From NCBI GenBank assembly GCA_019695185.1, contig JAIBAN010000001.1, forward strand, positions 1 to 64,000: a stretch of 64,000 nucleotides of DNA, written 5' to 3'. Positions 1 to 64,000 of this stretch are shown here, piece after piece (within the stretch, counting starts at the first letter, position 1; the number at the start of each line of letters is the position of its first letter). The position numbers and the translations under genes are program-made. This DNA is from Blastocatellia bacterium (GTDB lineage: Bacteria > Acidobacteriota > Blastocatellia > Chloracidobacteriales > Chloracidobacteriaceae). The notes under the pieces are model-generated. The model was given only the letters and a program-made list of their open reading frames with translations, was not told the origin of the DNA and searched no databases.

Positions 1-1
1 C

Positions 2-796
2 CGGACGCTTTCGCTCCAGGGCGTGGTGGAGGCCCAGCGGGATTTGAACATCTGGCTGATTTTGTTCCAGTTACCAGCGTTTGTGATGTACCTTTTTGCG
101 GCTGTGGCCGAAACCAACCGGGCACCTTTTGACCTGGCAGAAGCCGAATCGGAACTGGTCGGCGGATTTCACACCGAATACAGCGGATTCCGTTTTTCCA
201 TCTACTTCATTGCCGAGTACGCCAACATGGTGGTGGTTTCGGCCATTGCCGTCGCACTGTTTCTGGGCGGCTGGTATTTGCCCCTGGGCAATGGTCTGGC
301 AGCCTGGTTTGAAAAACGTCCGGACCTGTTTGCTTTGCTGGGGGTGCTGGTCTTTGCCGCCAAAACCGCTTTTGTGCTGTATCTGTTTTTCTGGTTGCGC
401 TGGACGTTTCCCCGGTATCGTTTTGACCAACTGATGGACATCGGCTGGAAATGGATGATTCCGTCGGCCCTGCTGAATATCGTCCTGACCGCCATTATTT
501 TCACGGTGGGGCAGGAACTGAACCTGATTCGGGCCAAAGGCGATGGATTGGTAATTACTCCCCTGGGCTATGGGTATTTTATCGGTATGAGCGTGCTGTC
601 ACTGATACCGATTGCACTGCTTTTGCAGACCATCAATCAGAATTCACGGACGTTCAACCTGCATGCCCACCGGACCACGATACGGTTCAGTGAACGCTAC
701 GCCAGCCCGAAAGAAGACGTTGCGCCTGCGGCAGAAACTAAATCCGAATCAGCTCAGGCTGATTCACCAACTGCATCTGAGACCAAAAAGGATTAA
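2..796 (+). CDS. nuoH: NADH-quinone oxidoreductase subunit H, 5'-truncated by window edge
   Basis: This is the C-terminal part of the complex I membrane subunit that sits at the quinone-binding interface. The reading frame is open at the window edge, so the start is missing. The conserved segments ETNRAPFDLAEAESELV and HTEYSGFRF are present, followed by four or five hydrophobic helices. After the usual end of NuoH the protein continues with one extra hydrophobic stretch and a polar, Ala/Ser/Glu-rich tail of about 60 residues, longer than in most homologues. It is the first gene of a nuoH-X-nuoJKLMN run on the same strand. The identity is secure; the function of the tail is unknown. Confidence 0.95.
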   Translation, partial: RTLSLQGVVEAQRDLNIWLILFQLPAFVMYLFAAVAETNRAPFDLAEAESELVGGFHTEYSGFRFSIYFIAEYANMVVVSAIAVALFLGGWYLPLGNGLAAWFEKRPDLFALLGVLVFAAKTAFVLYLFFWLRWTFPRYRFDQLMDIGWKWMIPSALLNIVLTAIIFTVGQELNLIRAKGDGLVITPLGYGYFIGMSVLSLIPIALLLQTINQNSRTFNLHAHRTTIRFSERYASPKEDVAPAAETKSESAQADSPTASETKKD

Positions 797-808
797 ACAG
801 GAAATCGC

Positions 809-1195
809 ATGGGACGTATTGTCACAGCCGTTCGCATTGAAAATACAACCGACCCGGAACGCACCATCCGGTGCAATGCCCTGGTCAGCACGGGCACTGC
901 GCATCTGGTGTTGCCGGCTGCCTGGAGGGACCAGATTGGGGAACTGAACATCGTCACTTCGGTGGACCTGGAAATGCCCGATGGCTCAACTGTGCGGGGC
1001 GATGTCTACGGCCCGGTGCGGGTTACCGTGGACGGATTCCGTCCGGTTTATAACGAAGTGGTCTTTCTGGACATGCATCCGGAAAACGGCATCTACGAGC
1101 CGCTGGTGGGTTATCTCATCCTGGAACAGTGTCAAGCTGCTGTGGATATGGTCGGACACCGGTTGCTGCCGGTCAATCGCATGGATTTGAAATAA
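809..1195 (+). CDS. Aspartic-protease-like (clan AA) protein inside the nuo operon
   Basis: This gene encodes 128 residues and lies 12 bases after nuoH, in the position nuoI occupies in most complex I operons. It has no CxxCxxC ferredoxin motifs, so it is not NuoI. The segment ALVSTGTAHLVLP resembles the flap-side active-site strand of small retropepsin-like (clan AA) proteins, whose usual motif is LVDTGA. Here the catalytic Asp position reads Ser, which suggests an inactive relative or a misleading similarity. A central EVVFLDMHPENGIYEPLVGYLILEQ stretch fits the second half of that fold. No signal peptide or membrane segment is visible. The start is the first ATG after the nuoH stop. Cotranscription with complex I is likely; a role in it is unproven. 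Confidence 0.7.
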   Translation: MGRIVTAVRIENTTDPERTIRCNALVSTGTAHLVLPAAWRDQIGELNIVTSVDLEMPDGSTVRGDVYGPVRVTVDGFRPVYNEVVFLDMHPENGIYEPLVGYLILEQCQAAVDMVGHRLLPVNRMDLK

Positions 1196-1254
1196 GTCTT
1201 GAGAGTCTTGGAAGTCGAAGCATTCTCAATTCCAGAATTCTCGATTAGGTATTT

Positions 1255-1827
1255 ATGCAGCTTTTAGGTTACGAAGCATTTTTCTTTTATATGTTTGCCT
1301 TTGCGGCGCTGATTACCGGTGTGTTTACGGTGTCGTCCCGCAATCCGGTGCATTGTGCCCTGTTTTTGATTTCCACCCTGGTGAGCATTGCCGGAATGTT
1401 TTTGCTGTTGGGGGCGGAATTTATTGCCGGGTCGCAAATTCTGGTTTATGTCGGTGGAGTGATGGTTCTCTTTCTGTTTGTGGTGATGCTGGTCAAAGTC
1501 CGCGAAGAGGAAGTGGGTGCCTTCAGCCGTCAGACCACCCTGGGAGTGATTGTGGCCGGACTCGTGGCAATCGGTATTTTGGGTTCGGTCTATACCGCCC
1601 AGCGCTCCGGTTTTTTCAAAGTCAAATCGGAGAATGCGCTGGTTGAAAGCAAGGCTGACCCATATTCTCCAGCCGGGAAAATTTCCACCAACACCGAAAC
1701 CTTTGGGGCAGACCTCTACACGCGCGGAGCACTTCCGTTTGAAATCGCCTCAGTCATTTTGTTGGTGGCGATTGTGGGAGCAGTCATGCTTGCCCGTGAC
1801 CGCAAACAGGAGGAGAAATACCCCTGA
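1255..1827 (+). CDS. nuoJ: NADH-quinone oxidoreductase subunit J
   Basis: NuoJ is a complex I membrane subunit that links the quinone site to the antiporter-like subunits. The 190-residue product has five hydrophobic helices. The family pattern is clear: NPVHCALFLISTLVSIAGMF in helix 2, then an FIAGSQILVYVGGVMVLFLFVVML block in helix 3, which carries the pi-bulge region of NuoJ. A soluble loop follows and the last helix ends with ARDRKQEEKYP. An AGG triplet lies about seven bases before the ATG. It is preceded by a 59-base gap that contains a degenerate TTCTCAATT repeat and is followed by nuoK. Confidence 0.95.
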   Translation: MQLLGYEAFFFYMFAFAALITGVFTVSSRNPVHCALFLISTLVSIAGMFLLLGAEFIAGSQILVYVGGVMVLFLFVVMLVKVREEEVGAFSRQTTLGVIVAGLVAIGILGSVYTAQRSGFFKVKSENALVESKADPYSPAGKISTNTETFGADLYTRGALPFEIASVILLVAIVGAVMLARDRKQEEKYP

Positions 1828-1832
1828 AAGGG

Positions 1833-1860
1833 TTGAGTTGTTCATTTTGAGTTGTTCATT
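1833..1860. repeat. Two 14-base units (TTGAGTTGTTCATT) between nuoJ and nuoK
   Basis: TTGAGTTGTTCATT occurs twice in tandem (1833-1846, 1847-1860). The period is twice seven, like other arrays here. It lies just after the nuoJ stop. Confidence 0.85.
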
Positions 1861-1903
1861 TTGTGTTTGGGGCTTGCAGCAATTTTGGCGAAATCAAATT
1901 GGT

Positions 1904-2329
1904 ATGAATTCATTACTTTGTTCGGCTTTGTTTTTTTTATTCAACGCGGCCCAGGCAGCCCAGCAGGCCCTGCCGGAGGATGGCGGCGGTCCCTTGGCTG
2001 GTTTGAAACAGGCCGGCACCGTTAATTTCGTCGTTTTGGCGGGGCTTCTGTTTGTGGTGGGCATGGCCGGAGTGCTGACCCGGCGCAACATCATTGTGAT
2101 TTTTATGTCCATTGAGCTGATGCTCAATGCCACCAACTTGAATTTTATTGCCTTTGCCCGGTATTGGCAGTTACAGGGCTCTCTCACCGCCGCCAATGGT
2201 CAAATGTTCACGTTGTTTGTGATTGTGGTGGCTGCGGCTGAGGCCGCCATCGGGCTGGCGTTGATTCTGGCTCATTACCGCAACCGCAAAACGGTTGAGG
2301 TGGATGAGATTGATTTGCTCAAGTGGTAA
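1904..2329 (+). CDS. nuoK: NADH-quinone oxidoreductase subunit K with N-terminal extension
   Basis: NuoK is a three-helix proton-channel subunit of complex I. The core contains both conserved membrane glutamates, in FMSIELMLNATNLNF and in VAAAEAAIGLALI. The product is 141 residues against about 100 for the family. The extra 40 N-terminal residues look like a cleavable signal sequence followed by a Gly/Pro-rich linker. I chose the ATG at 1904; the frame is open further upstream, but that would overlap nuoJ and run through a repeat. An alternative internal start would restore the usual length, but no ATG lies at the expected place. The array after the stop separates it from nuoL. Confidence 0.9.
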   Translation: MNSLLCSALFFLFNAAQAAQQALPEDGGGPLAGLKQAGTVNFVVLAGLLFVVGMAGVLTRRNIIVIFMSIELMLNATNLNFIAFARYWQLQGSLTAANGQMFTLFVIVVAAAEAAIGLALILAHYRNRKTVEVDEIDLLKW

Positions 2330-2335
2330 GGCAAT

Positions 2336-2514
2336 CAGGACTGAGGACTGAGGACTGAGGACTGAGACAGACAGGACCGAGGACTTGGGACGAGGAGCTG
2401 AGAAGGCTTTACTGCTGGTGTTTTACTCACAACTGGTTCATTGAGATAAATTCGATTTTTGGTGCAGAGGATTTACTCAGTCCTCAGTCCTCAGTCCTCA
2501 GTCCTCAGTCCTCA
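2336..2514. repeat. Inverted CTGAGGA arrays between nuoK and nuoL
   Basis: The left arm (2336-2367) has four units and the right arm (2475-2514) has five or six units of TCCTCAG. They are 107 bases apart. The right arm ends seven bases before the nuoL ATG. Confidence 0.96.
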
Positions 2515-2521
2515 AAAAAAT

Positions 2522-4861
2522 ATGAACCTCACCGCCTATATTCCGCTCTTTCCGTTGGTTGGTTTTTTGATAAACGGATTGGCGGCCAAACGACTCAGGT
2601 TTTCGGAAACCGCCATCGGCAGCATTGCCTGCACGATGATTGCCTTGTCGTTTGTCTGCTCAGTCGTTGCGGTGCTTGATTACTATTCGTTTGCCAAAAA
2701 CCCCACCACTCAGGCTTTGTTTTTGAAAAAAGAAGCCGCTTTGATTGAACGTGCGCGCGGCCCCAAGGACGATGTGACCGAAGTTCGGAGTGCGGCCCCG
2801 GAGCATGGCCATGCCGGGACGGAAGCGGTAGCCACGCCGTATGTCCAAACGGTGTTTACCTGGATTCCCGGCGGCGGGGCGTTACGGTCATTGGGACCGG
2901 CGAAAAACAAGGAAAATGCCGAACTGACGATTGAATGGGCCTATCAACTGGACCAGCTTTCAGGCTTGTATGTGTTGTTTGTGACCTTTGTCGGCTTTTT
3001 GATTCATGTCTTTGCGGTGGGCTATATGCACGGAGAAGCCGGATTTGCCCGGTTTTTTGCCTACCTCAATCTGTTCATGTTCATGATGCTGACGCTCGTG
3101 CTGGGCGCAAACTTTGTCATGATGTTTGTCGGCTGGGAGGGCGTGGGGCTTTGTTCATTTCTGTTGATTGGATATTACTTTCAGAAAAAAGAAGCCGGAG
3201 ATGCCAGTAAAAAAGCCTTTGTTGTCAACCGGATTGGCGATTTCGGGCTGATGTTGGGAATGATGGGGGTTTTTGCGGTGTTTGGAACCCTCAACTTCCA
3301 CGAAGTGATGCCGATGGCCAAGGCCCTTTCAGTGGAACCCCTGGGGCTCAGTTCCTTCAGCCTGACAACCGGGGTGCTGACGCTGATTACGTTAGCCCTT
3401 TTTGTGGGAGCCGTCGGTAAGAGCGCCCAGATACCGCTCTTTATCTGGCTGCCGGATGCCATGGCCGGTCCGACCCCGGTTTCGGCACTCATCCATGCCG
3501 CCACGATGGTCACGGCAGGCGTGTACATGGTGGCACGGTGCAATCCGTTGTTCCATCGGGCTCCGACCACCATGTTGATTATGGCGCTGGTTGGTTGTGC
3601 GACTGCCTTTGTGGCGGCCACAATTGGCCTGACCCAGACGGACATCAAGAAAGTCCTGGCCTATTCAACCGTTTCACAGCTTGGGTTTATGTTTCTCGGT
3701 TGCGGCGTCGGAGCCGTCACGGCGGGCGTCTTTCACGTTGTGACCCATGCTTTTTTCAAAGCTCAATTGTTTTTGGGAGCCGGCAGCGTCATCCACGGTG
3801 GTTCACCGAGCGGTCACGAACAGGAATTATCGCGGTTTGGCAATTTCCGGGCGTACATGCCGACCACCTATAAAACCATGCTCATGTCGCTCTTTGCGAT
3901 TTGCGGAATCGTGCCGTTTGCCGGATTTTTCAGCAAAGACGAGATTCTGGCCCAGACCCTGCATACTTCGGTTTTAGGCGGAGCCTGGGGAACCGGCCTG
4001 TATGCAGTTGGGTTCCTGACTGCCGGAGTGACCGCGTTTTACATGACAAGGCTGATGTGCCTGACCTTTTTCGGTTCGGACCGCTGGAAAGAGGCCCCGG
4101 CCCACCATTCCCACGAAAACGAAGATGATGCGGACGATGTGCATCAGCACCACGGACATGGGACGTTTCACCCGCACGAATCGCCGCTCGTTATGCGGCT
4201 GCCGCTCATCATTTTGGCCTTTTTCGCTGTGACGGCAGGCTTTTTCGGAGTGGCGGAAGAGTTAACCGGCGGAGCCGTTCCGAATCTGATTCATCATTGG
4301 CTGGCTCCGATGATTGATGTGGCGGGTAAGCCGCATGAGGCCGTGCATTTCGAGCCGATGGCCTGGGTTTTGGGGCTGGCCAGTTGTGGCTGGGCTTTGG
4401 CCATGATGTATGCCGCCTGGCATTGTTATGTCACGAAACCGGAAGTGCCCGCGGCCTTGGCCGAACGATTCCAGGCACTGTATCAGCTTAGTTTCCGCAA
4501 ATGGTACTGGGATGAATTGCTGGACGGGCACTTGGTTGAAGGCATCAAACGCCTGAATCAAGGGTTGTGGGATACTGACGCCCATCTGGTGGACGGCGGC
4601 GTCAACGGAACAGCTTGGCTGGCCCGCACTTCCAGTGTTGTCATGTCCTGGATAGACCGCTGGGTGGTGGATGCTCTGGTGAACTTTATGGCGTGGTTGA
4701 CGCGGCTGGGCTCCCTGACCATCCGGCAGATGCAAAACGGGACTGCCCAAACCTATCTGCTGGTTATGGTGCTGGGACTGGCCGCCTTGCTCTATCCGAT
4801 TGAGGCCCAGTTTTTTAGCGGATTTTTTGAATGGGTGCAGCAAAAGATGACCAATCGTTAA
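2522..4861 (+). CDS. nuoL: NADH-quinone oxidoreductase subunit L
   Basis: NuoL is the distal antiporter-like subunit of complex I. The 779-residue product has the family block with KKAFVVNRIGDFGLM and the segment IPLFIWLPDAMAGPTPVSALIHAATMV, the latter carrying the key Lys/His channel residues nearby. I place the start at ATG 2522. A start at 2459 would add 21 residues translated entirely from a CAGTCCT repeat array. The array stops seven bases before the ATG, leaving no Shine-Dalgarno sequence. The protein is longer than the E. coli subunit (613 residues) because of a soluble insertion near residues 80-130 and a His/Asp-rich loop near residues 525-555. Confidence 0.95.
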   Translation: MNLTAYIPLFPLVGFLINGLAAKRLRFSETAIGSIACTMIALSFVCSVVAVLDYYSFAKNPTTQALFLKKEAALIERARGPKDDVTEVRSAAPEHGHAGTEAVATPYVQTVFTWIPGGGALRSLGPAKNKENAELTIEWAYQLDQLSGLYVLFVTFVGFLIHVFAVGYMHGEAGFARFFAYLNLFMFMMLTLVLGANFVMMFVGWEGVGLCSFLLIGYYFQKKEAGDASKKAFVVNRIGDFGLMLGMMGVFAVFGTLNFHEVMPMAKALSVEPLGLSSFSLTTGVLTLITLALFVGAVGKSAQIPLFIWLPDAMAGPTPVSALIHAATMVTAGVYMVARCNPLFHRAPTTMLIMALVGCATAFVAATIGLTQTDIKKVLAYSTVSQLGFMFLGCGVGAVTAGVFHVVTHAFFKAQLFLGAGSVIHGGSPSGHEQELSRFGNFRAYMPTTYKTMLMSLFAICGIVPFAGFFSKDEILAQTLHTSVLGGAWGTGLYAVGFLTAGVTAFYMTRLMCLTFFGSDRWKEAPAHHSHENEDDADDVHQHHGHGTFHPHESPLVMRLPLIILAFFAVTAGFFGVAEELTGGAVPNLIHHWLAPMIDVAGKPHEAVHFEPMAWVLGLASCGWALAMMYAAWHCYVTKPEVPAALAERFQALYQLSFRKWYWDELLDGHLVEGIKRLNQGLWDTDAHLVDGGVNGTAWLARTSSVVMSWIDRWVVDALVNFMAWLTRLGSLTIRQMQNGTAQTYLLVMVLGLAALLYPIEAQFFSGFFEWVQQKMTNR

Positions 4862-4880
4862 AATTCCAACGAGGAAAAGA

Positions 4881-6587
4881 ATGATGTTCCCCCCACTTCT
4901 GGCGACCGGCATTGAACCGGCACACTTCGACATTGGAAACATAGGGTTGCTCTCGCTGGTGGTTTGGCTGCCGCTGGTTGGCGCACTGGCATTGATGTTT
5001 TTCATCAACAAGGAAAAAACCGACCTCATCAGGAAATTCACGACGGGTTGGTTTGCTTTGTGTATGGTTCCGGCAATCTTGCTGGTCATCAAATGGAAAC
5101 CGGACGTCCAGGGACTTCAGTTCATCGAAAACTATGAATGGATTCCGATGATTGGAGCCAAGTACCAGCTTGGAGTGGATGGCATGGCCCTGGTGCTGGT
5201 GTTGCTGACGGCGCTTTTGGGAGTGCTGGCGGCACTCTGTTCCTGGGAATACATCACGACCCGGACCAAGGAATATTACGTCTTCCTGTTGTTGCTCCAG
5301 ACCGGAATGCTGGGTGTTTTCGCTGCTGCGGACCTCTTTCTGTTTTACGTCTTTTTCGAGGTCATGCTGGTGCCAATGTATTTTCTGATTGGCATTTGGG
5401 GCGGGGAACGACGGTTGTATGCCGCCATCAAGTTCTTTCTCTACACGCTGGTTGGTTCGGTGCTCATGCTGCTGGCCATTTTGAAGCTCTATTTTGCCGC
5501 ACCGGGCGTGGCCGTAGCCCATCCGAAGGAAGTGGCCGATTCGGTGGCCCTCCTGGTTGGCAACAATTCAGGCATGCTGGCTCTGGTACAGGATGGAATT
5601 GACGTTGCCCGCAACGCCGGGGGGCCATCGGGGGCTGCCGGGACTTTCAACCTGTTTGCCTTGCAGGCACTGGGAAGCGCGCGCGGGGCGGATGGTCTGG
5701 GGTTCATTCCGCTCAACTGGCAATTATGGATGTTTGCCGGGTTTGCCATCGGCTTTATGATTAAAGTGCCGATGTTCCCGTTTCATACGTGGCTGCCGGA
5801 TGCCCACGTGGAAGCCCCCACCGCCGGGTCGGTGGTGCTGGCGGGGGTGTTGCTCAAAATCGGAACCTATGGTTTTCTGCGGTTTAATTTTCCCATGTTC
5901 CCGGATGCAGCCAAACATCCGGTTACGCTTTCGGTTCTGGGCACCCTGGCGATTATCGGGATTGTCTATGGCTCGCTGGTGGCGATGGCCCAAAAGGACA
6001 TGAAAAAACTGGTGGCCTATTCATCGGTCGGGCACATGGGGCTGTGTATGCTTTCCATGCTGGCGTTGAATCCCAACGGCATCAACGGCTCCGTATTGCA
6101 GATGCTGAATCACGGGATTTCGACCGGCGCGCTCTTTTTGTTGGTCGGAGTGATTTACGAACGGCGTCATACCCGCCAAATCTCCGAGTTTGGCGGATTG
6201 GCCAACGTGGTACCGGCCTATGCGACGATTTTCTTCATCACCACCTTGTCTTCTATCGGGGTGCCGCTTCTGAATGGGTTCATTGGCGAATTTGTCGGGT
6301 TGCGGGGCGTACTTGAAGCCAAAGTAAGCTGGGCTTTCTGGGGAGCGACGGGCATTATTTTGGGTGCCGCCTATATGCTTTGGCTGTATCAACGGGTATT
6401 TTTTGGCACAGTCACCAATCCGCGCAACGAAGGGCTTTCCGATTTGACCGCCCGCGAATGGGCTTATCTGCTGCCGCTGGTGGTTTTGATGTTTTGGATT
6501 GGAATCTATCCGAAACCGGTTATGAAATACATTGACGGTCCGACCAACACCATCGTCAAGCAGGTGTCACCGGGCTACTTCAAATAA
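4881..6587 (+). CDS. nuoM: NADH-quinone oxidoreductase subunit M
   Basis: NuoM is the second antiporter-like proton-pumping subunit of complex I. The 568-residue product contains the hallmark segments FHTWLPDAHVEAPTAGSV and KKLVAYSSVGHMG, and a dozen or more hydrophobic helices. A loop of about 50 residues (near 210-270) is longer than in the E. coli protein. A GAGG Shine-Dalgarno sequence lies upstream of the first of two ATG codons. The gene follows nuoL by 19 bases without a repeat array, in contrast to the nuoK-nuoL and nuoM-nuoN junctions. Confidence 0.96.
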   Translation: MMFPPLLATGIEPAHFDIGNIGLLSLVVWLPLVGALALMFFINKEKTDLIRKFTTGWFALCMVPAILLVIKWKPDVQGLQFIENYEWIPMIGAKYQLGVDGMALVLVLLTALLGVLAALCSWEYITTRTKEYYVFLLLLQTGMLGVFAAADLFLFYVFFEVMLVPMYFLIGIWGGERRLYAAIKFFLYTLVGSVLMLLAILKLYFAAPGVAVAHPKEVADSVALLVGNNSGMLALVQDGIDVARNAGGPSGAAGTFNLFALQALGSARGADGLGFIPLNWQLWMFAGFAIGFMIKVPMFPFHTWLPDAHVEAPTAGSVVLAGVLLKIGTYGFLRFNFPMFPDAAKHPVTLSVLGTLAIIGIVYGSLVAMAQKDMKKLVAYSSVGHMGLCMLSMLALNPNGINGSVLQMLNHGISTGALFLLVGVIYERRHTRQISEFGGLANVVPAYATIFFITTLSSIGVPLLNGFIGEFVGLRGVLEAKVSWAFWGATGIILGAAYMLWLYQRVFFGTVTNPRNEGLSDLTAREWAYLLPLVVLMFWIGIYPKPVMKYIDGPTNTIVKQVSPGYFK

Positions 6588-6714
6588 ATTGAGAATTGAG
6601 AATTGAGAATTTTTCCTGAATGAGCCAAACGGTTCATTCTGGTGAGACATAGCGAGAATTGATTCTCAATTCTCAATTCTCAATTCTCAATTCTCAATTC
6701 TCAATTCTCAATTG
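6588..6714. repeat. Inverted GAGAATT arrays between nuoM and nuoN
   Basis: The left arm (6588-6611) has three units right after the nuoM stop; the right arm (6663-6714) has about seven units of CTCAATT and ends nine bases before the nuoN ATG. Confidence 0.96.
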
Positions 6715-6723
6715 GGTTTTTCG

Positions 6724-8313
6724 ATGCCTTTACTCAATATTCTTGGTTATCCCACCATTTACGAAACCTTTGCCATTTTGCCGGAACTGTTACTGGTTCT
6801 GTTTGGCTGTGCGGCTTTGGTGTTGGATGTGCTCCTGCCTCGTGAACGAAAAGAACTGACCGCCTATTTCTGTCTTGCCGGGATTGGAACGGCACTGTTG
6901 GCGTTGTGGCAGGTGTTTGAAACAAACCGGATTCGGCTTCCTTTCACCGTGTTTTATGGAATGATTGCCGTGGACGGTTTTTCGCTGACTCTCCGTTTGG
7001 TGGCTTTGGTAGCCGCCGCATTGGCGATTGCCATGGCGGTCAAGTACCTGGATGTTGAAGAGGAACAGCACGGTGAATATTACGCCCTGATTCTGTTTGC
7101 AACGTCGGGGATGATGTTCCTTTCAAGCGGCGTGGATTTCATCACACTCTATGTGGGGCTTGAACTGATGGCCCTGTCAGTGTACGTGCTGGTGGGCTAT
7201 CTCAAATGGAATGTTCAGTTTCACGAAAAGCGCGGGGAAAAATCGAGCGAAGCGGCGCTTAAATATTTCCTCATGGGGGCGTTTTCTTCGGCCATTCTGC
7301 TCTTTGGTTTTTCCATCATTTTTGGCCTGACGGGAACCACCAACGTTGAACAGGTCGCCGGACTGCTGCCGGGTCTGTTTAAGGCCAATATGCTGACCAC
7401 CACCGGAGACGCCCGGCTGATGGCCATCATGGGAATTGCCCTGGTGGCCGCCGGATTGTTTTTCAAAATCGCCGCTGTTCCGTTTCACATGTGGGCTCCG
7501 GACGCTTACGAAGGCGCACCAACTTCGGTCACCGCATTTATGTCGGTCGGCCCGAAAGCCGCCAGCTATGCCATGCTCGCCCGGATTTTCCTGGTGGCGT
7601 TTGCCCCGTTGCGAGTGACCGGCGACCCACAGATTCCTGGCTGGGCAGTGATGTTTGGTGTGGTTGCCGCCCTGACGATGACCGTTGGCAACGTGGCTGC
7701 CGTGACCCAGCAAAACGCCAAGCGCCTGATGGCTTATTCCAGTATTTCCCATGCCGGATTCATTTTGTTGGGGTTTGTGGCGGGGAACGAAATGGGGTAT
7801 GCCGGGGCGGTATTTTACCTGATGGCCTATACGGTGATGAATCTGGGGGCTTTCGGCGTATTGCTCTCCCTGCGGAGTGAGGAACGGGTGGGGGACAAAC
7901 TCGACGATTTGAACGGCCTGTACCAAAAGCAGCCCGCCCTGGCACTGATGATGCTGGTTTGTCTGCTGAGTCTGGCAGGCATTCCGGGAACCGGCGGTTT
8001 TATGGGGAAATTCTATTTGTTTGGCGGTCTGATTCAGGCCGGTAACAAATGGATGAACATTCTGGCCGTCGTGGCGGCCCTCAATGTGGTGATTTCCCTG
8101 TATTATTACGCCCGCTTCATCAAAGCGATGTTTACCGGCAAGGAAAAAGAAGAGGCCCCGGTGACGCTTTCGCCGCCACTCCACGCGACGATTGTATTGA
8201 CTGTGATACTGGTTTTGGTGATGGGGCTCTATCCGCAACCTTTTAGTCAGCTTTCCCGCTTTGCGGTGGAAAGACTTGGTCCACCGACTCCGCCACAGGC
8301 TGCACAGAAGTAG
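6724..8313 (+). CDS. nuoN: NADH-quinone oxidoreductase subunit N
   Basis: NuoN is the third antiporter-like subunit of complex I. The 529-residue product has KYFLMGAFSSAILLFG, then FHMWAPDAYEGAPTSVTAF, and later AYSSISHAGFILLG, all standard for the family. I use ATG 6724. A TTG at 6712 lies in frame, but it sits on the edge of the CTCAATT array that fills the junction. There is no Shine-Dalgarno sequence: the array reaches to within ten bases of the ATG. The next gene, encoding an ATP synthase accessory protein, starts 56 bases later with no terminator between, so the nuo and atp genes are probably transcribed together. Confidence 0.96.
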   Translation: MPLLNILGYPTIYETFAILPELLLVLFGCAALVLDVLLPRERKELTAYFCLAGIGTALLALWQVFETNRIRLPFTVFYGMIAVDGFSLTLRLVALVAAALAIAMAVKYLDVEEEQHGEYYALILFATSGMMFLSSGVDFITLYVGLELMALSVYVLVGYLKWNVQFHEKRGEKSSEAALKYFLMGAFSSAILLFGFSIIFGLTGTTNVEQVAGLLPGLFKANMLTTTGDARLMAIMGIALVAAGLFFKIAAVPFHMWAPDAYEGAPTSVTAFMSVGPKAASYAMLARIFLVAFAPLRVTGDPQIPGWAVMFGVVAALTMTVGNVAAVTQQNAKRLMAYSSISHAGFILLGFVAGNEMGYAGAVFYLMAYTVMNLGAFGVLLSLRSEERVGDKLDDLNGLYQKQPALALMMLVCLLSLAGIPGTGGFMGKFYLFGGLIQAGNKWMNILAVVAALNVVISLYYYARFIKAMFTGKEKEEAPVTLSPPLHATIVLTVILVLVMGLYPQPFSQLSRFAVERLGPPTPPQAAQK

Positions 8314-8369
8314 CTCTGAGTGTTTGAAGGTTGAGTTGTTTGGGAACTGTTTTTCTGAGGAGTGCTGCC

Positions 8370-8612
8370 ATGCCGCTCTTGTCGCAAAATCCAAACGACA
8401 ATAATGACGGCATGTGGAAGCAAGCCCTTGTCTCGGTGGGCATTGCACTTTCCATTCCTTCGACCTTCGGGATTCCCCTGGGGTTAGGAATTTACCTTGA
8501 TTCCCAGTATCACACTGCTCCCCAATGGATGCTGATTCTGGGCGGGTTCGGGCTTTTGGGAATGGCCGTTGAGCTTTTCCAAATCTGGAAACGAAGCGGG
8601 CAGAAGGACTAA
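8370..8612 (+). CDS. AtpZ/AtpI-family ATP synthase accessory membrane protein
   Basis: The 80-residue product has two hydrophobic helices, SIPSTFGIPLGLGIYLD and LILGGFGLLGMAVELFQIWK. This is the usual form of the small AtpZ/AtpI (F0F1-ATPase gene 1-like) proteins encoded ahead of Fo genes; these have been linked to assembly or to Mg2+ and Ca2+ handling in some bacteria. The ATG is preceded by a good GAGGAG Shine-Dalgarno sequence at the right distance, which decides against an upstream TTG. Its place just before an AtpI-like gene and atpB supports the assignment. Confidence 0.8.
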   Translation: MPLLSQNPNDNNDGMWKQALVSVGIALSIPSTFGIPLGLGIYLDSQYHTAPQWMLILGGFGLLGMAVELFQIWKRSGQKD

Positions 8613-8628
8613 TGTGAAAAAAGAAAGA

Positions 8629-8680
8629 GCCACCTGAAGGCGGAACCCAGAACAGCCGCCTGAAGGCGGAACTCAAAACA
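8629..8680. repeat. Two 26-base palindromic units between the AtpZ-like and AtpI-like genes
   Basis: A 26-base unit containing CCGCCTGAAGGCGGAAC occurs twice in tandem (8629-8654, 8655-8680). The core CCGCCT-GA-AGGCGG of the second copy is a small perfect hairpin. It differs from the heptamer arrays. Confidence 0.85.
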
Positions 8681-8742
8681 CAAATTTGCATTTTTCCGGC
8701 GTGTCTGGTAAAAAGCCGAGTTCTTTTCAGAACCTGCAATTC

Positions 8743-9186
8743 ATGAGTATCAATCCCTTGGAACTTGACTTGCCTCCTGCCAATGCGACGGACACGCCGG
8801 CGACTGACCCGGCGGCCATAGAACGGCGGCTGGAGCGAAACCTTCCTTTGGTGGCGGTGGTGATGATTGGTGCCACAGCCGTCAAGGTGGACTGGATGAT
8901 GGCGGCCAGCGTGACGGTCGGCTGCGCCCTGGCAGTAATGAACTACCGCTGGATGCACCGCAGCCTGCGAGCCATTATTCAGACCACAACGGAAAAACCT
9001 TCGCCCTGGCAGATGTCAAAGTTTCTGTTCCGCTGGGTATTGATTGCAGGCGTGATGTTTCTTTTTCCCAGAGCATTCCAGCTTTCGACTGGCGGGATTT
9101 TATTCGGACTTTTTTCGCTCCCGGCAGCCGTCATGCTCGAAGCAGGTTTTCAAGTCTTATGGATACTCCGTCATGGAGTTAAGTAG
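8743..9186 (+). CDS. atpI: ATP synthase subunit I-like membrane protein
   Basis: The 147-residue product has a polar N-terminal region of about 45 residues and then four hydrophobic segments, arranged as two pairs joined by HRSLRAIIQTTTEKPSPWQ. This matches the ATP synthase I family, which helps assemble the rotor c-ring in some bacteria. I use ATG 8743. The in-frame TTG at 8686 would add 19 residues beginning just after a tandem repeat. The symbol is given on position and topology; sequence conservation in this family is weak. Confidence 0.75.
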   Translation: MSINPLELDLPPANATDTPATDPAAIERRLERNLPLVAVVMIGATAVKVDWMMAASVTVGCALAVMNYRWMHRSLRAIIQTTTEKPSPWQMSKFLFRWVLIAGVMFLFPRAFQLSTGGILFGLFSLPAAVMLEAGFQVLWILRHGVK

Positions 9187-9250
9187 TTTCAGGTTCAATG
9201 GTTTTGGGGAAACTCAATGCCTGCGAAACTGAACCCTGAACCCTGAAATG
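9186..9250. repeat. Short GGTTCA-type pair before atpB
   Basis: TTTCAGGTTCAATGG (9187-9201) faces CTGAACCCTGAACCCTGAA (from about 9229). It is a short GGGTTCA-family locus. The right arm ends about 12 bases before the atpB ATG. Confidence 0.75.
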
Positions 9251-9261
9251 GAATCATACTT

Positions 9262-10125
9262 ATGTGGCTCTTAGCGTTTATACAGGAACATGGTGGAAAA
9301 GCTGTTGAACATGCCGGAAAAGCGGCAGAGCATGCTGCCGAGGCTGGCAAAGCTGCCGAGCATGGTGCGGAACATGCCCACCCTTGGCTGGTTGAACAGG
9401 TGTACCATCTGACCGGACTCAACGACCACTCGCTTCCGCCTTCGCTCATTTTCGCCATTATTTCCTTCTTTTTGTGCATTATTATTTTGCGGGCCATGGT
9501 CGGAAGGCTGTCGGTTGACAAGCCGAGTTATGCGCAGCAGATGATTGAAATCGTCGTGTTGCAGGTCAAAGGCATGATTGAACAGGGCATCGGCTCTTAT
9601 GGGTTCAAGTACATGTCCTATCTGCTCCCGCTGGCGTTCTTCATCCTGATTTCCAATTTGATGGGCCTGTGCCCTTTGTTTGAACCGCCGACCAACAGTT
9701 TCAGCGTGACTTTGCCGCTGGGGGTCATGACCTTTTTGTACTATATGTTCATGGGCTTCTGGCAGCAGGGGTTCGGCTATCTCAAACACTTTATGGGCGG
9801 CCTCGACAAGGGCTTTTTGGCCCTCATCGGGGTGTTGATTTTTGTGGTGGAAGTCTTCAGTAACTGTCTGCGTCCGCTGACTCTTGGCTTCCGTCTCATG
9901 ATTAACCTGTTTGCCGACGAAAAGGTGGCCGAAGGCTTTGGCCAGATGTTGAGCATTGTGCTGCCGAGTGTGCTGATGGTGCTGGCGGCGTTTGTCTGTT
10001 TTGTGCAAACCTTTGTGTTCATTCAGCTTGCCATCGTGTATCTGGCTGAAACAATTCCGCACCATGACCACGAAGAAGGTCACGACCATGACCACGGCCA
10101 CGGTGACGAGGCTCATGCCCACTGA
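9262..10125 (+). CDS. atpB: ATP synthase Fo subunit a
   Basis: Subunit a forms the proton half-channels next to the c-ring. The essential Arg is in LTLGFRLMINLFADEK, and the last helix has FVQTFVFIQLAIVYLAET with the expected Gln. The 287-residue protein has two odd ends. The first 45 residues are Ala/Glu/His/Lys-rich and likely helical. The last 20 or so are almost all His, Asp, Glu and Gly, ending HGHGDEAHAH. Both could bind metal ions. A short GGTTCA-type repeat pair lies in the 75-base gap upstream. Subunit b, delta and the F1 genes do not follow here. Confidence 0.95.
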   Translation: MWLLAFIQEHGGKAVEHAGKAAEHAAEAGKAAEHGAEHAHPWLVEQVYHLTGLNDHSLPPSLIFAIISFFLCIIILRAMVGRLSVDKPSYAQQMIEIVVLQVKGMIEQGIGSYGFKYMSYLLPLAFFILISNLMGLCPLFEPPTNSFSVTLPLGVMTFLYYMFMGFWQQGFGYLKHFMGGLDKGFLALIGVLIFVVEVFSNCLRPLTLGFRLMINLFADEKVAEGFGQMLSIVLPSVLMVLAAFVCFVQTFVFIQLAIVYLAETIPHHDHEEGHDHDHGHGDEAHAH

Positions 10126-10126
10126 T

Positions 10127-10222
10127 TCGCATTTGCGATTTGCCATTTGCGGTTTGCCATTTGGTTTTTTCGCTCCAGGGATTGATTGAAAAATCGCAAA
10201 TCGCAAATGGAAAATCGCAAAT
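10127..10222. repeat. GCAAAT-type inverted array between atpB and the small membrane gene
   Basis: The left arm (10127-10163) alternates ATTTGCG and ATTTGCC; the right arm (10191-10222) is GCAAATC/GCAAATG. The right arm contains the first base of the next start codon. Confidence 0.9.
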
Positions 10223-10412
10223 GACTGATGCTGAACGACGCAAACAACAGTTTCTGGTTATCCTGGCAATCGTTCTGGGAGTGGCGGCGTCAATTTTTAT
10301 GGGGCTGGTGTTTAAGCTCAATGTCTTTATCACCGCCTGTATTGCCTTCGCTGTGTTGACCGTGCTGATTGTGACTTTGCGCGCCGTGGCGAAGCAATTT
10401 GAGGATTCGTAA
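10221..10412 (+). CDS. Small two-helix membrane protein between atpB and atpE
   Basis: The 63-residue product has a short charged N-terminus (MTDAERRKQ), then two hydrophobic segments of about 20 residues (FLVILAIVLGVAASIFMGLV and VFITACIAFAVLTVLIVTL) and a charged tail. I do not recognise a family. Its position between atpB and atpE suggests an Fo-associated role, perhaps another AtpI-like assembly protein. The ATG sits directly on the edge of a GCAAAT repeat array; no Shine-Dalgarno sequence is visible. The frame extends upstream through the array, but those residues would be repeat-encoded. Confidence 0.65.
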   Translation: MTDAERRKQQFLVILAIVLGVAASIFMGLVFKLNVFITACIAFAVLTVLIVTLRAVAKQFEDS

Positions 10413-10617
10413 AGTTTTTTGCTCTTTTAAGTTTGGGTACCCGGTTGGGTATCCGTTTTCAGGGCGTTGACCCCAAGCGAAAACGTCACGTTTTCATATC
10501 ACTTTCCAATCGTTGCTGGAGCCTTGTTGTACGAGGGGCAAGCGTATACCGGGCGGTTGGGCCATCATACCCGTGACGACAAGCAAGGGCGGCAACCCCA
10601 CTCAACTGCACGTCTTT

Positions 10618-10633
10618 CGGCTTTTTCAAGCCG
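10618..10633 (+). promoter_or_regulatory. Small hairpin in the atpE leader
   Basis: CGGCTT pairs with AAGCCG across a TTTC loop, ending ten bases before the GGAGG Shine-Dalgarno sequence of atpE. Subunit c is needed in many copies, so a leader hairpin that protects or processes the mRNA is plausible. This is inference; the 245-base gap upstream shows no other clear element. Confidence 0.4.
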
Positions 10634-10657
10634 GAATTTTTACGGAGGAATTTCCCC

Positions 10658-10969
10658 ATGCGTAATTTGATGATCAAAGCTATGTCCGTGATGATGACCA
10701 TTATGGTGTTTGCCCTGCCGGCGATGGCTCAGGAAGCCGCCACTGGGAACTACAAAGGAACCAAAGGCGCTGTGTTTGGTTCATTGGCAGTGGGTATTGC
10801 TGCCGCTGGCGCTGCGCTTGGCGACTCCCGCGCAGTGGCCGCCGCTTGCGAAGGCACGGCCCGCAATCCCGGAGCCGGTGGCCGTATCTTCACCTCGATG
10901 ATGCTCGGTCTGGTGCTCATCGAAACGTTGGTGCTGGTGACCTTCGCCGCTGCGTTCCTTGGACTGTAA
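10658..10969 (+). CDS. atpE: ATP synthase Fo subunit c
   Basis: Subunit c forms the rotor ring. The two transmembrane hairpin helices are joined by the conserved RNP loop (residues 69-71), and the ion-carrying Glu is residue 89 in the second helix. The protein is 103 residues, longer than the usual 75-85. The first 24 residues look like a cleavable signal peptide ending AMAQ. Residue 56 in the first helix is Asp, where proton types have a hydrophobic residue and sodium types Gln. The coupling ion cannot be read from this. A GGAGG Shine-Dalgarno sequence lies upstream, and a strong terminator follows 63 bases after the stop. Confidence 0.95.
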   Translation: MRNLMIKAMSVMMTIMVFALPAMAQEAATGNYKGTKGAVFGSLAVGIAAAGAALGDSRAVAAACEGTARNPGAGGRIFTSMMLGLVLIETLVLVTFAAAFLGL

Positions 10970-11032
10970 TTCATTTGCAATGTGCAATTTGCCATTGTTT
11001 GAAAGGCACATTGCAGCAAAAGTGAGCAATAC

Positions 11033-11074
11033 ATGCGCTCAGGTATGTTCTCATACCTGAGCGCATTTTTGTTT
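11033..11074 (+). terminator. Rho-independent terminator of the nuo-atp unit
   Basis: A perfect 15-base stem, ATGCGCTCAGGTATG with its complement, closes a TTCT loop and is followed by TTTTGTTT. It lies 63 bases after atpE and before the convergent gene at 11144. No A-rich run precedes it, so it should act mainly on the plus strand. Confidence 0.9.
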
Positions 11075-11143
11075 CTGCAGAGGGATGGTCGGCAGGGGAA
11101 CCCTGGCTGGAATCCGCGAAAAAACAGGAAAACCCAAATGATT

Positions 11144-13192
11144 TCAGCCTTTGGGTTTGGGTTGGAGTTTTTCCAGGTTCCGTTGGGCGCTTTCGGATTG
11201 GGGATTGAGGTGGAGCGCAGTTTCAAATTCGTGGCGGGCGTTTTCCGGCTGATTCAGTTGCATGAACGCAACTCCCAGATTGTTGTGGGCTTCGGCAAAA
11301 TCAGGCTTGAGGGAAATGGCTTTGGCGAAAGTTTCCGCCGCTGCCGCTGGCTGGCGGGCGCTGAGGAGCGTTGTTCCCAGTGTAACATATCCGGTCGGGT
11401 TGTCTGGTTCCAGCCGGACTGCTTGCCGGAGGTGAACCAAAGCCTCGTCTATCCGGCCCAGTTTTTTGAGGACCAATCCCAAGTTGCTTTGGGTTTCAGC
11501 GACTTCAGGCTGCAAGCTGAGGGAACGGGTAAAGGCTTCCAGTGCTCCATCCAGATTGCCAGTTTGAGAAAGCAGAACACCATATTCCGCCAGTTCATTG
11601 GCTTTCGGGCTTTTTCCGGAAAGTCCAATTTGGTATTCGGAGACAGCCTGCTGAAGATTTCCCGTTCGGGCAAAGACACGACCCAGCCCGATGTGGGCTG
11701 AGGTCAGGCGGGGTTGAATCCGTAACGCTTTTTCAAACAAAGGGCGGGCCTCGGCGGGGCGTGCCTGAGACAGGTAAAAGTTTCCCAGTGCTTCATACGG
11801 CGACCCCCGGTCGGGAGCCAGCTCAATGGCATGGCGAAAGAGCTTTTCCGCTTCACCAGGATTGCCCTCCTGGGCTCGTAACGCAGCCAGGGCCATGACA
11901 CCTTTGGGATTGTTGGGCGCATCCATTGTCAGAGCCAGAATCCAGGCCCGGTCATCCTTCCAGGCAAAATTCCGTTGCCAGGTTTGCCAGCCCCCCAGCA
12001 GTACCAGCATGGTCAGCCCGCTCCAGGCCATGGCTTTGGCTGCACTGCCCTGGGTGGACAACCGTTCCAACCCATAGGCTGCCAGCACACAAACACCAAT
12101 TGAAGGGAAGTACAAGACCCGTTCAGCAATCAGAATACCGGTGGGCAGGGCGATATTTGAAACAATGCTGATGGTGACGAAAAAGAAGAGAATTGCTCCG
12201 GCACAGAGCCGGTTTCGCCAGAGCAGTCCAATCCCGGTTGCCAGCACACCCAGCACACAAACGGCTGACAGCAGGACTTTGACAGAAAGAGTGGTTTGCA
12301 GCGGAATCACTGAAAAGTCGTAGTCAGAGCAAAACCGGGTGGGCCAGACCAGCAGTTCAAAATACCGAACAAACCCAAGGTTCATGGTAAAAAGCCGGGT
12401 GGTCAGCGGCGCATCCCGGAACATGGTATAGTTGAGTGAGGCTCCAAATTGTTTGAGAACCAGCACTCGCACAACCAGATACCCACAGGCAACCATGAAA
12501 AAACCTGCCAGTTGAGGCAAGTGCGAGCGTAATTGAGTTCGCCATTGCCTACCCGCAGCACATCCTTCACTGAGGACCAAAACACCAATGAAGACAATCG
12601 CGCTTTCTTTGACAAACAGTGCCGACAATGAGCATCCGAGTGAAAGTATATAGGCAGACCGGTGGCGCTGGGCGGAAAGCCAAGCCAGCCAGGCGACTAA
12701 CATCAGAAAGGTTGAAAGGAGTTCTGTTCGACCAACCAATTGGCTTACTGCTTCTGTGTGTATCGGATGGATGGCAAACAGAAGCATTGTCACCAGGGCT
12801 GTCATCCACTTTGGTCGATACTTCCATACAATCAGTCCAATCAGGCAGCAGTTCAGGGCATGCAAAAGGAGGTTACCCAAGTGGTAACCAAAAGGATTCA
12901 ACCCCCCAATTGCGTAGTTGAGAGCAAAACTCAGGCTTGTCAGGGGGCGATAGGCTCCATTTTCGGCATTACCCCAATAGGGAAGGCTGAAAATTTTGTA
13001 AGCCTGGGAGAGTGAACGAAGGCTGAGGTCCTGCAAAATCACAATATGGTCATCTTGTACAAAGCCTGCCGAAAGCGTGTTGCCATAGCAGACAAAGACA
13101 ATGACAAAAACCAATAAAACAGTTCCTCCGGCAGTCAGATTTTGGGAAAGCCGGGATGGATTTAATGGTGCCGCTTGCGAAAATTCACTCAT
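11144..13192 (-). CDS. TMTC-like membrane protein with C-terminal TPR repeats
   Basis: The 682-residue product has about ten hydrophobic helices in the first 400 residues and at least six tetratricopeptide repeats after them (for example AYEALGNFYLSQARPAEA). The first lumenal/periplasmic loop contains the acidic pair in QDDHIVI, and YRPLTSLSFALNY and HPIHTEAVSQLVGRTELL match the TMTC / DUF1736 family. Eukaryotic TMTCs are O-mannosyltransferases that use dolichyl-phosphate mannose. The gene starts three bases after the stop of a glycosyltransferase-methyltransferase gene, so the two may act in the same glycan pathway. The donor and target are not known. The upstream stop codon region lacks a Shine-Dalgarno sequence, suggesting coupled translation. 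Confidence 0.85.
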   Translation of the reverse strand: MSEFSQAAPLNPSRLSQNLTAGGTVLLVFVIVFVCYGNTLSAGFVQDDHIVILQDLSLRSLSQAYKIFSLPYWGNAENGAYRPLTSLSFALNYAIGGLNPFGYHLGNLLLHALNCCLIGLIVWKYRPKWMTALVTMLLFAIHPIHTEAVSQLVGRTELLSTFLMLVAWLAWLSAQRHRSAYILSLGCSLSALFVKESAIVFIGVLVLSEGCAAGRQWRTQLRSHLPQLAGFFMVACGYLVVRVLVLKQFGASLNYTMFRDAPLTTRLFTMNLGFVRYFELLVWPTRFCSDYDFSVIPLQTTLSVKVLLSAVCVLGVLATGIGLLWRNRLCAGAILFFFVTISIVSNIALPTGILIAERVLYFPSIGVCVLAAYGLERLSTQGSAAKAMAWSGLTMLVLLGGWQTWQRNFAWKDDRAWILALTMDAPNNPKGVMALAALRAQEGNPGEAEKLFRHAIELAPDRGSPYEALGNFYLSQARPAEARPLFEKALRIQPRLTSAHIGLGRVFARTGNLQQAVSEYQIGLSGKSPKANELAEYGVLLSQTGNLDGALEAFTRSLSLQPEVAETQSNLGLVLKKLGRIDEALVHLRQAVRLEPDNPTGYVTLGTTLLSARQPAAAAETFAKAISLKPDFAEAHNNLGVAFMQLNQPENARHEFETALHLNPQSESAQRNLEKLQPKPKG

Positions 13193-13195
13193 AAT

Positions 13196-14686
13196 CTATT
13201 GGGGGGGTTTGATTGCCACCCCAATGACACTCAGTCCTCCCCAGGGCCACAGCCAATCCGTCCGACGAAAGATGGGCATCAGGGTTTCCAAAATCTTGAG
13301 TTGGATTTTCGAGAAAGTTCTCTTTCGCAGGACTTTGCCATTCAGCCACCAGCCGGGGACGGAAAACCGGTTGAAGTCAAAGACCTTTTCCACCTGAAAT
13401 CCAGCTTTGGTAAGGGATTCCCGCAGTTGGGTAGCTGTATAACGCTCCCGATGGTCAAGGGCTTCGTCCAGGGTTCCGTAAATGGCCGGATGTTGCGGCA
13501 CCAGAATCACAACCCGTCCGCCTGGTTCAAGCGCTGACCATAAATTTCTAAGGGTGGCCTGTTCATCCGGAACATGTTCGAGGACGTTGACCATGACGGC
13601 GGTGTCAAAGCGTTCTTCCAGTCCCTGGAAATGGACCGGATTCCCGGCATCAATTTCTTTGACCTGCAAATAGGGTTTTCCCAGTTTATAGGAATTCAGA
13701 TAGTACAAATAATGCGGGTTAATATCCGAGGCCAGATAGCGTTCGCGGGGAATGAACTGGTTGGTAAGGGTTCCGATGCCGGCTCCGATTTCAAGCACCC
13801 GGTCTCCGATGTAAGGGCGCAGGGTATCGCCCATCCAGGTGTTAAACCGGTTGGCGTTTTCCATTTCGGTGAGGATATGGGAACCGTAGGCATCTTCGGC
13901 ATAAAGGTCGTCCCGGAGCCAAAAATGGAAAATTGCCAGAATTGCCAGTAAACCGTCTCGGAATTTGATTTTTTTCCCTTCCTGATAGGACCGGGGCAGA
14001 TAGCGAATCGGTGCTTCAAAGATGCGTGCCCGGCGTTTGGCCAGCTTGAAGACAATTTCCACTTCAAAGCGAAAATCATTGCTGCGAATCGGAATGGATT
14101 TGAGCAGCGTGGTGTTGATGGCTTTGTAACAGGTTTCGACATCGGTCAGGTACAGGTCCGTGAACCAGTTACAAAGAGCCGTCAACGCCATGTTATTGAG
14201 CGTGTGACGATAAAGCAGGGCCCGCCGGTAAGGGGCGGACAGATAACGGGAGCCAAACACCGCATCCGCGCCTTCTTTCGCAAAGGGTGCCAGCAGGAGC
14301 GGGATGTCTTCGGGGAAATATTCCAGGTCGGCATCGTGGACTATGCAGATGTCGCCGGTTGCCTGGGCGATGGCCGTCCGCAACGCCGCACCTTTTCCCT
14401 GATTCTTCTGGTGCCGGAGCAATTTCACCCGTGCATCACTGGCCGCAACTTTTTGCAAAATGTCCCAGCTTCCATCCCGGCTGTGGTCATCCACAATAAT
14501 GACTTCCAGACTGCTGATGAATTCATGTTCCAGTGCCAGAACCCGCCGCACGCTGGCCTCGACCAGATGCCGCTCATTATAAACCGGTATCAGGACGCTC
14601 AAACGAAAGGATGTTGGCGGCGAAGCACTGGAACCCTGTATGGTATCCGTTTCAAGTGAAGGTGAAACAACGGTCATGGTGGTCAA
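13196..14686 (-). CDS. Fused family 2 glycosyltransferase and SAM-dependent methyltransferase
   Basis: The first 260 residues are a GT2 domain of the dolichyl-phosphate-sugar synthase type: SVLIPVYNERHLVEASV, EVIIVDDHSRDGSWD, then the metal-binding DADLEY and the acceptor region. After a linker, residues 290-450 form a class I methyltransferase with motif I VLEIGAGIGTLTNQF and the acidic SDIN. The fusion is visible in a single uninterrupted frame of 496 residues. It may make a polyprenyl-phosphate sugar donor for the TMTC-like protein encoded next door. The methyl acceptor cannot be predicted. The start is the first ATG of the frame. Confidence 0.88.
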   Translation of the reverse strand: MTTMTVVSPSLETDTIQGSSASPPTSFRLSVLIPVYNERHLVEASVRRVLALEHEFISSLEVIIVDDHSRDGSWDILQKVAASDARVKLLRHQKNQGKGAALRTAIAQATGDICIVHDADLEYFPEDIPLLLAPFAKEGADAVFGSRYLSAPYRRALLYRHTLNNMALTALCNWFTDLYLTDVETCYKAINTTLLKSIPIRSNDFRFEVEIVFKLAKRRARIFEAPIRYLPRSYQEGKKIKFRDGLLAILAIFHFWLRDDLYAEDAYGSHILTEMENANRFNTWMGDTLRPYIGDRVLEIGAGIGTLTNQFIPRERYLASDINPHYLYYLNSYKLGKPYLQVKEIDAGNPVHFQGLEERFDTAVMVNVLEHVPDEQATLRNLWSALEPGGRVVILVPQHPAIYGTLDEALDHRERYTATQLRESLTKAGFQVEKVFDFNRFSVPGWWLNGKVLRKRTFSKIQLKILETLMPIFRRTDWLWPWGGLSVIGVAIKPPQ

Positions 14687-14734
14687 AGGCTCCGGAAAGA
14701 ATGCCGGTATTGTACTGTTACGGGCAGATGTTTG

Positions 14735-15505
14735 TCATTTGTGATTATGGTCTGAGGGCGAGGTCTTGCAGGAATACTCCAGCCGGGTTTCCCTCAAATC
14801 AACCAGCCAGGCCGTTGGAAACTGGTGTTCCAACAACCAGGCCATCACATTCACCCAGTGGGAAACACCGTCCAGAACAACTGAATCGGCGGAAATGGCC
14901 AATTTCCCGGAATTGCTGACTTCCCGGTCAGGGTTCATGACGACCTCAACAATCCAGGGCCAGTCATGGGCCGCAGCGCTTTCCCGGATTTTTTGAGCCA
15001 GTCGGCCACTGTTGGAGATTGGCTGGTCCAGAAACCAGACCACTGCCTGCGGATGCTGAGACTGTAAGGCATTTCCAATCAGGTCAATCGCCATTTCCGT
15101 TTCCATGACCGAACGATAGGAACCATGCACGCTTGAGAGGTCACGAATACATCCGTCCCGGCATTGGAAGAGCACGCCTCCGCTCAGGCAGGCTTCGACC
15201 GTGATAATCAGATTGAATCCATCAATAGCAAGTTCCTGGTTGCGGATGGCCGTGAAGGGGAGACAGGTCTCTGCCCGATAGATTTTTTGTGCATCGGTGC
15301 AGGCGGCGCGTGAAATGGCCAGGCGCTGACGTTCACGCAAGGCATGGCGGTCACCGACCAGCTTTAAGGCCGATTTGATCTGATAGCCCCGACTGAGAAG
15401 CCAGGAAAGTTCGGCCTGGGCCGTTTGCAATACCGGTTGGTAAGTTACGGCAAAGAGTTGTCGGTCATCGGGATGGGCCCCGCGATGTTCACGGCGGTCA
15501 ACCAT
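14735..15505 (-). CDS. DUF434 domain-containing protein
   Basis: The 256-residue cytoplasmic protein matches the DUF434 family pattern: LSRGYQIKSALKLVGDRH, LRERQRLAISRAAC, AIDGFNLIITVEACLSGG and SVHGSYRSV appear in the usual order. No biochemical function is established for the family. The LAIDGFN and VWFLDQPISNSG segments, rich in acidic residues, recall nuclease-like Rossmann folds, but this is only a resemblance. The gene begins 11 bases after the stop of a K+ channel gene and is likely cotranscribed with it. Confidence 0.8.
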   Translation of the reverse strand: MVDRREHRGAHPDDRQLFAVTYQPVLQTAQAELSWLLSRGYQIKSALKLVGDRHALRERQRLAISRAACTDAQKIYRAETCLPFTAIRNQELAIDGFNLIITVEACLSGGVLFQCRDGCIRDLSSVHGSYRSVMETEMAIDLIGNALQSQHPQAVVWFLDQPISNSGRLAQKIRESAAAHDWPWIVEVVMNPDREVSNSGKLAISADSVVLDGVSHWVNVMAWLLEHQFPTAWLVDLRETRLEYSCKTSPSDHNHK

Positions 15506-15516
15506 AGGTTTGGCCT

Positions 15517-16542
15517 TCAGCGTTTGCGTGGCAGTTTGAGGGCTTTGGGATTGGCCAGACTGGCCAGTTTGGCCAGTCCGTTGTTATCACCAATCACCAC
15601 CAGAAAATCATGGTCCTGGAGCTTCATGTCACCCGAGGGGTTGAAAATCATTTCATCTTTGCCGCGTTTGACGGCTACCACAATTACATTGAGGTCGCTG
15701 CGAATCCCCGAATCCTTCAGTTTTTTTCCAATCAGCGGTGAATCGGAAAACAGTTCCACCTGTTCAATCGCCAAATCCAGGCTTTCGGTCATGGTGGTCA
15801 ATTCGATGAAATCAGCCACTGCCGGGCGAAGCATAATCTGCGCCATCTGGTGCGAGCCAATCAAGACCGGTGAAACCACACGGTTGGCTCCTGCTTTGCG
15901 TAGCTTGGGGATGGCCGATTCATCATTGGCACGGGCAATGATAAAGAGCTTTTCATTCAACCCGCGCGCCGTCAGGGTAATATAAACATTGTCGGCATCG
16001 GTTGAGGTGCAGCAGACGATGCCCCGCGCCGTGTCAATGCGGGCACCAGTTAACGTATCTTCGTCAGTGGCGTCACCATTCAAGGTAAAATGCCCCTGTT
16101 GCAACAGCCGTTCGGCCAAATGCTCGTCCCGCTCGACAATCACAAAGTCCGCCCCTGCTTTTTGCATCTCCTTGATTAACTGTTGGCCCACCCGCCCGGA
16201 ACCGCAGATGATGAAATGGTTTTCAAGCTTGCTGATGTCTTTGAACATGCGCCTTCGGTTGAGGGTTGAAAGAATGGTGGATTGAATAATTGCCTGAGCG
16301 GCAACCGTTAAAACATATCCGGCACTGCTGACCCCAACAACAATAAACACAATGGCAAAAATACGCCCTTCGGTGGTTTTTGGGGTGAAGTCGCCATATC
16401 CAACCGTCCCCAAGGTGACAATCGTGGTATAGAGCGAATCCAGCCAGCTCCAATGTTCCAGGTGATGAAAGCCAATGGTGCCGAATGCAATCAGTCCCAT
16501 CAAAAAGAGAGCAACGGCTTTGAAGCGGAGTTTGAAGGACAT
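15517..16542 (-). CDS. MthK-like potassium channel with RCK domain
   Basis: The product has two membrane helices flanking a pore with the K+ selectivity filter TVGYGD (residues 46-51). A cytoplasmic TrkA-N Rossmann domain follows (FIICGSGRVGQQ, then acidic IVERDE), and then a TrkA-C ligand-binding domain. This is the MthK type of channel gated by Ca2+ or nucleotides. I start at the ATG at 16542. An upstream start would add 34 residues partly encoded by a GGGTTCA repeat. The repeat array ends about ten bases before this ATG, and no Shine-Dalgarno sequence is visible. The length is 341 residues, close to family norms. Confidence 0.93.
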   Translation of the reverse strand: MSFKLRFKAVALFLMGLIAFGTIGFHHLEHWSWLDSLYTTIVTLGTVGYGDFTPKTTEGRIFAIVFIVVGVSSAGYVLTVAAQAIIQSTILSTLNRRRMFKDISKLENHFIICGSGRVGQQLIKEMQKAGADFVIVERDEHLAERLLQQGHFTLNGDATDEDTLTGARIDTARGIVCCTSTDADNVYITLTARGLNEKLFIIARANDESAIPKLRKAGANRVVSPVLIGSHQMAQIMLRPAVADFIELTTMTESLDLAIEQVELFSDSPLIGKKLKDSGIRSDLNVIVVAVKRGKDEMIFNPSGDMKLQDHDFLVVIGDNNGLAKLASLANPKALKLPRKR

Positions 16543-16552
16543 GGGAAACTCA

Positions 16553-16687
16553 GGGGGTAGGGTTCGGGGTTCAGGGTTCAGGGTTTTCGAATACCAGGAA
16601 ATTTGAAGCTCTGAATGGGTTTCAATTGTCAACTGTCCATTCAAAAGACCCTGAACCCTGAACCCCGAATCCCGAACCCTAGCCCCT
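16553..16687. repeat. GGGTTCA inverted array between the K+ channel and amidotransferase genes
   Basis: The left arm (16553-16586) carries GGGTTCG/GGGTTCA units and the right arm (16647-16687) carries CCCTGAA/CCCCGAA units. It is partly degraded. The left arm lies about ten bases from the channel ATG. Confidence 0.85.
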
Positions 16688-16692
16688 CAATA

Positions 16693-17268
16693 TCAGGTTT
16701 GTTGAGGCAGTGTCAGGAAATTCCGAATAAGCATTTTCCCCGGTGCAGTCATGACGGACTCTGGATGGAATTGAATGCCCTCACAAATGTACTGGCGGTG
16801 TCGCAGACCCATAATCACCCCGTCAGGTGTGGTGGCGGATACCTCCAGACAGGGGGGAATCAAATCCCGGTCAACTGTCAGCGTATGATAACAAGTGGCG
16901 CGAAACCGGTATTCCAGCGTGTGAAAAATCGTCCGCCCATCGTGACAGATTTCATTGGAACGGCCTAATTGCGGATGATGGGCCCGAATAATCTGGCTGC
17001 CAAACGTGGTGGCTATGACATGCAGACCAAGGCCGATGCCAAGGATGGGTATCCGTCCCAGAAAAGACTGCACTGCCTGTAAGCAAATGCCAGCCGCCTC
17101 CGGCAAGCCTGCTCCTGCTGACAGAATCAGATGTGACGGAGCCCGGCGGGCAATGTCTTCAAGTGAAATCCGGTCGTTGCGGTGGACTTCCAGATTGGGC
17201 GTCATTTCCCCGATGTACTGCACGAGGTTATAGGTAAACGAGTCGTAATTGTCGATGACAAGAATCAT
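16693..17268 (-). CDS. Class I glutamine amidotransferase homologue (TrpG/PabA type) lacking the catalytic cysteine
   Basis: The 191-residue product aligns along its whole length with TrpG/PabA, the glutaminase subunit of anthranilate or aminodeoxychorismate synthase: it opens MILVIDNYDSFTYNLVQYIG and ends with FHPESVMT. The nucleophile elbow, usually GVCLGHQ, reads GIGLGLH (residues 77-83), so Cys 79 is Gly. The oxyanion region SPGPG is SAGAG. His 168 and Glu 170 of the triad are kept. The codon is GGC, one base from TGC. No trpE or pabB lies nearby. The protein may be non-catalytic, a regulatory relative, or a subunit that works with free ammonia. Confidence 0.85.
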   Translation of the reverse strand: MILVIDNYDSFTYNLVQYIGEMTPNLEVHRNDRISLEDIARRAPSHLILSAGAGLPEAAGICLQAVQSFLGRIPILGIGLGLHVIATTFGSQIIRAHHPQLGRSNEICHDGRTIFHTLEYRFRATCYHTLTVDRDLIPPCLEVSATTPDGVIMGLRHRQYICEGIQFHPESVMTAPGKMLIRNFLTLPQQT

Positions 17269-17300
17269 AAATGTGCATTCAATCAGGGAGGTTTGAAAGA

Positions 17301-17361
17301 AAGGAAAAAGGTAAAAGGATAAAGGGTGAAACCTGCTGTTTTCCTTTTTCCTTTTTCCTTG
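17301..17361. repeat. CCTTTTT/AAGGAAAA inverted pair between AtuA and the amidotransferase genes
   Basis: AAGGAAAAAGGTAAAAGG (17301-17318) faces TTTTCCTTTTTCCTTTTTCC (from 17339). The right arm has a clear 7-base period (CCTTTTT). It is a separate sequence family with the same architecture. Confidence 0.8.
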
Positions 17362-17370
17362 GTTTGGGGC

Positions 17371-18735
17371 TTAGGCTTCGATAATTTCGACGTTGGGCGT
17401 AACGGCTGTTTTCAGGAGCAGTGCCGGCCAGTAGGCCACGATTTCCTCCACTTTGGGCCGGCCCCCGGCAAATCCCGTGACTGACGGCGGGCCGGTCAGC
17501 ACCAGTGGTGCAAGTTCTTTGGTGAAGCGGTCCACTGCGGCTTTGTCACCTGACCGGACCCCCACCCGCATGGCGATTTCGGCAATATCGGCTGCCGGTT
17601 CCCCGGCCAGCGGGCCGTGACAGGCGTTGGCTCCGACATATTCGGTCAGGATTTCGTCAAAATTCAATCCCAGGTTTTCCAGCCGTGCCCGCAAAATCCG
17701 GTCGGCGGCTTGCGCTTTCGGCCAGGCATCCGGCCAGGCATAAACGAGCGACCCGACTGCTTTGTACCCGGACGAGAAACTGATGGAAACCTTGTAAAAA
17801 TCAGTCGCCGGACGGCCTTCGATACCGAAAAACCGAACCCGGTCCGGTCCGTCTTCCGCCAGGTGAATGGTGGTGAAATCAGCCACGCAGTCCGGAGTGA
17901 TATATTGGTGCGGGTCACCCATCTCATAGACCAGTTGTTCTTTGACCACTGCCGGAGTGATGCGGCCACCGGTTTTATCATGTTTGGTAATGACAAATGT
18001 CCCGTCCGCCTGGGCCTCGATAATCGGAAAGCCGATGTTCTCCAGATTGGGAATGGTGGACCAGTCCACCAGACAATTGCCGCCTGAAGCCTGTCCGCCA
18101 CATTCGATGGTGTGTCCGGCGATGGTTCCGGCAGCCAGTTTGTTCCAATCGTCACCAGCCCAGCCAAATTCATGCCGAAGCGGCCCCAGGGTCAATCCCG
18201 TGTCGGTGCAGCGTCCGGTGATGATAATCTGTGCGCCCTGCTCCAGCGCATCCACAATCGGCTGCGCGCCAAAATAGACATTGGCGCTCTGAACCTGACT
18301 GCGAATGGTCGAAAGGTCGGCTCCTGTGTCCATGTTTTTCATGGCATGGCCGGCAGCCAGCAGGTCGTCCAGCCGTCCCATGATGTCATCACCGGCCACA
18401 ATGCCGATTTTGAATTTCCCGCTCAGGCCATGCTTGGCGGCCACCGCGCGAATGGCTTCGGCACAGGCGTGCGGGTTGACGCCGCCGGCGTTGGCAATAA
18501 CCCGAATGTTCCGTTCCAGCAGTTGCGGCAACACACGGTCAATCATCGGGACAAAATCACGCGCATACCCGGCTTTGGGGTCGCGTGCCCGTTGTTTCTG
18601 CATAATTGACATGGTGACTTCGGCCAGATAGTCGAGCACTAGGTAATCAATCGGGCCACCTTCCACCTGCCGGATGGGAGCTTCCAGCCAGTCTCCCCAA
18701 AATCCCTGCCCACTTGCGATGCGAATGGTTTTCAT
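17371..18735 (-). CDS. AtuA-family (acyclic terpene utilisation, DUF1446) protein
   Basis: The 454-residue product matches the AtuA / DUF1446 family, found in acyclic terpene catabolism in Pseudomonas and alone in many other bacteria. Conserved segments include the start [42 protein letters not shown] and [15 protein letters not shown]. The biochemical role is not established; none of the other atu genes are nearby, so terpene breakdown should not be assumed. The gene diverges from kdsC, with 74 bases between the two starts. A short CCTTTTT repeat pair follows the gene. Confidence 0.88.
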
Positions 18736-18809
18736 GGTTCGATGCGGGTTCAGTCGGGAGAAGGTTTTTCTCCCTTCGAAACATCTCTTTCTTTCAAAGT
18801 GAAAAATCT

Positions 18810-19337
18810 ATGGATGAAATGGTTTTGGAACGTGCGAAACGAATCTCGCTGTTATTGATGGATTGCGACGGTGTTTTGACCGACGGTTGGATTATCTTGC
18901 TGCCGGATGGACAAGAGGTCAAGGCTTTCAATTCACAAGATGGGCATGGCCTCAAAATGGCCCAGCGGGCGGGGCTCCGGACCGGTGTGATTACCGGTCG
19001 GGGGTCGGTTGCCCTTGACCAGCGGGCCAAGGAAGTCGGCATCGAATTTGTTTTCCAGAATGCCAAAGACAAAAATGCAGTGATGAACGAGCTGCTCCAC
19101 AGCCAGGGCATCGAACCGGACCAGGTGGCGTTTATCGGTGACGACCTGCCCGACTTGCCGCCCATGCAGCGGGTTGGTTTGGCGGTGGCAGTCAGCAATG
19201 CTGTGGCGGAACTCAAGTCCATCGCCCATTATGTGACTGAAAAACATGGCGGGCATGGAGCCGTCCGGGAGGTCATTGAGTTGATTTTGAAGGCTCAGGG
19301 CAAGCTGGAAGGAAATGTTTTCCACTTTTTTGCTTAA
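18810..19337 (+). CDS. kdsC: 3-deoxy-D-manno-octulosonate 8-phosphate phosphatase (KdsC-type HAD)
   Basis: KdsC removes phosphate from KDO-8-phosphate during lipopolysaccharide inner-core synthesis. The 175-residue protein has the short C0-cap HAD layout: LLLMDCDGVLTDG with both Asp residues, TGRGS with the motif II serine region, Lys in NAKDKNAV and FIGDDLPDLP. The ending KHGGHGAVREVIELIL is typical of the family. ATG 18810 fits the family length; the frame extends upstream without a convincing start. The gene implies a KDO-containing outer membrane. Confidence 0.9.
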   Translation: MDEMVLERAKRISLLLMDCDGVLTDGWIILLPDGQEVKAFNSQDGHGLKMAQRAGLRTGVITGRGSVALDQRAKEVGIEFVFQNAKDKNAVMNELLHSQGIEPDQVAFIGDDLPDLPPMQRVGLAVAVSNAVAELKSIAHYVTEKHGGHGAVREVIELILKAQGKLEGNVFHFFA

Positions 19338-19358
19338 TGCTAGAGTGGCGTCCGTTTC

Positions 19359-19406
19359 TCCTGGGCTTTCCCAGGAACTGAGCCGGGTTTCCGCAAGGCA
19401 ACCCGG
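19359..19406 (+). promoter_or_regulatory. Two tandem hairpins in the bcp leader
   Basis: TCCTGGG pairs with CCCAGGA over a CTTT loop, and CCGGGTT pairs with AACCCGG over a ten-base loop. They lie between kdsC and the AAGGAGA Shine-Dalgarno sequence of bcp. No U-run follows either one. A processing or stability role is possible; I cannot match them to a known riboswitch. Confidence 0.35.
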
Positions 19407-19441
19407 TTGAACCAACCTCTTTACTTGTTCAAGGAGAACCT

Positions 19442-19903
19442 ATGCCCACCGTCGGAGCACCAGCACCGGAATTTTCAGTCAAAGACCAAAACGGCAATGT
19501 CGTTTCCCTGGCCGGGCTGCACGGCCAAAAGGTCGTCCTCTATTTTTACCCCAAGGACGACACTCCCGGCTGCACCCGCGAAGCCTGCAGCTTCCGCGAT
19601 GCCCACACCACCTATGAGGAAAAAAATATCAAAGTGTTGGGCGTTTCACTGGATGACGAAGCCTCGCATCAGGCATTCATTTCCAAATTCAGCCTGCCGT
19701 TTACGTTGCTGGCTGATACCGACCACTCCGTAGCCGATGCCTATGGTGTTTATGGTGAACAGGAATGGAAGGGCCACAAATACATGGGAGTCGCTCGCAA
19801 AACGTTTTTGATTGATGAAAACGGAGTGCTCGTGAAGGTGTTTGATGCCGTGAACGTAGATGCCCACAGCCAGGAAGTTTTGGAAGCCTTTGGTTTGGCG
19901 TAA
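19442..19903 (+). CDS. bcp: Thioredoxin-dependent thiol peroxidase (Bcp/PrxQ)
   Basis: This atypical 2-Cys peroxiredoxin reduces peroxides with thioredoxin. The 153-residue product has the peroxidatic Cys 44 in DDTPGCTREAC and the resolving Cys 49 five residues on, the standard PrxQ alpha spacing. KVVLYFYPKDD and RKTFLIDENG flank the fold. A strong AAGGAGA Shine-Dalgarno sequence precedes the ATG. A GAGAATT/CTCAATT array pair starts just after the stop. Confidence 0.95.
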   Translation: MPTVGAPAPEFSVKDQNGNVVSLAGLHGQKVVLYFYPKDDTPGCTREACSFRDAHTTYEEKNIKVLGVSLDDEASHQAFISKFSLPFTLLADTDHSVADAYGVYGEQEWKGHKYMGVARKTFLIDENGVLVKVFDAVNVDAHSQEVLEAFGLA

Positions 19904-19905
19904 TG

Positions 19906-20042
19906 GGAATTGAGAATTGAGAATTGAGAATTCAAAATCCAAATCAGGATGAATTGGTAGAGATGACAAACTGAACCTCATGAGGAAATTGAGAAATGAT
20001 TTTCCTCTCAATTCTCAATTCTCAATTCTCAATTCTCAATTC
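19906..20042. repeat. Inverted pair of GAGAATT heptamer arrays after bcp
   Basis: The left arm (19906-19932) has about four copies of GAATTGA-phase repeats. The right arm (20006-20042) has five copies of the complement CTCAATT. They are 73 bases apart and could form a long stem. The pair begins a few bases after the bcp stop. Confidence 0.9.
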
Positions 20043-20421
20043 AAAAGGTCATTCACGAAGTGATGAAAACCAGCGCGGGGCGGCCCGACGGTCTCTTCGG
20101 TTAAACCGGCTGCTCATCACACAATTCGGGAATGACCTCTGCCAGACTTTATGCAACCGGTGTGCCGCAGGTTAAATCGGCAACCAGGTTTCCGAACAAT
20201 ACTCTCCGGGAATCTGAGAAAGCCGAGAAACCACTTTTTTACAAAGAATTACAGAGTTTTTACGGCCTTCCTCCAGGCTTTTGACTGATGTTTTTCTGGT
20301 TCACCAAGGGTAAAGCATCTGTTTTTAGGTGACACTTGCGAATGGCAATGGTGCTGTTTTGAGTCAGCTCCGGTTCGGTAAACCCCTGAATCTTTAACGT
20401 TGTCCCGACGCTTGCAATGTT
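20043..20421. other. Gap before coaE, no gene recognised
   Basis: About 380 bases follow the array and precede coaE. No convincing reading frame, tRNA or known RNA family could be identified. Several GC-rich inverted segments (for example around 20070-20110) could fold, so a small RNA is possible but unsupported. A coaE promoter presumably lies here. Confidence 0.4.
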
Positions 20422-21024
20422 ATGTTAAAAGTTGGCCTCACTGGCAGTATTTCGGTTGGGAAATCCTTTGTTTCAAGCTGTTTGCGCGACCTGGGCTGCC
20501 ATGTCTTTGATGCCGACCAAATCGCCCGGACCGTGGTTGAACCTGGAACACCGGCTCTGGCTGAAATTGTAGCTCTTTTTGGAACAGAGGTTTTAACTGA
20601 AACCGGGACGCTGGACCGGAAAAAACTTGGGGCGATTGTTTTTGAACAGGCCGGACTCCGCCAAAAACTGAATGAAATTGTCCATCCACGGGTCCATGCG
20701 GAACAAAACCGGATTTGTGAGGAAATTGCCCAAACCGACCCGCACGCCATTGTCATTATGGATGCTGCTCTCATGATTGAATCAGGCAGCTATAAACGCT
20801 TTGACAAACTGATTGTGGTCTGGTGTTTGAAAAAGCTGCAAATCAAACGACTGATGCGGCGGGACCACCTGACCAGAGCTGAAGCCTTGGCCCGCCTTAA
20901 CGCCCAGATGTCTTCTCAGGAAAAACGCAAATACGCTGATTTTGAAATCAACACCTCCGGTCCTCATACTGCTACCCGACACCAGGTCGAAGCCGTTTAT
21001 GAAGAACTGAAAAAACTGGTGTAA
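20422..21024 (+). CDS. coaE: Dephospho-CoA kinase
   Basis: CoaE phosphorylates dephospho-CoA in the last step of coenzyme A synthesis. The 200-residue product begins with the P-loop MLKVGLTGSISVGKS. It continues with VFDADQIARTVVEPG (the substrate-binding Asp region), LDRKKLGAIVF and VHPRVHAEQ, all in family order. The P-loop has GSISVGKS rather than the common GGIGSGKS, but Gly-Lys-Ser is intact. The start is the first ATG of the frame. Confidence 0.94.
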   Translation: MLKVGLTGSISVGKSFVSSCLRDLGCHVFDADQIARTVVEPGTPALAEIVALFGTEVLTETGTLDRKKLGAIVFEQAGLRQKLNEIVHPRVHAEQNRICEEIAQTDPHAIVIMDAALMIESGSYKRFDKLIVVWCLKKLQIKRLMRRDHLTRAEALARLNAQMSSQEKRKYADFEINTSGPHTATRHQVEAVYEELKKLV

Positions 21025-21060
21025 TAACCATTGACCATTCACTTCTGACCATTTACCACC
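21025..21060. repeat. Degenerate 7-base repeats upstream of bshB1
   Basis: The whole coaE-bshB1 gap reads as imperfect heptamers of the type GACCATT (CCATTGA, CCATTCA, CTTCTGA, CCATTTA). The array touches the bshB1 ATG and leaves no Shine-Dalgarno sequence. Confidence 0.6.
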
Positions 21061-21795
21061 ATGGAACCACTTGACATTCTTGCCATCGGGTCGCATCCGG
21101 ACGACGTTGAAATGCAATGCGCCGGGACTTTGCTCAAAATGAAAGCACGCGGATATCGGACCGGCGTGCTGGATGTTACGCGCGGCGAAATGGGAACCCG
21201 TGGCACACCCGAAATCCGCGCCCGCGAGGCCGAAAAAGCAGCCGAAATCATGGGTTTGGATGTCCGCCAAAACCTGGAACTGCCGGATGGGCATGTCTGG
21301 TGCAACGAGGAATCCCGCACCCGGTTGGTGCGCGTCATTCGTGCGTTAAAACCAAAAATCATCCTGACCCATTATCCGCAGGACCCGCATCCCGACCATG
21401 CGCATACTGCGCAACTGGTTCGGGAAGCCGCCCACTTGGCCCACCTCATGAAATATGACGGTGAAAACGGACAGGAGCGTCATTTTGTCAATGCCGTAGC
21501 CCATTATTTGTTTCCCCGCACGGTGACGCCGACATTCTTGGTGGACATTACCGAATTTCACGAACAGAAATTCGATGCCATTCGAGCCCATGCTTCACAG
21601 TTTTACAATCCGAGTGGAAATGACCCGGAAACCATGTTGAGTGGTTCTGACTTCTTTGAACGGTTGCGTGCCGTCGAGCAATATTTCGGCCATTTGATCA
21701 ACGCCCGGTTTGCCGAAGCCTTTGTGGTACAGGAAGCACTCAATGTGGACGACCCGGTGGCACTGCTGACCCGTCCTATGAATCCGTACAGTTAA
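21061..21795 (+). CDS. bshB1: N-acetylglucosaminyl-malate deacetylase (bacillithiol pathway, BshB1 type)
   Basis: BshB1 deacetylates GlcNAc-malate in bacillithiol synthesis. The 244-residue PIG-L family product has the zinc motif AIGSHPDDVEMQCAGTL, TRGEMGTRGTPEIRAREAE, the ELPDG segment and DPHPDHAHT with the second metal histidine. The longer C-terminal half with SQFYNPSGND is typical of BshB1 rather than mycothiol deacetylases. BshA and BshC genes are not in the window. PIG-L enzymes also act on other sugars, so the exact substrate is inferred. Confidence 0.85.
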   Translation: MEPLDILAIGSHPDDVEMQCAGTLLKMKARGYRTGVLDVTRGEMGTRGTPEIRAREAEKAAEIMGLDVRQNLELPDGHVWCNEESRTRLVRVIRALKPKIILTHYPQDPHPDHAHTAQLVREAAHLAHLMKYDGENGQERHFVNAVAHYLFPRTVTPTFLVDITEFHEQKFDAIRAHASQFYNPSGNDPETMLSGSDFFERLRAVEQYFGHLINARFAEAFVVQEALNVDDPVALLTRPMNPYS

Positions 21796-21963
21796 GTCGG
21801 CACTCAGACCATGCTTTGCAATTGGGGCTTGCCTTCATTCGTACAGATGGATACATTGCCGGGTCCTTTTTTCATTTGCTATGTGCCGTGGGCCATTTCA
21901 CCAACTGAGTCAAAGATTTTTTTAACAAGGTTTTGCAAGACTTCGGGTGATTCGGCAAAATCA

Positions 21964-21994
21964 ATGGCAAATCGCAAATGGCAAATCGCAAATG
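21964..21994. repeat. GCAAATG/GCAAATC heptamer array upstream of fabF
   Basis: About four 7-base units alternate GCAAATG and GCAAATC. They sit 28 bases before the fabF ATG. A degraded opposite arm may lie around 21873-21898 (TTTGCTATGTGCC...GGCCATTT). The rest of the bshB1-fabF gap shows nothing else. Confidence 0.75.
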
Positions 21995-22021
21995 CACTGA
22001 TTTTTCTTAGGGAACCGAGCC

Positions 22022-23278
22022 ATGAACGCCACGAATCACAAACGCCGCGTCGTTATCACCGGAATTGGTCTGGTGACGCCGATTGGAAATACCCGCGAAG
22101 ACAACTGGAACAGCCTCATGGAGGGCCGCTCCGGTGCAGGCCCGATTACGCATTTTGACGCAACCAATTTTGCGGTCCGTTTTGCCTGCGAAGTGAAAAA
22201 CTTTGATCCGGCCAATTATTTTGAACATCGGGAACTGAAACGGACCGCTCCGTTCATTCACTATGCCGTTGCTGCCGGGGAAGAGGCACTGGCTGACTCC
22301 GGTTTGAAAGTCACGCCTGACAACGCGGAACGTATCGGAATCTACATCAGCAGCGGCATCGGCGGTTTCGGTATGATTGAACGCGAGCACATGAAATTGA
22401 TTAAACAGGGGCCGCGCCACGTCTCGCCGTTCTTTATGATTTCCTATCTGGTCAATATGGCTGCCGGGCACCTTTCCATCCGGCACGGTCTGAAAGGACC
22501 CAGTTCCGCCACCGCCACTGCCTGTTCCGCTGGAGTTCACGCCATTGGCGATTCACTGCGCTGGATTCAGGAAGGGGATGCAGACGTGGTGGTATGCGGG
22601 GGAACCGAAGCCGCCATTACTCCGATGGGCGTCGGTGGTTTTGCCGCAGCCAAAGCCATGTCCACCCGCAACGACGACCCACAGCATGCTTCCCGCCCGT
22701 TTGACGCCAACCGCGACGGGTTTGTGCTGGGTGAAGGTGCCGGAATTCTGGTGCTGGAGGAATATGAACACGCCAAGGCTCGCGGAGCCAAAATCTATGC
22801 CGAAGCGGTAGGCTACGGGATGAGTTCGGATGCCTTTCACATTACGGCACCGGCACCGAATGGCGATGGCGTCTATCGGATGATTCGGGCGGTGTTGCGG
22901 GATGCGGAGGTGGCTCCGGATGTCGTCAACTACATCAATGCTCACGGGACCTCGACCCCGCTCAACGACAAAAACGAAACGCTGGCCATTAAGAATGCTT
23001 TTGGTGAGCACGCCTACAAACTTGCAGTCAGTTCCACCAAATCCATGACCGGCCATGCTCTTGGTGCCGCCGGCGGGATTGAAGCCTGTTTCACCGCTCT
23101 GGCAGTCGAGCGCCAGACCCTGCCGCCAACCATCAATTTTGAAACCCCCGACCCGGATTGTGATTTGGATTATGTTCCAAATCAGGCCCGCCCGGCCCAG
23201 ATTGAATATGCACTTTCAACTTCGTTGGGCTTTGGCGGCACCAATGCCGGAATCCTGCTGAAGAGAATTGAGAATTGA
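22022..23278 (+). CDS. fabF: 3-oxoacyl-[acyl-carrier-protein] synthase II
   Basis: FabF elongates fatty acids by condensing acyl groups with malonyl-ACP. The 418-residue product has the Cys-His-His triad in TACSAG, NAHGTSTPLND and TGHALGAAGG, and it starts with RRVVITGIGLVTPIG. The last residues (RIEN) and the TGA stop are read from the first unit of a GAGAATT array, so the repeat has replaced the original end. No acpP or other fab gene is adjacent. The ATG at 22022 follows GAACCGAGCC, a weak ribosome site. Confidence 0.96.
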   Translation: MNATNHKRRVVITGIGLVTPIGNTREDNWNSLMEGRSGAGPITHFDATNFAVRFACEVKNFDPANYFEHRELKRTAPFIHYAVAAGEEALADSGLKVTPDNAERIGIYISSGIGGFGMIEREHMKLIKQGPRHVSPFFMISYLVNMAAGHLSIRHGLKGPSSATATACSAGVHAIGDSLRWIQEGDADVVVCGGTEAAITPMGVGGFAAAKAMSTRNDDPQHASRPFDANRDGFVLGEGAGILVLEEYEHAKARGAKIYAEAVGYGMSSDAFHITAPAPNGDGVYRMIRAVLRDAEVAPDVVNYINAHGTSTPLNDKNETLAIKNAFGEHAYKLAVSSTKSMTGHALGAAGGIEACFTALAVERQTLPPTINFETPDPDCDLDYVPNQARPAQIEYALSTSLGFGGTNAGILLKRIEN

Positions 23279-23428
23279 GAATTGAGAATTGAGAATTGAG
23301 AATTGAGAATTGAGAATTGAGAATTGAGAGTCAATCACAACAGTTGTACTTTCCATTTCTCACTTTGGTTGTACTTTCCATTGTGGAAACCGTCATCCAG
23401 GTAATTCTCAATTCTCAATTCTCAATTA
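23263..23428. repeat. Inverted GAGAATT array pair between fabF and the M28 peptidase gene
   Basis: The left arm (23263-23330) has about nine copies of GAGAATT and overlaps the end of fabF. The right arm (23403-23428) has about three copies of CTCAATT and overlaps the TAA stop of the convergent peptidase gene. The pair could act as a bidirectional hairpin between convergent genes. Confidence 0.95.
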
Positions 23429-24823
23429 CCTCTGTTGCCGGTATGGTCGCGGATAGACCGCCGGACTTGTGTTCCCATCTTTATCCACTGCCTGCACACC
23501 AAAGAGGAAATTGTCTTTCGAGACATTTTTGACTGTGTACCGGGTCACATTCCCCACAAATTCTGCATGCTGCCAAAATGGGGCGGTCGTTTCGCGCCAA
23601 ACAAGACGATATCCAGCCAAATCAGGGTCCAGATTGGCTTCCCATCTGAGTGTCGTACTGTTTTCCAGTTCAATGGTTTCCATCCCCACGTTTTTCGGTT
23701 GAGCCGGAGCCAACGCCAGGCTGGCCAGTGAAACCGCATTGATACGGGTGACCTGAGCCACATAGCTGAAATCCACAAACTCCGGTAAATCACCAAACTG
23801 CACACCTTTTTCGGTGCGGACGTTCTGGTGCTGATGGCGAAAGTCTTCGTTCGGTTCGGTCATCCGGACGGCTGCAAACCCCCGGTCCAGAAACGGCGAG
23901 TGGTCGCCGCCCCGCAGATACCGGTCCCGCCGGTAAATCACATTCACCGTCATGCCGGGCACGTAGCGTTCCCCTATTTCCTTGATATGCCGTGCCAGTT
24001 GCCGGGTCGGAGAGTCATTTTCCCCGCCGGTTTGGAGCAGGGTGCGCCAGTCGTCCGAGAGTTCGCGGGAAGGCGGAACGCCTTCGGCAAAGAGCCGCAC
24101 CTGGGTGTTGTCAATTTTGCCTGTGTCAGCCCGTGAACTGCCAATGATGTCATTGGTAATCATCCCGGCCACATTGATTTTTTTCTGTTTGGCCAGTTCA
24201 GCCCAATGCGCTGCACCCAGCAGGCCCTGTTCTTCAGCCGCAACGGTCATAAACACCAGTGTGGCGTCAAATTCATATTTTGACATGACCCGTGCCATTT
24301 CCATCACGGCTGCGGTTCCGGAGGCGTCATCATTGGCACCGGGAGCCGCTGAGGTGGCGTCCAGTGCTTCCGACGCCCGCGAATCGTAATGCCCGCTCAC
24401 CACATAGACCCGGTCTTTCGCTTCGGGCTGTTTGCCGGGCAGGGTGGCAACCACATTCACGATTTTAACCGGTTTGGGCACGCGGGCAGTTTCGCTCTGT
24501 ATGAATTCGTCAAACTCCACCTGCAACCTGCCACCTGACTCGCGGCTGTAACGTTCCATTTCCGCCTTAATCCAGCGCCGTGCGGCACCAATGCCGGTGG
24601 TTTCGCTTTCGGTTTCGGAAAGCGTATGGCGGGTGCCGAAACTGACCAGTTTGCGGATGGTTGCTTCAATATTTTTGGCCGAGATTTCACGGGCAATCTG
24701 TTGGATTTGCGGGTTGAGCGCTGGTTTCGTTGTCCTGGTTTTGGGTTTTTGCTGTCCCGGTACGGGCAGAACTGGCAACCCGAGACAGCCCAACAGCAGG
24801 CAGACAAGCAGGCGTTTCGTCAT
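23426..24823 (-). CDS. Secreted M28-family zinc aminopeptidase with C-terminal fibronectin-like domain
   Basis: The 465-residue product has a signal peptide (RLLVCLLLGCLGLPVLPVPG) and then an M28 catalytic domain. The five usual metal and catalytic positions are seen in VSGHYDSR, GANDDASG, AAEEQGLLG, TNDIIG and GGDHSPF. The last 95 residues look like a fibronectin type III domain (STTLRWEANLDPDLAGYRLVW). It probably acts in the periplasm or outside the cell on short peptides. I use ATG 24823 with an AAGGA Shine-Dalgarno sequence; the frame continues upstream. The gene diverges from the ExbB cluster. Confidence 0.92.
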   Translation of the reverse strand: MTKRLLVCLLLGCLGLPVLPVPGQQKPKTRTTKPALNPQIQQIAREISAKNIEATIRKLVSFGTRHTLSETESETTGIGAARRWIKAEMERYSRESGGRLQVEFDEFIQSETARVPKPVKIVNVVATLPGKQPEAKDRVYVVSGHYDSRASEALDATSAAPGANDDASGTAAVMEMARVMSKYEFDATLVFMTVAAEEQGLLGAAHWAELAKQKKINVAGMITNDIIGSSRADTGKIDNTQVRLFAEGVPPSRELSDDWRTLLQTGGENDSPTRQLARHIKEIGERYVPGMTVNVIYRRDRYLRGGDHSPFLDRGFAAVRMTEPNEDFRHQHQNVRTEKGVQFGDLPEFVDFSYVAQVTRINAVSLASLALAPAQPKNVGMETIELENSTTLRWEANLDPDLAGYRLVWRETTAPFWQHAEFVGNVTRYTVKNVSKDNFLFGVQAVDKDGNTSPAVYPRPYRQQR

Positions 24824-24861
24824 AGCTTTTTCCTTGGATGGGGCGAAGCCGGAGATTTTTC

Positions 24862-24890
24862 CGGAACAAGATTGGTGAGGTGGTGTCAAA
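24862..24890 (+). promoter_or_regulatory. ECF-sigma-type promoter motif, copy A (upstream of first ExbB gene)
   Basis: CGGAACAA, 12 bases, then GGTGTCAAA. This gives GGAAC-N17-GTC, the spacing and bases expected for extracytoplasmic-function sigma factors. The same element occurs at 26619 and 27246 with identical spacing. Predicted transcription would begin about 70 bases before the ATG at 24967. Confidence 0.65.
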
Positions 24891-24966
24891 ACGAAATATC
24901 CAGACCGACAATCAAGCCAAAAGAAACCGGAATCGTCAACCGCTGATTCCAGGGAGTTGTGTGCTT

Positions 24967-25902
24967 ATGAACTTTACACCCTCATCCAATTTGATTCCCC
25001 GGCTTCAGGTCCTGTCATGTCTTTGTGTCATGACAGCCGGGGTCGTATCCGCCAGCCTGTTTTTCAATCCCTGTTGGGACGACCCTTACTGCTTCAGTCT
25101 GCGTTTTGTCTTGGTTACGATGAGTTGGTTTGACCTGAGCGTGCGACTGATGCAATACCTGCTGTTTTTTCTGGTTCTGTCAATTGTCACCGAGCGATTG
25201 CTTGTTTTTGAACCAGTAGTCCGGCAAACCCAGGAATTGCTGGCAGAGATACCCTCTATTCTTGAAGAGCAGCAGCTTTGGATGGTGGTCTATCGGGTAT
25301 TGAAAAAACGGAAAAGCCATCTGGCCTCTTTGATTGTCAAAGGGTTGTACCGGTTTGAGTTGTGTCAGGCTTGCGACTGTTCCCGCAAGCTGTTGCTGGA
25401 GAACGTCACAGAGACCCTCCAGCAGGCAAAATGGCAACAAATTATCAAATTGCGGTCCGGGTTGGAGTTGCTGAAAGCGGTGGCCACAACTGCACCTGTC
25501 ATTGGAATGCTGGGAACGGTTGTAAGTATTTTGAATTTGAGTCCCCGGTTTTCAACCATTGGCATGGTCATCCTGAAATCTGGTGGAATGCCGGGCATAA
25601 CCGTTTTGGGATGGGTTTTTCATTCAGGGGCAAGTCTTGCTTTCTGCATTCCGTTTTCGGAAGTGATGGCAGATAAAATTGTGCGGGATGGAATGCTCAC
25701 AACGCTGCTGGGTTTGGCAGTCGGTGTCCCCTCTTTATGGCTGTACCACCATTTTCTGCGAAGAATCGAGGTTTTGACTTACGAAATGGAATGGTTTGAA
25801 GCGGAACTGCTCCGCTATTGCCGCCGCCGCATGAATACAGCAATGCAACAACGCCTCGTGGCTGTTGTTGTGACTTGGGACAACCTGAAAAAGCAGGAAT
25901 AA
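24967..25902 (+). CDS. ExbB/TolQ/MotA-family proton channel protein
   Basis: The 311-residue product has two N-terminal hydrophobic segments, a cytoplasmic helical region of about 110 residues, then APVIGMLGTVVSILNL and LLGLAVGVPSLWLYHHFLRR. The last two are the ExbB/TolQ signature helices. ExbB proteins conduct protons to power TonB. The sequence is diverged and is longer than typical ExbB (about 240 residues). No ExbD gene is seen. ATG 24967 lies ten bases after AGGGAG. The block ATTCC-R-GGGAGTTGTGT around this site recurs before the second ExbB gene at 27351. It is the first of five genes in the cluster. Confidence 0.85.
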   Translation: MNFTPSSNLIPRLQVLSCLCVMTAGVVSASLFFNPCWDDPYCFSLRFVLVTMSWFDLSVRLMQYLLFFLVLSIVTERLLVFEPVVRQTQELLAEIPSILEEQQLWMVVYRVLKKRKSHLASLIVKGLYRFELCQACDCSRKLLLENVTETLQQAKWQQIIKLRSGLELLKAVATTAPVIGMLGTVVSILNLSPRFSTIGMVILKSGGMPGITVLGWVFHSGASLAFCIPFSEVMADKIVRDGMLTTLLGLAVGVPSLWLYHHFLRRIEVLTYEMEWFEAELLRYCRRRMNTAMQQRLVAVVVTWDNLKKQE

Positions 25903-26063
25903 AACAGAGAGCTGTCTTCCCGGATGTGCTTGTGAGAGGTATTCCGGCAGGGTACTATCAGCATTGGTTGAAGTCGCAGGCTCAATCAGGTCTTCGCTGG
26001 AATTCCGAATGATCGAGCCCAAATCCAGACCGCTTTGGAATCAACGGATTGGATTGCCTGCCT

Positions 26064-26510
26064 ATGCCGCTGTCTGCTTCCCTGATTGGAATTTTTTTCC
26101 TTTTCTTGACTCCTGAGGCAGGTTGGGTCCGGCTTGCTGACCAGGATACATCGCCACCTCAAGAGCCGGCTCCCTCCAAAAAACTGCAATCAAAACTCGT
26201 ACAACCGGCCAATGTTCTTTCAGCCAAATCTGTACCCCGTTGGGGCGAAGGTCTTTATCGGGATGCAATTAAACGTGTGTTGCCGGAATATCCCCGCCGT
26301 GCCAAATCACAAAAAATTCAAGGTGACGTTGCGGTTGAATTCATCATTGACGAAAAAGGTGCAGTCAAAAATGCGCGGGCGCTGAATGGTCCCCCGCTCT
26401 TGCAGCGCTCCGCTGTCAAAGCCATCAAACAATGGAAGTTTCCTCCGCCGATAACTGAAGACACTCCAGCCAGACTTACTAAAATTCTCACATTTCGGTT
26501 TGCTCCGTAA
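26064..26510 (+). CDS. TonB C-terminal domain protein, first copy
   Basis: The 148-residue product has an N-terminal hydrophobic segment (SASLIGIFFLFLTPEAG) that serves as signal or anchor, a short polar linker, and a TonB C-terminal domain from about residue 70: PEYPRRAKSQKIQGDVAVEF, then IDEKGAVKNARAL and AVKAIKQWKFPPP. It lacks the long Pro-rich spacer of classical TonB, so reaching outer-membrane receptors is doubtful. ATG 26064 is chosen over a TTG at 26049. No ECF-type motif precedes it; it probably shares the transcript of the upstream ExbB gene, 161 bases away. Confidence 0.85.
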   Translation: MPLSASLIGIFFLFLTPEAGWVRLADQDTSPPQEPAPSKKLQSKLVQPANVLSAKSVPRWGEGLYRDAIKRVLPEYPRRAKSQKIQGDVAVEFIIDEKGAVKNARALNGPPLLQRSAVKAIKQWKFPPPITEDTPARLTKILTFRFAP

Positions 26511-26549
26511 CGGTCTGAGCCAGTTTCAGAACCTGTTGGGAAAGTCGTT

Positions 26550-26585
26550 TTTTGGAGTGCGGTGACAAGTCCCCGCACTCCAAAA
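26550..26585. repeat. REP-like hairpin between the two TonB genes
   Basis: TTTTGGAGTGCGG pairs perfectly with CCGCACTCCAAAA over a ten-base loop. The A-run and T-run at the ends would make it work as a terminator in both directions. Similar GGAGTGCGG palindromes recur in genomes of several soil phyla, so it may be a dispersed repeat that landed here. Confidence 0.7.
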
Positions 26586-26618
26586 TCTGAATCCCCCAGC
26601 CAAAATCAAAGAGTTTTC

Positions 26619-26647
26619 CGGAACAACTCTGTCGTTTGGGTGTCAAA
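26619..26647 (+). promoter_or_regulatory. ECF-sigma-type promoter motif, copy B (upstream of second TonB gene)
   Basis: CGGAACAA-N12-GGTGTCAAA lies about 100 bases before the ATG at 26749 and just after a terminator-like hairpin. This gives the downstream genes their own promoter. Confidence 0.65.
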
Positions 26648-26748
26648 GCCGTTTATTCAGGCTTGTCAGGTCAATTGAAATGGAAGTCCTCACTGGCTGA
26701 TTTCATCTGAATATCCTTTGTTTTTATTTCCCCAAAGGGCTCGCTGAT

Positions 26749-27219
26749 ATGATGCGAATCATTTTCTGTGTCAGTTGTTTCTTTTTCTTTTTTTCAACTA
26801 TGGGACAAGGTGCTATTCAATCCGGTCACCACAAAAGATCAAAACGGGCACGTATTCCCAAAATCGTGCGCCATTCCGAAAGCACCTTTTGTTACAGCAT
26901 TCGTACTTCGTCCTTGCCTCAGATTCCAGCTTTGGCACAGGTTGCCCATCTGGAAGGTGAAACCGTTATCGAAGCTGAAATTGACCATGACGGTGCAGTT
27001 ACCTCCGTGCGTGGTATCAGCGGTCATCCCATTTTCCAAAAAGCGGCTAAGGATGCTGTCCTTCAATGGAGGTTTTATCCGGCTCGCTACGGAACAACAC
27101 GACTGAATTCAGTTTCCTCCATCAAGTTTCGCATTTCGATGGAGGGTGAAGTGTCTTTTGATGAAATCTCCAGACGTGCTACTGAGCCGATTCCTTCACT
27201 CTGTGCCCCGAAGAATTAA
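26749..27219 (+). CDS. TonB C-terminal domain protein, second copy
   Basis: The 156-residue product begins with a Phe-rich signal sequence (IIFCVSCFFFFFSTMGQG), then a basic stretch (HHKRSKRAR), then a TonB C-terminal domain around residues 55-130 with LEGETVIEAEIDHDGAVTSV, ISGHPIFQKAAKDAVLQWRF. The polar tail after it is short. Like its neighbour it has no Pro-rich spacer. It may be an exported, receptor-independent user of the TonB fold. The start is the first of two ATG codons; the second is equally possible. Confidence 0.82.
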   Translation: MMRIIFCVSCFFFFFSTMGQGAIQSGHHKRSKRARIPKIVRHSESTFCYSIRTSSLPQIPALAQVAHLEGETVIEAEIDHDGAVTSVRGISGHPIFQKAAKDAVLQWRFYPARYGTTRLNSVSSIKFRISMEGEVSFDEISRRATEPIPSLCAPKN

Positions 27220-27245
27220 CCCATTACCCGAATGATGCAAAAAGT

Positions 27246-27274
27246 CGGAACAACTCCGGCATTTTGGTGTCAAA
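27246..27274 (+). promoter_or_regulatory. ECF-sigma-type promoter motif, copy C (upstream of second ExbB gene)
   Basis: CGGAACAA-N12-GGTGTCAAA is found 77 bases before the ATG at 27351. The core bases are identical to copies A and B and the spacing is the same. Confidence 0.65.
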
Positions 27275-27350
27275 GACAGGTATCCAACCCAATCAATCAA
27301 CCTCAAACATGAGGAATCTACCAGAATAGATTCCGGGGAGTTGTGTTGCC

Positions 27351-27875
27351 ATGCGCAAACCACAGGCGGAAACCATTGTTCTGAAACAGCCTTGCAATGG
27401 CTTGGCGGTAACGTCAGGGAAGTTTCCCCACAGCCCCATTGCCCAGGTTTTCAAGGCAGGGGTTGAAACCTGGTTCGATTGCCGGAAATCGGGGATTCAG
27501 CTTCCGGAATCCCTGGCCATCGTCCACAACGCTTTGCAGCGGGAACAATTACACCAGCGGCAACGGCTTGCCTTGTGGATGAATTCATTGCGGCTGGTGT
27601 CATCAGTGGCCCCGCTGCTGGGAATGGCTGGGATGACCTATTCCATTTGGCAAAAGTTGTTTATGCCAAGTCATGGAGATAGTGCGTGTGGGTATATGGA
27701 GTCGATTTATGGCATTTTTTCAGAGGGCTTGATTTTTGCTTTATTCGGGTTGGCGGTCGGAGTTCCTGCATGGTGGCTGTTTTGCCATTTTACGGAAACA
27801 TCCGAGCAACTCTTTCATGAGATGGAAACCTGTGCCGAAGATTTAATGGTGTTCTTCCGCCAGCAGTCCCGGTAG
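27351..27875 (+). CDS. Short ExbB-like protein
   Basis: The 174-residue product keeps the last two ExbB/TolQ helices, LRLVSSVAPLLGMAGMTYSI and GLIFALFGLAVGVPAWWLF, and a helical cytoplasmic region before them. It lacks the usual N-terminal helix, so it may be a degenerate or partner subunit. The ATG follows GGGGAG by ten bases, in a sequence nearly the same as that before the first ExbB gene. It is followed after 73 bases by the VIT/vWA gene, likely in one transcript. Confidence 0.75.
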   Translation: MRKPQAETIVLKQPCNGLAVTSGKFPHSPIAQVFKAGVETWFDCRKSGIQLPESLAIVHNALQREQLHQRQRLALWMNSLRLVSSVAPLLGMAGMTYSIWQKLFMPSHGDSACGYMESIYGIFSEGLIFALFGLAVGVPAWWLFCHFTETSEQLFHEMETCAEDLMVFFRQQSR

Positions 27876-27948
27876 GCCGGAATATGAACCCCAAACCAGG
27901 GTGGGACGTGTGCCCGTGTGGGAGACGTGTGCCCAACCCGGAGGTGCT

Positions 27949-30786
27949 ATGCAACGCAAACAATTGATTTCATTGACTGTTTTTTTCTTCCTGGGTGTGC
28001 TTGTTTCCTTGTTTTTAGGAAAGCCGATTCCACAACTTGACTTGGTTCCTGTGGTGGAAGCCGCCGGGCATGAAACCGCCGGGCAACTGACAACCCTTGA
28101 CCTGGAGCAAAAACCAAAAGGCACCTGTCCGCTCAAGCATACGGATGTCAAAGCCAATATCAGCGGATTTCTGGCACGGGTGACCGTCACCCAGGAATTC
28201 ATCAACCCGTTCAAGGAAAAAATCGAAGCCGTTTATACGTTCCCGCTCCCGCACCGGGCAGCCGTGGACGATATGACCATGCGCATTGGCTCCCGGACCA
28301 TCCGGGGAGCCATCAAAATGCGTGAGGAGGCCCAGGCCATCTATCAGGCAGCTCGTGACAACGGCTATCGGGCCGCGTTGTTGGACCAGGAACGCCCCAA
28401 CATTTTCACCCAATCGGTGGCCAATATCCTGCCGGGAGAATCAATTACGGTCATCATCAGCTATGTGGAAACGCTCCGGTATGAAGAGGGAAAATACAAT
28501 TTTGTTTTCCCGATGATGGTGGGCGAACGCTATACCCCAAACCAGACCGGTGCAGAAGGAGCGATTGACGCTGCCCGTATCTCGCCGCCACGGATGCGCC
28601 AGGGAATGCGGGCCGGGCATGACATTTCGATTGATGTGACGCTGGATGCCGGGGTTCCGCTGAACAGTGTCCGTTCGGCCACCCATGAACTCAATCTGGC
28701 AGTGCATAATCAAACCACCGCACACGCCAGCCTGCGCCAAAGGAATGTCATTCCAAATCAGGATTTTACGCTTTCCTATGAAGTGGCGGGAAAGACGGTA
28801 ACGGATGCCATGCTCATGCACCGGGCACCGGAAAGCGGGTATTTCACAATGCTGCTTCAGCCGCCCCAACGGGTCGCAGCCCCTGATGTCAATCCCAAAG
28901 AACTGGTTTTTGTGTTGGATACGTCGGGTTCAATGGAAGGCTTTCCAATTGAGAAGGCCAAGGAATGTATGACCCTGGCCCTCAATAACCTGTATCCGTC
29001 AGATACGTTCAATCTGATTACGTTTGCCGGAGACACCCAAGTGCTTTTTCCCAAACCGGTTCCGGCCACACCGGAAAACCTGACTCGTGCCCGGAAGTTT
29101 TTGCAATCTCGAAATGGCAGTGGCGGGACCGAGATGATGCAGGCTATCCGCACAGCTTTGGCTCCTTCGGATGCACCGGACCACCTCCGCATTGTGTGTT
29201 TTATGACCGACGGGTACGTTGGGAATGATGCGGAAATCCTGCATGAAATCCGTACCCATCCCAGAGCGCGGGTTTTTTCCTTTGGCATTGGAGATTCCGT
29301 CAACCGGTACTTGCTTGACGGCATGGCCGAGGCCGGACGAGGCGAGGCGGAGTATGTTTCGCTCAATGCGGACGGTTCAGCCGCCGCCCGCCGGTTCCAC
29401 GAGCGGATTCGTAACCCACTCCTGACTGATATTTCCCTTGATTGGGGAGGCTTACCGGTAAAGGATGTTTATCCGGAGACGATTCCCGACCTTTTTTCCG
29501 TCAAACCGGTGGTGGTCACAGGACGATTTACTGGCAGCGGACGAGGCACGCTCCGGCTTAAAGGCACCATGCGCGGGCAGCCCTTTGTGAAGGAAATCCC
29601 GGTTGTCTTTCCTGAAACCGAACCGAATCACGATGTTTTGGCAACACTCTGGGCCCGCACCCGGATTGGAGTTTTGACCGAACAGCTCCAGGATGAAGAG
29701 GAGCGCGACCAAGCGCGATTGGAAATTACCGAACTTGGCCTGGCGTATGGGTTGCTGACGCCCTTTACCTCATTCGTAGCGGTCGAAGACCAGCCCGTCA
29801 CTGATTCCGAGCGTCCGCAACGGGTTGATGTCCCGCTTGAAGCACCCGCCGAACCCCGTATCGCTTCGCCGCCACCTGATGGCGTGACTGCAAAAACACA
29901 ACCTGTGAATATGCCGGTTCCAGCCTTTACACCACCCAAAGAAGTTCCAAAAGCAACTCCCACCCCAAAGACACTGGCAAGTGTTAAATCTCAATCTGAT
30001 GGGGATTCAACCGGAGTCCCTGGAGGAGTTCCCGGAGGTGCTCCCGGCGGTGTGATTGGCGGTGTTTTGGGGGCGGTTGGTGCTGCCGAACCTCCACCAC
30101 CTCCACCAAGCAGGGAGGGCACCTCACTCCCACCGCCTTCCATTGTGCGCCGCAGTGAAGGAGTCTTGCGCGGAACCGCCTTAAACCGGGCGGTGCCGGA
30201 GTATCCATCATTGGCGATGACAGCACGGGCCAGTGGTGATGTGGTGATTGAAGTTGTCATTGATGAAGTGGGGACGGTTGCCCATGCCCGTGTGATAAGC
30301 GGCCATCCATTGCTCCAGCAAGGTGCGTTGGCCGCAGCCAGGCAATGGAGGTTCCAGCCGACCATGTTAAATCAGCAACCGGTGCGGGTAACCGGGCTTT
30401 TGACGTTCCGATTTGTTTTGGGTGAAACGGAAGGTCCGATTGTCCAGCAACCTGCACAATCCAGACCGGACCCGGAACGGGTGACTTCGTGGATGACAGT
30501 ATTGCTTCCCAAGGCACATCCAACCATCATCCGGTTGCTTGAATGGAACAAAGCTGCTCCAGGTGGGGCTGTCCCTGCCAAATTCAATTTTGTCAAAAAC
30601 GGAAAAGCCGAGGTGACGGTGACGGTCAAAGACCTTTCACCCCAAACTGTGGCCGAACTGAAATCACTCGGTTTTGAACCAGTCGGTATGAACCAACCAG
30701 GGAAAGTCGTGTTGGGACGGATTGCGATTGAACACCTTGCGAAGCTGATTCAATTGCCAGCAGTTCGGATGGTCTCACCGATGTAA
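27949..30786 (+). CDS. VIT-von Willebrand A-TonB fusion protein, exported
   Basis: The 945-residue product has an N-terminal hydrophobic signal or anchor (residues 6-25) and a VIT (vault inter-alpha-trypsin) domain (about 60-185). A von Willebrand A domain follows from about 318, with the complete metal site start FVLDTSGSMEG. A low-complexity Pro/Gly linker with repeated GGVPGGAPGG and a PPPPPP run leads to a TonB C-terminal domain (745-825; PEYPSLAMTARASGDVVIEV, QQGALAAARQWRFQP). About 100 further residues of unknown fold end the protein. VIT-vWA proteins usually face the periplasm. The TonB module makes it a possible partner of the ExbB-like proteins. GGAGG precedes ATG 27949. A CTGAGGA array lies just after the stop. 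Confidence 0.9.
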   Translation: MQRKQLISLTVFFFLGVLVSLFLGKPIPQLDLVPVVEAAGHETAGQLTTLDLEQKPKGTCPLKHTDVKANISGFLARVTVTQEFINPFKEKIEAVYTFPLPHRAAVDDMTMRIGSRTIRGAIKMREEAQAIYQAARDNGYRAALLDQERPNIFTQSVANILPGESITVIISYVETLRYEEGKYNFVFPMMVGERYTPNQTGAEGAIDAARISPPRMRQGMRAGHDISIDVTLDAGVPLNSVRSATHELNLAVHNQTTAHASLRQRNVIPNQDFTLSYEVAGKTVTDAMLMHRAPESGYFTMLLQPPQRVAAPDVNPKELVFVLDTSGSMEGFPIEKAKECMTLALNNLYPSDTFNLITFAGDTQVLFPKPVPATPENLTRARKFLQSRNGSGGTEMMQAIRTALAPSDAPDHLRIVCFMTDGYVGNDAEILHEIRTHPRARVFSFGIGDSVNRYLLDGMAEAGRGEAEYVSLNADGSAAARRFHERIRNPLLTDISLDWGGLPVKDVYPETIPDLFSVKPVVVTGRFTGSGRGTLRLKGTMRGQPFVKEIPVVFPETEPNHDVLATLWARTRIGVLTEQLQDEEERDQARLEITELGLAYGLLTPFTSFVAVEDQPVTDSERPQRVDVPLEAPAEPRIASPPPDGVTAKTQPVNMPVPAFTPPKEVPKATPTPKTLASVKSQSDGDSTGVPGGVPGGAPGGVIGGVLGAVGAAEPPPPPPSREGTSLPPPSIVRRSEGVLRGTALNRAVPEYPSLAMTARASGDVVIEVVIDEVGTVAHARVISGHPLLQQGALAAARQWRFQPTMLNQQPVRVTGLLTFRFVLGETEGPIVQQPAQSRPDPERVTSWMTVLLPKAHPTIIRLLEWNKAAPGGAVPAKFNFVKNGKAEVTVTVKDLSPQTVAELKSLGFEPVGMNQPGKVVLGRIAIEHLAKLIQLPAVRMVSPM

Positions 30787-30789
30787 AAC

Positions 30790-30863
30790 CAGGACTGAGG
30801 ACTGAGGACTGAGGACTGAGAACTGAGCCAGATTTCATTCGCAGTGGCAGGTCCTCAGTTCAG
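30790..30863. repeat. CTGAGGA heptamer arrays between VIT-vWA and aroB
   Basis: The left arm (30790-30827) has five copies of ACTGAGG-phase repeats directly after the stop. A short right arm, TCCTCAG (30849-30863), lies near the aroB end. The two genes are convergent. Confidence 0.9.
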
Positions 30864-30885
30864 AAAAACTGTGATGGGAACAAAC

Positions 30886-32025
30886 TCACAGTGCCTTCTG
30901 TAAAACAGTTTCCAGAATGTCATCCGGAGGAGCCGTGCGCTCGACCACCGCCCCGATTTTGGTGGGTAAAATAAAGCGAACGGTTCCTTTTTCCGCTTTT
31001 TTGTCATGCCGAAGAGCAGCAATGATCCTGGCCCGGTCAAGTTGTGAGGCCGGAGGAAGTTTGCCAACCTGATGCACCGCCACCCGGACCCGCTGGGATT
31101 CTTCCGAGGTGAACAGACCCAACTGAACCGCAATTTCGCAAGCCGCAATCATTCCGTACCCGACTGCTTCGCCATGCCGGAAATGGCGGTATTTGGTCAC
31201 GGCTTCCAGGGCATGGCCGACTGTGTGCCCGAAGTTCAAAATTTTCCGTTCACCGGCTTCCCGTTCGTCAGCTTCCACAACCGCCGCCTTGATTTCACAG
31301 CAACGGGTAATGATGTCTGTGAGGAAGTGTTGTGCTGTTTCATTCCAGTTTGTGCAGTTGCGTGTGGGGAAGGGGAGACTGTGCTCAAGTCGTTCAAATA
31401 AAAGGGAATCCCGAATCACCCCGTATTTCAGCGCCTCGCACCAGCCCGCCTGCCATTCGCGCCGGGGCAGGGTCAGCAGGGTGTTGGTATCGGCCAGTAC
31501 CAGTGCCGGTTGGTGAAACGACCCAACCAGATTTTTTCCCAATGGATGATTGACCGCTGTTTTGCCACCCACGGAACTGTCAATCTGGGCCAGCAGCGTC
31601 GTCGGAATCTGCACATAAGGAATTCCACGCAAATAGGTTGCCGCCACAAAGCCAGTTAAATCGCCAACCACTCCGCCACCCAAAGCCAGGAGCGCCGCCT
31701 TGCGCTCAATCCGTTCGGCAATCAGAAAACTCCAGAGCTTTTCAGCCGTCCGCAGGGTTTTGAACCGCTCGCCGTCTCCCATCAAAAAGGAAAATGTCTG
31801 AATTCCGGCTTGGCGGAGGCTGCTTTCCACCCCTGCGCCATAGAGTTTCCAAACCTTCGGATTGGAAACCAGCACCACCGTGCGGGCAAAGTCGCCCAAG
31901 GTTTCCCGCACCAGCGTTCCCGCCTGGGAACAGAGTTCCGGACCAATGTGAATCGGGTAGGCGCGCTCACCCAATCCCACTTGAAGGGTTGCAAATTGCT
32001 TGGATTCAACAGTTTTTGAGGACAT
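30886..32025 (-). CDS. aroB: 3-dehydroquinate synthase
   Basis: AroB converts DAHP to 3-dehydroquinate in the shikimate pathway, using NAD+ and zinc. The 379-residue product has ALGGGVVGDLTGFVAATYLRG, PTTLLAQIDSSVGGKTAVN and the zinc histidines in NFGHTVGHALE and near FRHGEAVGYG. No other aro gene is nearby. The ATG at 32025 gives a typical length. The 101-base gap upstream carries a CTCAATT array next to the preceding gene. Confidence 0.95.
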   Translation of the reverse strand: MSSKTVESKQFATLQVGLGERAYPIHIGPELCSQAGTLVRETLGDFARTVVLVSNPKVWKLYGAGVESSLRQAGIQTFSFLMGDGERFKTLRTAEKLWSFLIAERIERKAALLALGGGVVGDLTGFVAATYLRGIPYVQIPTTLLAQIDSSVGGKTAVNHPLGKNLVGSFHQPALVLADTNTLLTLPRREWQAGWCEALKYGVIRDSLLFERLEHSLPFPTRNCTNWNETAQHFLTDIITRCCEIKAAVVEADEREAGERKILNFGHTVGHALEAVTKYRHFRHGEAVGYGMIAACEIAVQLGLFTSEESQRVRVAVHQVGKLPPASQLDRARIIAALRHDKKAEKGTVRFILPTKIGAVVERTAPPDDILETVLQKAL

Positions 32026-32094
32026 GTCGGTAAAGATTCAGCTTTGGAAAATTTCAGTATGAGTTGAGGAGCAGCGAATCCGAATCATCAAATA

Positions 32095-32140
32095 ATTCTC
32101 AATTCTCAATTCTCAATTCTCAATTCTCAATTCTCAATTC
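32095..32140. repeat. CTCAATT heptamer array at the end of the M3-like gene
   Basis: About six units of AATTCTC run from 32095 to 32140 and overlap the last codons (RIEN-stop) of the minus-strand gene. No matching opposite arm is visible before aroB, so this is a single-armed locus. Confidence 0.9.
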
Positions 32141-33596
32141 GAACTTCTTCCGTCAGAGCTTCCGGTGAAAGCGACCCCAAGCCAATTTGGGCAGCCATTT
32201 CGTCAGCGGTGTAGCGTAGCCCCAGGTTCCACAAATCAATCAGAAAATCTCCGGCTTTACGGGAATTCCACCAGTTTCCAAATTTGGTTTTGAGGTAATC
32301 ACGCAGTTGGGCTTCAAAAAACCATGCCCGCAACCGGGTTTCCGTTTCCATCCAGGTTCCAAACGACAATTGAGCCTCAACCGGAGTCACCCGCAGCGCC
32401 ATCAAACGGGAAAGCTCCTGGGCGGAGTCTGCAAAGGAACAGCCGGTTGGGGAAAGCCGTTTTTGAGCAACCAGATACTGTGCTGCCGCCCAACGTACCC
32501 GCCACAGTTTGGCCCGGAGCGCCAACGGTCGGACCCGGATGCTGGTTGGAATATCAAGCAACTGACCAGCCCAGACGGTATCGTTAAGCAAGCCGCCAAA
32601 CAATTCGGCAAAGGCCAGCGGCACCGCCCGGTCGCCTTCGTAACGGAGTTCCACCGGCAGATTGCGTGAGGTCCAGGCCGCCTGTTGGGCCAGCGCAGCC
32701 GCTCGGAAGAATTCGGCAAAACCATACCAGCCATTGGATTTATAGGCAAAAAACCTGATTTGCTGGGAAACTGCCAGGCGGGCCACAAAAGAATGCGGGA
32801 TGGCCACATCCCGTTGTTCCAGATTGGGTTGATTCCACAAACGGACGCCAACACCCCGAAGGGTTTCCTCATACACCCGTTGCAGTCGGTCACGCCGGAA
32901 CATGGCATCAAATTCAGTGGGATGTTCCCACACCACGGCATCGGACCGCTCCAGCCCCGAAAACGGGAGTTGCCGCTCCTTTGCCCACCGGTACAGCCCA
33001 TCGGTAAAACAGGTTTCCGTCTCGCGGAGAACGGTTTCCGCCTGAGCCGGGCAGGTTTCCGGTATTCCCAAGCGAGTGGCGGCTGCCCGCCAGAGTCCGG
33101 CATGATTGGCATATCCGAGGGTTTGGGCCGCACTGTCACACTGTTCCTCGCGCTCGGCCCAGAGGTCCAGCAAGGGGGAAACTGCTTCCTGCCATAGCCC
33201 TTGCAACGCATGACGGTCCTTGCGTGGCAAAAGTGGAAGCTTGGCTGACACTTCGCTCAACGGCAGTTTCTTCCCGTCCCAAGCGACTTGTGAGCGGCTT
33301 TCGGCCCGGACCAGTTCCGCTGTCACGGAACGGGCCGCCGTTTCAAGAAACCAGCCTTCGGCAAAAGTCTGGAGCGTCTGCACCGCCCGCCGGTCAACTT
33401 CAAAATAACTTTCCGCCTGGTTTTGTTCGGTGTGCAAAAAGTCCAGCCCTGACTGTGAAAACAAATCACTGTAGCGGTCAAAGACCGGTGCTGGCAGGGG
33501 TTCATGAGGATTGGCCCGCCGCCATCCTTTGGCAAGTTCGGCATTCAGGTCGTGTTGGAAGGCGGTAAATTCTTTGCGGTAATCGGCCAGATTCAT
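32127..33596 (-). CDS. M3 peptidase-like protein without the HExxH zinc site
   Basis: The 489-residue product has the helical layout and segments of M3 oligopeptidases: the N-terminal helical half, QTLGYANHAGLWRAAATRLG, and a C-terminal catalytic-like half. Where M3 enzymes have HELGHALH the sequence is FAEFFRAAAL, so both zinc histidines are gone. The third-ligand region AELFGGLLND is recognisable. It is probably non-catalytic; the family assignment rests on pattern rather than on a search. The last four residues are read from the adjoining GAGAATT repeat. An in-frame GTG at 33620 is an alternative start; neither start has a clear Shine-Dalgarno sequence. Confidence 0.6.
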   Translation of the reverse strand: MNLADYRKEFTAFQHDLNAELAKGWRRANPHEPLPAPVFDRYSDLFSQSGLDFLHTEQNQAESYFEVDRRAVQTLQTFAEGWFLETAARSVTAELVRAESRSQVAWDGKKLPLSEVSAKLPLLPRKDRHALQGLWQEAVSPLLDLWAEREEQCDSAAQTLGYANHAGLWRAAATRLGIPETCPAQAETVLRETETCFTDGLYRWAKERQLPFSGLERSDAVVWEHPTEFDAMFRRDRLQRVYEETLRGVGVRLWNQPNLEQRDVAIPHSFVARLAVSQQIRFFAYKSNGWYGFAEFFRAAALAQQAAWTSRNLPVELRYEGDRAVPLAFAELFGGLLNDTVWAGQLLDIPTSIRVRPLALRAKLWRVRWAAAQYLVAQKRLSPTGCSFADSAQELSRLMALRVTPVEAQLSFGTWMETETRLRAWFFEAQLRDYLKTKFGNWWNSRKAGDFLIDLWNLGLRYTADEMAAQIGLGSLSPEALTEEVRIEN

Positions 33597-33654
33597 GCGG
33601 CCATCATACGGGACATTCACAATCGGTCAAGGTTTGCCGAAAAGAAAAGGACGA

Positions 33655-33677
33655 AGGATTGAGGACTGAGGACTGAG
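33655..33677. repeat. CTGAGGA heptamer array upstream of the M3-like gene
   Basis: Three units, the first imperfect (GATTGAG GACTGAG GACTGAG), lie between two divergent genes. The remaining bases of this 329-base gap (33597-33925) hold a repeated ATTTGAGGAA element (two copies near 33713 and 33734) and the sigma-54-type promoter listed below. Confidence 0.8.
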
Positions 33678-33836
33678 TTTGTTTTCAACGTGATTGAGCG
33701 GGGTTTCCTGATTTGAGGAAGTTCCACCCGCATTTGAGGAACTCAATCTTGGCACTGGGTGGAAATTTCAAAAGAGGAATCTGAATTTTGGCAGGGAATC
33801 AGCCCTGAAAAAGAAAAATTGACTGTTTGTGTGATA

Positions 33837-33851
33837 TGGCACGAGGCTTGC
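33837..33851 (+). promoter_or_regulatory. Sigma-54-type (-24/-12) promoter
   Basis: TGGCACGAGGCTTGC matches the RpoN consensus TGGCACG-N4-TTGC at every defined base. The GG and GC dinucleotides are ten bases apart, as needed. It points at the small exported protein gene whose ATG is 75 bases downstream. An activator site may be the paired ATTTGAGGAA elements about 100-125 bases upstream. Confidence 0.75.
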
Positions 33852-33925
33852 GGTATTAAACCATAACAGACAAAGGAGAGACGCCCGACTCTCGGTTCAC
33901 ATCCGTACTCAGACAGGGAGGCCCT

Positions 33926-34255
33926 ATGAATTCACCCTATAAACTTATCTTTGCATCCCTGTTGCTGTTTTTCTCGATTGATTCGCTAACGACATTGCCG
34001 CCTCGGACAAAACAACTTCCAATTCCGGTCACGTCGGGAAACCCGGTTGAAACCACCGACAAGTTAAAGATTGCTTCCCCGCCTGCATTGGTTCCACTGA
34101 AAGAAACGGGTGAAACCAATGGTTCAAAAGGAAAAACCACCCGGATGAGTAAATCTTCCGGTTCGGCACAATCCGGAAAGCAATTGATTGCCAGAGGTGG
34201 TGGTCAGCGGAAAAACCAGAGTGGGAAGAAAACGGAAACGCAGGTGAATTCCTAG
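33926..34255 (+). CDS. Small exported basic protein under a sigma-54-type promoter
   Basis: The 109-residue product begins with a signal peptide (YKLIFASLLLFFSIDSLTTL) and continues with a polar, low-complexity chain rich in Ser, Thr, Lys and Gly (for example GSKGKTTRMSKSSGSAQSG), strongly basic overall. No known domain is visible. AGGGAGG lies upstream of the ATG. It is convergent with a secreted repeat protein and shares a terminator with it. I do not recognise the gene. Confidence 0.7.
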   Translation: MNSPYKLIFASLLLFFSIDSLTTLPPRTKQLPIPVTSGNPVETTDKLKIASPPALVPLKETGETNGSKGKTTRMSKSSGSAQSGKQLIARGGGQRKNQSGKKTETQVNS

Positions 34256-34273
34256 CTGTCACTGATAAACGAA

Positions 34274-34319
34274 AAAAGGTGAATGGTCTAAAGTTTCATT
34301 GATTGACCATTCACCTTTT
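34274..34319. terminator. Bidirectional terminator between convergent genes
   Basis: AAAAGGTGAATGGTC pairs with GACCATTCACCTTTT over a 16-base loop. A-runs on the left and T-runs on the right allow it to end both transcripts. Confidence 0.85.
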
Positions 34320-34336
34320 ATGCTTCACTGGAAAAG

Positions 34337-34816
34337 CTACCGGGCTGACGAAACTTCCCGAATCCAGCCATCACGTCGTGCTTTCCATCGTGATCCAACC
34401 GCCGACCATTTCACGTTTGATTCAAATTCAACCAAAAGAGACGCAATCTGAGCCGCTGTGGTCGCCCGCTTGCATTCGGCAACCCAGCCATCCCGGCGTT
34501 TGCGCCAACCTCCTTCCACCATTTCCCAGGTAACATTTGATTCAAATTCGGCTAAGAGGGCTGCTGTTTGTTGGGGGCTGCTGGCCCGTTGACAATCGGC
34601 CAGCCAGGAATCGCGGCGTTTTTTCCACGTCCCGTAAACCGACCCCCAGCTCATGTTGGTTTCCAATTCCGCCAACAACATAGCCAGGTTCGCCCTGGGA
34701 GCCGGATTGACCACCGGTTCGCCAGTCGAGGTGGGTCGGGAAAATCCAAACGTGACCTGCGGTAAGGCAAAGGTCACACAGAAAACCAAAATCAACAAAC
34801 AGGACAGTTTCTTCAT
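34337..34816 (-). CDS. Secreted protein with three 37-residue Trp/Arg-rich repeats
   Basis: The 159-residue product has a signal peptide (LSCLLILVFCVTFALPQVTFG) and then three tandem repeats of about 37 residues. The pattern is LLxExExNxxWxxVxxxWxxR, then RDxWxxxCxxA in the first two copies. Each repeat has conserved Trp residues and an Arg-Arg-Asp triplet (KKRRDSW, RKRRDGW, KARRDGW). The third copy lacks the Cys. I do not recognise the repeat. It is probably helical and may bind a polyanion or a surface polymer. A strong AAAGGAG Shine-Dalgarno sequence suggests good expression. The next gene upstream on the strand is bioB. Confidence 0.75.
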   Translation of the reverse strand: MKKLSCLLILVFCVTFALPQVTFGFSRPTSTGEPVVNPAPRANLAMLLAELETNMSWGSVYGTWKKRRDSWLADCQRASSPQQTAALLAEFESNVTWEMVEGGWRKRRDGWVAECKRATTAAQIASLLVEFESNVKWSAVGSRWKARRDGWIREVSSAR

Positions 34817-34903
34817 GGAGTTCTCCTTTGGGGGTTAAAGTTTGGGCGGACGGGCTGGTCGGATAGCTTTAACCCAAGCCAGTCGCCGCCCAGGTACAGG
34901 TGG

Positions 34904-35905
34904 TTAGTGCTCGGCGCACAATGCCTTTTCGGGGACAGGCTTGAGGTCGGGCAGTTTGATGGTCATGCCAAGGTCTGCCAGCATTTTGAGGTCATCTTCA
35001 GCCGAACGGCCCTTGGTTGTGAGGTAATTGCCCAGGAGCATTCCGTTGGCTCCGGCCATAAAAATCCACGATTGCATATCGCGCAGGTTCACTTCGCGTC
35101 CCCCCATCACGAAAATGTCTTTCGTGGGCAGCATCAACCGATAGACGGCAATGATTTTCAGGCATTCCATCGGGGTCAGCCGTTCGGCATCAGCCAGCGG
35201 TGTTCCCGGACGCGGGTCCAGAAAATTGATTGGCACATGGTCCACATCCAGTTCCCGGAGTGTTTCGGCCAGTTCCACCCGTTGGGCCCGCGTTTCGCCC
35301 ATTCCGAAAATTCCGCCGCAACAGACATCAAACCCCAGATTTTTGGCGGTTCGCACCGTGGCGACTTGTTCGTCATAGGTGTGGGTGGTGCAGATTTTGT
35401 CAAAATGTGAGCGGGCGGTTTCCAGGTTGTGATGCACGTGCTGCATACCGGCTTCCTGGAGTGTCCGCAGCGAATTTTCATTGAGCAGCCCCAAGGAGGC
35501 ACAGGCTTCCACCCCGGCGGCACGCACTGCCTTGACCGACTCTGCAATCTGGGCCAGGGCTTTGGGTTCGTTGACGCCTCTGGTGGCAGTCACAATGCTG
35601 AATTCGGTGGCAGAGGCCGCAGCCGCTGCCTGGGCATTCCGTCCGACCTCTTCCGGCTGCATGAGCGGGTACCGGTCAGCCTGACCGCTGTTGCGTGCTG
35701 ATTGTGAACAAAACGAACAATCCTCCGGGCAGCCGCCGCTTTTGGCATTGACAATCGAGCACATCCGGACTTCCTTCCCTTTGAAATGTTCCCGTACCCG
35801 TCCGGCGCGGGCGAACAGTTCAAACAGGCGGGCATCCTCAAGATTCATCAGTTCCAGGGCCTCAGCGGCAGAAATCCCTTGTGGGTCAAATTCAAAATGG
35901 GACAT
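34904..35905 (-). CDS. bioB: Biotin synthase
   Basis: BioB inserts sulfur into dethiobiotin. It is a radical SAM enzyme. The 333-residue product has the 4Fe-4S motif CPEDCSFCSQSA and the second-cluster residues around CASLGLLN, FDVCCGGIFGMGE and the Arg in PRPGTPL. No other biotin genes are in the window. The start overlaps the end of a DUF1990 gene by 14 bases, so the two are translationally linked. Confidence 0.95.
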   Translation of the reverse strand: MSHFEFDPQGISAAEALELMNLEDARLFELFARAGRVREHFKGKEVRMCSIVNAKSGGCPEDCSFCSQSARNSGQADRYPLMQPEEVGRNAQAAAAASATEFSIVTATRGVNEPKALAQIAESVKAVRAAGVEACASLGLLNENSLRTLQEAGMQHVHHNLETARSHFDKICTTHTYDEQVATVRTAKNLGFDVCCGGIFGMGETRAQRVELAETLRELDVDHVPINFLDPRPGTPLADAERLTPMECLKIIAVYRLMLPTKDIFVMGGREVNLRDMQSWIFMAGANGMLLGNYLTTKGRSAEDDLKMLADLGMTIKLPDLKPVPEKALCAEH

Positions 35906-36491
35906 GGGTCTGGTTTCTCCTCACAGCCGACAACATGGCTGTTTTTGACTCTCGTGCAAAGCATTGTTGCAACTGTCGGACAATTGGGTAGCCAAGTTGG
36001 GCAAGTATGTGATTGGGTTTCGAAAAGGCGAAGATGTCGTAAGTCACTGCATCATAGCGGCGATCCCATTCGATCACAAACCTTTCTTCACCGCGTTCCC
36101 CGTGACCGGGAAGGGTTCCGTAGCCAAATCCATACCGGGGGGAAGCCCCTTGCTCATCCAGGACATAGACAATCCGGCAGGGGTTGAGTGACCAAAACCC
36201 AAAATGTGCCGCGCCAACGCCAACGACGGTTCCCGTCTCAAGCGGGGCGGTCGGCCAATACAGGCGGACCCAGGAAAGGTGAAACATGTGCCAGGACCGC
36301 AACGCCTGGCAGGCGAGGGTGAAAACTGCCTCACCCTGACCGAGTGCAATCCGGTTATGGTCCACCACATAACCGGCAGGAGCTTTCCCTTCGCGGGTCA
36401 ACCCAACTTCCGGGTATGAAAGAGGGAGCTTTTCCTGGTCAGCCAGAATTTGACGGATAACCGCATCGGCGGGACACCTGAAAAAAAACAT
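35892..36491 (-). CDS. DUF1990 family protein
   Basis: The 199-residue product matches DUF1990: LPLSYPEVGLTREGKAPAGY, ALGQGEAVFTLACQALRSW, HFGFWSLNPCRIVYV and FGYGTLPGHGERGEERF occur in the order of the family. The function is unknown; the fold is likely START/SRPBCC-like, as used for lipid or ligand binding. It lies three bases after a UbiB-like kinase gene and overlaps bioB. The three genes probably form one transcript. Confidence 0.85.
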   Translation of the reverse strand: MFFFRCPADAVIRQILADQEKLPLSYPEVGLTREGKAPAGYVVDHNRIALGQGEAVFTLACQALRSWHMFHLSWVRLYWPTAPLETGTVVGVGAAHFGFWSLNPCRIVYVLDEQGASPRYGFGYGTLPGHGERGEERFVIEWDRRYDAVTYDIFAFSKPNHILAQLGYPIVRQLQQCFARESKTAMLSAVRRNQTHVPF

Positions 36492-36494
36492 GGG

Positions 36495-38081
36495 TCAGGA
36501 TTCCGACTTCAGTTGCTGAGGTACAGGGGGCAATGAATTTGGTGGGGGCGGCAGGGTAATGGTTTTCGGGGAAGCCGGTAAAGCCGGTTTCAACCAACGG
36601 GTTACGTCCTGGACCAGATTCCGGGCAAGAGCGACGTTTTTCTGCTGGGTTAATTGACCCAGGAAGGCGTCCACCCGGTCAGCCATGACTTCCGCCGTAT
36701 ATCGGACGGCGGTACCAAACGGAACAATCCGGGCAATGGTGCGCAGCCCAACCCGTTTGGCAATCGGAACCGCATCGGTGATGCTGTCAAAATTTTCATC
36801 AAAACGAATGGCGACTCCTTCAATCAGAGTGCCGACCCGTAAGAGATACACCATTTGCCGGGGCATTTGCAAGTGATGCAAAATCCGGGTCTTTTCAAAA
36901 AGCTCTTCGACAGCCATTTGCACTTGGCGCTGGTGCGTGCGGGCCAGATGCCGGAGTCCCAAAACCGTTTCCGTGACGGTTCGCAGGGCTGCTTCGGGCG
37001 TGTCGGCGTCCACCATCTGGAGCAAGTGCAACTTGCGCATCACTTCGTCATATTCGTTGTTGTGGGCAGCCAGAATCAGTCCCAGGAAGTCGTCGCGGGT
37101 TTGTGGGTCCAGTTCATCCGTCATGCCGAAATCCAGGAGCACAATTTCACCCTTCCGGTTGATGAGAATATTGCCCGGATGAGGGTCGGCATGGAAAAAC
37201 CCATGCACCAGCAATTGGGAGAAAACCACTTCCAGCAGGTTTTCAATCAACTGGCTGAGGTCCACGCCAAATTCCCGAATGGTTTCAACCTGGTCAATCC
37301 GGACACCTTCGCAAAATTCCATGACCAGCAGGTCGTCAAAAACCATTTCAGGGTAAAACCGGGGAATCACCAATCGTGGATGGCGCGGAGTCTGGGACCG
37401 AATACGCTCGGCATTGTCAGCCTCCAGGCGGAAGTCCAGTTCCGCCGCCACAATTCGTTTGTATTCGCCCAGTACAACCTCAAACCCGCGATAGAGGTAA
37501 TGCCGCTCGAAAAAAGGCCGCATCCAGGCCATCAACGTCGTCAGAATTTCATTATCGAGGGTAATGGTTTCAACCACCTGCGGGCGGCGGACTTTGACCA
37601 CGACTTCCTGGTTGCGGTACTGCGCGCGGTGAACCTGGCCAATTGAAGCTGAAGCCATGGGTTTCCGGTCAAAATTGAAAAACAGGTCGTCAACCTCGCT
37701 GTCCGTGTTGCGTCGGATGATTTCCGCCACATAGGAAAAATCCGCTGCCGGTGTCTGGTCAAGCAAGCGGGAAAATTCGCGGGCATAGAGCTTGGGCAAC
37801 AGGTCTTCCCGCACGGCCAGAATCTGTGAAAGTTTAATAAATGCCGGTCCCAGATGGGCGAAGGTATCAACCAGCCGCCGGGCGCGTCGCTCATGGCCGG
37901 CCAGTGGGAGTTCACGGGGATTTCCCCAAGCCAGGAAACGTTTCCGGTCACGTAAAAAACTGACCAGAAACGGAGCCAGCCGCAGTGTCACGTAGAAAAA
38001 ACGCCAGCTTTGGGCCCAAGCCTGACGAAAGCGGGATGAAATGGTGAAGGAACGTGGATAGGTCACGCGGTTATACAGCAA
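36495..38081 (-). CDS. UbiB/ABC1/AarF-family atypical kinase
   Basis: The 528-residue product has the ABC1 features: the KxGQ helix (here FIKLSQILAVRED, with Ser for Gly), the Ala-rich loop MASASIGQVHRAQYR, FHADPHPGNILIN as the catalytic loop, and LLDFGMTDEL for Mg2+. Two hydrophobic segments would be expected at the C-terminus of UbiB itself but are not clear here. The family is needed for quinone synthesis or lipid homeostasis. The first codon is TTG at 38081 (an alternative GTG is at 38066), and neither has a Shine-Dalgarno sequence. Confidence 0.88.
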   Translation of the reverse strand: MLYNRVTYPRSFTISSRFRQAWAQSWRFFYVTLRLAPFLVSFLRDRKRFLAWGNPRELPLAGHERRARRLVDTFAHLGPAFIKLSQILAVREDLLPKLYAREFSRLLDQTPAADFSYVAEIIRRNTDSEVDDLFFNFDRKPMASASIGQVHRAQYRNQEVVVKVRRPQVVETITLDNEILTTLMAWMRPFFERHYLYRGFEVVLGEYKRIVAAELDFRLEADNAERIRSQTPRHPRLVIPRFYPEMVFDDLLVMEFCEGVRIDQVETIREFGVDLSQLIENLLEVVFSQLLVHGFFHADPHPGNILINRKGEIVLLDFGMTDELDPQTRDDFLGLILAAHNNEYDEVMRKLHLLQMVDADTPEAALRTVTETVLGLRHLARTHQRQVQMAVEELFEKTRILHHLQMPRQMVYLLRVGTLIEGVAIRFDENFDSITDAVPIAKRVGLRTIARIVPFGTAVRYTAEVMADRVDAFLGQLTQQKNVALARNLVQDVTRWLKPALPASPKTITLPPPPNSLPPVPQQLKSES

Positions 38082-38185
38082 CGTCGTTCAAAATTGCTTG
38101 GGGCGCTCTGGCTTTGTACACGACTTGTTGCGGGTTGGCAAATGGCAACCGGAAGGCGGCCTGACCTGGACGGTTAAACCAGTCT

Positions 38186-40099
38186 TCAAAGCCGCAGGGC
38201 TTCTTTCAATTGCAGATTCCGGATAAGCCGGTGCAGATAGTTGGGGTGCAATCCCAGGGCTTTGGCTGCTTCCGTATAGTTTTCCCCTGCATTTTTGACT
38301 GCCTGGAAAATCAAGCGGCGTTTCAGCTCCAATACAGCTTCGTGATAATTGGTGATGGAGAGCCCGCTTGGCGAAGCTGCTTCGAGGACAGTTTCGGGCA
38401 GGTCTTCGGGCAGCACCAGGCTGGAAGCCCCCAACACAACCGCCCGTTCGATGGCATTTTCCAGCTCCCGAATATTTCCCGGCCAGTCATAGGCAGTCAG
38501 CAGCGTCAAGGTTTCAGGTGCCACACTGCTCACTTTGCGATTGGCCTCGCGGCTGAATTTGGCCACAAAGTAGCGGGCCAGCAAAGGAATATCGTCCCGC
38601 CGGTCCCGGAGCGGCGGGAGGGTGATGGAAATCACATTGAGCCGATAGAATAAGTCCTGCCGGAAGGACCCGTTTTTGACCCCTTCTTCCAGGTTTTGGT
38701 TGGTGGCGGCGATGATGCGCAAGTCAACTTTTTGCGGACGGGTGCCCCCAATCCGTTCGATTTCACGCTCCTGCAAAACCCGCAACAGTTTGGCTTGCAG
38801 CGAAAGGGGGATTTCCCCGATTTCATCGAGAAAAATCGTACCACCGTCGGCAATTTCAAATTTTCCTTTCTTTTGGGCAATGGCCCCGGTGAAAGCGCCT
38901 TTTTCGTGCCCGAACAGTTCCGATTCCAACAGATGTTCGGTCAAAACCGCACAGTTCACGGCCACAAAAGGTCGTTTGGCCCGTGGACTGGCTGCATGAA
39001 TGGCGCGGGCCACCACTTCTTTGCCCGTTCCGCTTTCGCCTAATACCAACACTGTGGCCTGACTGGGGGCCACCTTGCCGATAAAATGATAGACCTCCTT
39101 CATCCGTGGGCTTTCCCCGACCATGCTGTAAGTCCGGGCGACATCCAGTTGCAGGCGTTCTGCCTCAGCCGTCAATGATTCATAGTTCCGGACGGTTTCC
39201 AGGGCCGGGGCAATGATTCCGGCCACCGCAGTGGCAATTTGCAGGTCTTCGCGGTCAAATTGAACCGAAGGTGTCGTCGAATCAAAGTAGAGTGCTCCCA
39301 GGGTCCGTTCATGAAGCACCACCGGGATACAGACAATGGAGTGAATGGCCAGCAGGTTGCCGGTTTCGACGGCATGTTCAGGTGGAAAAACAATTTCGTT
39401 GCTCAAAAATGCCTGACCATCATGCAACACCTGTCGAATGAGAGCTTTGTTGACATGGACCGTAGCCGTCGGGGAGTGTGTGTCAACCGCAGTTACCTGG
39501 TCAAATTCGAACGCCTCGCCTCTGACTGTGACAAAGGCAACATGGTCCACAACAAAAATGGAGCTCAAGGTTTTGATTGTCTGAAAAGCCAGGGCTTCCA
39601 GGGTTTTCAGGCCGCTGAGACTGGTGGAAAACGCCAAAAACGGCCCCAGGTACCGGTGAATGCGCTCGGAACGGGGAAAATTCTCAAAATACGGGCCGGA
39701 ATTGTAGAAATAAGCTTCCTGTCGTTGCAGCTTGATAACCGACCGGGTTTCAACCTCATCCGAATGAAATTGAATCGTGGTTTTGGTGCCGGCTTCTGCC
39801 GGTTCTTCTTTCCCGCTAAACAAAAACATCGAATCGCCGAGTGAAATCCGGTCCCCATCGTGGAGTTCCCGTTCTTTGACCGGCAGTCCGTTGACAAAGG
39901 TGCCGTTCAGACTGTCGTTGTCACAAATGAAAAAGGAGCCGTTGCGATTGATAACCCGGCAGTGGCGGCGGGAAAGCAGCGGGTCATTCATGGCAAGCTG
40001 GTTGGACCCGTCGCGCCCGACGGAAAACTCGGCCAGTGAGATTGAAAAAACGTGACTCCGCAAGGGTCCCGCAATACAGATGAGAGAGGCTGAATTCAT
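38186..40099 (-). CDS. FHA-GAF sigma-54-dependent transcription activator
   Basis: The 637-residue product has four parts: an FHA domain (20-110; [21 protein letters not shown] and SLNGTFVNG), a GAF domain (about 150-310), a sigma-54 AAA+ domain, and a Fis-type HTH at the C-terminus ([19 protein letters not shown]). The AAA+ domain has Walker A GESGTGKE, the sigma-54 contact loop GAFTGA and Walker B IFLDEIG. FHA domains bind phosphothreonine, so the activator may answer to a Ser/Thr kinase. It diverges from an orphan gene at 40341. A 26-base palindrome lies just upstream of its start. AAGGA precedes the ATG. Confidence 0.93.
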
Positions 40100-40132
40100 C
40101 TTTGATCCTTAATCGGCTATCCAAATGGTTTG

Positions 40133-40158
40133 TGACACTATCTGTTCGGATAGTGTCA
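40133..40158. promoter_or_regulatory. Perfect palindrome, probable activator-binding site
   Basis: TGACACTATC and its complement GATAGTGTCA flank six bases. The palindrome lies 34 bases upstream of the activator start and about 100-130 bases upstream of two sigma-54-like promoters for the divergent gene, the usual distance for an enhancer site. Confidence 0.6.
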
Positions 40159-40240
40159 AGGGAGAGCCAATCCAAATTTTCTTTTGTAAAAAAGTCACCA
40201 CATTTTGCTCATCCCTTGAAAAATCAAGGACCTACCCAAT

Positions 40241-40256
40241 TTGGCAGGCTCTATGC
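40241..40256 (+). promoter_or_regulatory. Candidate sigma-54-type promoter for the orphan gene
   Basis: TTGGCAGGCTCTATGC has GG and GC ten bases apart, as RpoN promoters need, but only a partial consensus. A second candidate, TGGCACAGCAATTGAC at 40273-40288, has the better -24 element but GA instead of GC at -12. One of the two may serve the gene at 40341. Confidence 0.4.
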
Positions 40257-40340
40257 GGGGTTTTTCCGATTGTGGCACAGCAATTGACATACCGGTTGGT
40301 GGGATTCCAAAAATTTTCTCTTACATAAGGAGCTTCAGGT

Positions 40341-41030
40341 ATGTTTTGGCTTGAATCGGAAATGCGTAACAAGACGCGGGAAAACTCTCAGGATGAGCTA
40401 TTTCTTTGCCAGAAACTGGTGCCATCGACGGATAACCCTTTCAATTGGTCGGAAAATACCCAATTGCAGAGCCCAGACAAGGCAAATGAACTGTTTGTGC
40501 TTCCAGAAAGTGTTGCCGGAAATACACTCAAATTTGTTGTCGAGCAGGCTGCGACTGCGCTCTCCCAACGAAAGCTCCAGGACCGTGAAGAATGCCTGGG
40601 GCACATGCAATTGTTTCAGCGATTTCACATGTTCTCGACAGCCATTCACCGTTTTTTTCAGGAACTGGTGAAGGAATCTGCTGAATTTCGGTTTAATTAT
40701 GAATACGGAGATGAGCCACGACAATTTTGGGCCCGTTATACCTTGACCTTTGGGACTGACCAATACCAGCGCAATTTTCCCATTGTGGTGACATATCAAC
40801 GATTCCCCTCTTACAGTACAACGCTCAAAATTGATGTTTCGGAAATAGGTGATTCAGTTTCAGGCCGTACCCGGCAAACTGACCGACTCACCCATGGTCG
40901 AATTGAACACCATTATTCGGGTCTGTTTTATTGGGCAGTAGCACCGGAATCGGTTCAGGATGTTCCACTGACGCTTCGCTGGCTGAAGCGCACGTTTATT
41001 GAAATATTCAAGCTGACCTACGAAACCTAA
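40341..41030 (+). CDS. Orphan protein divergent from the sigma-54 activator
   Basis: I do not recognise this 229-residue protein. It has no signal peptide or membrane segment. The first 60 residues are polar. The middle is helical (LQDREECLGHMQLFQRFHMF), and the C-terminal half is rich in aromatic residues and likely mixed alpha-beta (FPIVVTYQRFPSYSTTLKID). AAGGAG lies nine bases before the ATG. The arrangement suggests that it is a target of the activator at 38186. It is convergent with hisF. What it does is unknown. Confidence 0.7.
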   Translation: MFWLESEMRNKTRENSQDELFLCQKLVPSTDNPFNWSENTQLQSPDKANELFVLPESVAGNTLKFVVEQAATALSQRKLQDREECLGHMQLFQRFHMFSTAIHRFFQELVKESAEFRFNYEYGDEPRQFWARYTLTFGTDQYQRNFPIVVTYQRFPSYSTTLKIDVSEIGDSVSGRTRQTDRLTHGRIEHHYSGLFYWAVAPESVQDVPLTLRWLKRTFIEIFKLTYET

Positions 41031-41090
41031 GGAGGTGATGGATTGCAATATGCTACAAAACCAGCGGAAGTGGGTGACGGCCAGCCTGAG

Positions 41091-41858
41091 TCAGTTGCGT
41101 ACAAAGACCCCGCGTTCATGCAGGTAGGCTTTGGCTTCATGGATGGAATGCTGGCCAAAATGAAAGATGGAGGCCGCCAGCACGGCAGCCGCATTGCCTT
41201 GGGCAAATCCTTGGTACAGATGTTCGAGTGTGCCAACCCCGCCCGAAGCAATCACCGGGATTTTCACCGCAGCGGCAATCCGAGCGGTTAATTCGAGGTC
41301 ATACCCGTCTTTCGTTCCATCCCGGTCCATACTGGTCAGCAGGATTTCCCCTGCGCCAAGCTCTTCTGCCCGCACGGCCCATTCGATTGCATCCAGGCCG
41401 GTTGAGGTCCGTCCGCCGTGGGTATAAACCTCCCACCGATCCGGTTCTGCACCCGGTACCCGGCGGGCATCAATGGCGACCACCACACATTGACAGCCAA
41501 ACCGCAGCGCACCTTCGGTTATCAATTCCGGTGTTTGTAAGGCGGAGGTATTGATGGAAATCTTATCTGCGCCGGCCAGCAGAATCTGCCGCATGTCGGC
41601 AACCGTCCGGATACCCCCTCCAACTGTAAAAGGAATAAAAACCTGATCTGCCACTTCCCGCACCATATGGGTGACAATTTCACGCCGGTCTGAGGAGGCA
41701 GTTATATCAAGAAACACCAGTTCGTCTGCGCCCTCGGCATCATAGCGCCGGGCCTGTTCCACCGGGTCACCGGCATCTGTGAGGGAAAGAAAATTGATCC
41801 CTTTGACAACACGTCCTTGATCCACATCAAGGCAAGGAATGATCCGTTTGGCAAGCAT
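41091..41858 (-). CDS. hisF: Imidazole glycerol phosphate synthase subunit HisF
   Basis: HisF is the cyclase subunit that makes IGP and AICAR in histidine synthesis, using ammonia from HisH. The 255-residue TIM barrel has [16 protein letters not shown] with the first catalytic Asp, FTVGGGIR, the second Asp in VVAIDARRV and [12 protein letters not shown]. HisH and the other his genes are not adjacent. The CTCAATT array ends about 18 bases before the ATG, and no Shine-Dalgarno sequence is evident. Confidence 0.95.
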
Positions 41859-41874
41859 AAGGTTTGAATTGAGA

Positions 41875-41992
41875 AGTTCGAATTGAGAATTGAGAACTAT
41901 CTACCAGGAAACGCTTGGAATCCAACCCTCACATTGGTGAAAGCCTGTAAGCCAAATCATCGCACCGGTTTCAAAACCGCAATTCTCAATTA
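41875..41992. repeat. GAGAATT/CTCAATT arrays between cdaA and hisF
   Basis: The left arm (41875-41897) has about three units, one disrupted (GAATTGAGAAGTTCG). The right arm (41981-41992) is short and its edge provides the TAA stop of the minus-strand cyclase gene. Confidence 0.8.
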
Positions 41993-43960
41993 TTTCTTTC
42001 GCTGAACCGTGGTCGGGGAAATGGATTTGATTTGAATCCCGGTCAGTAGGCGGTTTGCAATCGTGCCTTGCAAGGAAAGTTCGGTTGCCGCACTTTGATT
42101 CGGAGCCTGGGGGGTGATTGTTATGTCATTGGCCGTCAGTTGTCCAATCAGATTTTGGGGACCTTCCACTTCAACGGTGGCTATCCGAGGGGAAAAATTG
42201 AGATTTTCAGCAAATGGAGCCGGGTGGATTTCAACATTTTCAATCCGGCGGATGGCCGTGATTGGTTGCAGTGAAACCTGAACTTCGGTCTCCGAGTTGA
42301 GCGGGGACAGGATTTCAATCTGCGGGTCCTTGACATCAATTTTGTATTTTTCCTTGAACGAGCTCCGGCGTGAATTGAGCCAGATGGTTTCGGTTCCCAC
42401 GCTATCAAGCAGGGAAACCTTGCTTTCGGGGCCTCGCAGCACTGTAAAGCGGGGGGTGATAACAGCTTCCGTAACCTTAAAGTCAGGCAACGGGTCGCCC
42501 TTGAAACTCGGCTTGATTTCAACCTGCCGGTCAACCAGACGTTCCACACTGACGGTTAGGCGCTGGGGAAATATTTCAAGGATTTCAATACCATCCGGGA
42601 GCGTAATCTGGGCATCACCGTCCTTTTCCCGGAGCCGGACGACGGTATCCCCCGGCCCTTTTTTATCCAGTGCAACTTTCACCCCAAAGGATTCCGGGCG
42701 CAATCGCTCCACCACATCGCGGGGGCCGCGCACCCGCAAGGTGACTTCCTCCACATTTTCCCGATTGCTAATCACCAAGTTGGCGGCCAGCCCCTGATAA
42801 GTGACCTGAACACCCCGCACACTATACGGAATGGCATCCTGTTGGGTGACCACCGACAGCCAGAGTGCCACGGTAAAGAGCGCTGCAATGAATTTCAATT
42901 TACCGTTTTTGAGTACATACTCGCGCAGCATTCGACCAATCAACCCATCTCCAAGCCGACTTGAGGACAAAAATGCTTCAAAGTTAAGCGAGCCGGACTC
43001 GCGGAGGTTTTTGGTAATGCCTTTAGTGGTTGTGGATGTTGGCGGTCCAATCAAAACCGGAATGCCGGAAGGCGGTGTTTCCGACAAATCTGACATGGAG
43101 CTTTCCGGTGGAATCGAATGTTCGGTCACAAAACTGCGCCGGCGATACCGGCGCGGAGCCGGGGCCTGGGACAAATCCATTGCCCGTTGCAGGGCGTGCT
43201 TGAGCTTCCGGCTGTCAAGATTTCGGGTGATTTGGCCTTGTTCAACCGTTGAAATCACCCCGGTTTCCTCGGAAACCACAATCACGAACGAATCACTTTC
43301 TTCCGTAATCCCAATCGCAGCCCGGTGGCGGGTGCCCAGGTCTTTTGAAAGTCGGGGGTTGAGTGTCAGTGGGAGAAAACAACTGGCGGCGGCAATCCGG
43401 CGGTTGCGGATGATGACCGCACCATCGTGCAATGGTGCATTGGTGTTGAAAATATTGACCAGCAGGTCATAGCTCAAAACGGCATCCAATCGCACACCGC
43501 GATTGATATGATCCTGCAAACCCACCGTTCGCTCAAATACAATCAGAGCCCCAATCTTTTGTGCGGAAAAGGTCGTGGTGGCCAGGATGATTTCATCAAA
43601 AGAATCAATCGGTTTCTTTTTACGATTGCGGCTGAAGCTGAATGGATTGCGCAGGTTTTTTCCGAAATGGGTCAAGGCTGCCCGAATCTCGGCCTGAAAG
43701 AGCACGATGATGCCGAATCCGACATAGAGGGTCGCATTCCGCATCAGAAACAGAAGTGTGTCAAGGTGCATCCAGCGGGCGACCACATACAAAAATGCCA
43801 CCACGGCAATCCCCGCAGCCATTTGCACAGCCCGCGTATCCCGAACCAGTTTCAGGATTTCATAGATGATGAAAAACACCACCACCATGTCAATCACGTG
43901 GGTAAACCACGCTTGACTGAAATCCCGATGAAGTTGGAAGTACTGGACCCACTCGAACAT
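41990..43960 (-). CDS. cdaA: Fused diadenylate cyclase and CdaR-like regulator (CdaA-YbbR)
   Basis: Residues 1-100 form the three-helix membrane anchor of CdaA. The DAC (DisA_N) domain follows, with both catalytic motifs DGA (179-181) and RHR (211-213), so it should make cyclic di-AMP from two ATP. After a linker of about 100 residues comes a further membrane helix (FIAALFTVALWLSVV, near 370), then about 270 residues of YbbR-like repeats, as in CdaR. CdaA and CdaR are normally separate adjacent genes. Here they form a single frame of 656 residues. I use ATG 43960, which is preceded by AGGTG; a GTG lies three codons upstream. The YbbR part probably faces the periplasm and may sense the envelope. 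Confidence 0.9.
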   Translation of the reverse strand: MFEWVQYFQLHRDFSQAWFTHVIDMVVVFFIIYEILKLVRDTRAVQMAAGIAVVAFLYVVARWMHLDTLLFLMRNATLYVGFGIIVLFQAEIRAALTHFGKNLRNPFSFSRNRKKKPIDSFDEIILATTTFSAQKIGALIVFERTVGLQDHINRGVRLDAVLSYDLLVNIFNTNAPLHDGAVIIRNRRIAAASCFLPLTLNPRLSKDLGTRHRAAIGITEESDSFVIVVSEETGVISTVEQGQITRNLDSRKLKHALQRAMDLSQAPAPRRYRRRSFVTEHSIPPESSMSDLSETPPSGIPVLIGPPTSTTTKGITKNLRESGSLNFEAFLSSSRLGDGLIGRMLREYVLKNGKLKFIAALFTVALWLSVVTQQDAIPYSVRGVQVTYQGLAANLVISNRENVEEVTLRVRGPRDVVERLRPESFGVKVALDKKGPGDTVVRLREKDGDAQITLPDGIEILEIFPQRLTVSVERLVDRQVEIKPSFKGDPLPDFKVTEAVITPRFTVLRGPESKVSLLDSVGTETIWLNSRRSSFKEKYKIDVKDPQIEILSPLNSETEVQVSLQPITAIRRIENVEIHPAPFAENLNFSPRIATVEVEGPQNLIGQLTANDITITPQAPNQSAATELSLQGTIANRLLTGIQIKSISPTTVQRKK

Positions 43961-44375
43961 ACACGACACCTAAAAGCTGTTGGGTTGGTCAGGCAGACAC
44001 GACCAACCCGCCTGCCTCAAGCATAAAATCATTCGCTTTCATTTTATTCCAGATTGCCACGTCATCTGGACGGGCACTCTCATGATTGTCACCGTGCTTG
44101 CCATCCAACGAGATGACACCACAACCCCTTCACGCTCCAAATCGGAAAGCGTTCCTTTTGAGCAGCCCAGGCGGTTCTGTGACGGCTGTAATTTTGTTGC
44201 CTGCTGATTACGAAGAATTGTTCTTATTATCTTTGTTTCTGAGGAGATGGGCAAGCCAGACCACTCGAATGCAGGTTGAATGACGGGAAATCCCGGAAAA
44301 ACCTTGACCGCATTTCCCAAGCCTCGGATAATCGGCCCTTTTGAAGGGTTCGCCCAGTTTTTCCTTATGCTCATC
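43961..44375. other. Gap between cdaA and the ICMT-like gene
   Basis: This divergent gap of about 415 bases has no array. A short frame from 44086 encodes 65 residues with a vague antitoxin-like end, but there is no ribosome site and no toxin gene next to it. Nothing else is recognised. The promoters of both flanking genes should lie here. Confidence 0.4.
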
Positions 44376-44951
44376 ATGGATTCTCCAACCTCTGACGTTT
44401 CTCCGGTTTCGGCTCGTTTTCAGCACATCGCCCAAAAAATCCGGGTGCCATCTGGCTTTGTTCTTGGTTTGCTCTATCTCTATTTGGCTCATCCAACCGT
44501 TAGACTCCTGATTGGGGGTGCAGTCATTGCGTTTTTTGGTGTCCTGATGCGGGCCTGGGCGTCGGGGAATTTGCGCAAAAACATGAGTCTGGCCACTGGC
44601 GGCCCTTATGCCTTAACTCGCAATCCATTGTATCTGGGTAGTTTGCTGATGGGCATCGGATGTGCCCTGGCGGGTGGGAATCCGTGGATTGCTTTGGGGT
44701 TGCTTCTCTTTTTTCTGGTTGTGTACCTGCCGGTGATGCAGGCTGAGGCCCGGTATCTGACAAAACTGTTTCCGGAAGCGTATCCTGGTTATGCCCAGCG
44801 GGTTCCGCTCCTGCTGCCCAAACTCTCGGCCCTGCCGGAAGCGCTCCGGGCACCGTTCGACTTTGCGCTCTATGTACGGTACCGGGAATACCGTGCCGCT
44901 TTGGGAGTGCTGGCGGTGTTTGGGTTCCTGGTTGGTAAGCTATTTTTCTAG
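44376..44951 (+). CDS. Isoprenylcysteine carboxyl methyltransferase-like membrane protein
   Basis: The 191-residue product has four or five hydrophobic helices and the ICMT/PEMT SAM-binding region GGPYALTRNPLYLGSLLMGIGCALA plus the later EARYLTKLFPEAYPGYAQRVP. It belongs to the family of methyltransferases that modify lipids or prenylated substrates in bacteria. Substrate unknown. Three in-frame starts are possible: ATG 44280, 44367 and 44376. I use the last on family length, but the first has a weak AGG site. Confidence 0.8.
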   Translation: MDSPTSDVSPVSARFQHIAQKIRVPSGFVLGLLYLYLAHPTVRLLIGGAVIAFFGVLMRAWASGNLRKNMSLATGGPYALTRNPLYLGSLLMGIGCALAGGNPWIALGLLLFFLVVYLPVMQAEARYLTKLFPEAYPGYAQRVPLLLPKLSALPEALRAPFDFALYVRYREYRAALGVLAVFGFLVGKLFF

Positions 44952-45122
44952 GATTCAGGATTCAGGGTTCAGGGTCTTTGCAATGGACAATGGACAATGA
45001 ACAATTGACAATTAAACCCCTACAGAACTTCAAAATTCCCCTGGCCATCGAAAACCCTGAACCCTGAACCCTGAACCCTGAACCCTGAACCCTGAACCCT
45101 GAACCCTGAACCCTGAACCCTG
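44951..45122. repeat. Mixed heptamer arrays (GGGTTCA, CAATGGA) between ICMT-like and Nudix genes
   Basis: GGATTCA/GGGTTCA units run 44951-44976. A different heptamer, CAATGGA (with CAATGAA and CAATTGA), runs 44981-45014. About ten copies of TGAACCC run 45053-45122 and end three bases before the next ATG. Two families share one gap. Confidence 0.92.
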
Positions 45123-45124
45123 AT

Positions 45125-45667
45125 ATGCCCAAACTTCTTTCCCATAACCAGTTTCACCAAGGGCGGGTGTTTAATGTTGCCCACGATGTGATTGAACTCG
45201 AATCCGGTTTGCAGATTGCCATTGATGTGGTTTATCACAACGGCGGGGCAGCGGTGTTGCCGTTATTCGACAACGGGGATGTGTTGCTCATCCAGCAATA
45301 CCGGCATCCTGCCAACCAGGTTTTGACCGAAATCCCGGCTGGTCGGCTGGAGCCCGGCGAAGACCCGCAACTGGCTGCGCTCCGCGAACTTGAAGAGGAA
45401 ACCGGCTGGCGGGCCGGGAAAATCAAACCGGTTACACAGTTTTACGCATTGCCTGGATACAGTACCGAAGTGCTCTATTGCTTTGTTGCCACCGAACTGA
45501 CGCCCGGCACCAAACAACTGGACCATGACGAAGAAATTCATACTCTCCGGGTTCCGCTCACAGAAGCCGTGGCAATGGTCGAGCGGGGCGAAATCAAAGA
45601 CGCCAAAACAATGATGACGTTGCTCCTGGTGGCCCGAAACCACAAAGGACTGAGGACTGAGGACTGA
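45125..45667 (+). CDS. Nudix hydrolase, ADP-ribose pyrophosphatase-like
   Basis: The 180-residue product has a Nudix box GRLEPGEDPQLAALRELEEE followed by TGW, which matches GX5EX7REUXEEXGU. The N-terminal strand region, IPAG before the box and FYALPGYSTEVLYCFVA after it are as in ADP-ribose pyrophosphatases. A role in hydrolysing ADP-ribose or NDP-sugars is likely. The start codon lies three bases after a TGAACCC array and has no Shine-Dalgarno sequence. The last residues (RTED) and the TGA stop are read from a CTGAGGA array. Confidence 0.9.
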   Translation: MPKLLSHNQFHQGRVFNVAHDVIELESGLQIAIDVVYHNGGAAVLPLFDNGDVLLIQQYRHPANQVLTEIPAGRLEPGEDPQLAALRELEEETGWRAGKIKPVTQFYALPGYSTEVLYCFVATELTPGTKQLDHDEEIHTLRVPLTEAVAMVERGEIKDAKTMMTLLLVARNHKGLRTED

Positions 45668-45762
45668 GGACTGAGGACTGAAGCGTTTTCATCAGATGTC
45701 GTGAAATATTCGGGATTGATGACCGTTGTAAGTTTTTCCTCAGTCCTCAGTCCTCAGTCCTG
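45647..45762. repeat. Inverted CTGAGGA arrays between Nudix and first nucleotidyltransferase genes
   Basis: The left arm (45647-45681) has five units and contains the Nudix stop codon. The right arm (45737-45762) has about four units of TCCTCAG and ends six bases before the next ATG. Confidence 0.95.
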
Positions 45763-45767
45763 AACTT

Positions 45768-46682
45768 ATGCTGATACTTCCTCCTGGAACCCAAATTGTG
45801 ACCCGGATTGAGCGGCGGAAGCTCAACAGTACCTCGTTTTACCCGGTTGGAGCCGTCGGTGTGATTGTCAAAGCACCGGATGACGGGTCGCATTCCTATC
45901 TGATTCAGTTTCCCGATGGCGGGGAATCAGCTTTTCAGCGGCACGAATTTTCCATCCGCAAGCATTTTCAGCGGGAAGGATATGAAGTTGCGGCAGATGC
46001 ACTGGCCGATTTTAACCTTTACAAATACGTTATTTACCGGTGCATTGTGGGGTCCAGGGCATATGGGTTGGACCATGAAGACTCCGACGTGGACCGGCGT
46101 GGCATCTACCTGCCTCCGGCGGAATTGCACTGGTCCCTGTTTGGAGTTCCGGAACAACTGGAAAACAAAGAAAACGAAGAGTGTTATTGGGAACTGCAAA
46201 AATTTCTGACCCTGGCGCTCAAGGCCAATCCGAATATTCTGGAGTGTCTGTTCACCCCGATTGTGGAAACTGTAACCCCGTTGGCACAGGAACTGCTCGA
46301 TATGCGCGGTGCGTTTTTGTCGAAACTGGTCTATCAGACCTACAATGGCTATGTCATGTCGCAGTTCAAAAAAATCGAGCAGGACATCCGCAATCACGGC
46401 CAGGTCAAATGGAAGCATGCCATGCATCTGATTCGGCTTTTGATGTCAGGCATCAATCTGTTGAAAGAAGGGGTGTTGACAGTTCAGGTAGGGGAACAGC
46501 GCGATGCACTTCTGGCCATCCGGTACGGTGAACGCACCTGGGAGGCTGTCAACGCATGGCGCATCCAGCTTCATGCAGAATTTGATGCCGCCCTGCAAGC
46601 AACCAAGTTACCCGACCGTCCGGATTACGAACAGGTCAATGCTTTTTTAATCCAGGCTCGCCGAAGCCAAATCAAGAACTGA
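45768..46682 (+). CDS. Predicted nucleotidyltransferase with N-terminal beta domain
   Basis: The 304-residue product has an N-terminal region of about 75 residues, likely an SH3-like barrel. A nucleotidyltransferase domain of the COG3541 type follows, with CIVGSRAYGLDHEDSDVDRRGIY, the GS and DxD metal motif. The helical C-terminal half (LIRLLMSGINLLKEG) may close the site. The substrate is unknown; relatives include tRNA or protein nucleotidyltransferases. ATG 45768 follows a TCCTCAG array without a Shine-Dalgarno sequence. Confidence 0.8.
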   Translation: MLILPPGTQIVTRIERRKLNSTSFYPVGAVGVIVKAPDDGSHSYLIQFPDGGESAFQRHEFSIRKHFQREGYEVAADALADFNLYKYVIYRCIVGSRAYGLDHEDSDVDRRGIYLPPAELHWSLFGVPEQLENKENEECYWELQKFLTLALKANPNILECLFTPIVETVTPLAQELLDMRGAFLSKLVYQTYNGYVMSQFKKIEQDIRNHGQVKWKHAMHLIRLLMSGINLLKEGVLTVQVGEQRDALLAIRYGERTWEAVNAWRIQLHAEFDAALQATKLPDRPDYEQVNAFLIQARRSQIKN

Positions 46683-46705
46683 AGGCTTTGGCATCAATTC
46701 AATAA

Positions 46706-46736
46706 CTCAGTCCTCAGTCCTCAGTCCTCAGTCCTG
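46706..46736. repeat. TCCTCAG array upstream of second nucleotidyltransferase gene
   Basis: Four units end eight bases before the ATG at 46745. No opposite arm lies after the first nucleotidyltransferase gene. Confidence 0.9.
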
Positions 46737-46744
46737 ATTTTTTT

Positions 46745-47494
46745 ATGTTGGATTCCCGACTTTCCGAGATTGTCGCTGAACAGCCCTTCCCGCTTCTATT
46801 TGCCACGGTGAGCGGGGCGCATCTTTATGGATTTCCTTCGCCGGATTCGGATTTTGATTTGCGCGGGGTTCATATTCTCCCTATTCGGGATGTGATAGGG
46901 CTGACCCCCGGACGTGAAACCATTGAAATTTCCGAAATGCGGGGCACGTTGGAACTTGATTTGGTTACCCACGACATCAAAAAATTCTTTGGTCTCATGC
47001 TCAGGAAAAACGGTTATGTGCTGGAACAGCTTTTTTCCCCGCTGATTGTGCAGACCTGTGACGAGCATGCCGAACTCAGGGACATCGCCAAAGGATGTAT
47101 CACCCGGCATCACAGCCATCATTATTTTGGCTTTGCCGAAACCCAATGGAAACTTTTCAGCAAGGAAAACCCCCGCCGGGTCAAGCCCCTGCTTTATGTC
47201 TTCCGAGTGCTGCTGACCGGCATCAACCTCATGAAAACCGGTGTGGTGGAAGCCAATCTGGTTCATTTGAATGAGGTTTACAACCTCCCCTACATACCGG
47301 ATTTGATTGCCCGCAAACTTTCGGGACCGGAAAAGTCCACACTGGACGCCACCGATTTTGACTTTTTTGAGGCTGAATATCAGCGGTTGCGGGGAGAACT
47401 GGAGGCCGCTTTCCAGGTGTCACCCTTGCCCGAAACCCCCTCTGCCCAGGCTGCCCTCAATGATTTGTTGATTCGGGTCCGGCTTAAACCATGA
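46745..47494 (+). CDS. Predicted nucleotidyltransferase, second copy
   Basis: The 249-residue product has a nucleotidyltransferase motif near the N-terminus, TVSGAHLYGFPSPDSDFDLRGV, and the same C-terminal helical element FRVLLTGINLMKTG as its neighbour. It lacks the N-terminal beta domain of the first copy. The two probably form a heteromer or act on related substrates. No Shine-Dalgarno sequence precedes the ATG. It is followed after 16 bases by a racemase gene. Confidence 0.8.
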   Translation: MLDSRLSEIVAEQPFPLLFATVSGAHLYGFPSPDSDFDLRGVHILPIRDVIGLTPGRETIEISEMRGTLELDLVTHDIKKFFGLMLRKNGYVLEQLFSPLIVQTCDEHAELRDIAKGCITRHHSHHYFGFAETQWKLFSKENPRRVKPLLYVFRVLLTGINLMKTGVVEANLVHLNEVYNLPYIPDLIARKLSGPEKSTLDATDFDFFEAEYQRLRGELEAAFQVSPLPETPSAQAALNDLLIRVRLKP

Positions 47495-47510
47495 ACGGGA
47501 AGGGAAAGCT

Positions 47511-48208
47511 ATGAAAACCATTGGGTTACTTGGCGGCATGAGCTGGGAAAGTACCGAACTGTATTACCGCCTGATTAACGAAGGCATGCGCAAGGCATTG
47601 GGGAAGCTCCACTCAGCCCGGATTGCCATGTTCAGCGTTGATTTCCAGGAATTGGAAGAACTTCAGCACGAAGGAAGATGGGAGGAAGCTGGAGAACTTT
47701 CCGCCGCCGCCGCCCGCCGCGTCGAAGCCGCCGGAGCCGATTTTCTGGTGATTTGCTCCAACACAATGCACAAAGTCGTGCCGCAGGTGGAAGCCGCCAT
47801 TTCCATTCCGGTGCTCCATCTGACTGATGCCACCGCCCGCCGGGTTAAAGAGCAACAGATTGGAACCGTTGGGCTTTTGGGAACCAGATTTACCATGGAA
47901 CATGATTTTTACCGGGGCCGGCTCACGGAAAAACATGGCTTGAACGTGATGGTTCCTTCCGAATCCGACCGGAATCTGGTGCATCGCATCATTTATGACG
48001 AACTTTGCCTGGGTGTGGTGAAAGACGAATCCCGTCGTGAATACCTGCGGATTATGGAACATCTGCGGGAGCAGGGAGCCCAGGCCATTATCGAAGGCTG
48101 CACGGAAATCGTGCTGCTGGTGAACCAGGGCCACACTGACATTCCGCTTTTTGACACGACCGCCATTCATACGGAAGCGGCGGTCCGGTTTGCGCTTTCA
48201 TCGGGTGT

Positions 48209-48212
<4 letters not shown>
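47511..48212 (+). CDS. Aspartate/glutamate racemase family protein
   Basis: The 233-residue product has the two-cysteine acid-base pair of the family in VICSNTMHK and IEGCTEIVLLV, and GLLGGMSWESTELYYRLINE at the start. It could supply a D-amino acid for peptidoglycan or signalling; the substrate is not clear. A GGGAAGGGAAAG ribosome site precedes the ATG. It overlaps the convergent cydB gene by four bases. Confidence 0.92.
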
Positions 48213-49252
<1,040 letters not shown>

Positions 49253-49265
49253 GGTTCCTCCTTTG

Positions 49266-50600
49266 CTAATGCGCTTCCTGGCAGGAAGCAGGTCCGGCCT
49301 CAATCTGACGCCACATCAAAAAGAGGAATAAAATGGCCAGCACGGTATACATCCCCATAAAGCCCAGGAGGGTAAACAGGGTGTTGCCACCGGAAACAAG
49401 GTGCGAAGTTCCTTCCGACGTGCGCAGCAGGCCATAGACCAGCCAGGGCTGGCGTCCGACCTCTGCCGTAATCCAGCCGGCGGTGTTGGCAATAAACGGA
49501 AACGGAAAGGCCAGGAAGACAATCCACAGCATCCATCTGGAGGTGAATAGCTTTTTGCGCCAGAGCAGAAAACCGGAAAGCCCCATGATGGCGACAAAAA
49601 TCGTCCCCAGCCCAACCATGATGTGATAGCTGTAATAGAGCAACGGGATATTGTCAGGCCACTGATTGGGTGGGATGGCATCCAGCCCCTTAACCTCGGC
49701 TTTCCATCGCTGATAGGTCAGAAAGCTCAACATATAGGGTACTTCAATCACATTATCGAGCCGTTTCTCGGCCATATTGGGTTGGCCGACAATCACCATC
49801 GGGGCTCCCTCTTTGGTTTCAAACAAGCCTTCCATCGCGGCCAGCGTCACCGGTTGATGGAGTGCCACCATTTTCCCCTGCATATCGCCGGAGGGAAAAA
49901 TCTGGAAGCAGCTTGCCGCCAAAGCCGCACTCACTCCGACTTTAAGGAAAATCCGACCCTGGTCTTCCTGGCTGCGGAGCAGGAGGTAAAAGGCTCCCAG
50001 CGAAGCCATGGCAAACGAACCCGTCACCACCGCACCACTCATGTTGTGCAGGTATTGGGGAATGGCCCAGGGGTTGGTCAGCAAGGCCCAAAATGAAGTC
50101 AGGCGGACGGTTCCGTTTTCAGCGACTTCGTACCCGACCGGATGTTGCATCCAGGCGTCGGTCGCAATGATGAAAAAGCCGGAAAGCCAGGAGCCGAGCA
50201 AAACCATCAGTCCGGCAAACCAGTGCCCGACTTTTCCCAACCGTTTTTCACCATACAGAAAAAGGCCAATGAAGGAGGATTCCAGGAAGAAGGCGAACAC
50301 ACCTTCCATGGCCAGGGTCTGACCAATCACGCCACCGGCAAAGCGCGAAAATTTGGCCCAGTTGGTACCAAACTGGAATTCCATCGGAATGCCGGTGATG
50401 ACTCCGAAAAAGAAGGCAATGCCAAAAATTTTGGCCCAAAACCGGGCGGCCTGGTTAAACCGCTCGTCGCCTTTCCACAGGTAGAGGCTTTTCAGCAGGA
50501 CGATGAGCGGAGCCAGCCCCATGGTCAATTGGGGAAACAAATAGTGAAAGGTAATCGTGAAGGCAAACTGAAGACGATGGAGGAAGACAGCATCATCCAT
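49266..50600 (-). CDS. cydA: Cytochrome bd-type quinol oxidase subunit I, short Q-loop
   Basis: The 444-residue product has the heme ligands His in FHYLFPQLTMG, His in QYLHNMSGA and Met in YHIMVGLG. The GITGIPMEFQFGTNW and GWITAEVGRQPW segments are typical. The Q-loop is short, as in the CIO type, not the long E. coli form. The oxidase adds an oxygen-scavenging branch to the respiratory chain fed by the complex I genes of this window. The start has no clear Shine-Dalgarno sequence. Confidence 0.95.
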   Translation of the reverse strand: MDDAVFLHRLQFAFTITFHYLFPQLTMGLAPLIVLLKSLYLWKGDERFNQAARFWAKIFGIAFFFGVITGIPMEFQFGTNWAKFSRFAGGVIGQTLAMEGVFAFFLESSFIGLFLYGEKRLGKVGHWFAGLMVLLGSWLSGFFIIATDAWMQHPVGYEVAENGTVRLTSFWALLTNPWAIPQYLHNMSGAVVTGSFAMASLGAFYLLLRSQEDQGRIFLKVGVSAALAASCFQIFPSGDMQGKMVALHQPVTLAAMEGLFETKEGAPMVIVGQPNMAEKRLDNVIEVPYMLSFLTYQRWKAEVKGLDAIPPNQWPDNIPLLYYSYHIMVGLGTIFVAIMGLSGFLLWRKKLFTSRWMLWIVFLAFPFPFIANTAGWITAEVGRQPWLVYGLLRTSEGTSHLVSGGNTLFTLLGFMGMYTVLAILFLFLMWRQIEAGPASCQEAH

Positions 50601-50737
50601 AGGAAAATCAATGCTTTCTGGGTTTGTTAATGATGATTTCCTGGTTGTAAACGGCGGCTGCGTTCCTCCTGCTTATCAAAGTTCCAACCGGGCAGGCAAT
50701 CCGTCTGCGCGGGTTTCTTCCGGGTGCGAGGGGAGGG

Positions 50738-51784
50738 TTACATGCGTGCGACAACTGCTTCGCCGGCAGCCTGCGTGCCAAGGGTTCCACCAATGTCGCT
50801 GGTAACCTGATTGGCTGCAATGCAGGCGGAAACAGCGGATTCGACAGCCTGGGCGGCTTCAGGGTGGCCCAGATATTCAAGCATCATGGCCGCAGTCAGA
50901 ATTGCTCCAATAGGGTTGGCCATGTCCTTTCCGGCGATGTTGGGGGCACTGCCGTGGACCGGTTCAAAGAGCGACACTTTGCCGGGATGAATGTTTCCGC
51001 TGGCGGCCAGTCCCAGTCCTCCGACCAATCCGGCACCCAGGTCGGTCAGGATGTCGCCAAACAGGTTGTTGGTCACAATTACCTGATACTGTTCGGGATT
51101 GGTAATCATGAGCATGGCCATGGCGTCAATGTACTGCGCATTGGCTTCGATTTCCGGAAACCGGCTGGCCACTTCCCGAAACGTCCGTCGCCACAGGTCA
51201 TGGCCGTAGGTGAGCAGGTTCGATTTGTCGGCCAGGGTGACCCGTTGCCGTCCATGTTGGCGGGCATATTCAAAGGCGGCCACGATGATGCGTTCGACGC
51301 CATGCCGGGTGTTGATTTCCTCCTGGATGGCCACTTCCTGCGGTGTTCCGCGTTTGAGCACGCCCCCCGCATTGACATAGAGCCCTTCGGTGTTTTCCCG
51401 GAAAATCACAAAATCCAGGTCTGTGCGGGTCCGGTTTTTGAGCGGGGTCAACCGGTCGGCAAGCAATACCACCGGACGCAAATTGATGTACAAATCAAGT
51501 TTGAAGCGCAGCCCCAGCAGAATGTCTGCCGCATGACGGTTGTCGGGCACCCGTGGGTCGCCAAATGCGCCGGTGAAAATTGCCGCGTACTCCTGTTCAA
51601 ACATCTCCACTGCGCCGGCTGGCAGGGAAACTCCTTCGCGGAGGTACTTTTCGGCACCCCAGTCGAATTCGGTAAAAGTCAGGGATAAATCAAACTTGGC
51701 TTTGGCGCATTCGAGTACCCGCAGGGCGGCGCGGGTAACTTCGATGCCAATTCCGTCGCCGGGAATAATGGCTATCTTTCGCAT
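50738..51784 (-). CDS. Isocitrate/isopropylmalate dehydrogenase family protein
   Basis: The 348-residue product is a decarboxylating beta-hydroxyacid dehydrogenase: IAIIPGDGIGIEVT, the substrate Arg region in LDLYINLRPV, FVIFRENTEGLY, the Lys and Tyr site in TLADKSNLLTYG, and NLFGDILTDLGAGLVGGLG. HGSAPNIAGKDMANPIGA is in the NAD-binding part. It could be 3-isopropylmalate, tartrate or homoisocitrate dehydrogenase. No leuCD genes are adjacent, so I leave the symbol empty. Confidence 0.88.
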   Translation of the reverse strand: MRKIAIIPGDGIGIEVTRAALRVLECAKAKFDLSLTFTEFDWGAEKYLREGVSLPAGAVEMFEQEYAAIFTGAFGDPRVPDNRHAADILLGLRFKLDLYINLRPVVLLADRLTPLKNRTRTDLDFVIFRENTEGLYVNAGGVLKRGTPQEVAIQEEINTRHGVERIIVAAFEYARQHGRQRVTLADKSNLLTYGHDLWRRTFREVASRFPEIEANAQYIDAMAMLMITNPEQYQVIVTNNLFGDILTDLGAGLVGGLGLAASGNIHPGKVSLFEPVHGSAPNIAGKDMANPIGAILTAAMMLEYLGHPEAAQAVESAVSACIAANQVTSDIGGTLGTQAAGEAVVARM

Positions 51785-51815
51785 AGGTTTGTCGAAAATT
51801 TTTCAATCAAAAAAC

Positions 51816-51911
51816 TTCACCGCAGAGGCGCAAAAATGTCACAGAGCTGTCGCAGAGATTTTGGAGTTTTCTCTGCGAGCCTCTGCGGAACCTCTGCGCC
51901 TCTGCGGTGAA
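51816..51911. repeat. CTCTGCG repeat pair between the dehydrogenase and ndk
   Basis: CACCGCAGAGGCGCA (near 51818-51832) faces CTCTGCG units at 51870-51911 that end in GCCTCTGCGGTGA. A middle segment (51841-51858) has CAGAG units. This GCAGAG repeat is seen in many soil bacteria. The two ends can pair. Confidence 0.85.
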
Positions 51912-51925
51912 AAAAGGGTTTCTGG

Positions 51926-52342
51926 TTACACCAATTCGGATTTGCTGAAGAAGAATGCGACTTCAATCGCTGCATTCTCGTCCGAATCCGAGCCGTGGGC
52001 GGCATTGCAGCCGATGTCGGTGCCAAAATCACCGCGAATCGTGCCTTGGGGGGCTTCTTTGGAATTGGTCGGTCCCATCAGGTCGCGCCAGGCTTTGACG
52101 GCGTTTTCTTTCTCCAGCGCCAACACAACCGTGGGGCCGGAAGTCATGAATTCGACCAGTTCGCCAAAGAATCCGCGTTCTTTGTGGACGGCATAGAACC
52201 CTTCGGCTTCCCGGCGGCTCATGTGCAACAGACGCAGGCCGCGAATTTTGAAGCCGTTGTCGATGATACGTTGAATGATGTGGCCAGTCTTACCGGCACC
52301 CACAGCGTCCGGTTTAATCATGGCAAAGGTCAGATTGCTCAT
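51926..52342 (-). CDS. ndk: Nucleoside diphosphate kinase
   Basis: Ndk transfers phosphate between nucleoside di- and triphosphates through a phosphohistidine. The 138-residue product opens TFAMIKPDAVGAGKTG and has the active-site NAAHGSDSDENA with the catalytic His. RGDFGTDIG precedes it. A GAGGAGC Shine-Dalgarno sequence lies upstream. It is next to sucD, with a GCAAAT array in between. Confidence 0.96.
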   Translation of the reverse strand: MSNLTFAMIKPDAVGAGKTGHIIQRIIDNGFKIRGLRLLHMSRREAEGFYAVHKERGFFGELVEFMTSGPTVVLALEKENAVKAWRDLMGPTNSKEAPQGTIRGDFGTDIGCNAAHGSDSDENAAIEVAFFFSKSELV

Positions 52343-52368
52343 TGGTAGTAGTGCTCCTCACTATAAAT

Positions 52369-52501
52369 TCATTTGCGATTTGCCATTTGCGATTTGCCAT
52401 CGTTGCCAAGTGTAATTTGGCACTTCAGGGCTGAAGGTCGCCAAATCGTTCGATGGTGAATGACAAAAAATCCCAAATGGCAAATCGCAAATCGCAAATG
52501 G
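52369..52501. repeat. Inverted GCAAATC array pair between sucD and ndk
   Basis: The left arm (52369-52402) alternates ATTTGCG and ATTTGCC; the right arm (52472-52501) is its complement. The right arm touches the sucD stop region. Confidence 0.92.
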
Positions 52502-52503
52502 AT

Positions 52504-53376
52504 TTAATTGCCCAAAACTTCCGCAATTTTCGCGCCGATGTCGGCAGGGCTTTTCACAACGTGAATTCCGGCTTCGCGCATGGCGTTCATTTTCTCTTCG
52601 GCAGTGCCTTTTCCGCCTGAGATGATGGCCCCGGCATGGCCCATGCGGCGGCCCGGCGGTGCGGTCTGCCCGGCGATAAAGCCCACCACGGGTTTTTTCA
52701 TCTCCTGTTTCACAAAGGCAGCGGCTTCCTCTTCGGCTGAACCGCCGATTTCGCCAATCATGACGACGGCATCTGTATCCGGGTCGGCGTTAAACAACCG
52801 GAGTGCGTCGATGTGCTGGGTGCCGACAATCGGGTCGCCTCCGATACCGATACAGGTGGATTGACCCAATCCCAGATTGGTCAATTGGTGGACGGCTTCA
52901 TAGGTCAGGGTTCCGCTCCGGGAAACAACGCCAATCCGGCCTTCCTTATGGATGTGGGCGGGCATGATGCCGATTTTGCATTTTCCGGGGGAAATGATGC
53001 CGGGGCAGTTGGGACCGATGAGCCGCACGCCCTTGGACGTGACATAATCAAACGCCCGCATCATATCAATGGTTGGAATTCCTTCCGTGATGCAGACAAT
53101 CAAGGGAATGCCCGCTTCGGCAGCTTCCATGATGGCATCGGCGGCAAACGGCGGCGGTACATAAATAACGGTGGCATTGGCTCCGGCATCACGTACGGCA
53201 TCGGCCACAGTGTTGAAAATCGGCACGCCTTCGTGGGTGGTGCCCCCTTTGCCGGGTGTCACGCCTCCGACCACGTTTGTGCCGTAGGCTTTCATTTGTT
53301 GGGTGTGAAACGTGCCTTCCTTGCCGGTGATTCCCTGCACAATCAGGCGTGTTGATGTATCAACCAGAACGCTCAT
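52504..53376 (-). CDS. sucD: Succinyl-CoA synthetase alpha subunit
   Basis: SucD makes the phosphohistidine intermediate of succinyl-CoA synthetase. The 290-residue product has [13 protein letters not shown], the CoA-binding region [17 protein letters not shown], and the phosphohistidine in [14 protein letters not shown]. SucC is not adjacent. A run AAAGGGG lies upstream of the ATG. The first bases of the upstream gap hold the nested GGGTTCA array. Confidence 0.95.
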
Positions 53377-53402
53377 GGGTATGATGGCCCCTTTCAGGTT
53401 TT

Positions 53403-53540
53403 AGGGTTCAGGGTTCAGGGTTCAGGGTTCAGGGTGTTTGGGGGCTGAGAATTGAGAAGTGCAAATTGAGAATTGTTTGACTCTCTAAGATTCTCAAAAC
53501 TTGAAAAAACCCTGAACCCTGAACCCTGAACCCTGAACCC
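53403..53540. repeat. Nested arrays (GGGTTCA outside, GAGAATT inside) between mlaD and sucD
   Basis: GGGTTCA units (53403-53435) and their complement (53509-53540) form the outer arms. A degraded GAGAATT/CTCAATT pair (53446-53475 and 53480-53497) lies between them. One family seems to have been inserted into the other. Confidence 0.92.
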
Positions 53541-53544
53541 TTTC

Positions 53545-54663
53545 TTAAAAAAGACTGAATCGTAATCGGACATAGCGCGAGGGTGATTGCCTCACGTCAT
53601 AGAGTGTTTTTAGCAACTCTGAAGAAAGATTCGCTAGAGTATTGCTGAGACGGGAATCGCGCAAGAGTTTTCCTGCGGTTCCGTCACTATGTTCGATTCG
53701 TTCGGAGATGGCGGCAAGGTTTTGGCGCAAATCTTTGAGGTCCCGGTGGAATTTGGGGTCGTGGGCAAATTTTCCGAGTGCGCCCTGGTCGCTGTGATAC
53801 ACCTGCTGCAAACGGTCGAATTTTTCAGCCAGGCGGCCAAAGGTATCGGCGGTCCGTTTCAGTCGTACTTCGAAATCCTTGTCGGTTGAAAATTTTCCCA
53901 AGGTCCCCTGACCGGCAGTAAAATTGTCGGCCAGTTTGACCATGAGTTCCTGAACCCGCAGCAACCGTTTGCGGAATTTTGGATCCCGCAATTGTCGGAA
54001 ATTGCCCGGACCGCTGCTGAGTTGTTTTTCAAACGCAGCGATGTCGGCGGAAAGCTGGTTCAGGTTATTGGTCAACTCCTTGCGATAGAGAATTTGTCCC
54101 AGGGTTCCTTTGCCCTGTTTGAGGTTCTGACCGACCTCGGTGAATTTTTGCTGGGCCTCGTCAAAATTCCGGCTCATGATGGTTCCGCCCTGGGCCAATT
54201 GTTGCAGGTTGATTTCCACTTTTCCGGTTATGCGGTCACCGTCTTTGACATACCCACTGAGGGGAGAACCGGTTTGAATGTCAATTACCCGGTCTGCCAG
54301 GGAACCGTCACTGCGCAGGAAGGCAATCGAATCCTTGGAAATCAATTCGGTCACAGCCTTGCCGAAAATTTTTGATTCAAGCAGGAATTCGACCTCGACC
54401 AGCGGCGTATCGGGCGTTTTCGGGGTGACGCCAAGAAAGGTAATCTGCCGGACCTTGCCCACCTTGACTCCTGAAATCCGCACCTCGGAACCTGGATGCA
54501 GCCCGTCCACATTGGGATAACTGGCATAGAGATGAACTCCCATATCCAGTATTTTCAACAGTGACCAGATACCGATACCCAGCACCACAAAGCCGATGAA
54601 GGTCATCAGCAGGCCGCGTTGAAACGATTTGCGTTCGGCTTCGGCGTTGGGAAGAGCGGTCAT
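53545..54663 (-). CDS. mlaD: MCE/MlaD-family lipid-binding protein, second copy
   Basis: The 372-residue product has an N-terminal membrane helix, one MCE domain (SGVKVGKVRQITFLG and the later LADRVIDIQTGS) and a long helical C-terminus. That region has repeated units of about 40-55 residues with a G-x-GTLG-like motif (KGTLGQILY, QGTLGKFSTD, QGALGKFAHD, DGTAGKLLRD). MlaD-type hexamers carry phospholipids between membranes. It is the last gene of the mlaEFDD unit. A 9-base repeat array lies directly before its ATG. Confidence 0.9.
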   Translation of the reverse strand: MTALPNAEAERKSFQRGLLMTFIGFVVLGIGIWSLLKILDMGVHLYASYPNVDGLHPGSEVRISGVKVGKVRQITFLGVTPKTPDTPLVEVEFLLESKIFGKAVTELISKDSIAFLRSDGSLADRVIDIQTGSPLSGYVKDGDRITGKVEINLQQLAQGGTIMSRNFDEAQQKFTEVGQNLKQGKGTLGQILYRKELTNNLNQLSADIAAFEKQLSSGPGNFRQLRDPKFRKRLLRVQELMVKLADNFTAGQGTLGKFSTDKDFEVRLKRTADTFGRLAEKFDRLQQVYHSDQGALGKFAHDPKFHRDLKDLRQNLAAISERIEHSDGTAGKLLRDSRLSNTLANLSSELLKTLYDVRQSPSRYVRLRFSLF

Positions 54664-54670
54664 AAAGCAA

Positions 54671-54836
54671 GTCCTGGGAGTCCTGGGAGTCTTGGGAGTC
54701 CTGGGAGTCTTGGGAGTCCTGGGAGTCTTGGGAGTCTTGGGAGTCTCAAAACTCAGAAGTCAAAGTCAAAATCCAGAAGGCGACAAAACTGCCTTTGACT
54801 CTCAAGACTCCCAGGACTCCCAAGACTCCCAAGACT
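54671..54836. repeat. Nine-base repeat (GTCCTGGGA/GTCTTGGGA) pair between mlaD genes
   Basis: About eight units of 9 bases run 54671-54742, and the complement (54798-54836) has four or more. It is the only locus here with a 9-base period. The arms reach close to the start and stop of the flanking genes. Confidence 0.95.
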
Positions 54837-54842
54837 GGTTTT

Positions 54843-55964
54843 TTAGAAGAGTTTCAACTTAATCGTCAGATACTTCTTGGGGTCCTGGCGGAAGTCAGCC
54901 ACCAACTTGGTGGTTTGGGCCGCCGCCTGATTCAGATTTTCATACAGTTCGGGGTCTTTCAGCATCCGGCCTGCGCTGCCTTCGCCTTTTTCCAGCCGGG
55001 CGGTGATTTTATTGAGATTGGCTACGGTTTGTTCGGCATCCCGATAGAGTTTATCTTCTTTCAGGAGCAACCCCAGGTTGCCCTCGCCCCGGTCCACCCG
55101 GTCCACGATGGTTTCAAGCTTGGCACTGGTCCGGTCCAGGCGTCCCAACACGTTGTTGAGTTCGGTATAGACCTGTTCATCAGTTGCCAGTTTGCCCAGC
55201 GTTCCCTTGCCGTCGCTGATGTCAGCCACCAGTTTTTCAACCCGCTGCAAGGTGGAATTGATTTCGTTGTAAAGCTGCGGGTCGCTAATCAAGCGGCCTG
55301 CGGTTCCTTTTCCTTCCCGCACATCCCGGACCAGTTTTTGCGACTCCTCCACGGTTTTATTGAGGTTGGCATAAAGCGCTTCGTCGGTGACCAGCTTCCC
55401 GATGGTGCCTTTGCCACTGCGGACCTTGTCGGCAATTTCCTTGATGGTGCTGGAAAGCGTGGTGAAATTGGCCAGAATGTCGTCTGCACCGGAAATCAAT
55501 TGGCGGATGGTGGTTTCCTGCGAGCCTTCGATGTATTCGTAGTTGGCCACCGGACCTTTTTCGAGGGTGCCGGGAATGATGTCCACCACTTTGTCGCCCA
55601 GCAGCCCGACCGAACCCAACACCACTTTCGAGTCCTTGCGGATGCGTTCGCCAGCCGGTTTTCCGTCAATCACCGGGTCAATTGCCAGTTCCAACTCAAC
55701 CGTTGAGGTCGCGCTCTGGTCTTTTGGGATCTCCGTCAACAGTTTTACCTGCCGCACCTGTCCGACTTTAACGCCTGCCAGCCGGACTTCAGCTCCGGAA
55801 CGCAGGCCATCCACACTGGCCAGTCGGGTTTTGACAATCAACTGATTGCGAAACGGGTTGATGTCACCGCTGATGGTCAGAATGACGGCGACCAAGGCCA
55901 CCATTGCAACCACGACCAGCAACCCAACGCGTAAATCGGCCAGACCAACTTGTTTCTTTGCCAT
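54843..55964 (-). CDS. mlaD: MCE/MlaD-family lipid-binding protein, first copy
   Basis: The 373-residue product has an N-terminal membrane helix (VGLLVVVAMVALVAVILTI), an MCE domain with LAGVKVGQVRQVKLL and LLGDKVVDIIPG, and five repeats of 40-45 residues. Each repeat has G-x-G-T-x-G-x-L-x-x-D followed by Leu-Tyr (KGTIGKLVTDEALY, KGTAGRLISDPQLY, KGTLGKLATDEQVY, EGNLGLLLKEDKLY, EGSAGRMLKDPELY). The repeats probably build a helical tunnel. GAGGG precedes the ATG. It follows mlaF. Confidence 0.93.
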   Translation of the reverse strand: MAKKQVGLADLRVGLLVVVAMVALVAVILTISGDINPFRNQLIVKTRLASVDGLRSGAEVRLAGVKVGQVRQVKLLTEIPKDQSATSTVELELAIDPVIDGKPAGERIRKDSKVVLGSVGLLGDKVVDIIPGTLEKGPVANYEYIEGSQETTIRQLISGADDILANFTTLSSTIKEIADKVRSGKGTIGKLVTDEALYANLNKTVEESQKLVRDVREGKGTAGRLISDPQLYNEINSTLQRVEKLVADISDGKGTLGKLATDEQVYTELNNVLGRLDRTSAKLETIVDRVDRGEGNLGLLLKEDKLYRDAEQTVANLNKITARLEKGEGSAGRMLKDPELYENLNQAAAQTTKLVADFRQDPKKYLTIKLKLF

Positions 55965-55978
55965 GGAACCCTCTTTTT

Positions 55979-56082
55979 CATTTGCGATTTACCATTTGCG
56001 ATTTCCATCAGTCAAACCTGGTTTTTTCAAGGTGTGAATCAGAAAGGAAAAATCGCAAGTGGCAAATCGCAAATGGCAAATG
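55979..56082. repeat. Inverted GCAAATC arrays between mlaD and mlaF
   Basis: The left arm (55979-56007) reads ATTTGCG-ATTTACC-type units and the right arm (56050-56082) is GCAAATC/GCAAATG. The right arm touches the mlaF stop. Confidence 0.9.
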
Positions 56083-56085
56083 ACT

Positions 56086-56895
56086 CTATTCCAGAAACTT
56101 CTGAATAAACGGGTCGGTGGAACTCCACAACGCCTCCCCGTCGCCTTCAAATATGATTTTTCCACTCCGGAGCACAATAAATTGTGTACTGGCGTTTTGC
56201 TCCGGACGGGTATTTTTGACAATTGCCAACTCGCCGTTATCGTCAATTGTGGCATGTTCACGAGCCAAGGACGTGGCATCCTGAATGCGATGGGTGACGA
56301 AAATCGAACTGACGCCCTCCAGGTCACGCAATTTCATGGCCAGTTCGCAAATCGTGCGTGCCGTCGGTGGGTCGAGTCCAGCCGTGGGCTCATCGTACAA
56401 AATGATTTTCGGGCTGCCCACCAGTGCCCGTGCAATGCCGACCCGCCGCCGCATCCCGCCGGAAAGCTCGGAAGGCATTTTACTGATAGCCTGCTCCAGA
56501 TTGACAAAGCGCAGGGTGCGCTGCACGGTTTCCTCGATTTCCTCTTCATCCGCCCCCTGTTCTGCCAGCCGATAGCCCACATTCTGATACACCGAGAGAC
56601 TGTCAAACAAAGCCCCATCCTGAAAAACCATGCCGATTTTCTGTCGGACTTTCATCATCTGGGATTCTTTGTAATGGGTCACATCCTCGCCATCGACCAG
56701 AATCTGCCCGGAATCCGGTTTCAAAAGTCCCAAAACCAGTTTCAGGGTGGTTGACTTGCCGGTGCCCGAACCACCCATCAGGATTTTGGTTTCGCCAGGG
56801 CGCACCACAAAGCTGACCCCATCCAAAATCACCTGGGGGCCAAAGGTCAGCACCACGTCTCGGAATTCAATCGCGTTTCGGGAATCTTCGGGCAT
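56086..56895 (-). CDS. mlaF: MlaF-type ABC transporter ATP-binding protein
   Basis: The 269-residue ATPase has Walker [15 protein letters not shown], the signature [15 protein letters not shown] and Walker [15 protein letters not shown]. It energises lipid movement by the MlaE permease. The C-terminal 40 residues, with [20 protein letters not shown], are typical of the MlaF subfamily. The start has an array within about eight bases and no Shine-Dalgarno sequence. Confidence 0.95.
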
Positions 56896-56902
56896 ACAAA
56901 GC

Positions 56903-57014
56903 GAATTGAGAATTGAGAATTGAGAATTGAGAATTGAGAAATTTTGTTCTGTCTGGTAGGCAATCTTTAGATTTCAGATAATTCTCAATTCTCAATTCTC
57001 AATTCTCAATTCTC
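56903..57014. repeat. Inverted GAGAATT arrays between mlaF and mlaE
   Basis: The left arm (56903-56942) has five or six units beside the mlaF start. The right arm (56980-57014) has about five units of CTCAATT beside the mlaE stop. The arms can form a long hairpin. Confidence 0.95.
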
Positions 57015-57015
57015 T

Positions 57016-57780
57016 TCAGGGGGTTGAACTGAGTGCAATCACCAGCTTGGTCAAAAAGAAATCACTGATGAGGATTAAAAGAATGGAAACGACCACCGAC
57101 TGTGTGGTGGAGCGTCCGACACCCACGGTTCCACCCGTGGTGCGCAGCCCGGACCGGCATCCCACAATCGCCACAATCAAGCCAAAAACCGTCGGTTTGA
57201 GCAATCCGCCAAAGATGTCGTTATAGTTCAGGGCTTCATGAACTGAAGAAAGATAAACCGAGGTGGGCAGTTTCAAAAGGGTGGTGGCAATCACCCAACC
57301 ACCAAAAACCCCAACCAGGTCACCAAAAACCGTGAGGACCGGAGCCATCAGCAGCAAGGCCATCATGCGGGGCATGACGAGTTTGCGAATCGGGTCCGTG
57401 CCGAGCGCCCGCATGGCGTCAATCTGTTCGCTGACTTTCATTGAACCCAGTTCTGCCGTAATGCCGGAACCGGAACGCCCGGCCAACAGAATAGCCGTCA
57501 GGACCGGTCCCAACTCGCGGACCAGGGAGGTGGCCACCAGCCGCCCGGTAAAATTCTGAGCCCCAAAGGATTGCAGAGTTTTGGCGGTTTGCAGTGCGAG
57601 CACGGCCCCAATAAAAAAACCCGCCAGCAATGTAATCGGCAGCGTTCCAACCCCGATGATATCCATCTGTGTGACGGTTTCACGAACATAGACAGGCCGT
57701 TGCGTGAGGCCCCGAAACGAACGGGCCACCAGCATTGTGCCTTCCTGGATTTCAGTCAACCATTGGATGAGAAGCTTCAT
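57016..57780 (-). CDS. mlaE: MlaE-type ABC transporter permease
   Basis: The 254-residue permease has five to six hydrophobic helices and the family segment LLAGRSGSGITAELGSMKVSEQIDAM followed by ALGTDPIRKLVMPR. It is the membrane core of the MCE lipid transporter and the first gene of the mlaE-mlaF-mlaD-mlaD unit. The start codon lies six bases from a GGGTTCA array. The transporter presumably maintains outer-membrane lipid asymmetry or lipid supply, given the two MCE proteins. Confidence 0.95.
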   Translation of the reverse strand: MKLLIQWLTEIQEGTMLVARSFRGLTQRPVYVRETVTQMDIIGVGTLPITLLAGFFIGAVLALQTAKTLQSFGAQNFTGRLVATSLVRELGPVLTAILLAGRSGSGITAELGSMKVSEQIDAMRALGTDPIRKLVMPRMMALLLMAPVLTVFGDLVGVFGGWVIATTLLKLPTSVYLSSVHEALNYNDIFGGLLKPTVFGLIVAIVGCRSGLRTTGGTVGVGRSTTQSVVVSILLILISDFFLTKLVIALSSTP

Positions 57781-57788
57781 TTACATTT

Positions 57789-57909
57789 AGGGTTCAGGGT
57801 TCAGGGTTCAGGGTTCAGGGTTCAGGGTTTTTAATATTTGAAGGTCTTTGAGGACAAGTTCCAAATCCGTTAAAGACCCTGAACCCTAAACCCTGAACCC
57901 TAAACCCTC
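57789..57909. repeat. Inverted GGGTTCA arrays upstream of mlaE
   Basis: The left arm (57789-57829) has about six GGGTTCA units and the right arm (57876-57909) has TGAACCC/TAAACCC units. It separates mlaE from the upstream secreted protein gene on the same strand. Confidence 0.95.
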
Positions 57910-57916
57910 AAGTTTC

Positions 57917-59494
57917 TTAGGAGAGTGGAACGAAAAACGGTTCCGAAGCGAGACCGGTTTCAGTGACAACCTGCACGGTCAGCCCAGGGCGGAGTTGCAA
58001 ATCGGTGGGAAGTTTGACCAACACTCGTTGATTCAGTCGGTTGCGGTTGCTGCGGCGGGCTCTGACGGTCAATTCACGGCCTTCGACGATGATGGTGGGC
58101 AGGTAACCCAGTCCCTGACCACGCAACAGCAACGCGGAAACCGGTGCCTGTGGACTGCGGCGAACTCGCAGGAGGCTGGTTACCTGGACGGCCACTGACC
58201 GCACCCGGACTGCCGGAGCAATCTGTTTGCCGGAAGCATCCGCCAGCCACACGACATGGCCACCCGGTACGGTTGCTTTCCATTTGAAGGAGCCCAGCGT
58301 GGTGGTCCGTGCGGTAAACGAGGTGGTCGTCACCTGGTCGCCCCGTTCCGAAACAATCACCGCTTGAGCGGCGGCCATCAAGCCTTCGCCAAAAACCAGC
58401 ACATCCACCGGCTCGCTGTTGGGTTCAGAAAGTGTGGATACGATGTTGTTTGAAAGAGCCCGGATTTGAGTCGCCCCAGGTTCGGTTGCCGTGGCCGTCC
58501 GGGCTGCTGAAACCACCGTGACCCGCCGGGAAAAAGCCTGGATATTGAGTCCGTCCGTAACATAGCCGAACATCACGGCCCGGCCTGCTTCCATGGCCTT
58601 GAGCCGCAGGGCATTATCGGAAAATTTGGCGTCAAGAATCCGTCCGGCAAAACCGAGCACCCCATACCCGAACGTCAACGGGCGGGCGGCAGGAGTCCGC
58701 GAGGTACTGGTCCAGGTGCAGGACTCGCCCCGGCGCAGCGTCAAATCCGGCGGCAAGTCGTCAAAGACCGGCGTCTGTGCCCCTTCTGCCCCATCGGTGA
58801 CAGTCAGGGTGACCGGTTCAAAACTGAGATTTCCGGCAAAGAGCTTTAACCGGTCGTTTTTCACATCGGCAAACAATTCGGTGGCCACCAGCAGCAGGGC
58901 TGCGGTTCCGGGCCGAAGTGCCGTCACCCGCCAGACAATCACGTTGGGACGGGTACTGGGAAGAATTTCAACATCAATGCTGCGGCCCAATTGACTGCGG
59001 TCCACCAGCACCCTGGAGCGGGAGAAAAACACGCCGTCCCTGGCCGGGAGGGGTAAAAATCCGACTACCCCGGCAAACAGCGGGTCGTTTTCGGCGTCCT
59101 CAAAGGTAAAGGTAAAGGTTTTGCTTTCGCCCACTCGAAGAGTCCGGTCGGTTTCGAGTACGCGAACCACCGGAGCCTGTCCGTGGCCGGGAAGACTATG
59201 ACCGGTGGCTGCCGCCTCGCCTTGCGCGGAGTCGGGCAGTTCGGTGGGATTTCCCATCACCCGCAGGTCTTTGGCCAGAACTTTGGTTGCTTTGGTCTGG
59301 ATTTCAAACGGCAGGCCCTCTGCCGGGAACCCGGTAATGGTGGTCTGTCCGGCTCGGTCCAGGTCTTCGTCGGTTTCGGCCTGGGCTGCGACACTCCAAC
59401 AGCTCACCAGGCAGATCGCCCACAGGAGCAGATTTCGAGTCAATTTGCGATTTCCACGTGTTGAAGGTGACAAAAAAAAGCCCCTTTCGGTCAT
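57917..59494 (-). CDS. Large secreted protein of beta-sandwich type, function unknown
   Basis: The 525-residue product has a signal peptide (NLLLWAICLVSCWSVAAQAE). The rest is Val/Thr-rich and looks like several Ig- or IPT-like beta domains (TRTLRVGESKTFTFTFEDAENDP, LTLRRGESCTWTSTSRTP, LLLRGQGLGYLPTIIVEGREL). No catalytic motif is seen. It may bind the cell surface or the outer membrane. The gene lies upstream of mlaE on the same strand, but there is an array in between, so a link with lipid transport is only a guess. Confidence 0.75.
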   Translation of the reverse strand: MTERGFFLSPSTRGNRKLTRNLLLWAICLVSCWSVAAQAETDEDLDRAGQTTITGFPAEGLPFEIQTKATKVLAKDLRVMGNPTELPDSAQGEAAATGHSLPGHGQAPVVRVLETDRTLRVGESKTFTFTFEDAENDPLFAGVVGFLPLPARDGVFFSRSRVLVDRSQLGRSIDVEILPSTRPNVIVWRVTALRPGTAALLLVATELFADVKNDRLKLFAGNLSFEPVTLTVTDGAEGAQTPVFDDLPPDLTLRRGESCTWTSTSRTPAARPLTFGYGVLGFAGRILDAKFSDNALRLKAMEAGRAVMFGYVTDGLNIQAFSRRVTVVSAARTATATEPGATQIRALSNNIVSTLSEPNSEPVDVLVFGEGLMAAAQAVIVSERGDQVTTTSFTARTTTLGSFKWKATVPGGHVVWLADASGKQIAPAVRVRSVAVQVTSLLRVRRSPQAPVSALLLRGQGLGYLPTIIVEGRELTVRARRSNRNRLNQRVLVKLPTDLQLRPGLTVQVVTETGLASEPFFVPLS

Positions 59495-59814
59495 ATCAAA
59501 ACGAAAAAACGCCCCTTGTCAGGATGTGTCGTGCTTGGAAAGAAAATCCTTTTTGATGTGTGGCCCAAACCTAAATTCTTTCCTATGGCTTCGTCAACTC
59601 CCGATTCGGGAAAAAGTTCCGGTTCCCGGCAGAATCCACGGTTTCCACCAGAAAGAAACAACCGGAATTGGGAAACCGGGAAAGGGCTTTTTCAATGGAC
59701 AACCGGCAAGGGACCATAGACAATGCAGCGGTTTGGGCCGGTGAAGCTGTCACAACGCTGCTTTCCTGAACCCTCAAATCTGAACCCTCAAATCTGAACC
59801 CTGAAATCTAAATC
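59495..59814. other. Divergent gap before the methyltransferase gene
   Basis: This gap of about 320 bases holds no convincing gene. Its last 50 bases (59764-59813) are three units of a 14-base repeat (GAACCCTCAAATCT), twice the 7-base period. The array ends a few bases before the GTG start. The promoters for both flanking genes should lie in the remainder. Confidence 0.6.
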
Positions 59815-60603
59815 GTGGAATCTGCTGAATATAAAATCATGTACGAGTTGGAAAACTCGTATTGGTGGTTCATTGCACGGCGGCGGCTGGTGCAGGAATG
59901 GATTGCCGAAGCTCTGTCAAAGACCGCCGGTTCATCCGAGGCGCTGGCCCGAACCGTGTTCGACGTTGGTTGTGGCACCGGTGCCAACGGAAAAATGCTG
60001 GAGCAGTTTGGCCAGTTTTACGGCACCGATATGTCGCAGGAGGCGCTCCGTTTTTGTCACGAGCGGGGCCTGCAACGGTTGGCCCGGACCTGGGTTGAAC
60101 ATTTGTGCTTTGCGACGGACAGTTTCGATGTGATTACGGCACTTGACATGCTTGAACATGTGGATGACGACATGGCCGGCATGAAAGAACTCTTTCGGGT
60201 GTGCAAGCCGGGCGGGTTTTTGCTGGTGACGGTTCCCGCTTACGGGTTTTTATGGAGCGAACACGACGAAGCCCTGCATCACCGGCGACGCTACACGGCT
60301 TCCGAATTGCGGAACAAACTCTCCGTGGCCGGATTTGAAATCCAGCGGATCAGCTATTTTATTACGTTTCTGTTTTTTGTGGTTTTTGCCATGCGGTTTT
60401 GGCAGAACCTCCGCAAAAGCGCTGTTTCACCCAAAACCGGTTTGGTGGTGCTGCCGAAATTTATCAATCAGTGTTTAATCTGGCTGCTTGATTTGGAGCG
60501 GGTTTTGGTTCGCCTGTTTAACTTTCCTTTGGGCGTTTCCATCATCTGTCTGGCCCAAAAACCGCTGTCAGCACCTGCCTCTTCCGGAAAACGTCTGCCA
60601 TGA
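59815..60603 (+). CDS. SAM-dependent methyltransferase with C-terminal membrane segments
   Basis: The 262-residue product starts EYKIMYELENSYWWFIARR, as in a common class I methyltransferase family, and has motif I VFDVGCGTGANGKML with GTDMS after it, and ALDMLEHVDDD as the later motif. The C-terminal third has two hydrophobic stretches, so it is likely membrane-attached. Such enzymes modify glycans or lipids; the substrate is unknown. I use GTG 59815 because it retains the conserved EY(K/R)xM residues; an ATG lies eight codons downstream. Confidence 0.85.
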   Translation: MESAEYKIMYELENSYWWFIARRRLVQEWIAEALSKTAGSSEALARTVFDVGCGTGANGKMLEQFGQFYGTDMSQEALRFCHERGLQRLARTWVEHLCFATDSFDVITALDMLEHVDDDMAGMKELFRVCKPGGFLLVTVPAYGFLWSEHDEALHHRRRYTASELRNKLSVAGFEIQRISYFITFLFFVVFAMRFWQNLRKSAVSPKTGLVVLPKFINQCLIWLLDLERVLVRLFNFPLGVSIICLAQKPLSAPASSGKRLP

Positions 60604-60604
60604 G

Positions 60605-60637
60605 GTCATGTGCCATGTGCCAGTTGCCCTTTGCCAG
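60605..60637. repeat. Degenerate 7-base repeat between methyltransferase and secreted protein genes
   Basis: GCCATGT, GCCAGTT and GCCCTTT-like units follow the methyltransferase stop and could be read as the start of the next gene. The repeat is weaker than elsewhere. Confidence 0.45.
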
Positions 60638-60644
60638 GTTTGTA

Positions 60645-61427
60645 ATGTGGAAACAGGTATTGTTGGGATGCGGAATTTGCTGGTGGCTGGGGTTTGCTTC
60701 GGTGGCGGGGCAGGAGGTCAAAGCCGGGAAAGAACCACCTAACCCTTTGGCACATCTGACCTTGTGCGCTGCTGCAAGCGACCGGACGGTATGTGTGATT
60801 AACACCGATGAAGGCGGGCAATGGTTCCTGGCCGGGGATGGCTATCTGACCACAAGTCTGTTGTCCGGCGAAGGGTTTCCGACCTCAAACGTAGACGAGT
60901 TGCGGGCTTCTCCCGATGGCAAATATCTGGCGGTGGTGCATTACGGCGAGGGGCATAACTGGCTGGTCGTGGTTGATTTTCAAGCCCTGGTCAATGAGCG
61001 GAAATGGATTGAGCAGGGGGAGGTGATGCCCTATCCAGGCAATCTGAGTCTGGTCGGCTGGAAGGGAAGTGCGCTGTACGTCTCGACCACGGTCCTGCTT
61101 TCTGCAATGGTGGAAACGGATGGCCGCCGTCAGGTTCCGTATCAACTGCAACTTCACAAGGAAGAGACGTTTGCTTTTGAGGTGCCGACCAAAACCATTT
61201 CCGCCGTCAATCCCAAACTGCGCGACCCAGGCCGGTATTACGGGGAAGCGCTGGTGAATCCAGGGATTTCGCTGGCTGACAAACGCGACACAATTCTTCC
61301 GGCATTGGAATATCTGAAAACCCCTTCCAGCCTGCCGTTTGTGCAAAAGGCCATCCGGCTGAAAGGGCTGGTTTCAATCCGTAAGGAATTGCAGGCGTTA
61401 AGCAACGTGCTGACGCCTGCTGACTGA
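60645..61427 (+). CDS. Secreted protein of unknown function
   Basis: The 260-residue product has a signal peptide (WKQVLLGCGICWWLGFASVAG) and a body without a recognised domain. Segments such as ELRASPDGKYLAVVHYGEG look like a beta-propeller or WD40-like blade. An ATG at 60600 overlaps the methyltransferase stop (ATGA), but the intervening codons come from a degenerate 7-base repeat (CATGTGC, CCAGTTG), so I prefer ATG 60645. The coupling to the methyltransferase gene may still be real. Confidence 0.65.
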   Translation: MWKQVLLGCGICWWLGFASVAGQEVKAGKEPPNPLAHLTLCAAASDRTVCVINTDEGGQWFLAGDGYLTTSLLSGEGFPTSNVDELRASPDGKYLAVVHYGEGHNWLVVVDFQALVNERKWIEQGEVMPYPGNLSLVGWKGSALYVSTTVLLSAMVETDGRRQVPYQLQLHKEETFAFEVPTKTISAVNPKLRDPGRYYGEALVNPGISLADKRDTILPALEYLKTPSSLPFVQKAIRLKGLVSIRKELQALSNVLTPAD

Positions 61428-61474
61428 ACGGTACGCTGACGGTTTCAGCCTGAGTCCTGCTGAAACTGTCAGGC

Positions 61475-62737
61475 ATGAACGGTGCTTCCCCCATGAACCT
61501 TTTTGACCGCCTGACCGAACCTGATGAACCCCGCATTCTGACTGTCTCGGAATTGACCGGGCAGATTCGCCGCCGATTGGAAGGTGAATTTTCCAACCTG
61601 ACGGTCGAAGGGGAGCTTTCAAATTTTGTCCGCCACAGTTCGGGCCACTGGTACTTCACCCTCAAGGACGACAAAGCCCAAATCCGGGCCGCCTGTTTTC
61701 GCAATGCGAATCAAAAAATCCGCTTTCGTCCGGCGGATGGCCTCAAGGTTTATGCACGGGGGAAAATCTCCGTCTACGAACCGCGCGGAGACTTTCAATT
61801 GATTGTGGACCGGCTGGAACCGGTGGGCATTGGCGAGTTGCAACTGGCTTTTGAACAACTGAAAACCCGGCTTGAACAGGAGGGGTTGTTTGCCCCGGCC
61901 CGGAAACGTCCGATTCCGCTGCTTCCCAAAGCTGTCGGCATCGTCACGTCTCCCACCGGAGCCGCCATCCGCGATATCCTGCGGGTGCTGGGTCGCCGCA
62001 ATAACCGGGTCAATGTGGTGTTGTATCCGGCAGCGGTCGAGGGGGACCCGGCTCCGGCTGAGATTGCCGCCGGAATCAAATATTTTAACGAACACAGGGT
62101 GGAAATTCCGGTGGAAGTGCTGATTGTCGGACGCGGCGGCGGTTCGGCTGAATCCTTGTGGGCGTTTAATGACGAACGGGTGGCACGGGCCATTTTCCAT
62201 TCGGAGCTTCCAGTGATTTCAGCCGTCGGTCACGAGGTTGATTTCACAATTGCGGATTTTGTGGCTGACCTGCGGGCTCCCACCCCATCGGCGGCGGCTG
62301 AAATCGTTTCCGCCCGGCATGACGAACTGGTCACCCGGATTGAGCGCCTTTCCGCCGGACTGGAACGCACCATGCGCTATCAGTTGCTGGCGGCTCGCTC
62401 GCAGGTGCAGGAACTGACCCGCAGTGACGCTTTTGCCGATGTGCGGGCGCGGGTTCGCAATCACCAGCAACAAACGGATGAACTGGCCCTGCGGGCCGAA
62501 CAGGCCCTCACCGCCCGGTTTGAAAAAAACATGCGCCGGTTTGAGCAGGCGGTGGGAAAACTCGACGCCCTGTCTCCGTTGCGGGTTTTGCAGCGAGGAT
62601 ATGCAGTGGCCTTTGATGCCAAAGGTGAAACCGTGCGGACTGTGACGGCGGTCACCGCTGGCGCAGCGCTTCGGGTGCGATTGGTGGACGGGGAGCTGCA
62701 CTGCACGGTGACCGAAGTGACAAAAAAATCGGGTTGA
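61475..62737 (+). CDS. xseA: Exodeoxyribonuclease VII large subunit
   Basis: XseA, with XseB, degrades single-stranded DNA. The 420-residue product has the N-terminal OB fold (VEGELSNFVRHSSGHWYFTLKD), the catalytic core with VGIVTSPTGAAIRDIL, VLIVGRGGGSAESLW and VGHEVDFTIADFVADLRAPTPS, and a long coiled-coil region. XseB is not adjacent. The start may be at 61475 or 61493; neither has a strong ribosome site. A hairpin (62729-62760) overlaps the stop codon. Confidence 0.95.
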   Translation: MNGASPMNLFDRLTEPDEPRILTVSELTGQIRRRLEGEFSNLTVEGELSNFVRHSSGHWYFTLKDDKAQIRAACFRNANQKIRFRPADGLKVYARGKISVYEPRGDFQLIVDRLEPVGIGELQLAFEQLKTRLEQEGLFAPARKRPIPLLPKAVGIVTSPTGAAIRDILRVLGRRNNRVNVVLYPAAVEGDPAPAEIAAGIKYFNEHRVEIPVEVLIVGRGGGSAESLWAFNDERVARAIFHSELPVISAVGHEVDFTIADFVADLRAPTPSAAAEIVSARHDELVTRIERLSAGLERTMRYQLLAARSQVQELTRSDAFADVRARVRNHQQQTDELALRAEQALTARFEKNMRRFEQAVGKLDALSPLRVLQRGYAVAFDAKGETVRTVTAVTAGAALRVRLVDGELHCTVTEVTKKSG

Positions 62738-62760
62738 AGCTGGTCACGGCTTCAACCCGA
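62729..62760. terminator. Hairpin overlapping the xseA stop
   Basis: TCGGGTTGAAGC and GCTTCAACCCGA form a 12-base stem with an eight-base loop; the xseA TGA is inside the stem. A run of seven A precedes it and no T-run follows, so it would be a better terminator for the minus strand. Its role for xseA is uncertain. Confidence 0.45.
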
Positions 62761-62802
62761 ACTGAAATAAGCCAGGGGAGGAAAGAGAGAGGAGACAAAA
62801 CT

Positions 62803-62901
62803 ATGCACACGGAACATTCTCTGGCATCTTCAGTTGATTTAGGGCGTAAGAATCCCGCCAGCTTTGGAAAGTTTGAAAAATTTCCTGTTTTCCCACAATA
62901 A
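62803..62901 (+). CDS. Possible 32-residue peptide gene
   Basis: A short frame (starting MHTEHSLASSVDLG) begins after a good GGAGAC ribosome site and ends in TAA. It lies in a gap of about 340 bases between xseA and a lipoprotein gene that otherwise shows no array or RNA. It may be a leader peptide or chance. Evidence is the ribosome site only. Confidence 0.3.
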   Translation: MHTEHSLASSVDLGRKNPASFGKFEKFPVFPQ

Positions 62902-63079
62902 ACTGTTTCAAATCAGGTTTGCGGGAACAAATCCGCCTGATTTCCCTCCCTTGCCGCCAGAGAGACCGTGACCTGAAGGAAGTCGTCTGCTACCTTAGAA
63001 GGTTCTGTCTTTTGTCGTCAGGTATCGGTTGCTCATCCGACAACCGGAAATTGATCTTGTTAAAGAAAAGGAAACCGTC

Positions 63080-63574
63080 ATGTCTCGAAGTGTTCAAAAT
63101 ATTTCAGGTGCATCAATGAAACTCATGGGGAGTCTGGTGCTGTCCGGTGTTTGTCTGTTGACTGCCTGCGGCGAAGCCCCGCAACCGGTCTCCAAGTCGG
63201 AATCGTCGCAACCCGCCCCGGCAGGGTATGGCGCGCCGCCACAACAGGCGGCTCCGGCCACGGCTCCGGCCACCGGCCAACCTGAAGCTGCCGCCGAGTT
63301 GCCTCCGGTGCCGGAGAGTATTCAAAAGCTGGAAAAGGAATACAGCGCCAAATCAGGTGATGCCAAAGTCAAGGCGGAACTCGCCAAGGCCAAACTGGAC
63401 TACGGCAATGAACTCATGTTCAAGTCGGCCCTTCCTCCCAAAATCAAATACCGGGCTGCTCTGAAAATGTACCGTGAAGTGCTGGCACTGGACCCGGCCA
63501 ACGAAGAAGCTCTGAAAAACAAGGCCCAAATTGAGGACATTTACAAGAGCATGGGACGCCCGGTTCCAAGTTAA
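63080..63574 (+). CDS. Lipoprotein with Ala/Pro linker and TPR-like end
   Basis: The 164-residue product has a lipoprotein signal ending in the lipobox LTAC. Next comes an Ala/Pro-rich linker (APAGYGAPPQQAAPATAPAT) and a helical part of about 80 residues that looks like one or two TPR units (KMYREVLALDPANEEALKNKAQIE). It should be anchored in the envelope. The start is ATG 63080 with AAGGA upstream; an ATG at 63116 would also keep the signal. Function unknown. Confidence 0.8.
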   Translation: MSRSVQNISGASMKLMGSLVLSGVCLLTACGEAPQPVSKSESSQPAPAGYGAPPQQAAPATAPATGQPEAAAELPPVPESIQKLEKEYSAKSGDAKVKAELAKAKLDYGNELMFKSALPPKIKYRAALKMYREVLALDPANEEALKNKAQIEDIYKSMGRPVPS

Positions 63575-63586
63575 AAGGGGGGAAGT

Positions 63587-64000
63587 ATGACCTCTGAAGA
63601 CTTCATGCAGGAAGTGCTGCGCCGGATGGACGAAACCAACGTCCAGTTGGCTGAAATCAACGTCCGATTGACTGAAACCAACGCCCGGATTGATGAAACC
63701 AACGCCCGGATTGATGAAACCAATGTCCGGGTTGATGAAGTCAAAGCGGAATTAGTGGCAGTTGAAGGACGGCTGACAACTCGGATTGACGATGCCAAGG
63801 CAGAGCTACGGGCTCAAATGATTAACGACGACCATTGGGTCATGGAGGCTGCCAAGGATGTCAGTCGGGATGTGAAAGCGTTGCGGGTTGACATGCGCGA
63901 TGTCAAAGTGAAAATCCTTTCTGTTGAAAAAAACCTGAAAGAAACCCGGCAGAGCCTGAATCGGGTACGCGTCGAGGTTGACGAGCATGACAACCGCTTG
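63587..64000 (+). CDS. Coiled-coil protein, 3'-truncated by window edge
   Basis: This frame begins MTSEDFMQEVLRRMDETN after GGGGGGAAG and runs to the window edge (138 residues seen). Residues 15-45 are imperfect heptads ETN(V/A)R(I/L)(D/T), encoded by a 21-base DNA repeat. The rest is Lys/Asp/Val-rich and strongly coiled-coil. The protein may resemble bdbA- or tropomyosin-like bacterial proteins, but I cannot assign a family. The 13-base gap after the lipoprotein gene implies cotranscription. Confidence 0.75.
   Translation, partial: MTSEDFMQEVLRRMDETNVQLAEINVRLTETNARIDETNARIDETNVRVDEVKAELVAVEGRLTTRIDDAKAELRAQMINDDHWVMEAAKDVSRDVKALRVDMRDVKVKILSVEKNLKETRQSLNRVRVEVDEHDNRL

What the first reader, a model, noticed from the sequence alone, without database searches (positions are those of the whole stretch)
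1833..59813. Many families of 7-base tandem arrays occupy most intergenic gaps as inverted pairs
At least six heptamers (GAGAATT, CTGAGGA, GGGTTCA, GCAAATS, CCTTTTT, CAATGGA) occur in tandem in more than 20 gaps. Most loci have one arm after the upstream gene and the complementary arm before the downstream gene. Units within a locus are near identical, while different loci use different heptamers. The order is fixed: GAGAATT, CTGAGGA and GGGTTCA always come as the left arm on the plus strand, whatever the gene direction. Heptanucleotide STRR repeats are known in filamentous cyanobacteria, but paired inverted arms of many families are not something I know described. The arms could fold as hairpins, act as terminators or stabilise mRNA.
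Basis: partly seen in the sequence, partly recalled or inferred. Interest (0 to 1): 0.8.

Follow-up and report, generated by a model that had tools for sequence, protein, structure and literature searches.

The report
Seven-base repeat hairpins between bacterial genes
Nearly half of the gaps between genes in this stretch of a large bacterial genome hold short repeats, mostly seven bases long and usually in mirror-image pairs; related bacteria carry such pairs in some of the same gaps with different repeat words, which suggests a set of small, fast-changing mobile elements whose job, if any, is unknown.

Summary
25 of 52 window gaps carry arrays. In 859 kb of this genome 319 intergenic blocks have period 7 or 9; other periods, double heptamers (14) apart, are rare. 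Same-family arrays are neighbours far beyond chance (78 of 110 against 17 expected).

The arms belong to inverted-repeat elements, arm-core-arm. One core has 41 places and G003 cores recur; GAGAATT cores are nearly all unique. A compact sister genome has one period-7 intergenic block in 400 kb, and its four comparable gaps are 2-57 nt. A second large-genome genus has mostly different heptamers in the same gaps.

The strand running from a gene into the gap is G-rich: 136 against 3 at stops, 88 against 5 before starts, and in 29 of 35 unit families. Arm lengths are uncorrelated, and canonical terminators are rare in these gaps.

Paired heptamer arms are already described in Xanthomonas (PMC4692102), so this is a new, many-family variant of a known kind. 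How the elements move, and any function, are unproven.

The parts
1833..1867 (.). array TTGAGTTGTTCATT x2.5 after the stop at 1827
2337..2402 (+). left arm AGGACTG (imperfect towards the inside)
2476..2514 (-). right arm CTCAGTC x5.6
6587..6611 (+). left arm AATTGAG x3.6, starting on the last base of the stop codon
6662..6713 (-). right arm ATTCTCA x7.4; this orthologous gap is 82 nt in G003 and 17 nt in G001, no array detected in either
9229..9247 (-). single right arm CTGAACC before atpB
10130..10163 (+). left arm CATTTGCGATTTGC after atpB
10191..10222 (-). right arm AAATCGC type
16559..16585 (+). left arm GGGTTCA
16583..16652 (.). core (with arm edges) that has 41 places in the genome, this one included
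16648..16680 (-). right arm ACCCTGA
17339..17360 (-). TTTTCCT array, degenerate partner before it
19907..19932 (+). left arm GAATTGA
20006..20042 (-). right arm TCTCAAT
21963..21994 (.). single array AATGGCAAATCGCA
23263..23329 (+). left arm GAGAATT x9.6, overlapping the end of the FabF-like gene (stop at 23278)
23330..23402 (.). core, one match (itself) in the whole genome
23403..23427 (-). right arm AATTCTC, at the stop of the convergent gene
30791..30827 (+). single left arm AGGACTG
32094..32140 (-). single right arm AATTCTC
41866..41896 (+). left arm GAATTGA, with a short CAATTCTCAATT partner near 41985
44950..44973 (+). outer left arm AGGATTC/GGGTTCA
44981..45012 (+). inner nested array CAATGGA
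45053..45123 (-). outer right arm AACCCTG x10.1
45646..45681 (+). left arm AGGACTG x5.1
45737..45761 (-). right arm TCCTCAG
46706..46735 (-). single right arm CTCAGTC (orthologous gap in G003 is 12 nt)
52370..52400 (+). left arm CATTTGCGATTTGC
52468..52499 (-). right arm AAATCGC
53393..53435 (+). outer left arm TTCAGGG, with imperfect GAGAATT-type arms inside
53508..53541 (-). outer right arm AACCCTG
54670..54746 (+). 9-mer left arm AGTCTTGGG
54797..54836 (-). 9-mer right arm GACTCCCAA
55975..56008 (+). left arm CATTTGCGATTTAC (orthologous gap in G005 is 26 nt)
56050..56082 (-). right arm AAATCGCAAATGGC
56903..56940 (+). left arm GAATTGA; the same gap carries other heptamers in G003 and G001 and is 34 nt in G005
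56980..57014 (-). right arm AATTCTC
57789..57829 (+). left arm AGGGTTC (G003 has TATGAAT arms in this gap)
57876..57908 (-). right arm ACCCTGAACCCTAA
59766..59809 (-). single right array CTGAACCCTCAAAT

Best explanation
The arrays are the terminal inverted repeats of a many-family set of small (about 100-250 nt), non-coding, interspersed elements. Each is an arm of tandem heptamers (in one family 9-mers), a core of roughly 40-170 nt, and the complementary arm. They were gained as whole units in short gaps after stop codons and before ribosome-binding sites of a lineage whose compact relative has gaps of a few to tens of bases there. Once in place, arms change in copy number and unit sequence faster than cores, by slippage inside arrays, each arm on its own. 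Families are largely replaced between genera, and some families lie nested inside others. Shown on the samples read: arrays, pairing, shared cores in several families, different heptamers at orthologous gaps, chirality, independent arm lengths. Inferred: that copies spread by transposition-like movement, that slippage drives arm change, that nested families are the older ones, and that all families arose this way. How they move is unknown. I think it most likely that they are tolerated mobile repeats rather than dedicated regulators, and that the chirality (G-rich strand running from gene into gap) is kept by selection on RNA: a C-rich, G-poor tract just after a stop codon would load Rho, and a G-rich tract just before a start codon would disturb the ribosome site.
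For: Copies at different sites: the core of window 16583-16652 has 41 places in the genome (103 candidates, 40 scored); the 30 read out each have a GGGTTCA-type arm on the left side, and their flanks differ where held. The 9-mer core and two pairs of CTGAGGA cores recur. In relative G003, 16 of 23 paired rows have core or array matches elsewhere (at least one array-only, three rows from one locus), with one pair 98.6% identical over 213 nt between different flanks; in that pair the arm units differ (TTAGTGG against TTCGTGG) while the core barely does. Unit gain: of 5 conserved gaps found between this sample and 400 kb of G005, the 4 with arrays here are 156, 121, 120 and 75 nt (the last with one arm only) against 2, 26, 34 and 57 nt there; G005 shows 1 intergenic period-7 block. 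Turnover: of 9 orthologous gaps occupied here and in G003, the closest units differ by 2 or more substitutions or in length in 7. Independent arms: Spearman 0.07, p=0.54, 87 pairs. Chirality: 136 against 3 and 88 against 5 here, 42 against 2 and 29 against 0 in G003; 29 of 35 unit families here and 18 of 22 in G003.
Against: The GAGAATT family has mostly unrelated cores: of 34 paired rows in 859 kb only 4 (two from one locus) cluster, in a group that also holds GGGTTCA cores, and the one core searched genome-wide occurs once. Simple copying does not predict that. No clear target-site duplication (14 of 87 with 4 nt or more against 10 permuted; 8 against 4 for 5 nt or more), no empty site recognised in the sample, no transposase tied to the elements (only Y1_Tnp was searched). 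In convergent gaps the element nearly reaches both stop codons (median 8.5 nt left over, 18 gaps) although array-free convergent gaps have a median of 108 nt, tighter than random insertion predicts. Unrelated units are neighbours in 18 of 110 cases, some of them nested. In G003 only 32 of 45 neighbouring arrays are in the G-rich-left, C-rich-right order, 12 face the same way and 1 is reversed, and one of the two near-identical G003 copies has G-rich units beyond its right end. The Rho argument is untested.
Confidence: 0.52

Rival explanations
1. Arrays grow in place by slippage and are kept because the paired arms form a stem useful at gene ends (terminator, exonuclease block, RNase III site, or a fold that brings the stop codon next to the following start).
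For: Arms lie a median 3-4 nt from stops and 13-20 nt from starts. Eight window gaps fold far below shuffles. Gaps with arrays rarely hold a canonical intrinsic terminator: convergent 1 of 29 against 11 of 42, tandem 1 of 127 against 8 of 158, divergent 0 of 15 against 1 of 52. Complementary arms are in excess.
Against: The same units recur at dozens of sampled loci (83 AATTCTC, 75 ACTGAGG arrays) and some cores are copied, which needs dissemination. Arm lengths are uncorrelated. Variant units are shared between the two arms of a locus only marginally (7 against 3.6 in 24 loci, p=0.06; 23 of 77 loci against 17.3 permuted, maximum 28). 87 of 300 arrays are single. Terminator exclusion may reflect lack of room.
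Confidence: 0.2
2. Polar repeat addition: G-rich 7-mers are synthesised onto the two 3' ends that face an interrupted gap, by an unidentified templated polymerase, and the ends are then joined through filler DNA.
For: The G-rich strand runs 5'-3' into the gap whatever the gene direction, with few exceptions, also for single arms and for most unrelated neighbours. Arm ends are phase-locked (ACTGAGG arms start AGGACTG 34 of 44 and end GACTGAG 28 of 44) with sharp edges. Unit length is mostly 7, less often 9 and in G003 8, whatever the sequence. GAGAATT cores are mostly unique.
Against: Copied cores with arms show that whole units spread. No reverse transcriptase or template was searched for. Point-variant arms look like slippage.
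Confidence: 0.06
3. The arrays are binding sites for an RNA- or DNA-binding regulator, as proposed for TAACTGA repeats.
For: Placement next to starts and stops; suggestion in the abstract of PMC4679880 for Beggiatoaceae.
Against: Many unrelated heptamers are placed alike and differ at orthologous genes; the window neighbours identified are ordinary housekeeping genes.
Confidence: 0.07
4. RAYT/IS200-type REP elements.
For: Extragenic, paired, after stop codons; the genome has 11 Y1_Tnp matches.
Against: In the ten Y1 loci read the nearest array is about 210 nt from the match (L107, a fragment) and elsewhere over 600 nt or absent; one Y1 gene has a different palindrome of its own.
Confidence: 0.05
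5. Assembly artefact.
For: Draft assembly, 222 contigs.
Against: Separate assemblies G001 and G003 show the same architecture with other heptamers.
Confidence: 0.01

Closest known systems
GGGAATC heptamer repeats of Xanthomonas (Rehm et al. 2015, PMC4692102; passages and sections 10, 11, 16 read)
   Same: Intergenic heptamer arrays; 70 and 75 convergent inverted pairs; [quoted passage not shown] divergent gaps under-represented; length and sequence variation at conserved gaps.
   Different: One family studied there; here several major families plus many minor ones, copied cores, nesting, a 9-mer family, and mostly different heptamers between genera at the same gaps.
Heptanucleotide STRR repeats of cyanobacteria and GGGGA(C/T)T of Nostoc PCC 7120 (through PMC4692102; the name STRR is recalled)
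   Same: Heptanucleotide arrays, many loci, mainly intergenic.
   Different: Few inverted pairs in Nostoc (PMC4692102, section 11); here most arrays are paired.
TAACTGA repeats of Beggiatoaceae, cyanobacteria and Bacteroidetes (MacGregor 2015, PMC4679880; abstract and section 10 read)
   Same: Intergenic heptamer arrays; for some Bacteroidetes a relative with a shorter gap and no obvious repeats.
Bacterial MITEs, for example BrickBuilt of Porphyromonas gingivalis (PMC4596501; abstract read)
   Same: Small non-coding inverted-repeat element containing a tandem repeat, intergenic.
   Different: BrickBuilt has a 23-nt repeat between small inverted ends; here the tandem repeats are the inverted ends. 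No parent transposase or clear target duplication found here.
REP/BIME elements (GTAG and CGTC, PMC3733652; abstract read)
   Same: Repetitive extragenic palindromes after coding regions, foldable, mainly between convergent or co-directional genes.
   Different: REPs are 20-40 bp palindromes with tetranucleotide tags; here arms are tandem heptamers with a core of roughly 40-170 nt.

Membership tests
Heptanucleotide tandem repeats (STRR type) | Tandem 7-nt units, many intergenic loci | tested here: met
   282 intergenic against 14 genic period-7 blocks in 859 kb
GGGAATC-type paired heptamer arrays (Xanthomonas) | Convergent pairs of complementary arrays | tested here: met
   106 of 110 neighbouring arrays G-rich left and C-rich right, none reversed; in G003 32 of 45, 1 reversed
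GGGAATC-type paired heptamer arrays (Xanthomonas) | Unit GGGAATC or GGGANTN, quadruplex-capable | tested here: not met
   Main units GAGAATT, CTGAGGA, GGGTTCA, AGTCTTGGG; only some contain GGG
MITE | Multi-copy, non-coding, terminal inverted repeats | tested here: met
   for the GGGTTCA, 9-mer and several G003 families; not for GAGAATT
MITE | Target-site duplication | tested here: inconclusive
   14 of 87 with 4 nt or more against 10 permuted; array ends are fuzzy
MITE | Parent transposase sharing the ends | not tested
   Only Y1_Tnp was searched
REP/RAYT | REP palindromes flank a Y1 transposase gene | tested here: not met
   ten loci
Intrinsic terminator | GC-rich stem followed at once by a T-tract | tested here: not met
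   canonical sites in 2 of 171 array-bearing gaps of 40-400 nt (20 of 252 without arrays)
Known Rfam RNA family | Match at gathering score | tested here: not met
   none in the window

The most novel reading that the evidence does not exclude
A bacterial enzyme adds short G-rich repeats, mostly 7 and sometimes 8 or 9 nt per step and with a changeable sequence, onto the 3' ends facing an opened intergenic gap, much as telomerase heals chromosome ends. The genome-wide chirality, near-fixed unit length, phase-locked arm ends, single and mismatched arms and unique cores would be its footprint, and the heptamer arrays of cyanobacteria and Xanthomonas would be the same activity.
Probability: 0.06. 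Interest if true: 0.95.

Novelty: new variant of a known kind. Interest (0 to 1): 0.58.

Why it matters
Why heptamers stand out among bacterial tandem repeats is an open question (PMC4692102 says a functional role remains to be elucidated). This lineage offers many replicate loci: about 370 arrays per Mb of the sample, relatives with mostly different heptamers in the same gaps, a compact sister genome almost without arrays, and one near-strict rule of strand chirality. The rule matches the preference stated for Xanthomonas and Nostoc, so it may point to a shared cause, either selection on transcripts or the process that writes the repeats, and it can be tested.

Tried and rejected
Arm-to-arm copying by hairpin template switching: only marginal sharing of variant units and no length correlation, though single striking mirrors exist (C11:8295, read by eye; C86:206302). 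Core as the ancestral intergenic sequence: disfavoured for three orthologous gaps that are 2-34 nt in G005. Decay gradient beyond arm ends: none clear. Empty sites within the sample: none recognised; most spanning hits were self matches or other copies of the element families, and one short group (C86:56826) was not examined. RAYT link: rejected. Base composition of ordinary gaps as the sole cause of chirality: array-free gaps show only a slight skew (G 0.27, C 0.21-0.24) against arms (G 0.37, C 0.09). A cyanobacterial plasmid as outside test of chirality: two period-7 blocks in 50 kb, too few. Genome-contig scan for named relatives: no useful relative. Class survey, 20 genomes, one stretch of up to 20 kb each (that of G015 gave no readable bases): intergenic period-7 blocks in 4 (G014, G021, G033, G037), too little for a rule. 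Rarity of terminators in array-bearing gaps is confounded by room in the gap.


Full report
Setting. The window is G000:C72:1-64000 of an 8.33-Mb assembly in 222 contigs. No tool named the organism. Its family in the held set includes a compact genus (g3, 2.8-3.7 Mb) whose member G005 is held in two contigs, the first 2.64 Mb; I infer, from recall of genome layouts, a large-genome relative of Chloracidobacterium. The flanking genes identified are ordinary: atpB, a NuoM/L-type subunit, a peroxiredoxin, CoaE, FabF, 3-dehydroquinate synthase, a succinyl-CoA ligase subunit, a DisA-type cyclase and Mla proteins (20 proteins scanned, two without a match). There are no Rfam or tRNA matches in the window.

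Data used. I read the window plus 795 kb of the same genome (5 kb of it reads N), together 859 kb, with a simple codon-based gene caller of my own. Gene starts are therefore approximate. Relatives: 352 kb of G003, placed partly by orthology; 108 kb of G001 contigs and 103 kb of G030, most of them chosen because they carry GAGAATT arrays; 400 kb of G005.

The arrays are real and specific. In 459 kb, perfect arrays of three or more copies are 119 intergenic and 8 genic at period 7, 12 and 0 at period 9, and almost none intergenic at other periods above 4. With a tolerant detector on 859 kb: period 7, 282 intergenic and 14 genic; period 9, 37 and 7; period 8, 5 and 2; period 14, 29 and 2, double heptamers at least in part. 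Arrays of periods 7, 8, 9 and 14 are 1.4% of the DNA and 9% of the non-coding DNA. Main families are AATTCTC (83 arrays), ACTGAGG (75), AACCCTG (52), the 9-mer AAGACTCCC (26), AAAACTC (15) and AAATCGC (7), with many minor ones. The pattern (GAGAATT)3 has 763 overlapping matches in the genome, and its reversed, uncomplemented control none.

Pairing. Of 110 neighbouring arrays 15-200 nt apart, 106 have the G-rich form left and the C-rich form right, none the reverse. 78 are of one family against 17.3 in 2000 label shuffles, maximum 32. In G003 the order holds in 32 of 45 (8 and 4 facing the same way, 1 reversed), in the selected G001 contigs in 9 of 9, in the G030 contigs in 1 of 2. 213 of 300 arrays have their own complement in the gap, against 30 of 675 trials for another major family. 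Eight whole gaps fold far below shuffles.

Chirality. The rule: the strand running from the gene into the gap is G-rich. At stops it holds 136 against 3, and within 40 nt of starts 88 against 5. In G003 it is 42 against 2 and 29 against 0; in G001 11 against 0 and 4 against 1. By unit family, many of them with a single array, 29 of 35 follow it here (3 ties, 3 against), 18 of 22 in G003 (3 ties, 1 against) and 8 of 9 in G001 (1 tie). Single arms follow it too (77 of 87). Array-free gaps show only a slight skew the same way. PMC4692102 states the same preference for Xanthomonas and Nostoc (its Discussion). The CATTTGC family is a near tie in G and C.

Elements. The GGGTTCA-armed core of window 16583-16652 has 41 matches in the genome, itself included (103 candidates, 40 scored). 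The 30 loci read show a sharp left junction after the arm, a conserved 5' half, an inner heptamer run that varies (CAATTGT, CAATTCT, CCATTGT) and varied arm units. The 9-mer elements share a core with inner GTGACAG/CTTGTCA arms, and an element with only those inner heptamers exists, so families nest. Two CTGAGGA pairs are copies at different sites. In G003, 16 of 23 paired rows match elsewhere (at least one by array alone, three rows from one locus); one pair is 98.6% identical over 213 nt between unrelated flanks, with changed arm units, although one of the two copies has G-rich units beyond its right end. By contrast GAGAATT cores are nearly all unlike each other, and the one searched genome-wide is unique. 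24 of 87 cores have another match in the 859 kb.

Orthologous gaps. G005 nearly lacks the arrays (1 intergenic period-7 block in 400 kb) and has smaller gaps; of five conserved neighbours found, the four gaps with arrays here are 156, 121, 120 and 75 nt (the last with one arm) against 2, 26, 34 and 57 nt. Against G003, of 37 conserved neighbouring gene pairs both genomes have arrays in 9, only this one in 9, only G003 in 4, neither in 15 (Fisher p=0.07). In the 9 shared gaps the nearest units differ by 2 or more substitutions or by length in 7, by 1 in one, and agree in one. When only this genome has arrays, G003 gaps are not always smaller (median 82 against 106 nt). The Mla permease-ATPase gap is the clearest: GAGAATT arms here, CATCCCT-type in G003, CCCAAAA/GGGTGTC-type in G001, and gaps of 20-50 nt without visible arrays in G005, G006, G008, G010 and G011. 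Downstream of the ATPase G003 also has arms, but MlaD was not found next to it. The (GGGTTCA)3 pattern occurs in only 2 of 119 genomes of the phylum sample, this one and G003; (GAGAATT)3 in 8 of 58 including this one.

Placement. In 459 kb, arms start a median 3-4 nt from a stop and end 13-20 nt from a start. In 18 convergent gaps with a pair, a median of 8.5 nt is left outside the element, although array-free convergent gaps have a median of 108 nt here and convergent gaps of 48.5 nt in G005, a quarter of them under 12 nt. In 48 of 136 cases the array starts before the end of the stop codon. This tightness is not fully explained.

Results against a tuned hairpin. Arm lengths are uncorrelated, variant units are barely shared between arms, 29% of arrays are single, and unrelated units are neighbours in 18 of 110 cases. 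Against simple transposition: mostly unique GAGAATT cores, no clear target duplication, no empty site recognised, no linked transposase (only Y1_Tnp was tested). For a terminator role: canonical terminators are rare in array-bearing gaps, but room is a confounder, and arrays lie inside the atp and mla gene strings.

Known work. Searches listed no paper describing these arrays in Acidobacteriota; that covers only the held open-access library and what the listings show. The nearest are PMC4692102 (paired GGGAATC in Xanthomonas) and PMC4679880 (TAACTGA). The finding is therefore a new, many-family variant of a known kind. What seems new is copied cores, nesting, different heptamers at the same gaps between genera, and the extension of the chirality rule over many families. 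The mechanism offered is the best fit, not a demonstration.

Noticed in passing
window 51818-51909 and L010 (C11 118118-118426): Another inverted repeat, CACCGCAGAGGCGC...GCGCCTCTGCGGTG, sits in gaps and looks like a separate dispersed palindrome family.
   Followed up: no
own genome C7:112579-112727, C7:70042-70181, C7:24186-24326: A palindromic repeat of about 23-26 nt (CCGCCGCCTGAAGGCGGAACTCCAAA) in tandem and dispersed, partly inside a CTGAGTT-armed element.
   Followed up: partly
L101 (own genome C185:47489-47833 region): A Y1 transposase-like gene flanked on both sides by an inverted GTCGCTGACGCGACGG-type palindrome, a possible RAYT with its own REP.
   Followed up: partly
window 45768-46682 and 46745-47494: Two neighbouring genes both match PF10127 RlaP (RNA repair pathway DNA polymerase beta family).
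   Followed up: no
own genome C12:6102-6471: Higher-order repeat: blocks of CTGAGGA units separated by CCAATCA on the left arm and by GGGTTTG-like spacers on the right arm.
   Followed up: no
own genome C11:93531-93737 and C3:19497-20037: 9-mer CGCGAAACA/TTTCGCGTA repeats, balanced or nearly balanced in G and C, which are ties or exceptions to the chirality rule.
   Followed up: no

Follow-up and report, generated by a model that had tools for sequence, protein, structure and literature searches.

The window analyzed here (64,000 nucleotides of contig JAIBAN010000001.1 from a Blastocatellia bacterium) contains at 24967-27875 a cluster of two divergent ExbB genes, whose products share 26-27% sequence identity with an ExbB protein encoded on another contig (C69), and two genes for TonB_C proteins. 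No ExbD gene was found in this cluster. ExbB1 (24967-25902, plus strand; PF01618, E 5.5e-13) belongs to the MotA/TolQ/ExbB family, as does the short protein ExbB2 (27351-27875, plus strand; PF01618, E 2.5e-7), in which the GTV and TxxGL stretches retained by both ExbB1 and the C69 ExbB are altered. TonB1 (26049-26510, plus strand; PF03544, E 1.1e-17) and TonB2 (26749-27219, plus strand; PF03544, E 2.1e-10) each combine a TonB_C domain with a signal-peptide-like N-terminus. About 73 nt after ExbB2 begins a gene on the same strand (27949-30786) for a VIT/VWA protein with a C-terminal TonB_C domain (PF08487, PF13768 and PF03544), which is related to TIGR03788. On the other side of the cluster, an M28 peptidase gene (23426-24823, minus strand; PF04389, E 7.6e-29) is divergent from ExbB1 and borders the intergenic region upstream of it. 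Between this gene and a beta-ketoacyl synthase gene, tandem GAATTGA repeats face their own inverted copy (23300-23427), forming a possible hairpin.

The motif CGGAACAA-N12-GGTGTCAAA is present in the window in exactly three copies, all of them exact and all on the plus strand, which confirms the positions given by an earlier sequence-only reading. The predicted promoter 1 (24862-24890; -35 box GGAACAA, -10 box GGTGTCAAA) lies in the intergenic region 24824-24966, promoter 2 (26619-26647) in 26511-26748 and promoter 3 (27246-27274) in 27220-27350. The start codon follows the -10 box after 76 nt at ExbB1 (ATG at 24967), 101 nt at TonB2 (ATG at 26749) and 76 nt at ExbB2 (ATG at 27351), in line with the 70-100 bases proposed by that reading, which also correctly described spacers of equal length and different sequence: the three spacers have diverged, and the boxes are identical. 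No site was found ahead of TonB1 (25903-26048), and this gene is probably transcribed from promoter 1. Promoter 3 probably also serves the VIT/VWA/TonB_C gene located 3' of ExbB2.

The motif had been claimed to be absent from the rest of the window, and even with a tolerance of three mismatches only these three matches were recovered, compared to 0.32 expected by chance; none of 100 shuffled windows reached three matches, ruling out a chance origin. The whole 8.33 Mb genome contains no further exact copy of the 28-mer GGAACAA-N12-GGTGTCAAA. The assignment to promoters of extracytoplasmic function (ECF) sigma factors stood with regard to the boxes, which are identical to the consensus of the sigma-E type (-35 GGAACTTTT, -10 GTCAAA; PMC1804206), and to the specificity of their spacing, whereas the minimal pattern GGAAC-N17-GTC was not significant by itself (four matches in the window against 2.2 expected). 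Thus, the signal is carried by the longer boxes.

Using the core GGAAC-N15-GTGTC-N-AA, we found 11 exact sites in the genome, the window trio and eight more, of which 10 are outside coding frames and precede a gene. When the spacer was varied from 4 to 26 nucleotides, 11 of 42 matches fell on N15, and the other lengths had 1.4 matches each on average (P about 3e-7; leaving out the window trio, P about 1e-4). The reversed control pattern gave no match in this genome, compared to 11 for the real pattern, and 20 matches compared to 61 in 38 relatives, where sites with N16 spacing also occur. Two matches were treated as chance, one to the core inside a coding frame (C112:10703) and one with N16 spacing that overlaps a long frame on the opposite strand (C210:6250). 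Matches with one mismatch are mostly background (63 versus 60 for the reversed pattern), and therefore only those ahead of Ton genes were used. The combination of a GGAAC -35 box and a GTC(A/T)AA -10 box at fixed spacing upstream of genes is that of sigma-E-type promoters, and these sequence data support the view that the three window sites represent a genuine promoter set of the ECF type.

Exact sites (N15 or N16) precede ExbB1, TonB2 and ExbB2 in the window, two TonB genes in the main Ton cluster (TonB-TonB-ExbB-ExbD-ExbD) on contig C69, a further ExbD gene on C69, a gene for a PH/zinc-ribbon protein and an ECF sigma factor gene on contig C11. Five exact targets other than these Ton genes and the ECF gene encode an alpha-2-macroglobulin (A2M), an ankyrin protein, this PH-domain protein and two proteins without a Pfam match. 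Sites with one mismatch were found ahead of TonB genes on C200, C217 and C190 and of ExbD genes on C212 and C125. Excluding the ECF gene, Ton genes account for six of the 11 first genes at exact sites (hypergeometric P about 2e-12, with the gene number of the genome taken as about 6900), and the enrichment persists without the window trio (P about 3e-6). Directly or in an apparent operon, a site precedes all three ExbB genes, all five ExbD genes (two of them with one mismatch) and 10 of the 23 TonB_C genes. Thus, as judged from site positions, one ECF factor appears to control every ExbB and ExbD motor gene of this acidobacterium.

In the main Ton operon, the site is separated from the TonB start by about 420-490 nt (L083:9106-9595; similarly in the relatives L170, L259 and L261). 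This leader is far longer than at most other targets and is kept in several genomes of the same family; the leader of this genome has no match to a known RNA element in Rfam. On contig C34 (L321/L323, G000:C34:111791-112324), a single frame of 780 amino acids encodes a protein in which a metalloprotease-like motif (HELVH) accompanies two TonB_C domains. This protein resembles BlaR1-type sensors, placing TonB_C again on a likely signalling protein.

Sites in related genomes precede TonB, ExbD, VIT/VWA, other envelope and PH/zinc-ribbon genes as well as the ECF gene. In a search started from ExbB, 18 of 39 genomes (including this genome) had a sense-strand site with no more than one mismatch in the 4 kb ahead of the gene, and the antisense control gave none in 39. 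The best ExbB of the other 21 genomes showed no such site in the fetched upstream stretch, with a few of these stretches cut by contig ends. All genomes of the same family with enough sequence upstream of ExbB have a site.

No sigma factor gene had been seen in the window, and indeed no sigma-70 region 2 match falls within it, the contig having a single one, at 257 kb. A search of the genome for targets and ECF genes, proposed as a check by the sequence-only reading, pointed to contig C11. From the 34 sigma-70 family (region 2) genes found in the genome, only the C11 ECF gene (G000:C11:127859-128521, corresponding to L080:7860-8522; minus strand of C11) has a site directly ahead of it, about 71 nt before its start. 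The encoded protein contains sigma regions 2 (PF04542, E 7.7e-18) and 4 (PF08281, E 3.9e-15) and no complete region 3, with Sigma70_r3 giving a weak match of 17 residues. Its nearest named family is RpoE, but the score against the RpoE equivalog TIGR02939 (151 bits) is below the cut-off of 236, so it is designated as sigma-E-like and not as RpoE. Orthologues are present across the class, and 26 of 30 have a site with at most one mismatch (N15 or N16) within 300 bp upstream, compared to none in 1200 shuffles. This conserved self-promoter, the pattern of an autoregulated ECF gene as far as sequence can tell, makes the C11 ECF very probably the cognate factor. The pattern extends to some members further away in the phylum, with exact N16 sites and TonB_C-like ends of the anti-sigma factors in L396 and L397, and is missing in other distant Acidobacteriota. 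Divergent to the C11 ECF gene is a DUF4139-like gene (L080:8543-10849), and a similar gene in the relative G033 (L289:183-2381) has a site directly upstream. Elsewhere in the genome (G000:C182:56912-59620), a gene with a weak sigma-70 region 2 match adjoins two TonB_C genes without the motif, which is perhaps a second, separate ECF-TonB association.

The number of sigma-70 family genes also leaves room for the sites to be read by another ECF of the genome or by a group of ECFs whose specificities overlap, with the C11 ECF being just one more target, and GGAAC -35 boxes are common to many ECF groups. However, ECF genes usually transcribe themselves, no other sigma gene has a site directly upstream, and the retention of the site by the C11 orthologues also argues against this explanation, which we regard as improbable. 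Even less credible is the proposal that the three copies are functionless remnants from the duplication of one ExbB/TonB gene together with its upstream region. The ExbB and TonB genes are paralogous, and sites 1 and 3 are alike beyond the boxes, in further upstream sequence and in the ribosome-binding region, so common descent does explain part of their similarity. It does not account for boxes that stayed unchanged while the spacers diverged, or for the same boxes at the same spacing ahead of unrelated genes (ECF, ExbD, A2M and PH-domain protein) and ahead of orthologues in other families. Finally, two boxes at fixed spacing could in principle form a bipartite operator for a DNA-binding regulator. 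This is most unlikely, as the boxes lack any palindromic or direct-repeat structure, equal the -35 and -10 elements of sigma-E, always have the same orientation relative to the gene and are also conserved ahead of an ECF gene. Thus, we consider it highly likely that the window sites represent promoters of a sigma-E-like ECF factor, for which the C11 ECF is the predicted cognate.

The gene directly after the C11 ECF encodes a zf-HC2 protein, a putative anti-sigma factor. The zf-HC2 domain is present in 21 of 23 members of this group, and inspection of the alignment by eye shows a hydrophobic segment, with a conserved module at the C-terminus. Pfam detected TonB_C in eight of the 23 members, with weak scores (best E 1.3e-4), and as a single sequence the protein scores below the Pfam cut-off. 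A profile-profile comparison between the anti-sigma C-terminus and the TonB_C domains encoded in this genome gave a match at 93% (E 3.4e-7). In the structural model of the homologue L089, the C-terminus adopts a beta-beta-alpha-beta arrangement, which together with the profile match indicates a TonB_C-like domain. The top Foldseek matches of this model in the PDB were TonB C-terminal domains followed by the zinc-binding anti-sigma domains of RsiW and RslA. However, the best E-value was no lower than 9e-3, and the model has low confidence (pLDDT 52) and, apart from the two end domains, is of poor quality. The zf-HC2 domain, the location of the gene next to the ECF gene and the similarity to RsiW and RslA place this protein in the zinc-binding anti-sigma class.

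In the circuit that we propose, the C11 ECF would transcribe its own gene and the anti-sigma gene from the same promoter type and would drive Ton energy-transduction genes, including the C69 cluster, the window cluster, further ExbD and TonB genes, and some envelope proteins. The zinc-binding N-terminal domain of the anti-sigma factor would bind the ECF and hold it at the inner membrane, with the C-terminal domain of the TonB fold exposed to the periplasm; this topology is predicted, as are the operon extents. Release of the ECF, and with it the production of more Ton motor, would follow a signal from the envelope, which probably is the state of the Ton system or the load on it. Sensing of the Ton system by the TonB-like domain is a tentative suggestion; this domain might pair with TonB or compete for its outer-membrane partners. 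Equally speculative is a dedicated homeostatic loop, in which the domain would report Ton supply or load and the freed ECF would raise all ExbB and ExbD genes jointly with many TonB genes. If true, such a loop would be old in Acidobacteriota.

To our knowledge, it is largely open how the quantity of Ton motor in a bacterial cell is fitted to the need for it; the best-studied systems have regulated transporters and a shared Ton motor. In this genome, the entire ExbB/ExbD set seems to belong to one sigma factor, whose inhibitor bears a copy of the TonB effector domain, so that Ton homeostasis can be tested directly in a phylum that has received little study. The TonB-like end of the anti-sigma factor hints that the cell may sense and adjust its own machinery for energy transfer to the outer membrane. 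In addition, the regulon and its promoter motif can be used for the annotation of Acidobacteriota genomes. In the literature searched, we found neither an ECF/anti-sigma pair with a TonB_C domain nor an acidobacterial ECF-Ton regulon, although absence there is no proof of novelty; the circuit is a variation on the ECF/anti-sigma theme that is undescribed in that literature.

Several known systems share parts of this arrangement. Sigma-E (RpoE/RseA) of gammaproteobacteria has the same type of promoter (-35 GGAACTT and -10 GTCAAA with similar spacing), ECF autoregulation, an adjoining gene for a membrane anti-sigma factor and envelope targets. In contrast, the regulon described here is centred on TonB, ExbB and ExbD, the anti-sigma factor combines a zinc-finger N-terminus with a periplasmic domain of the TonB_C fold, and the ECF itself scores under the RpoE equivalog cut-off. 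RsiW and RslA have the same zf-HC2-type sigma-inhibiting domain at the N-terminus, but the TonB_C-like periplasmic domain distinguishes the acidobacterial protein from both. The FecI/FecR system of iron-carrier cell-surface signalling also links an ECF and a transmembrane anti-sigma factor to the Ton system, with TonB powering the receptor signalling through FecR and transport genes as targets (reviewed in PMC9249621). The circuit proposed here instead targets the genes of the Ton motor, and no FecR domain was detected in the 23 anti-sigma members, which do not class as FecR-type. The nearest precedent is the cell-surface signalling system PUMA3/Vre (VreA-VreI-VreR) of Pseudomonas aeruginosa, in which the signalling protein VreA has a TolA/TonB-like C-terminal domain and an STN-type signalling domain, and overexpression of the ECF VreI increases the expression of many genes, including exbB2 and exbD2 (PMC2729926). 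However, the TonB-like domain of PUMA3 is located on the separate protein VreA, whereas in the acidobacterial system it is found on the anti-sigma factor and the predicted regulon extends to all ExbB and ExbD genes.
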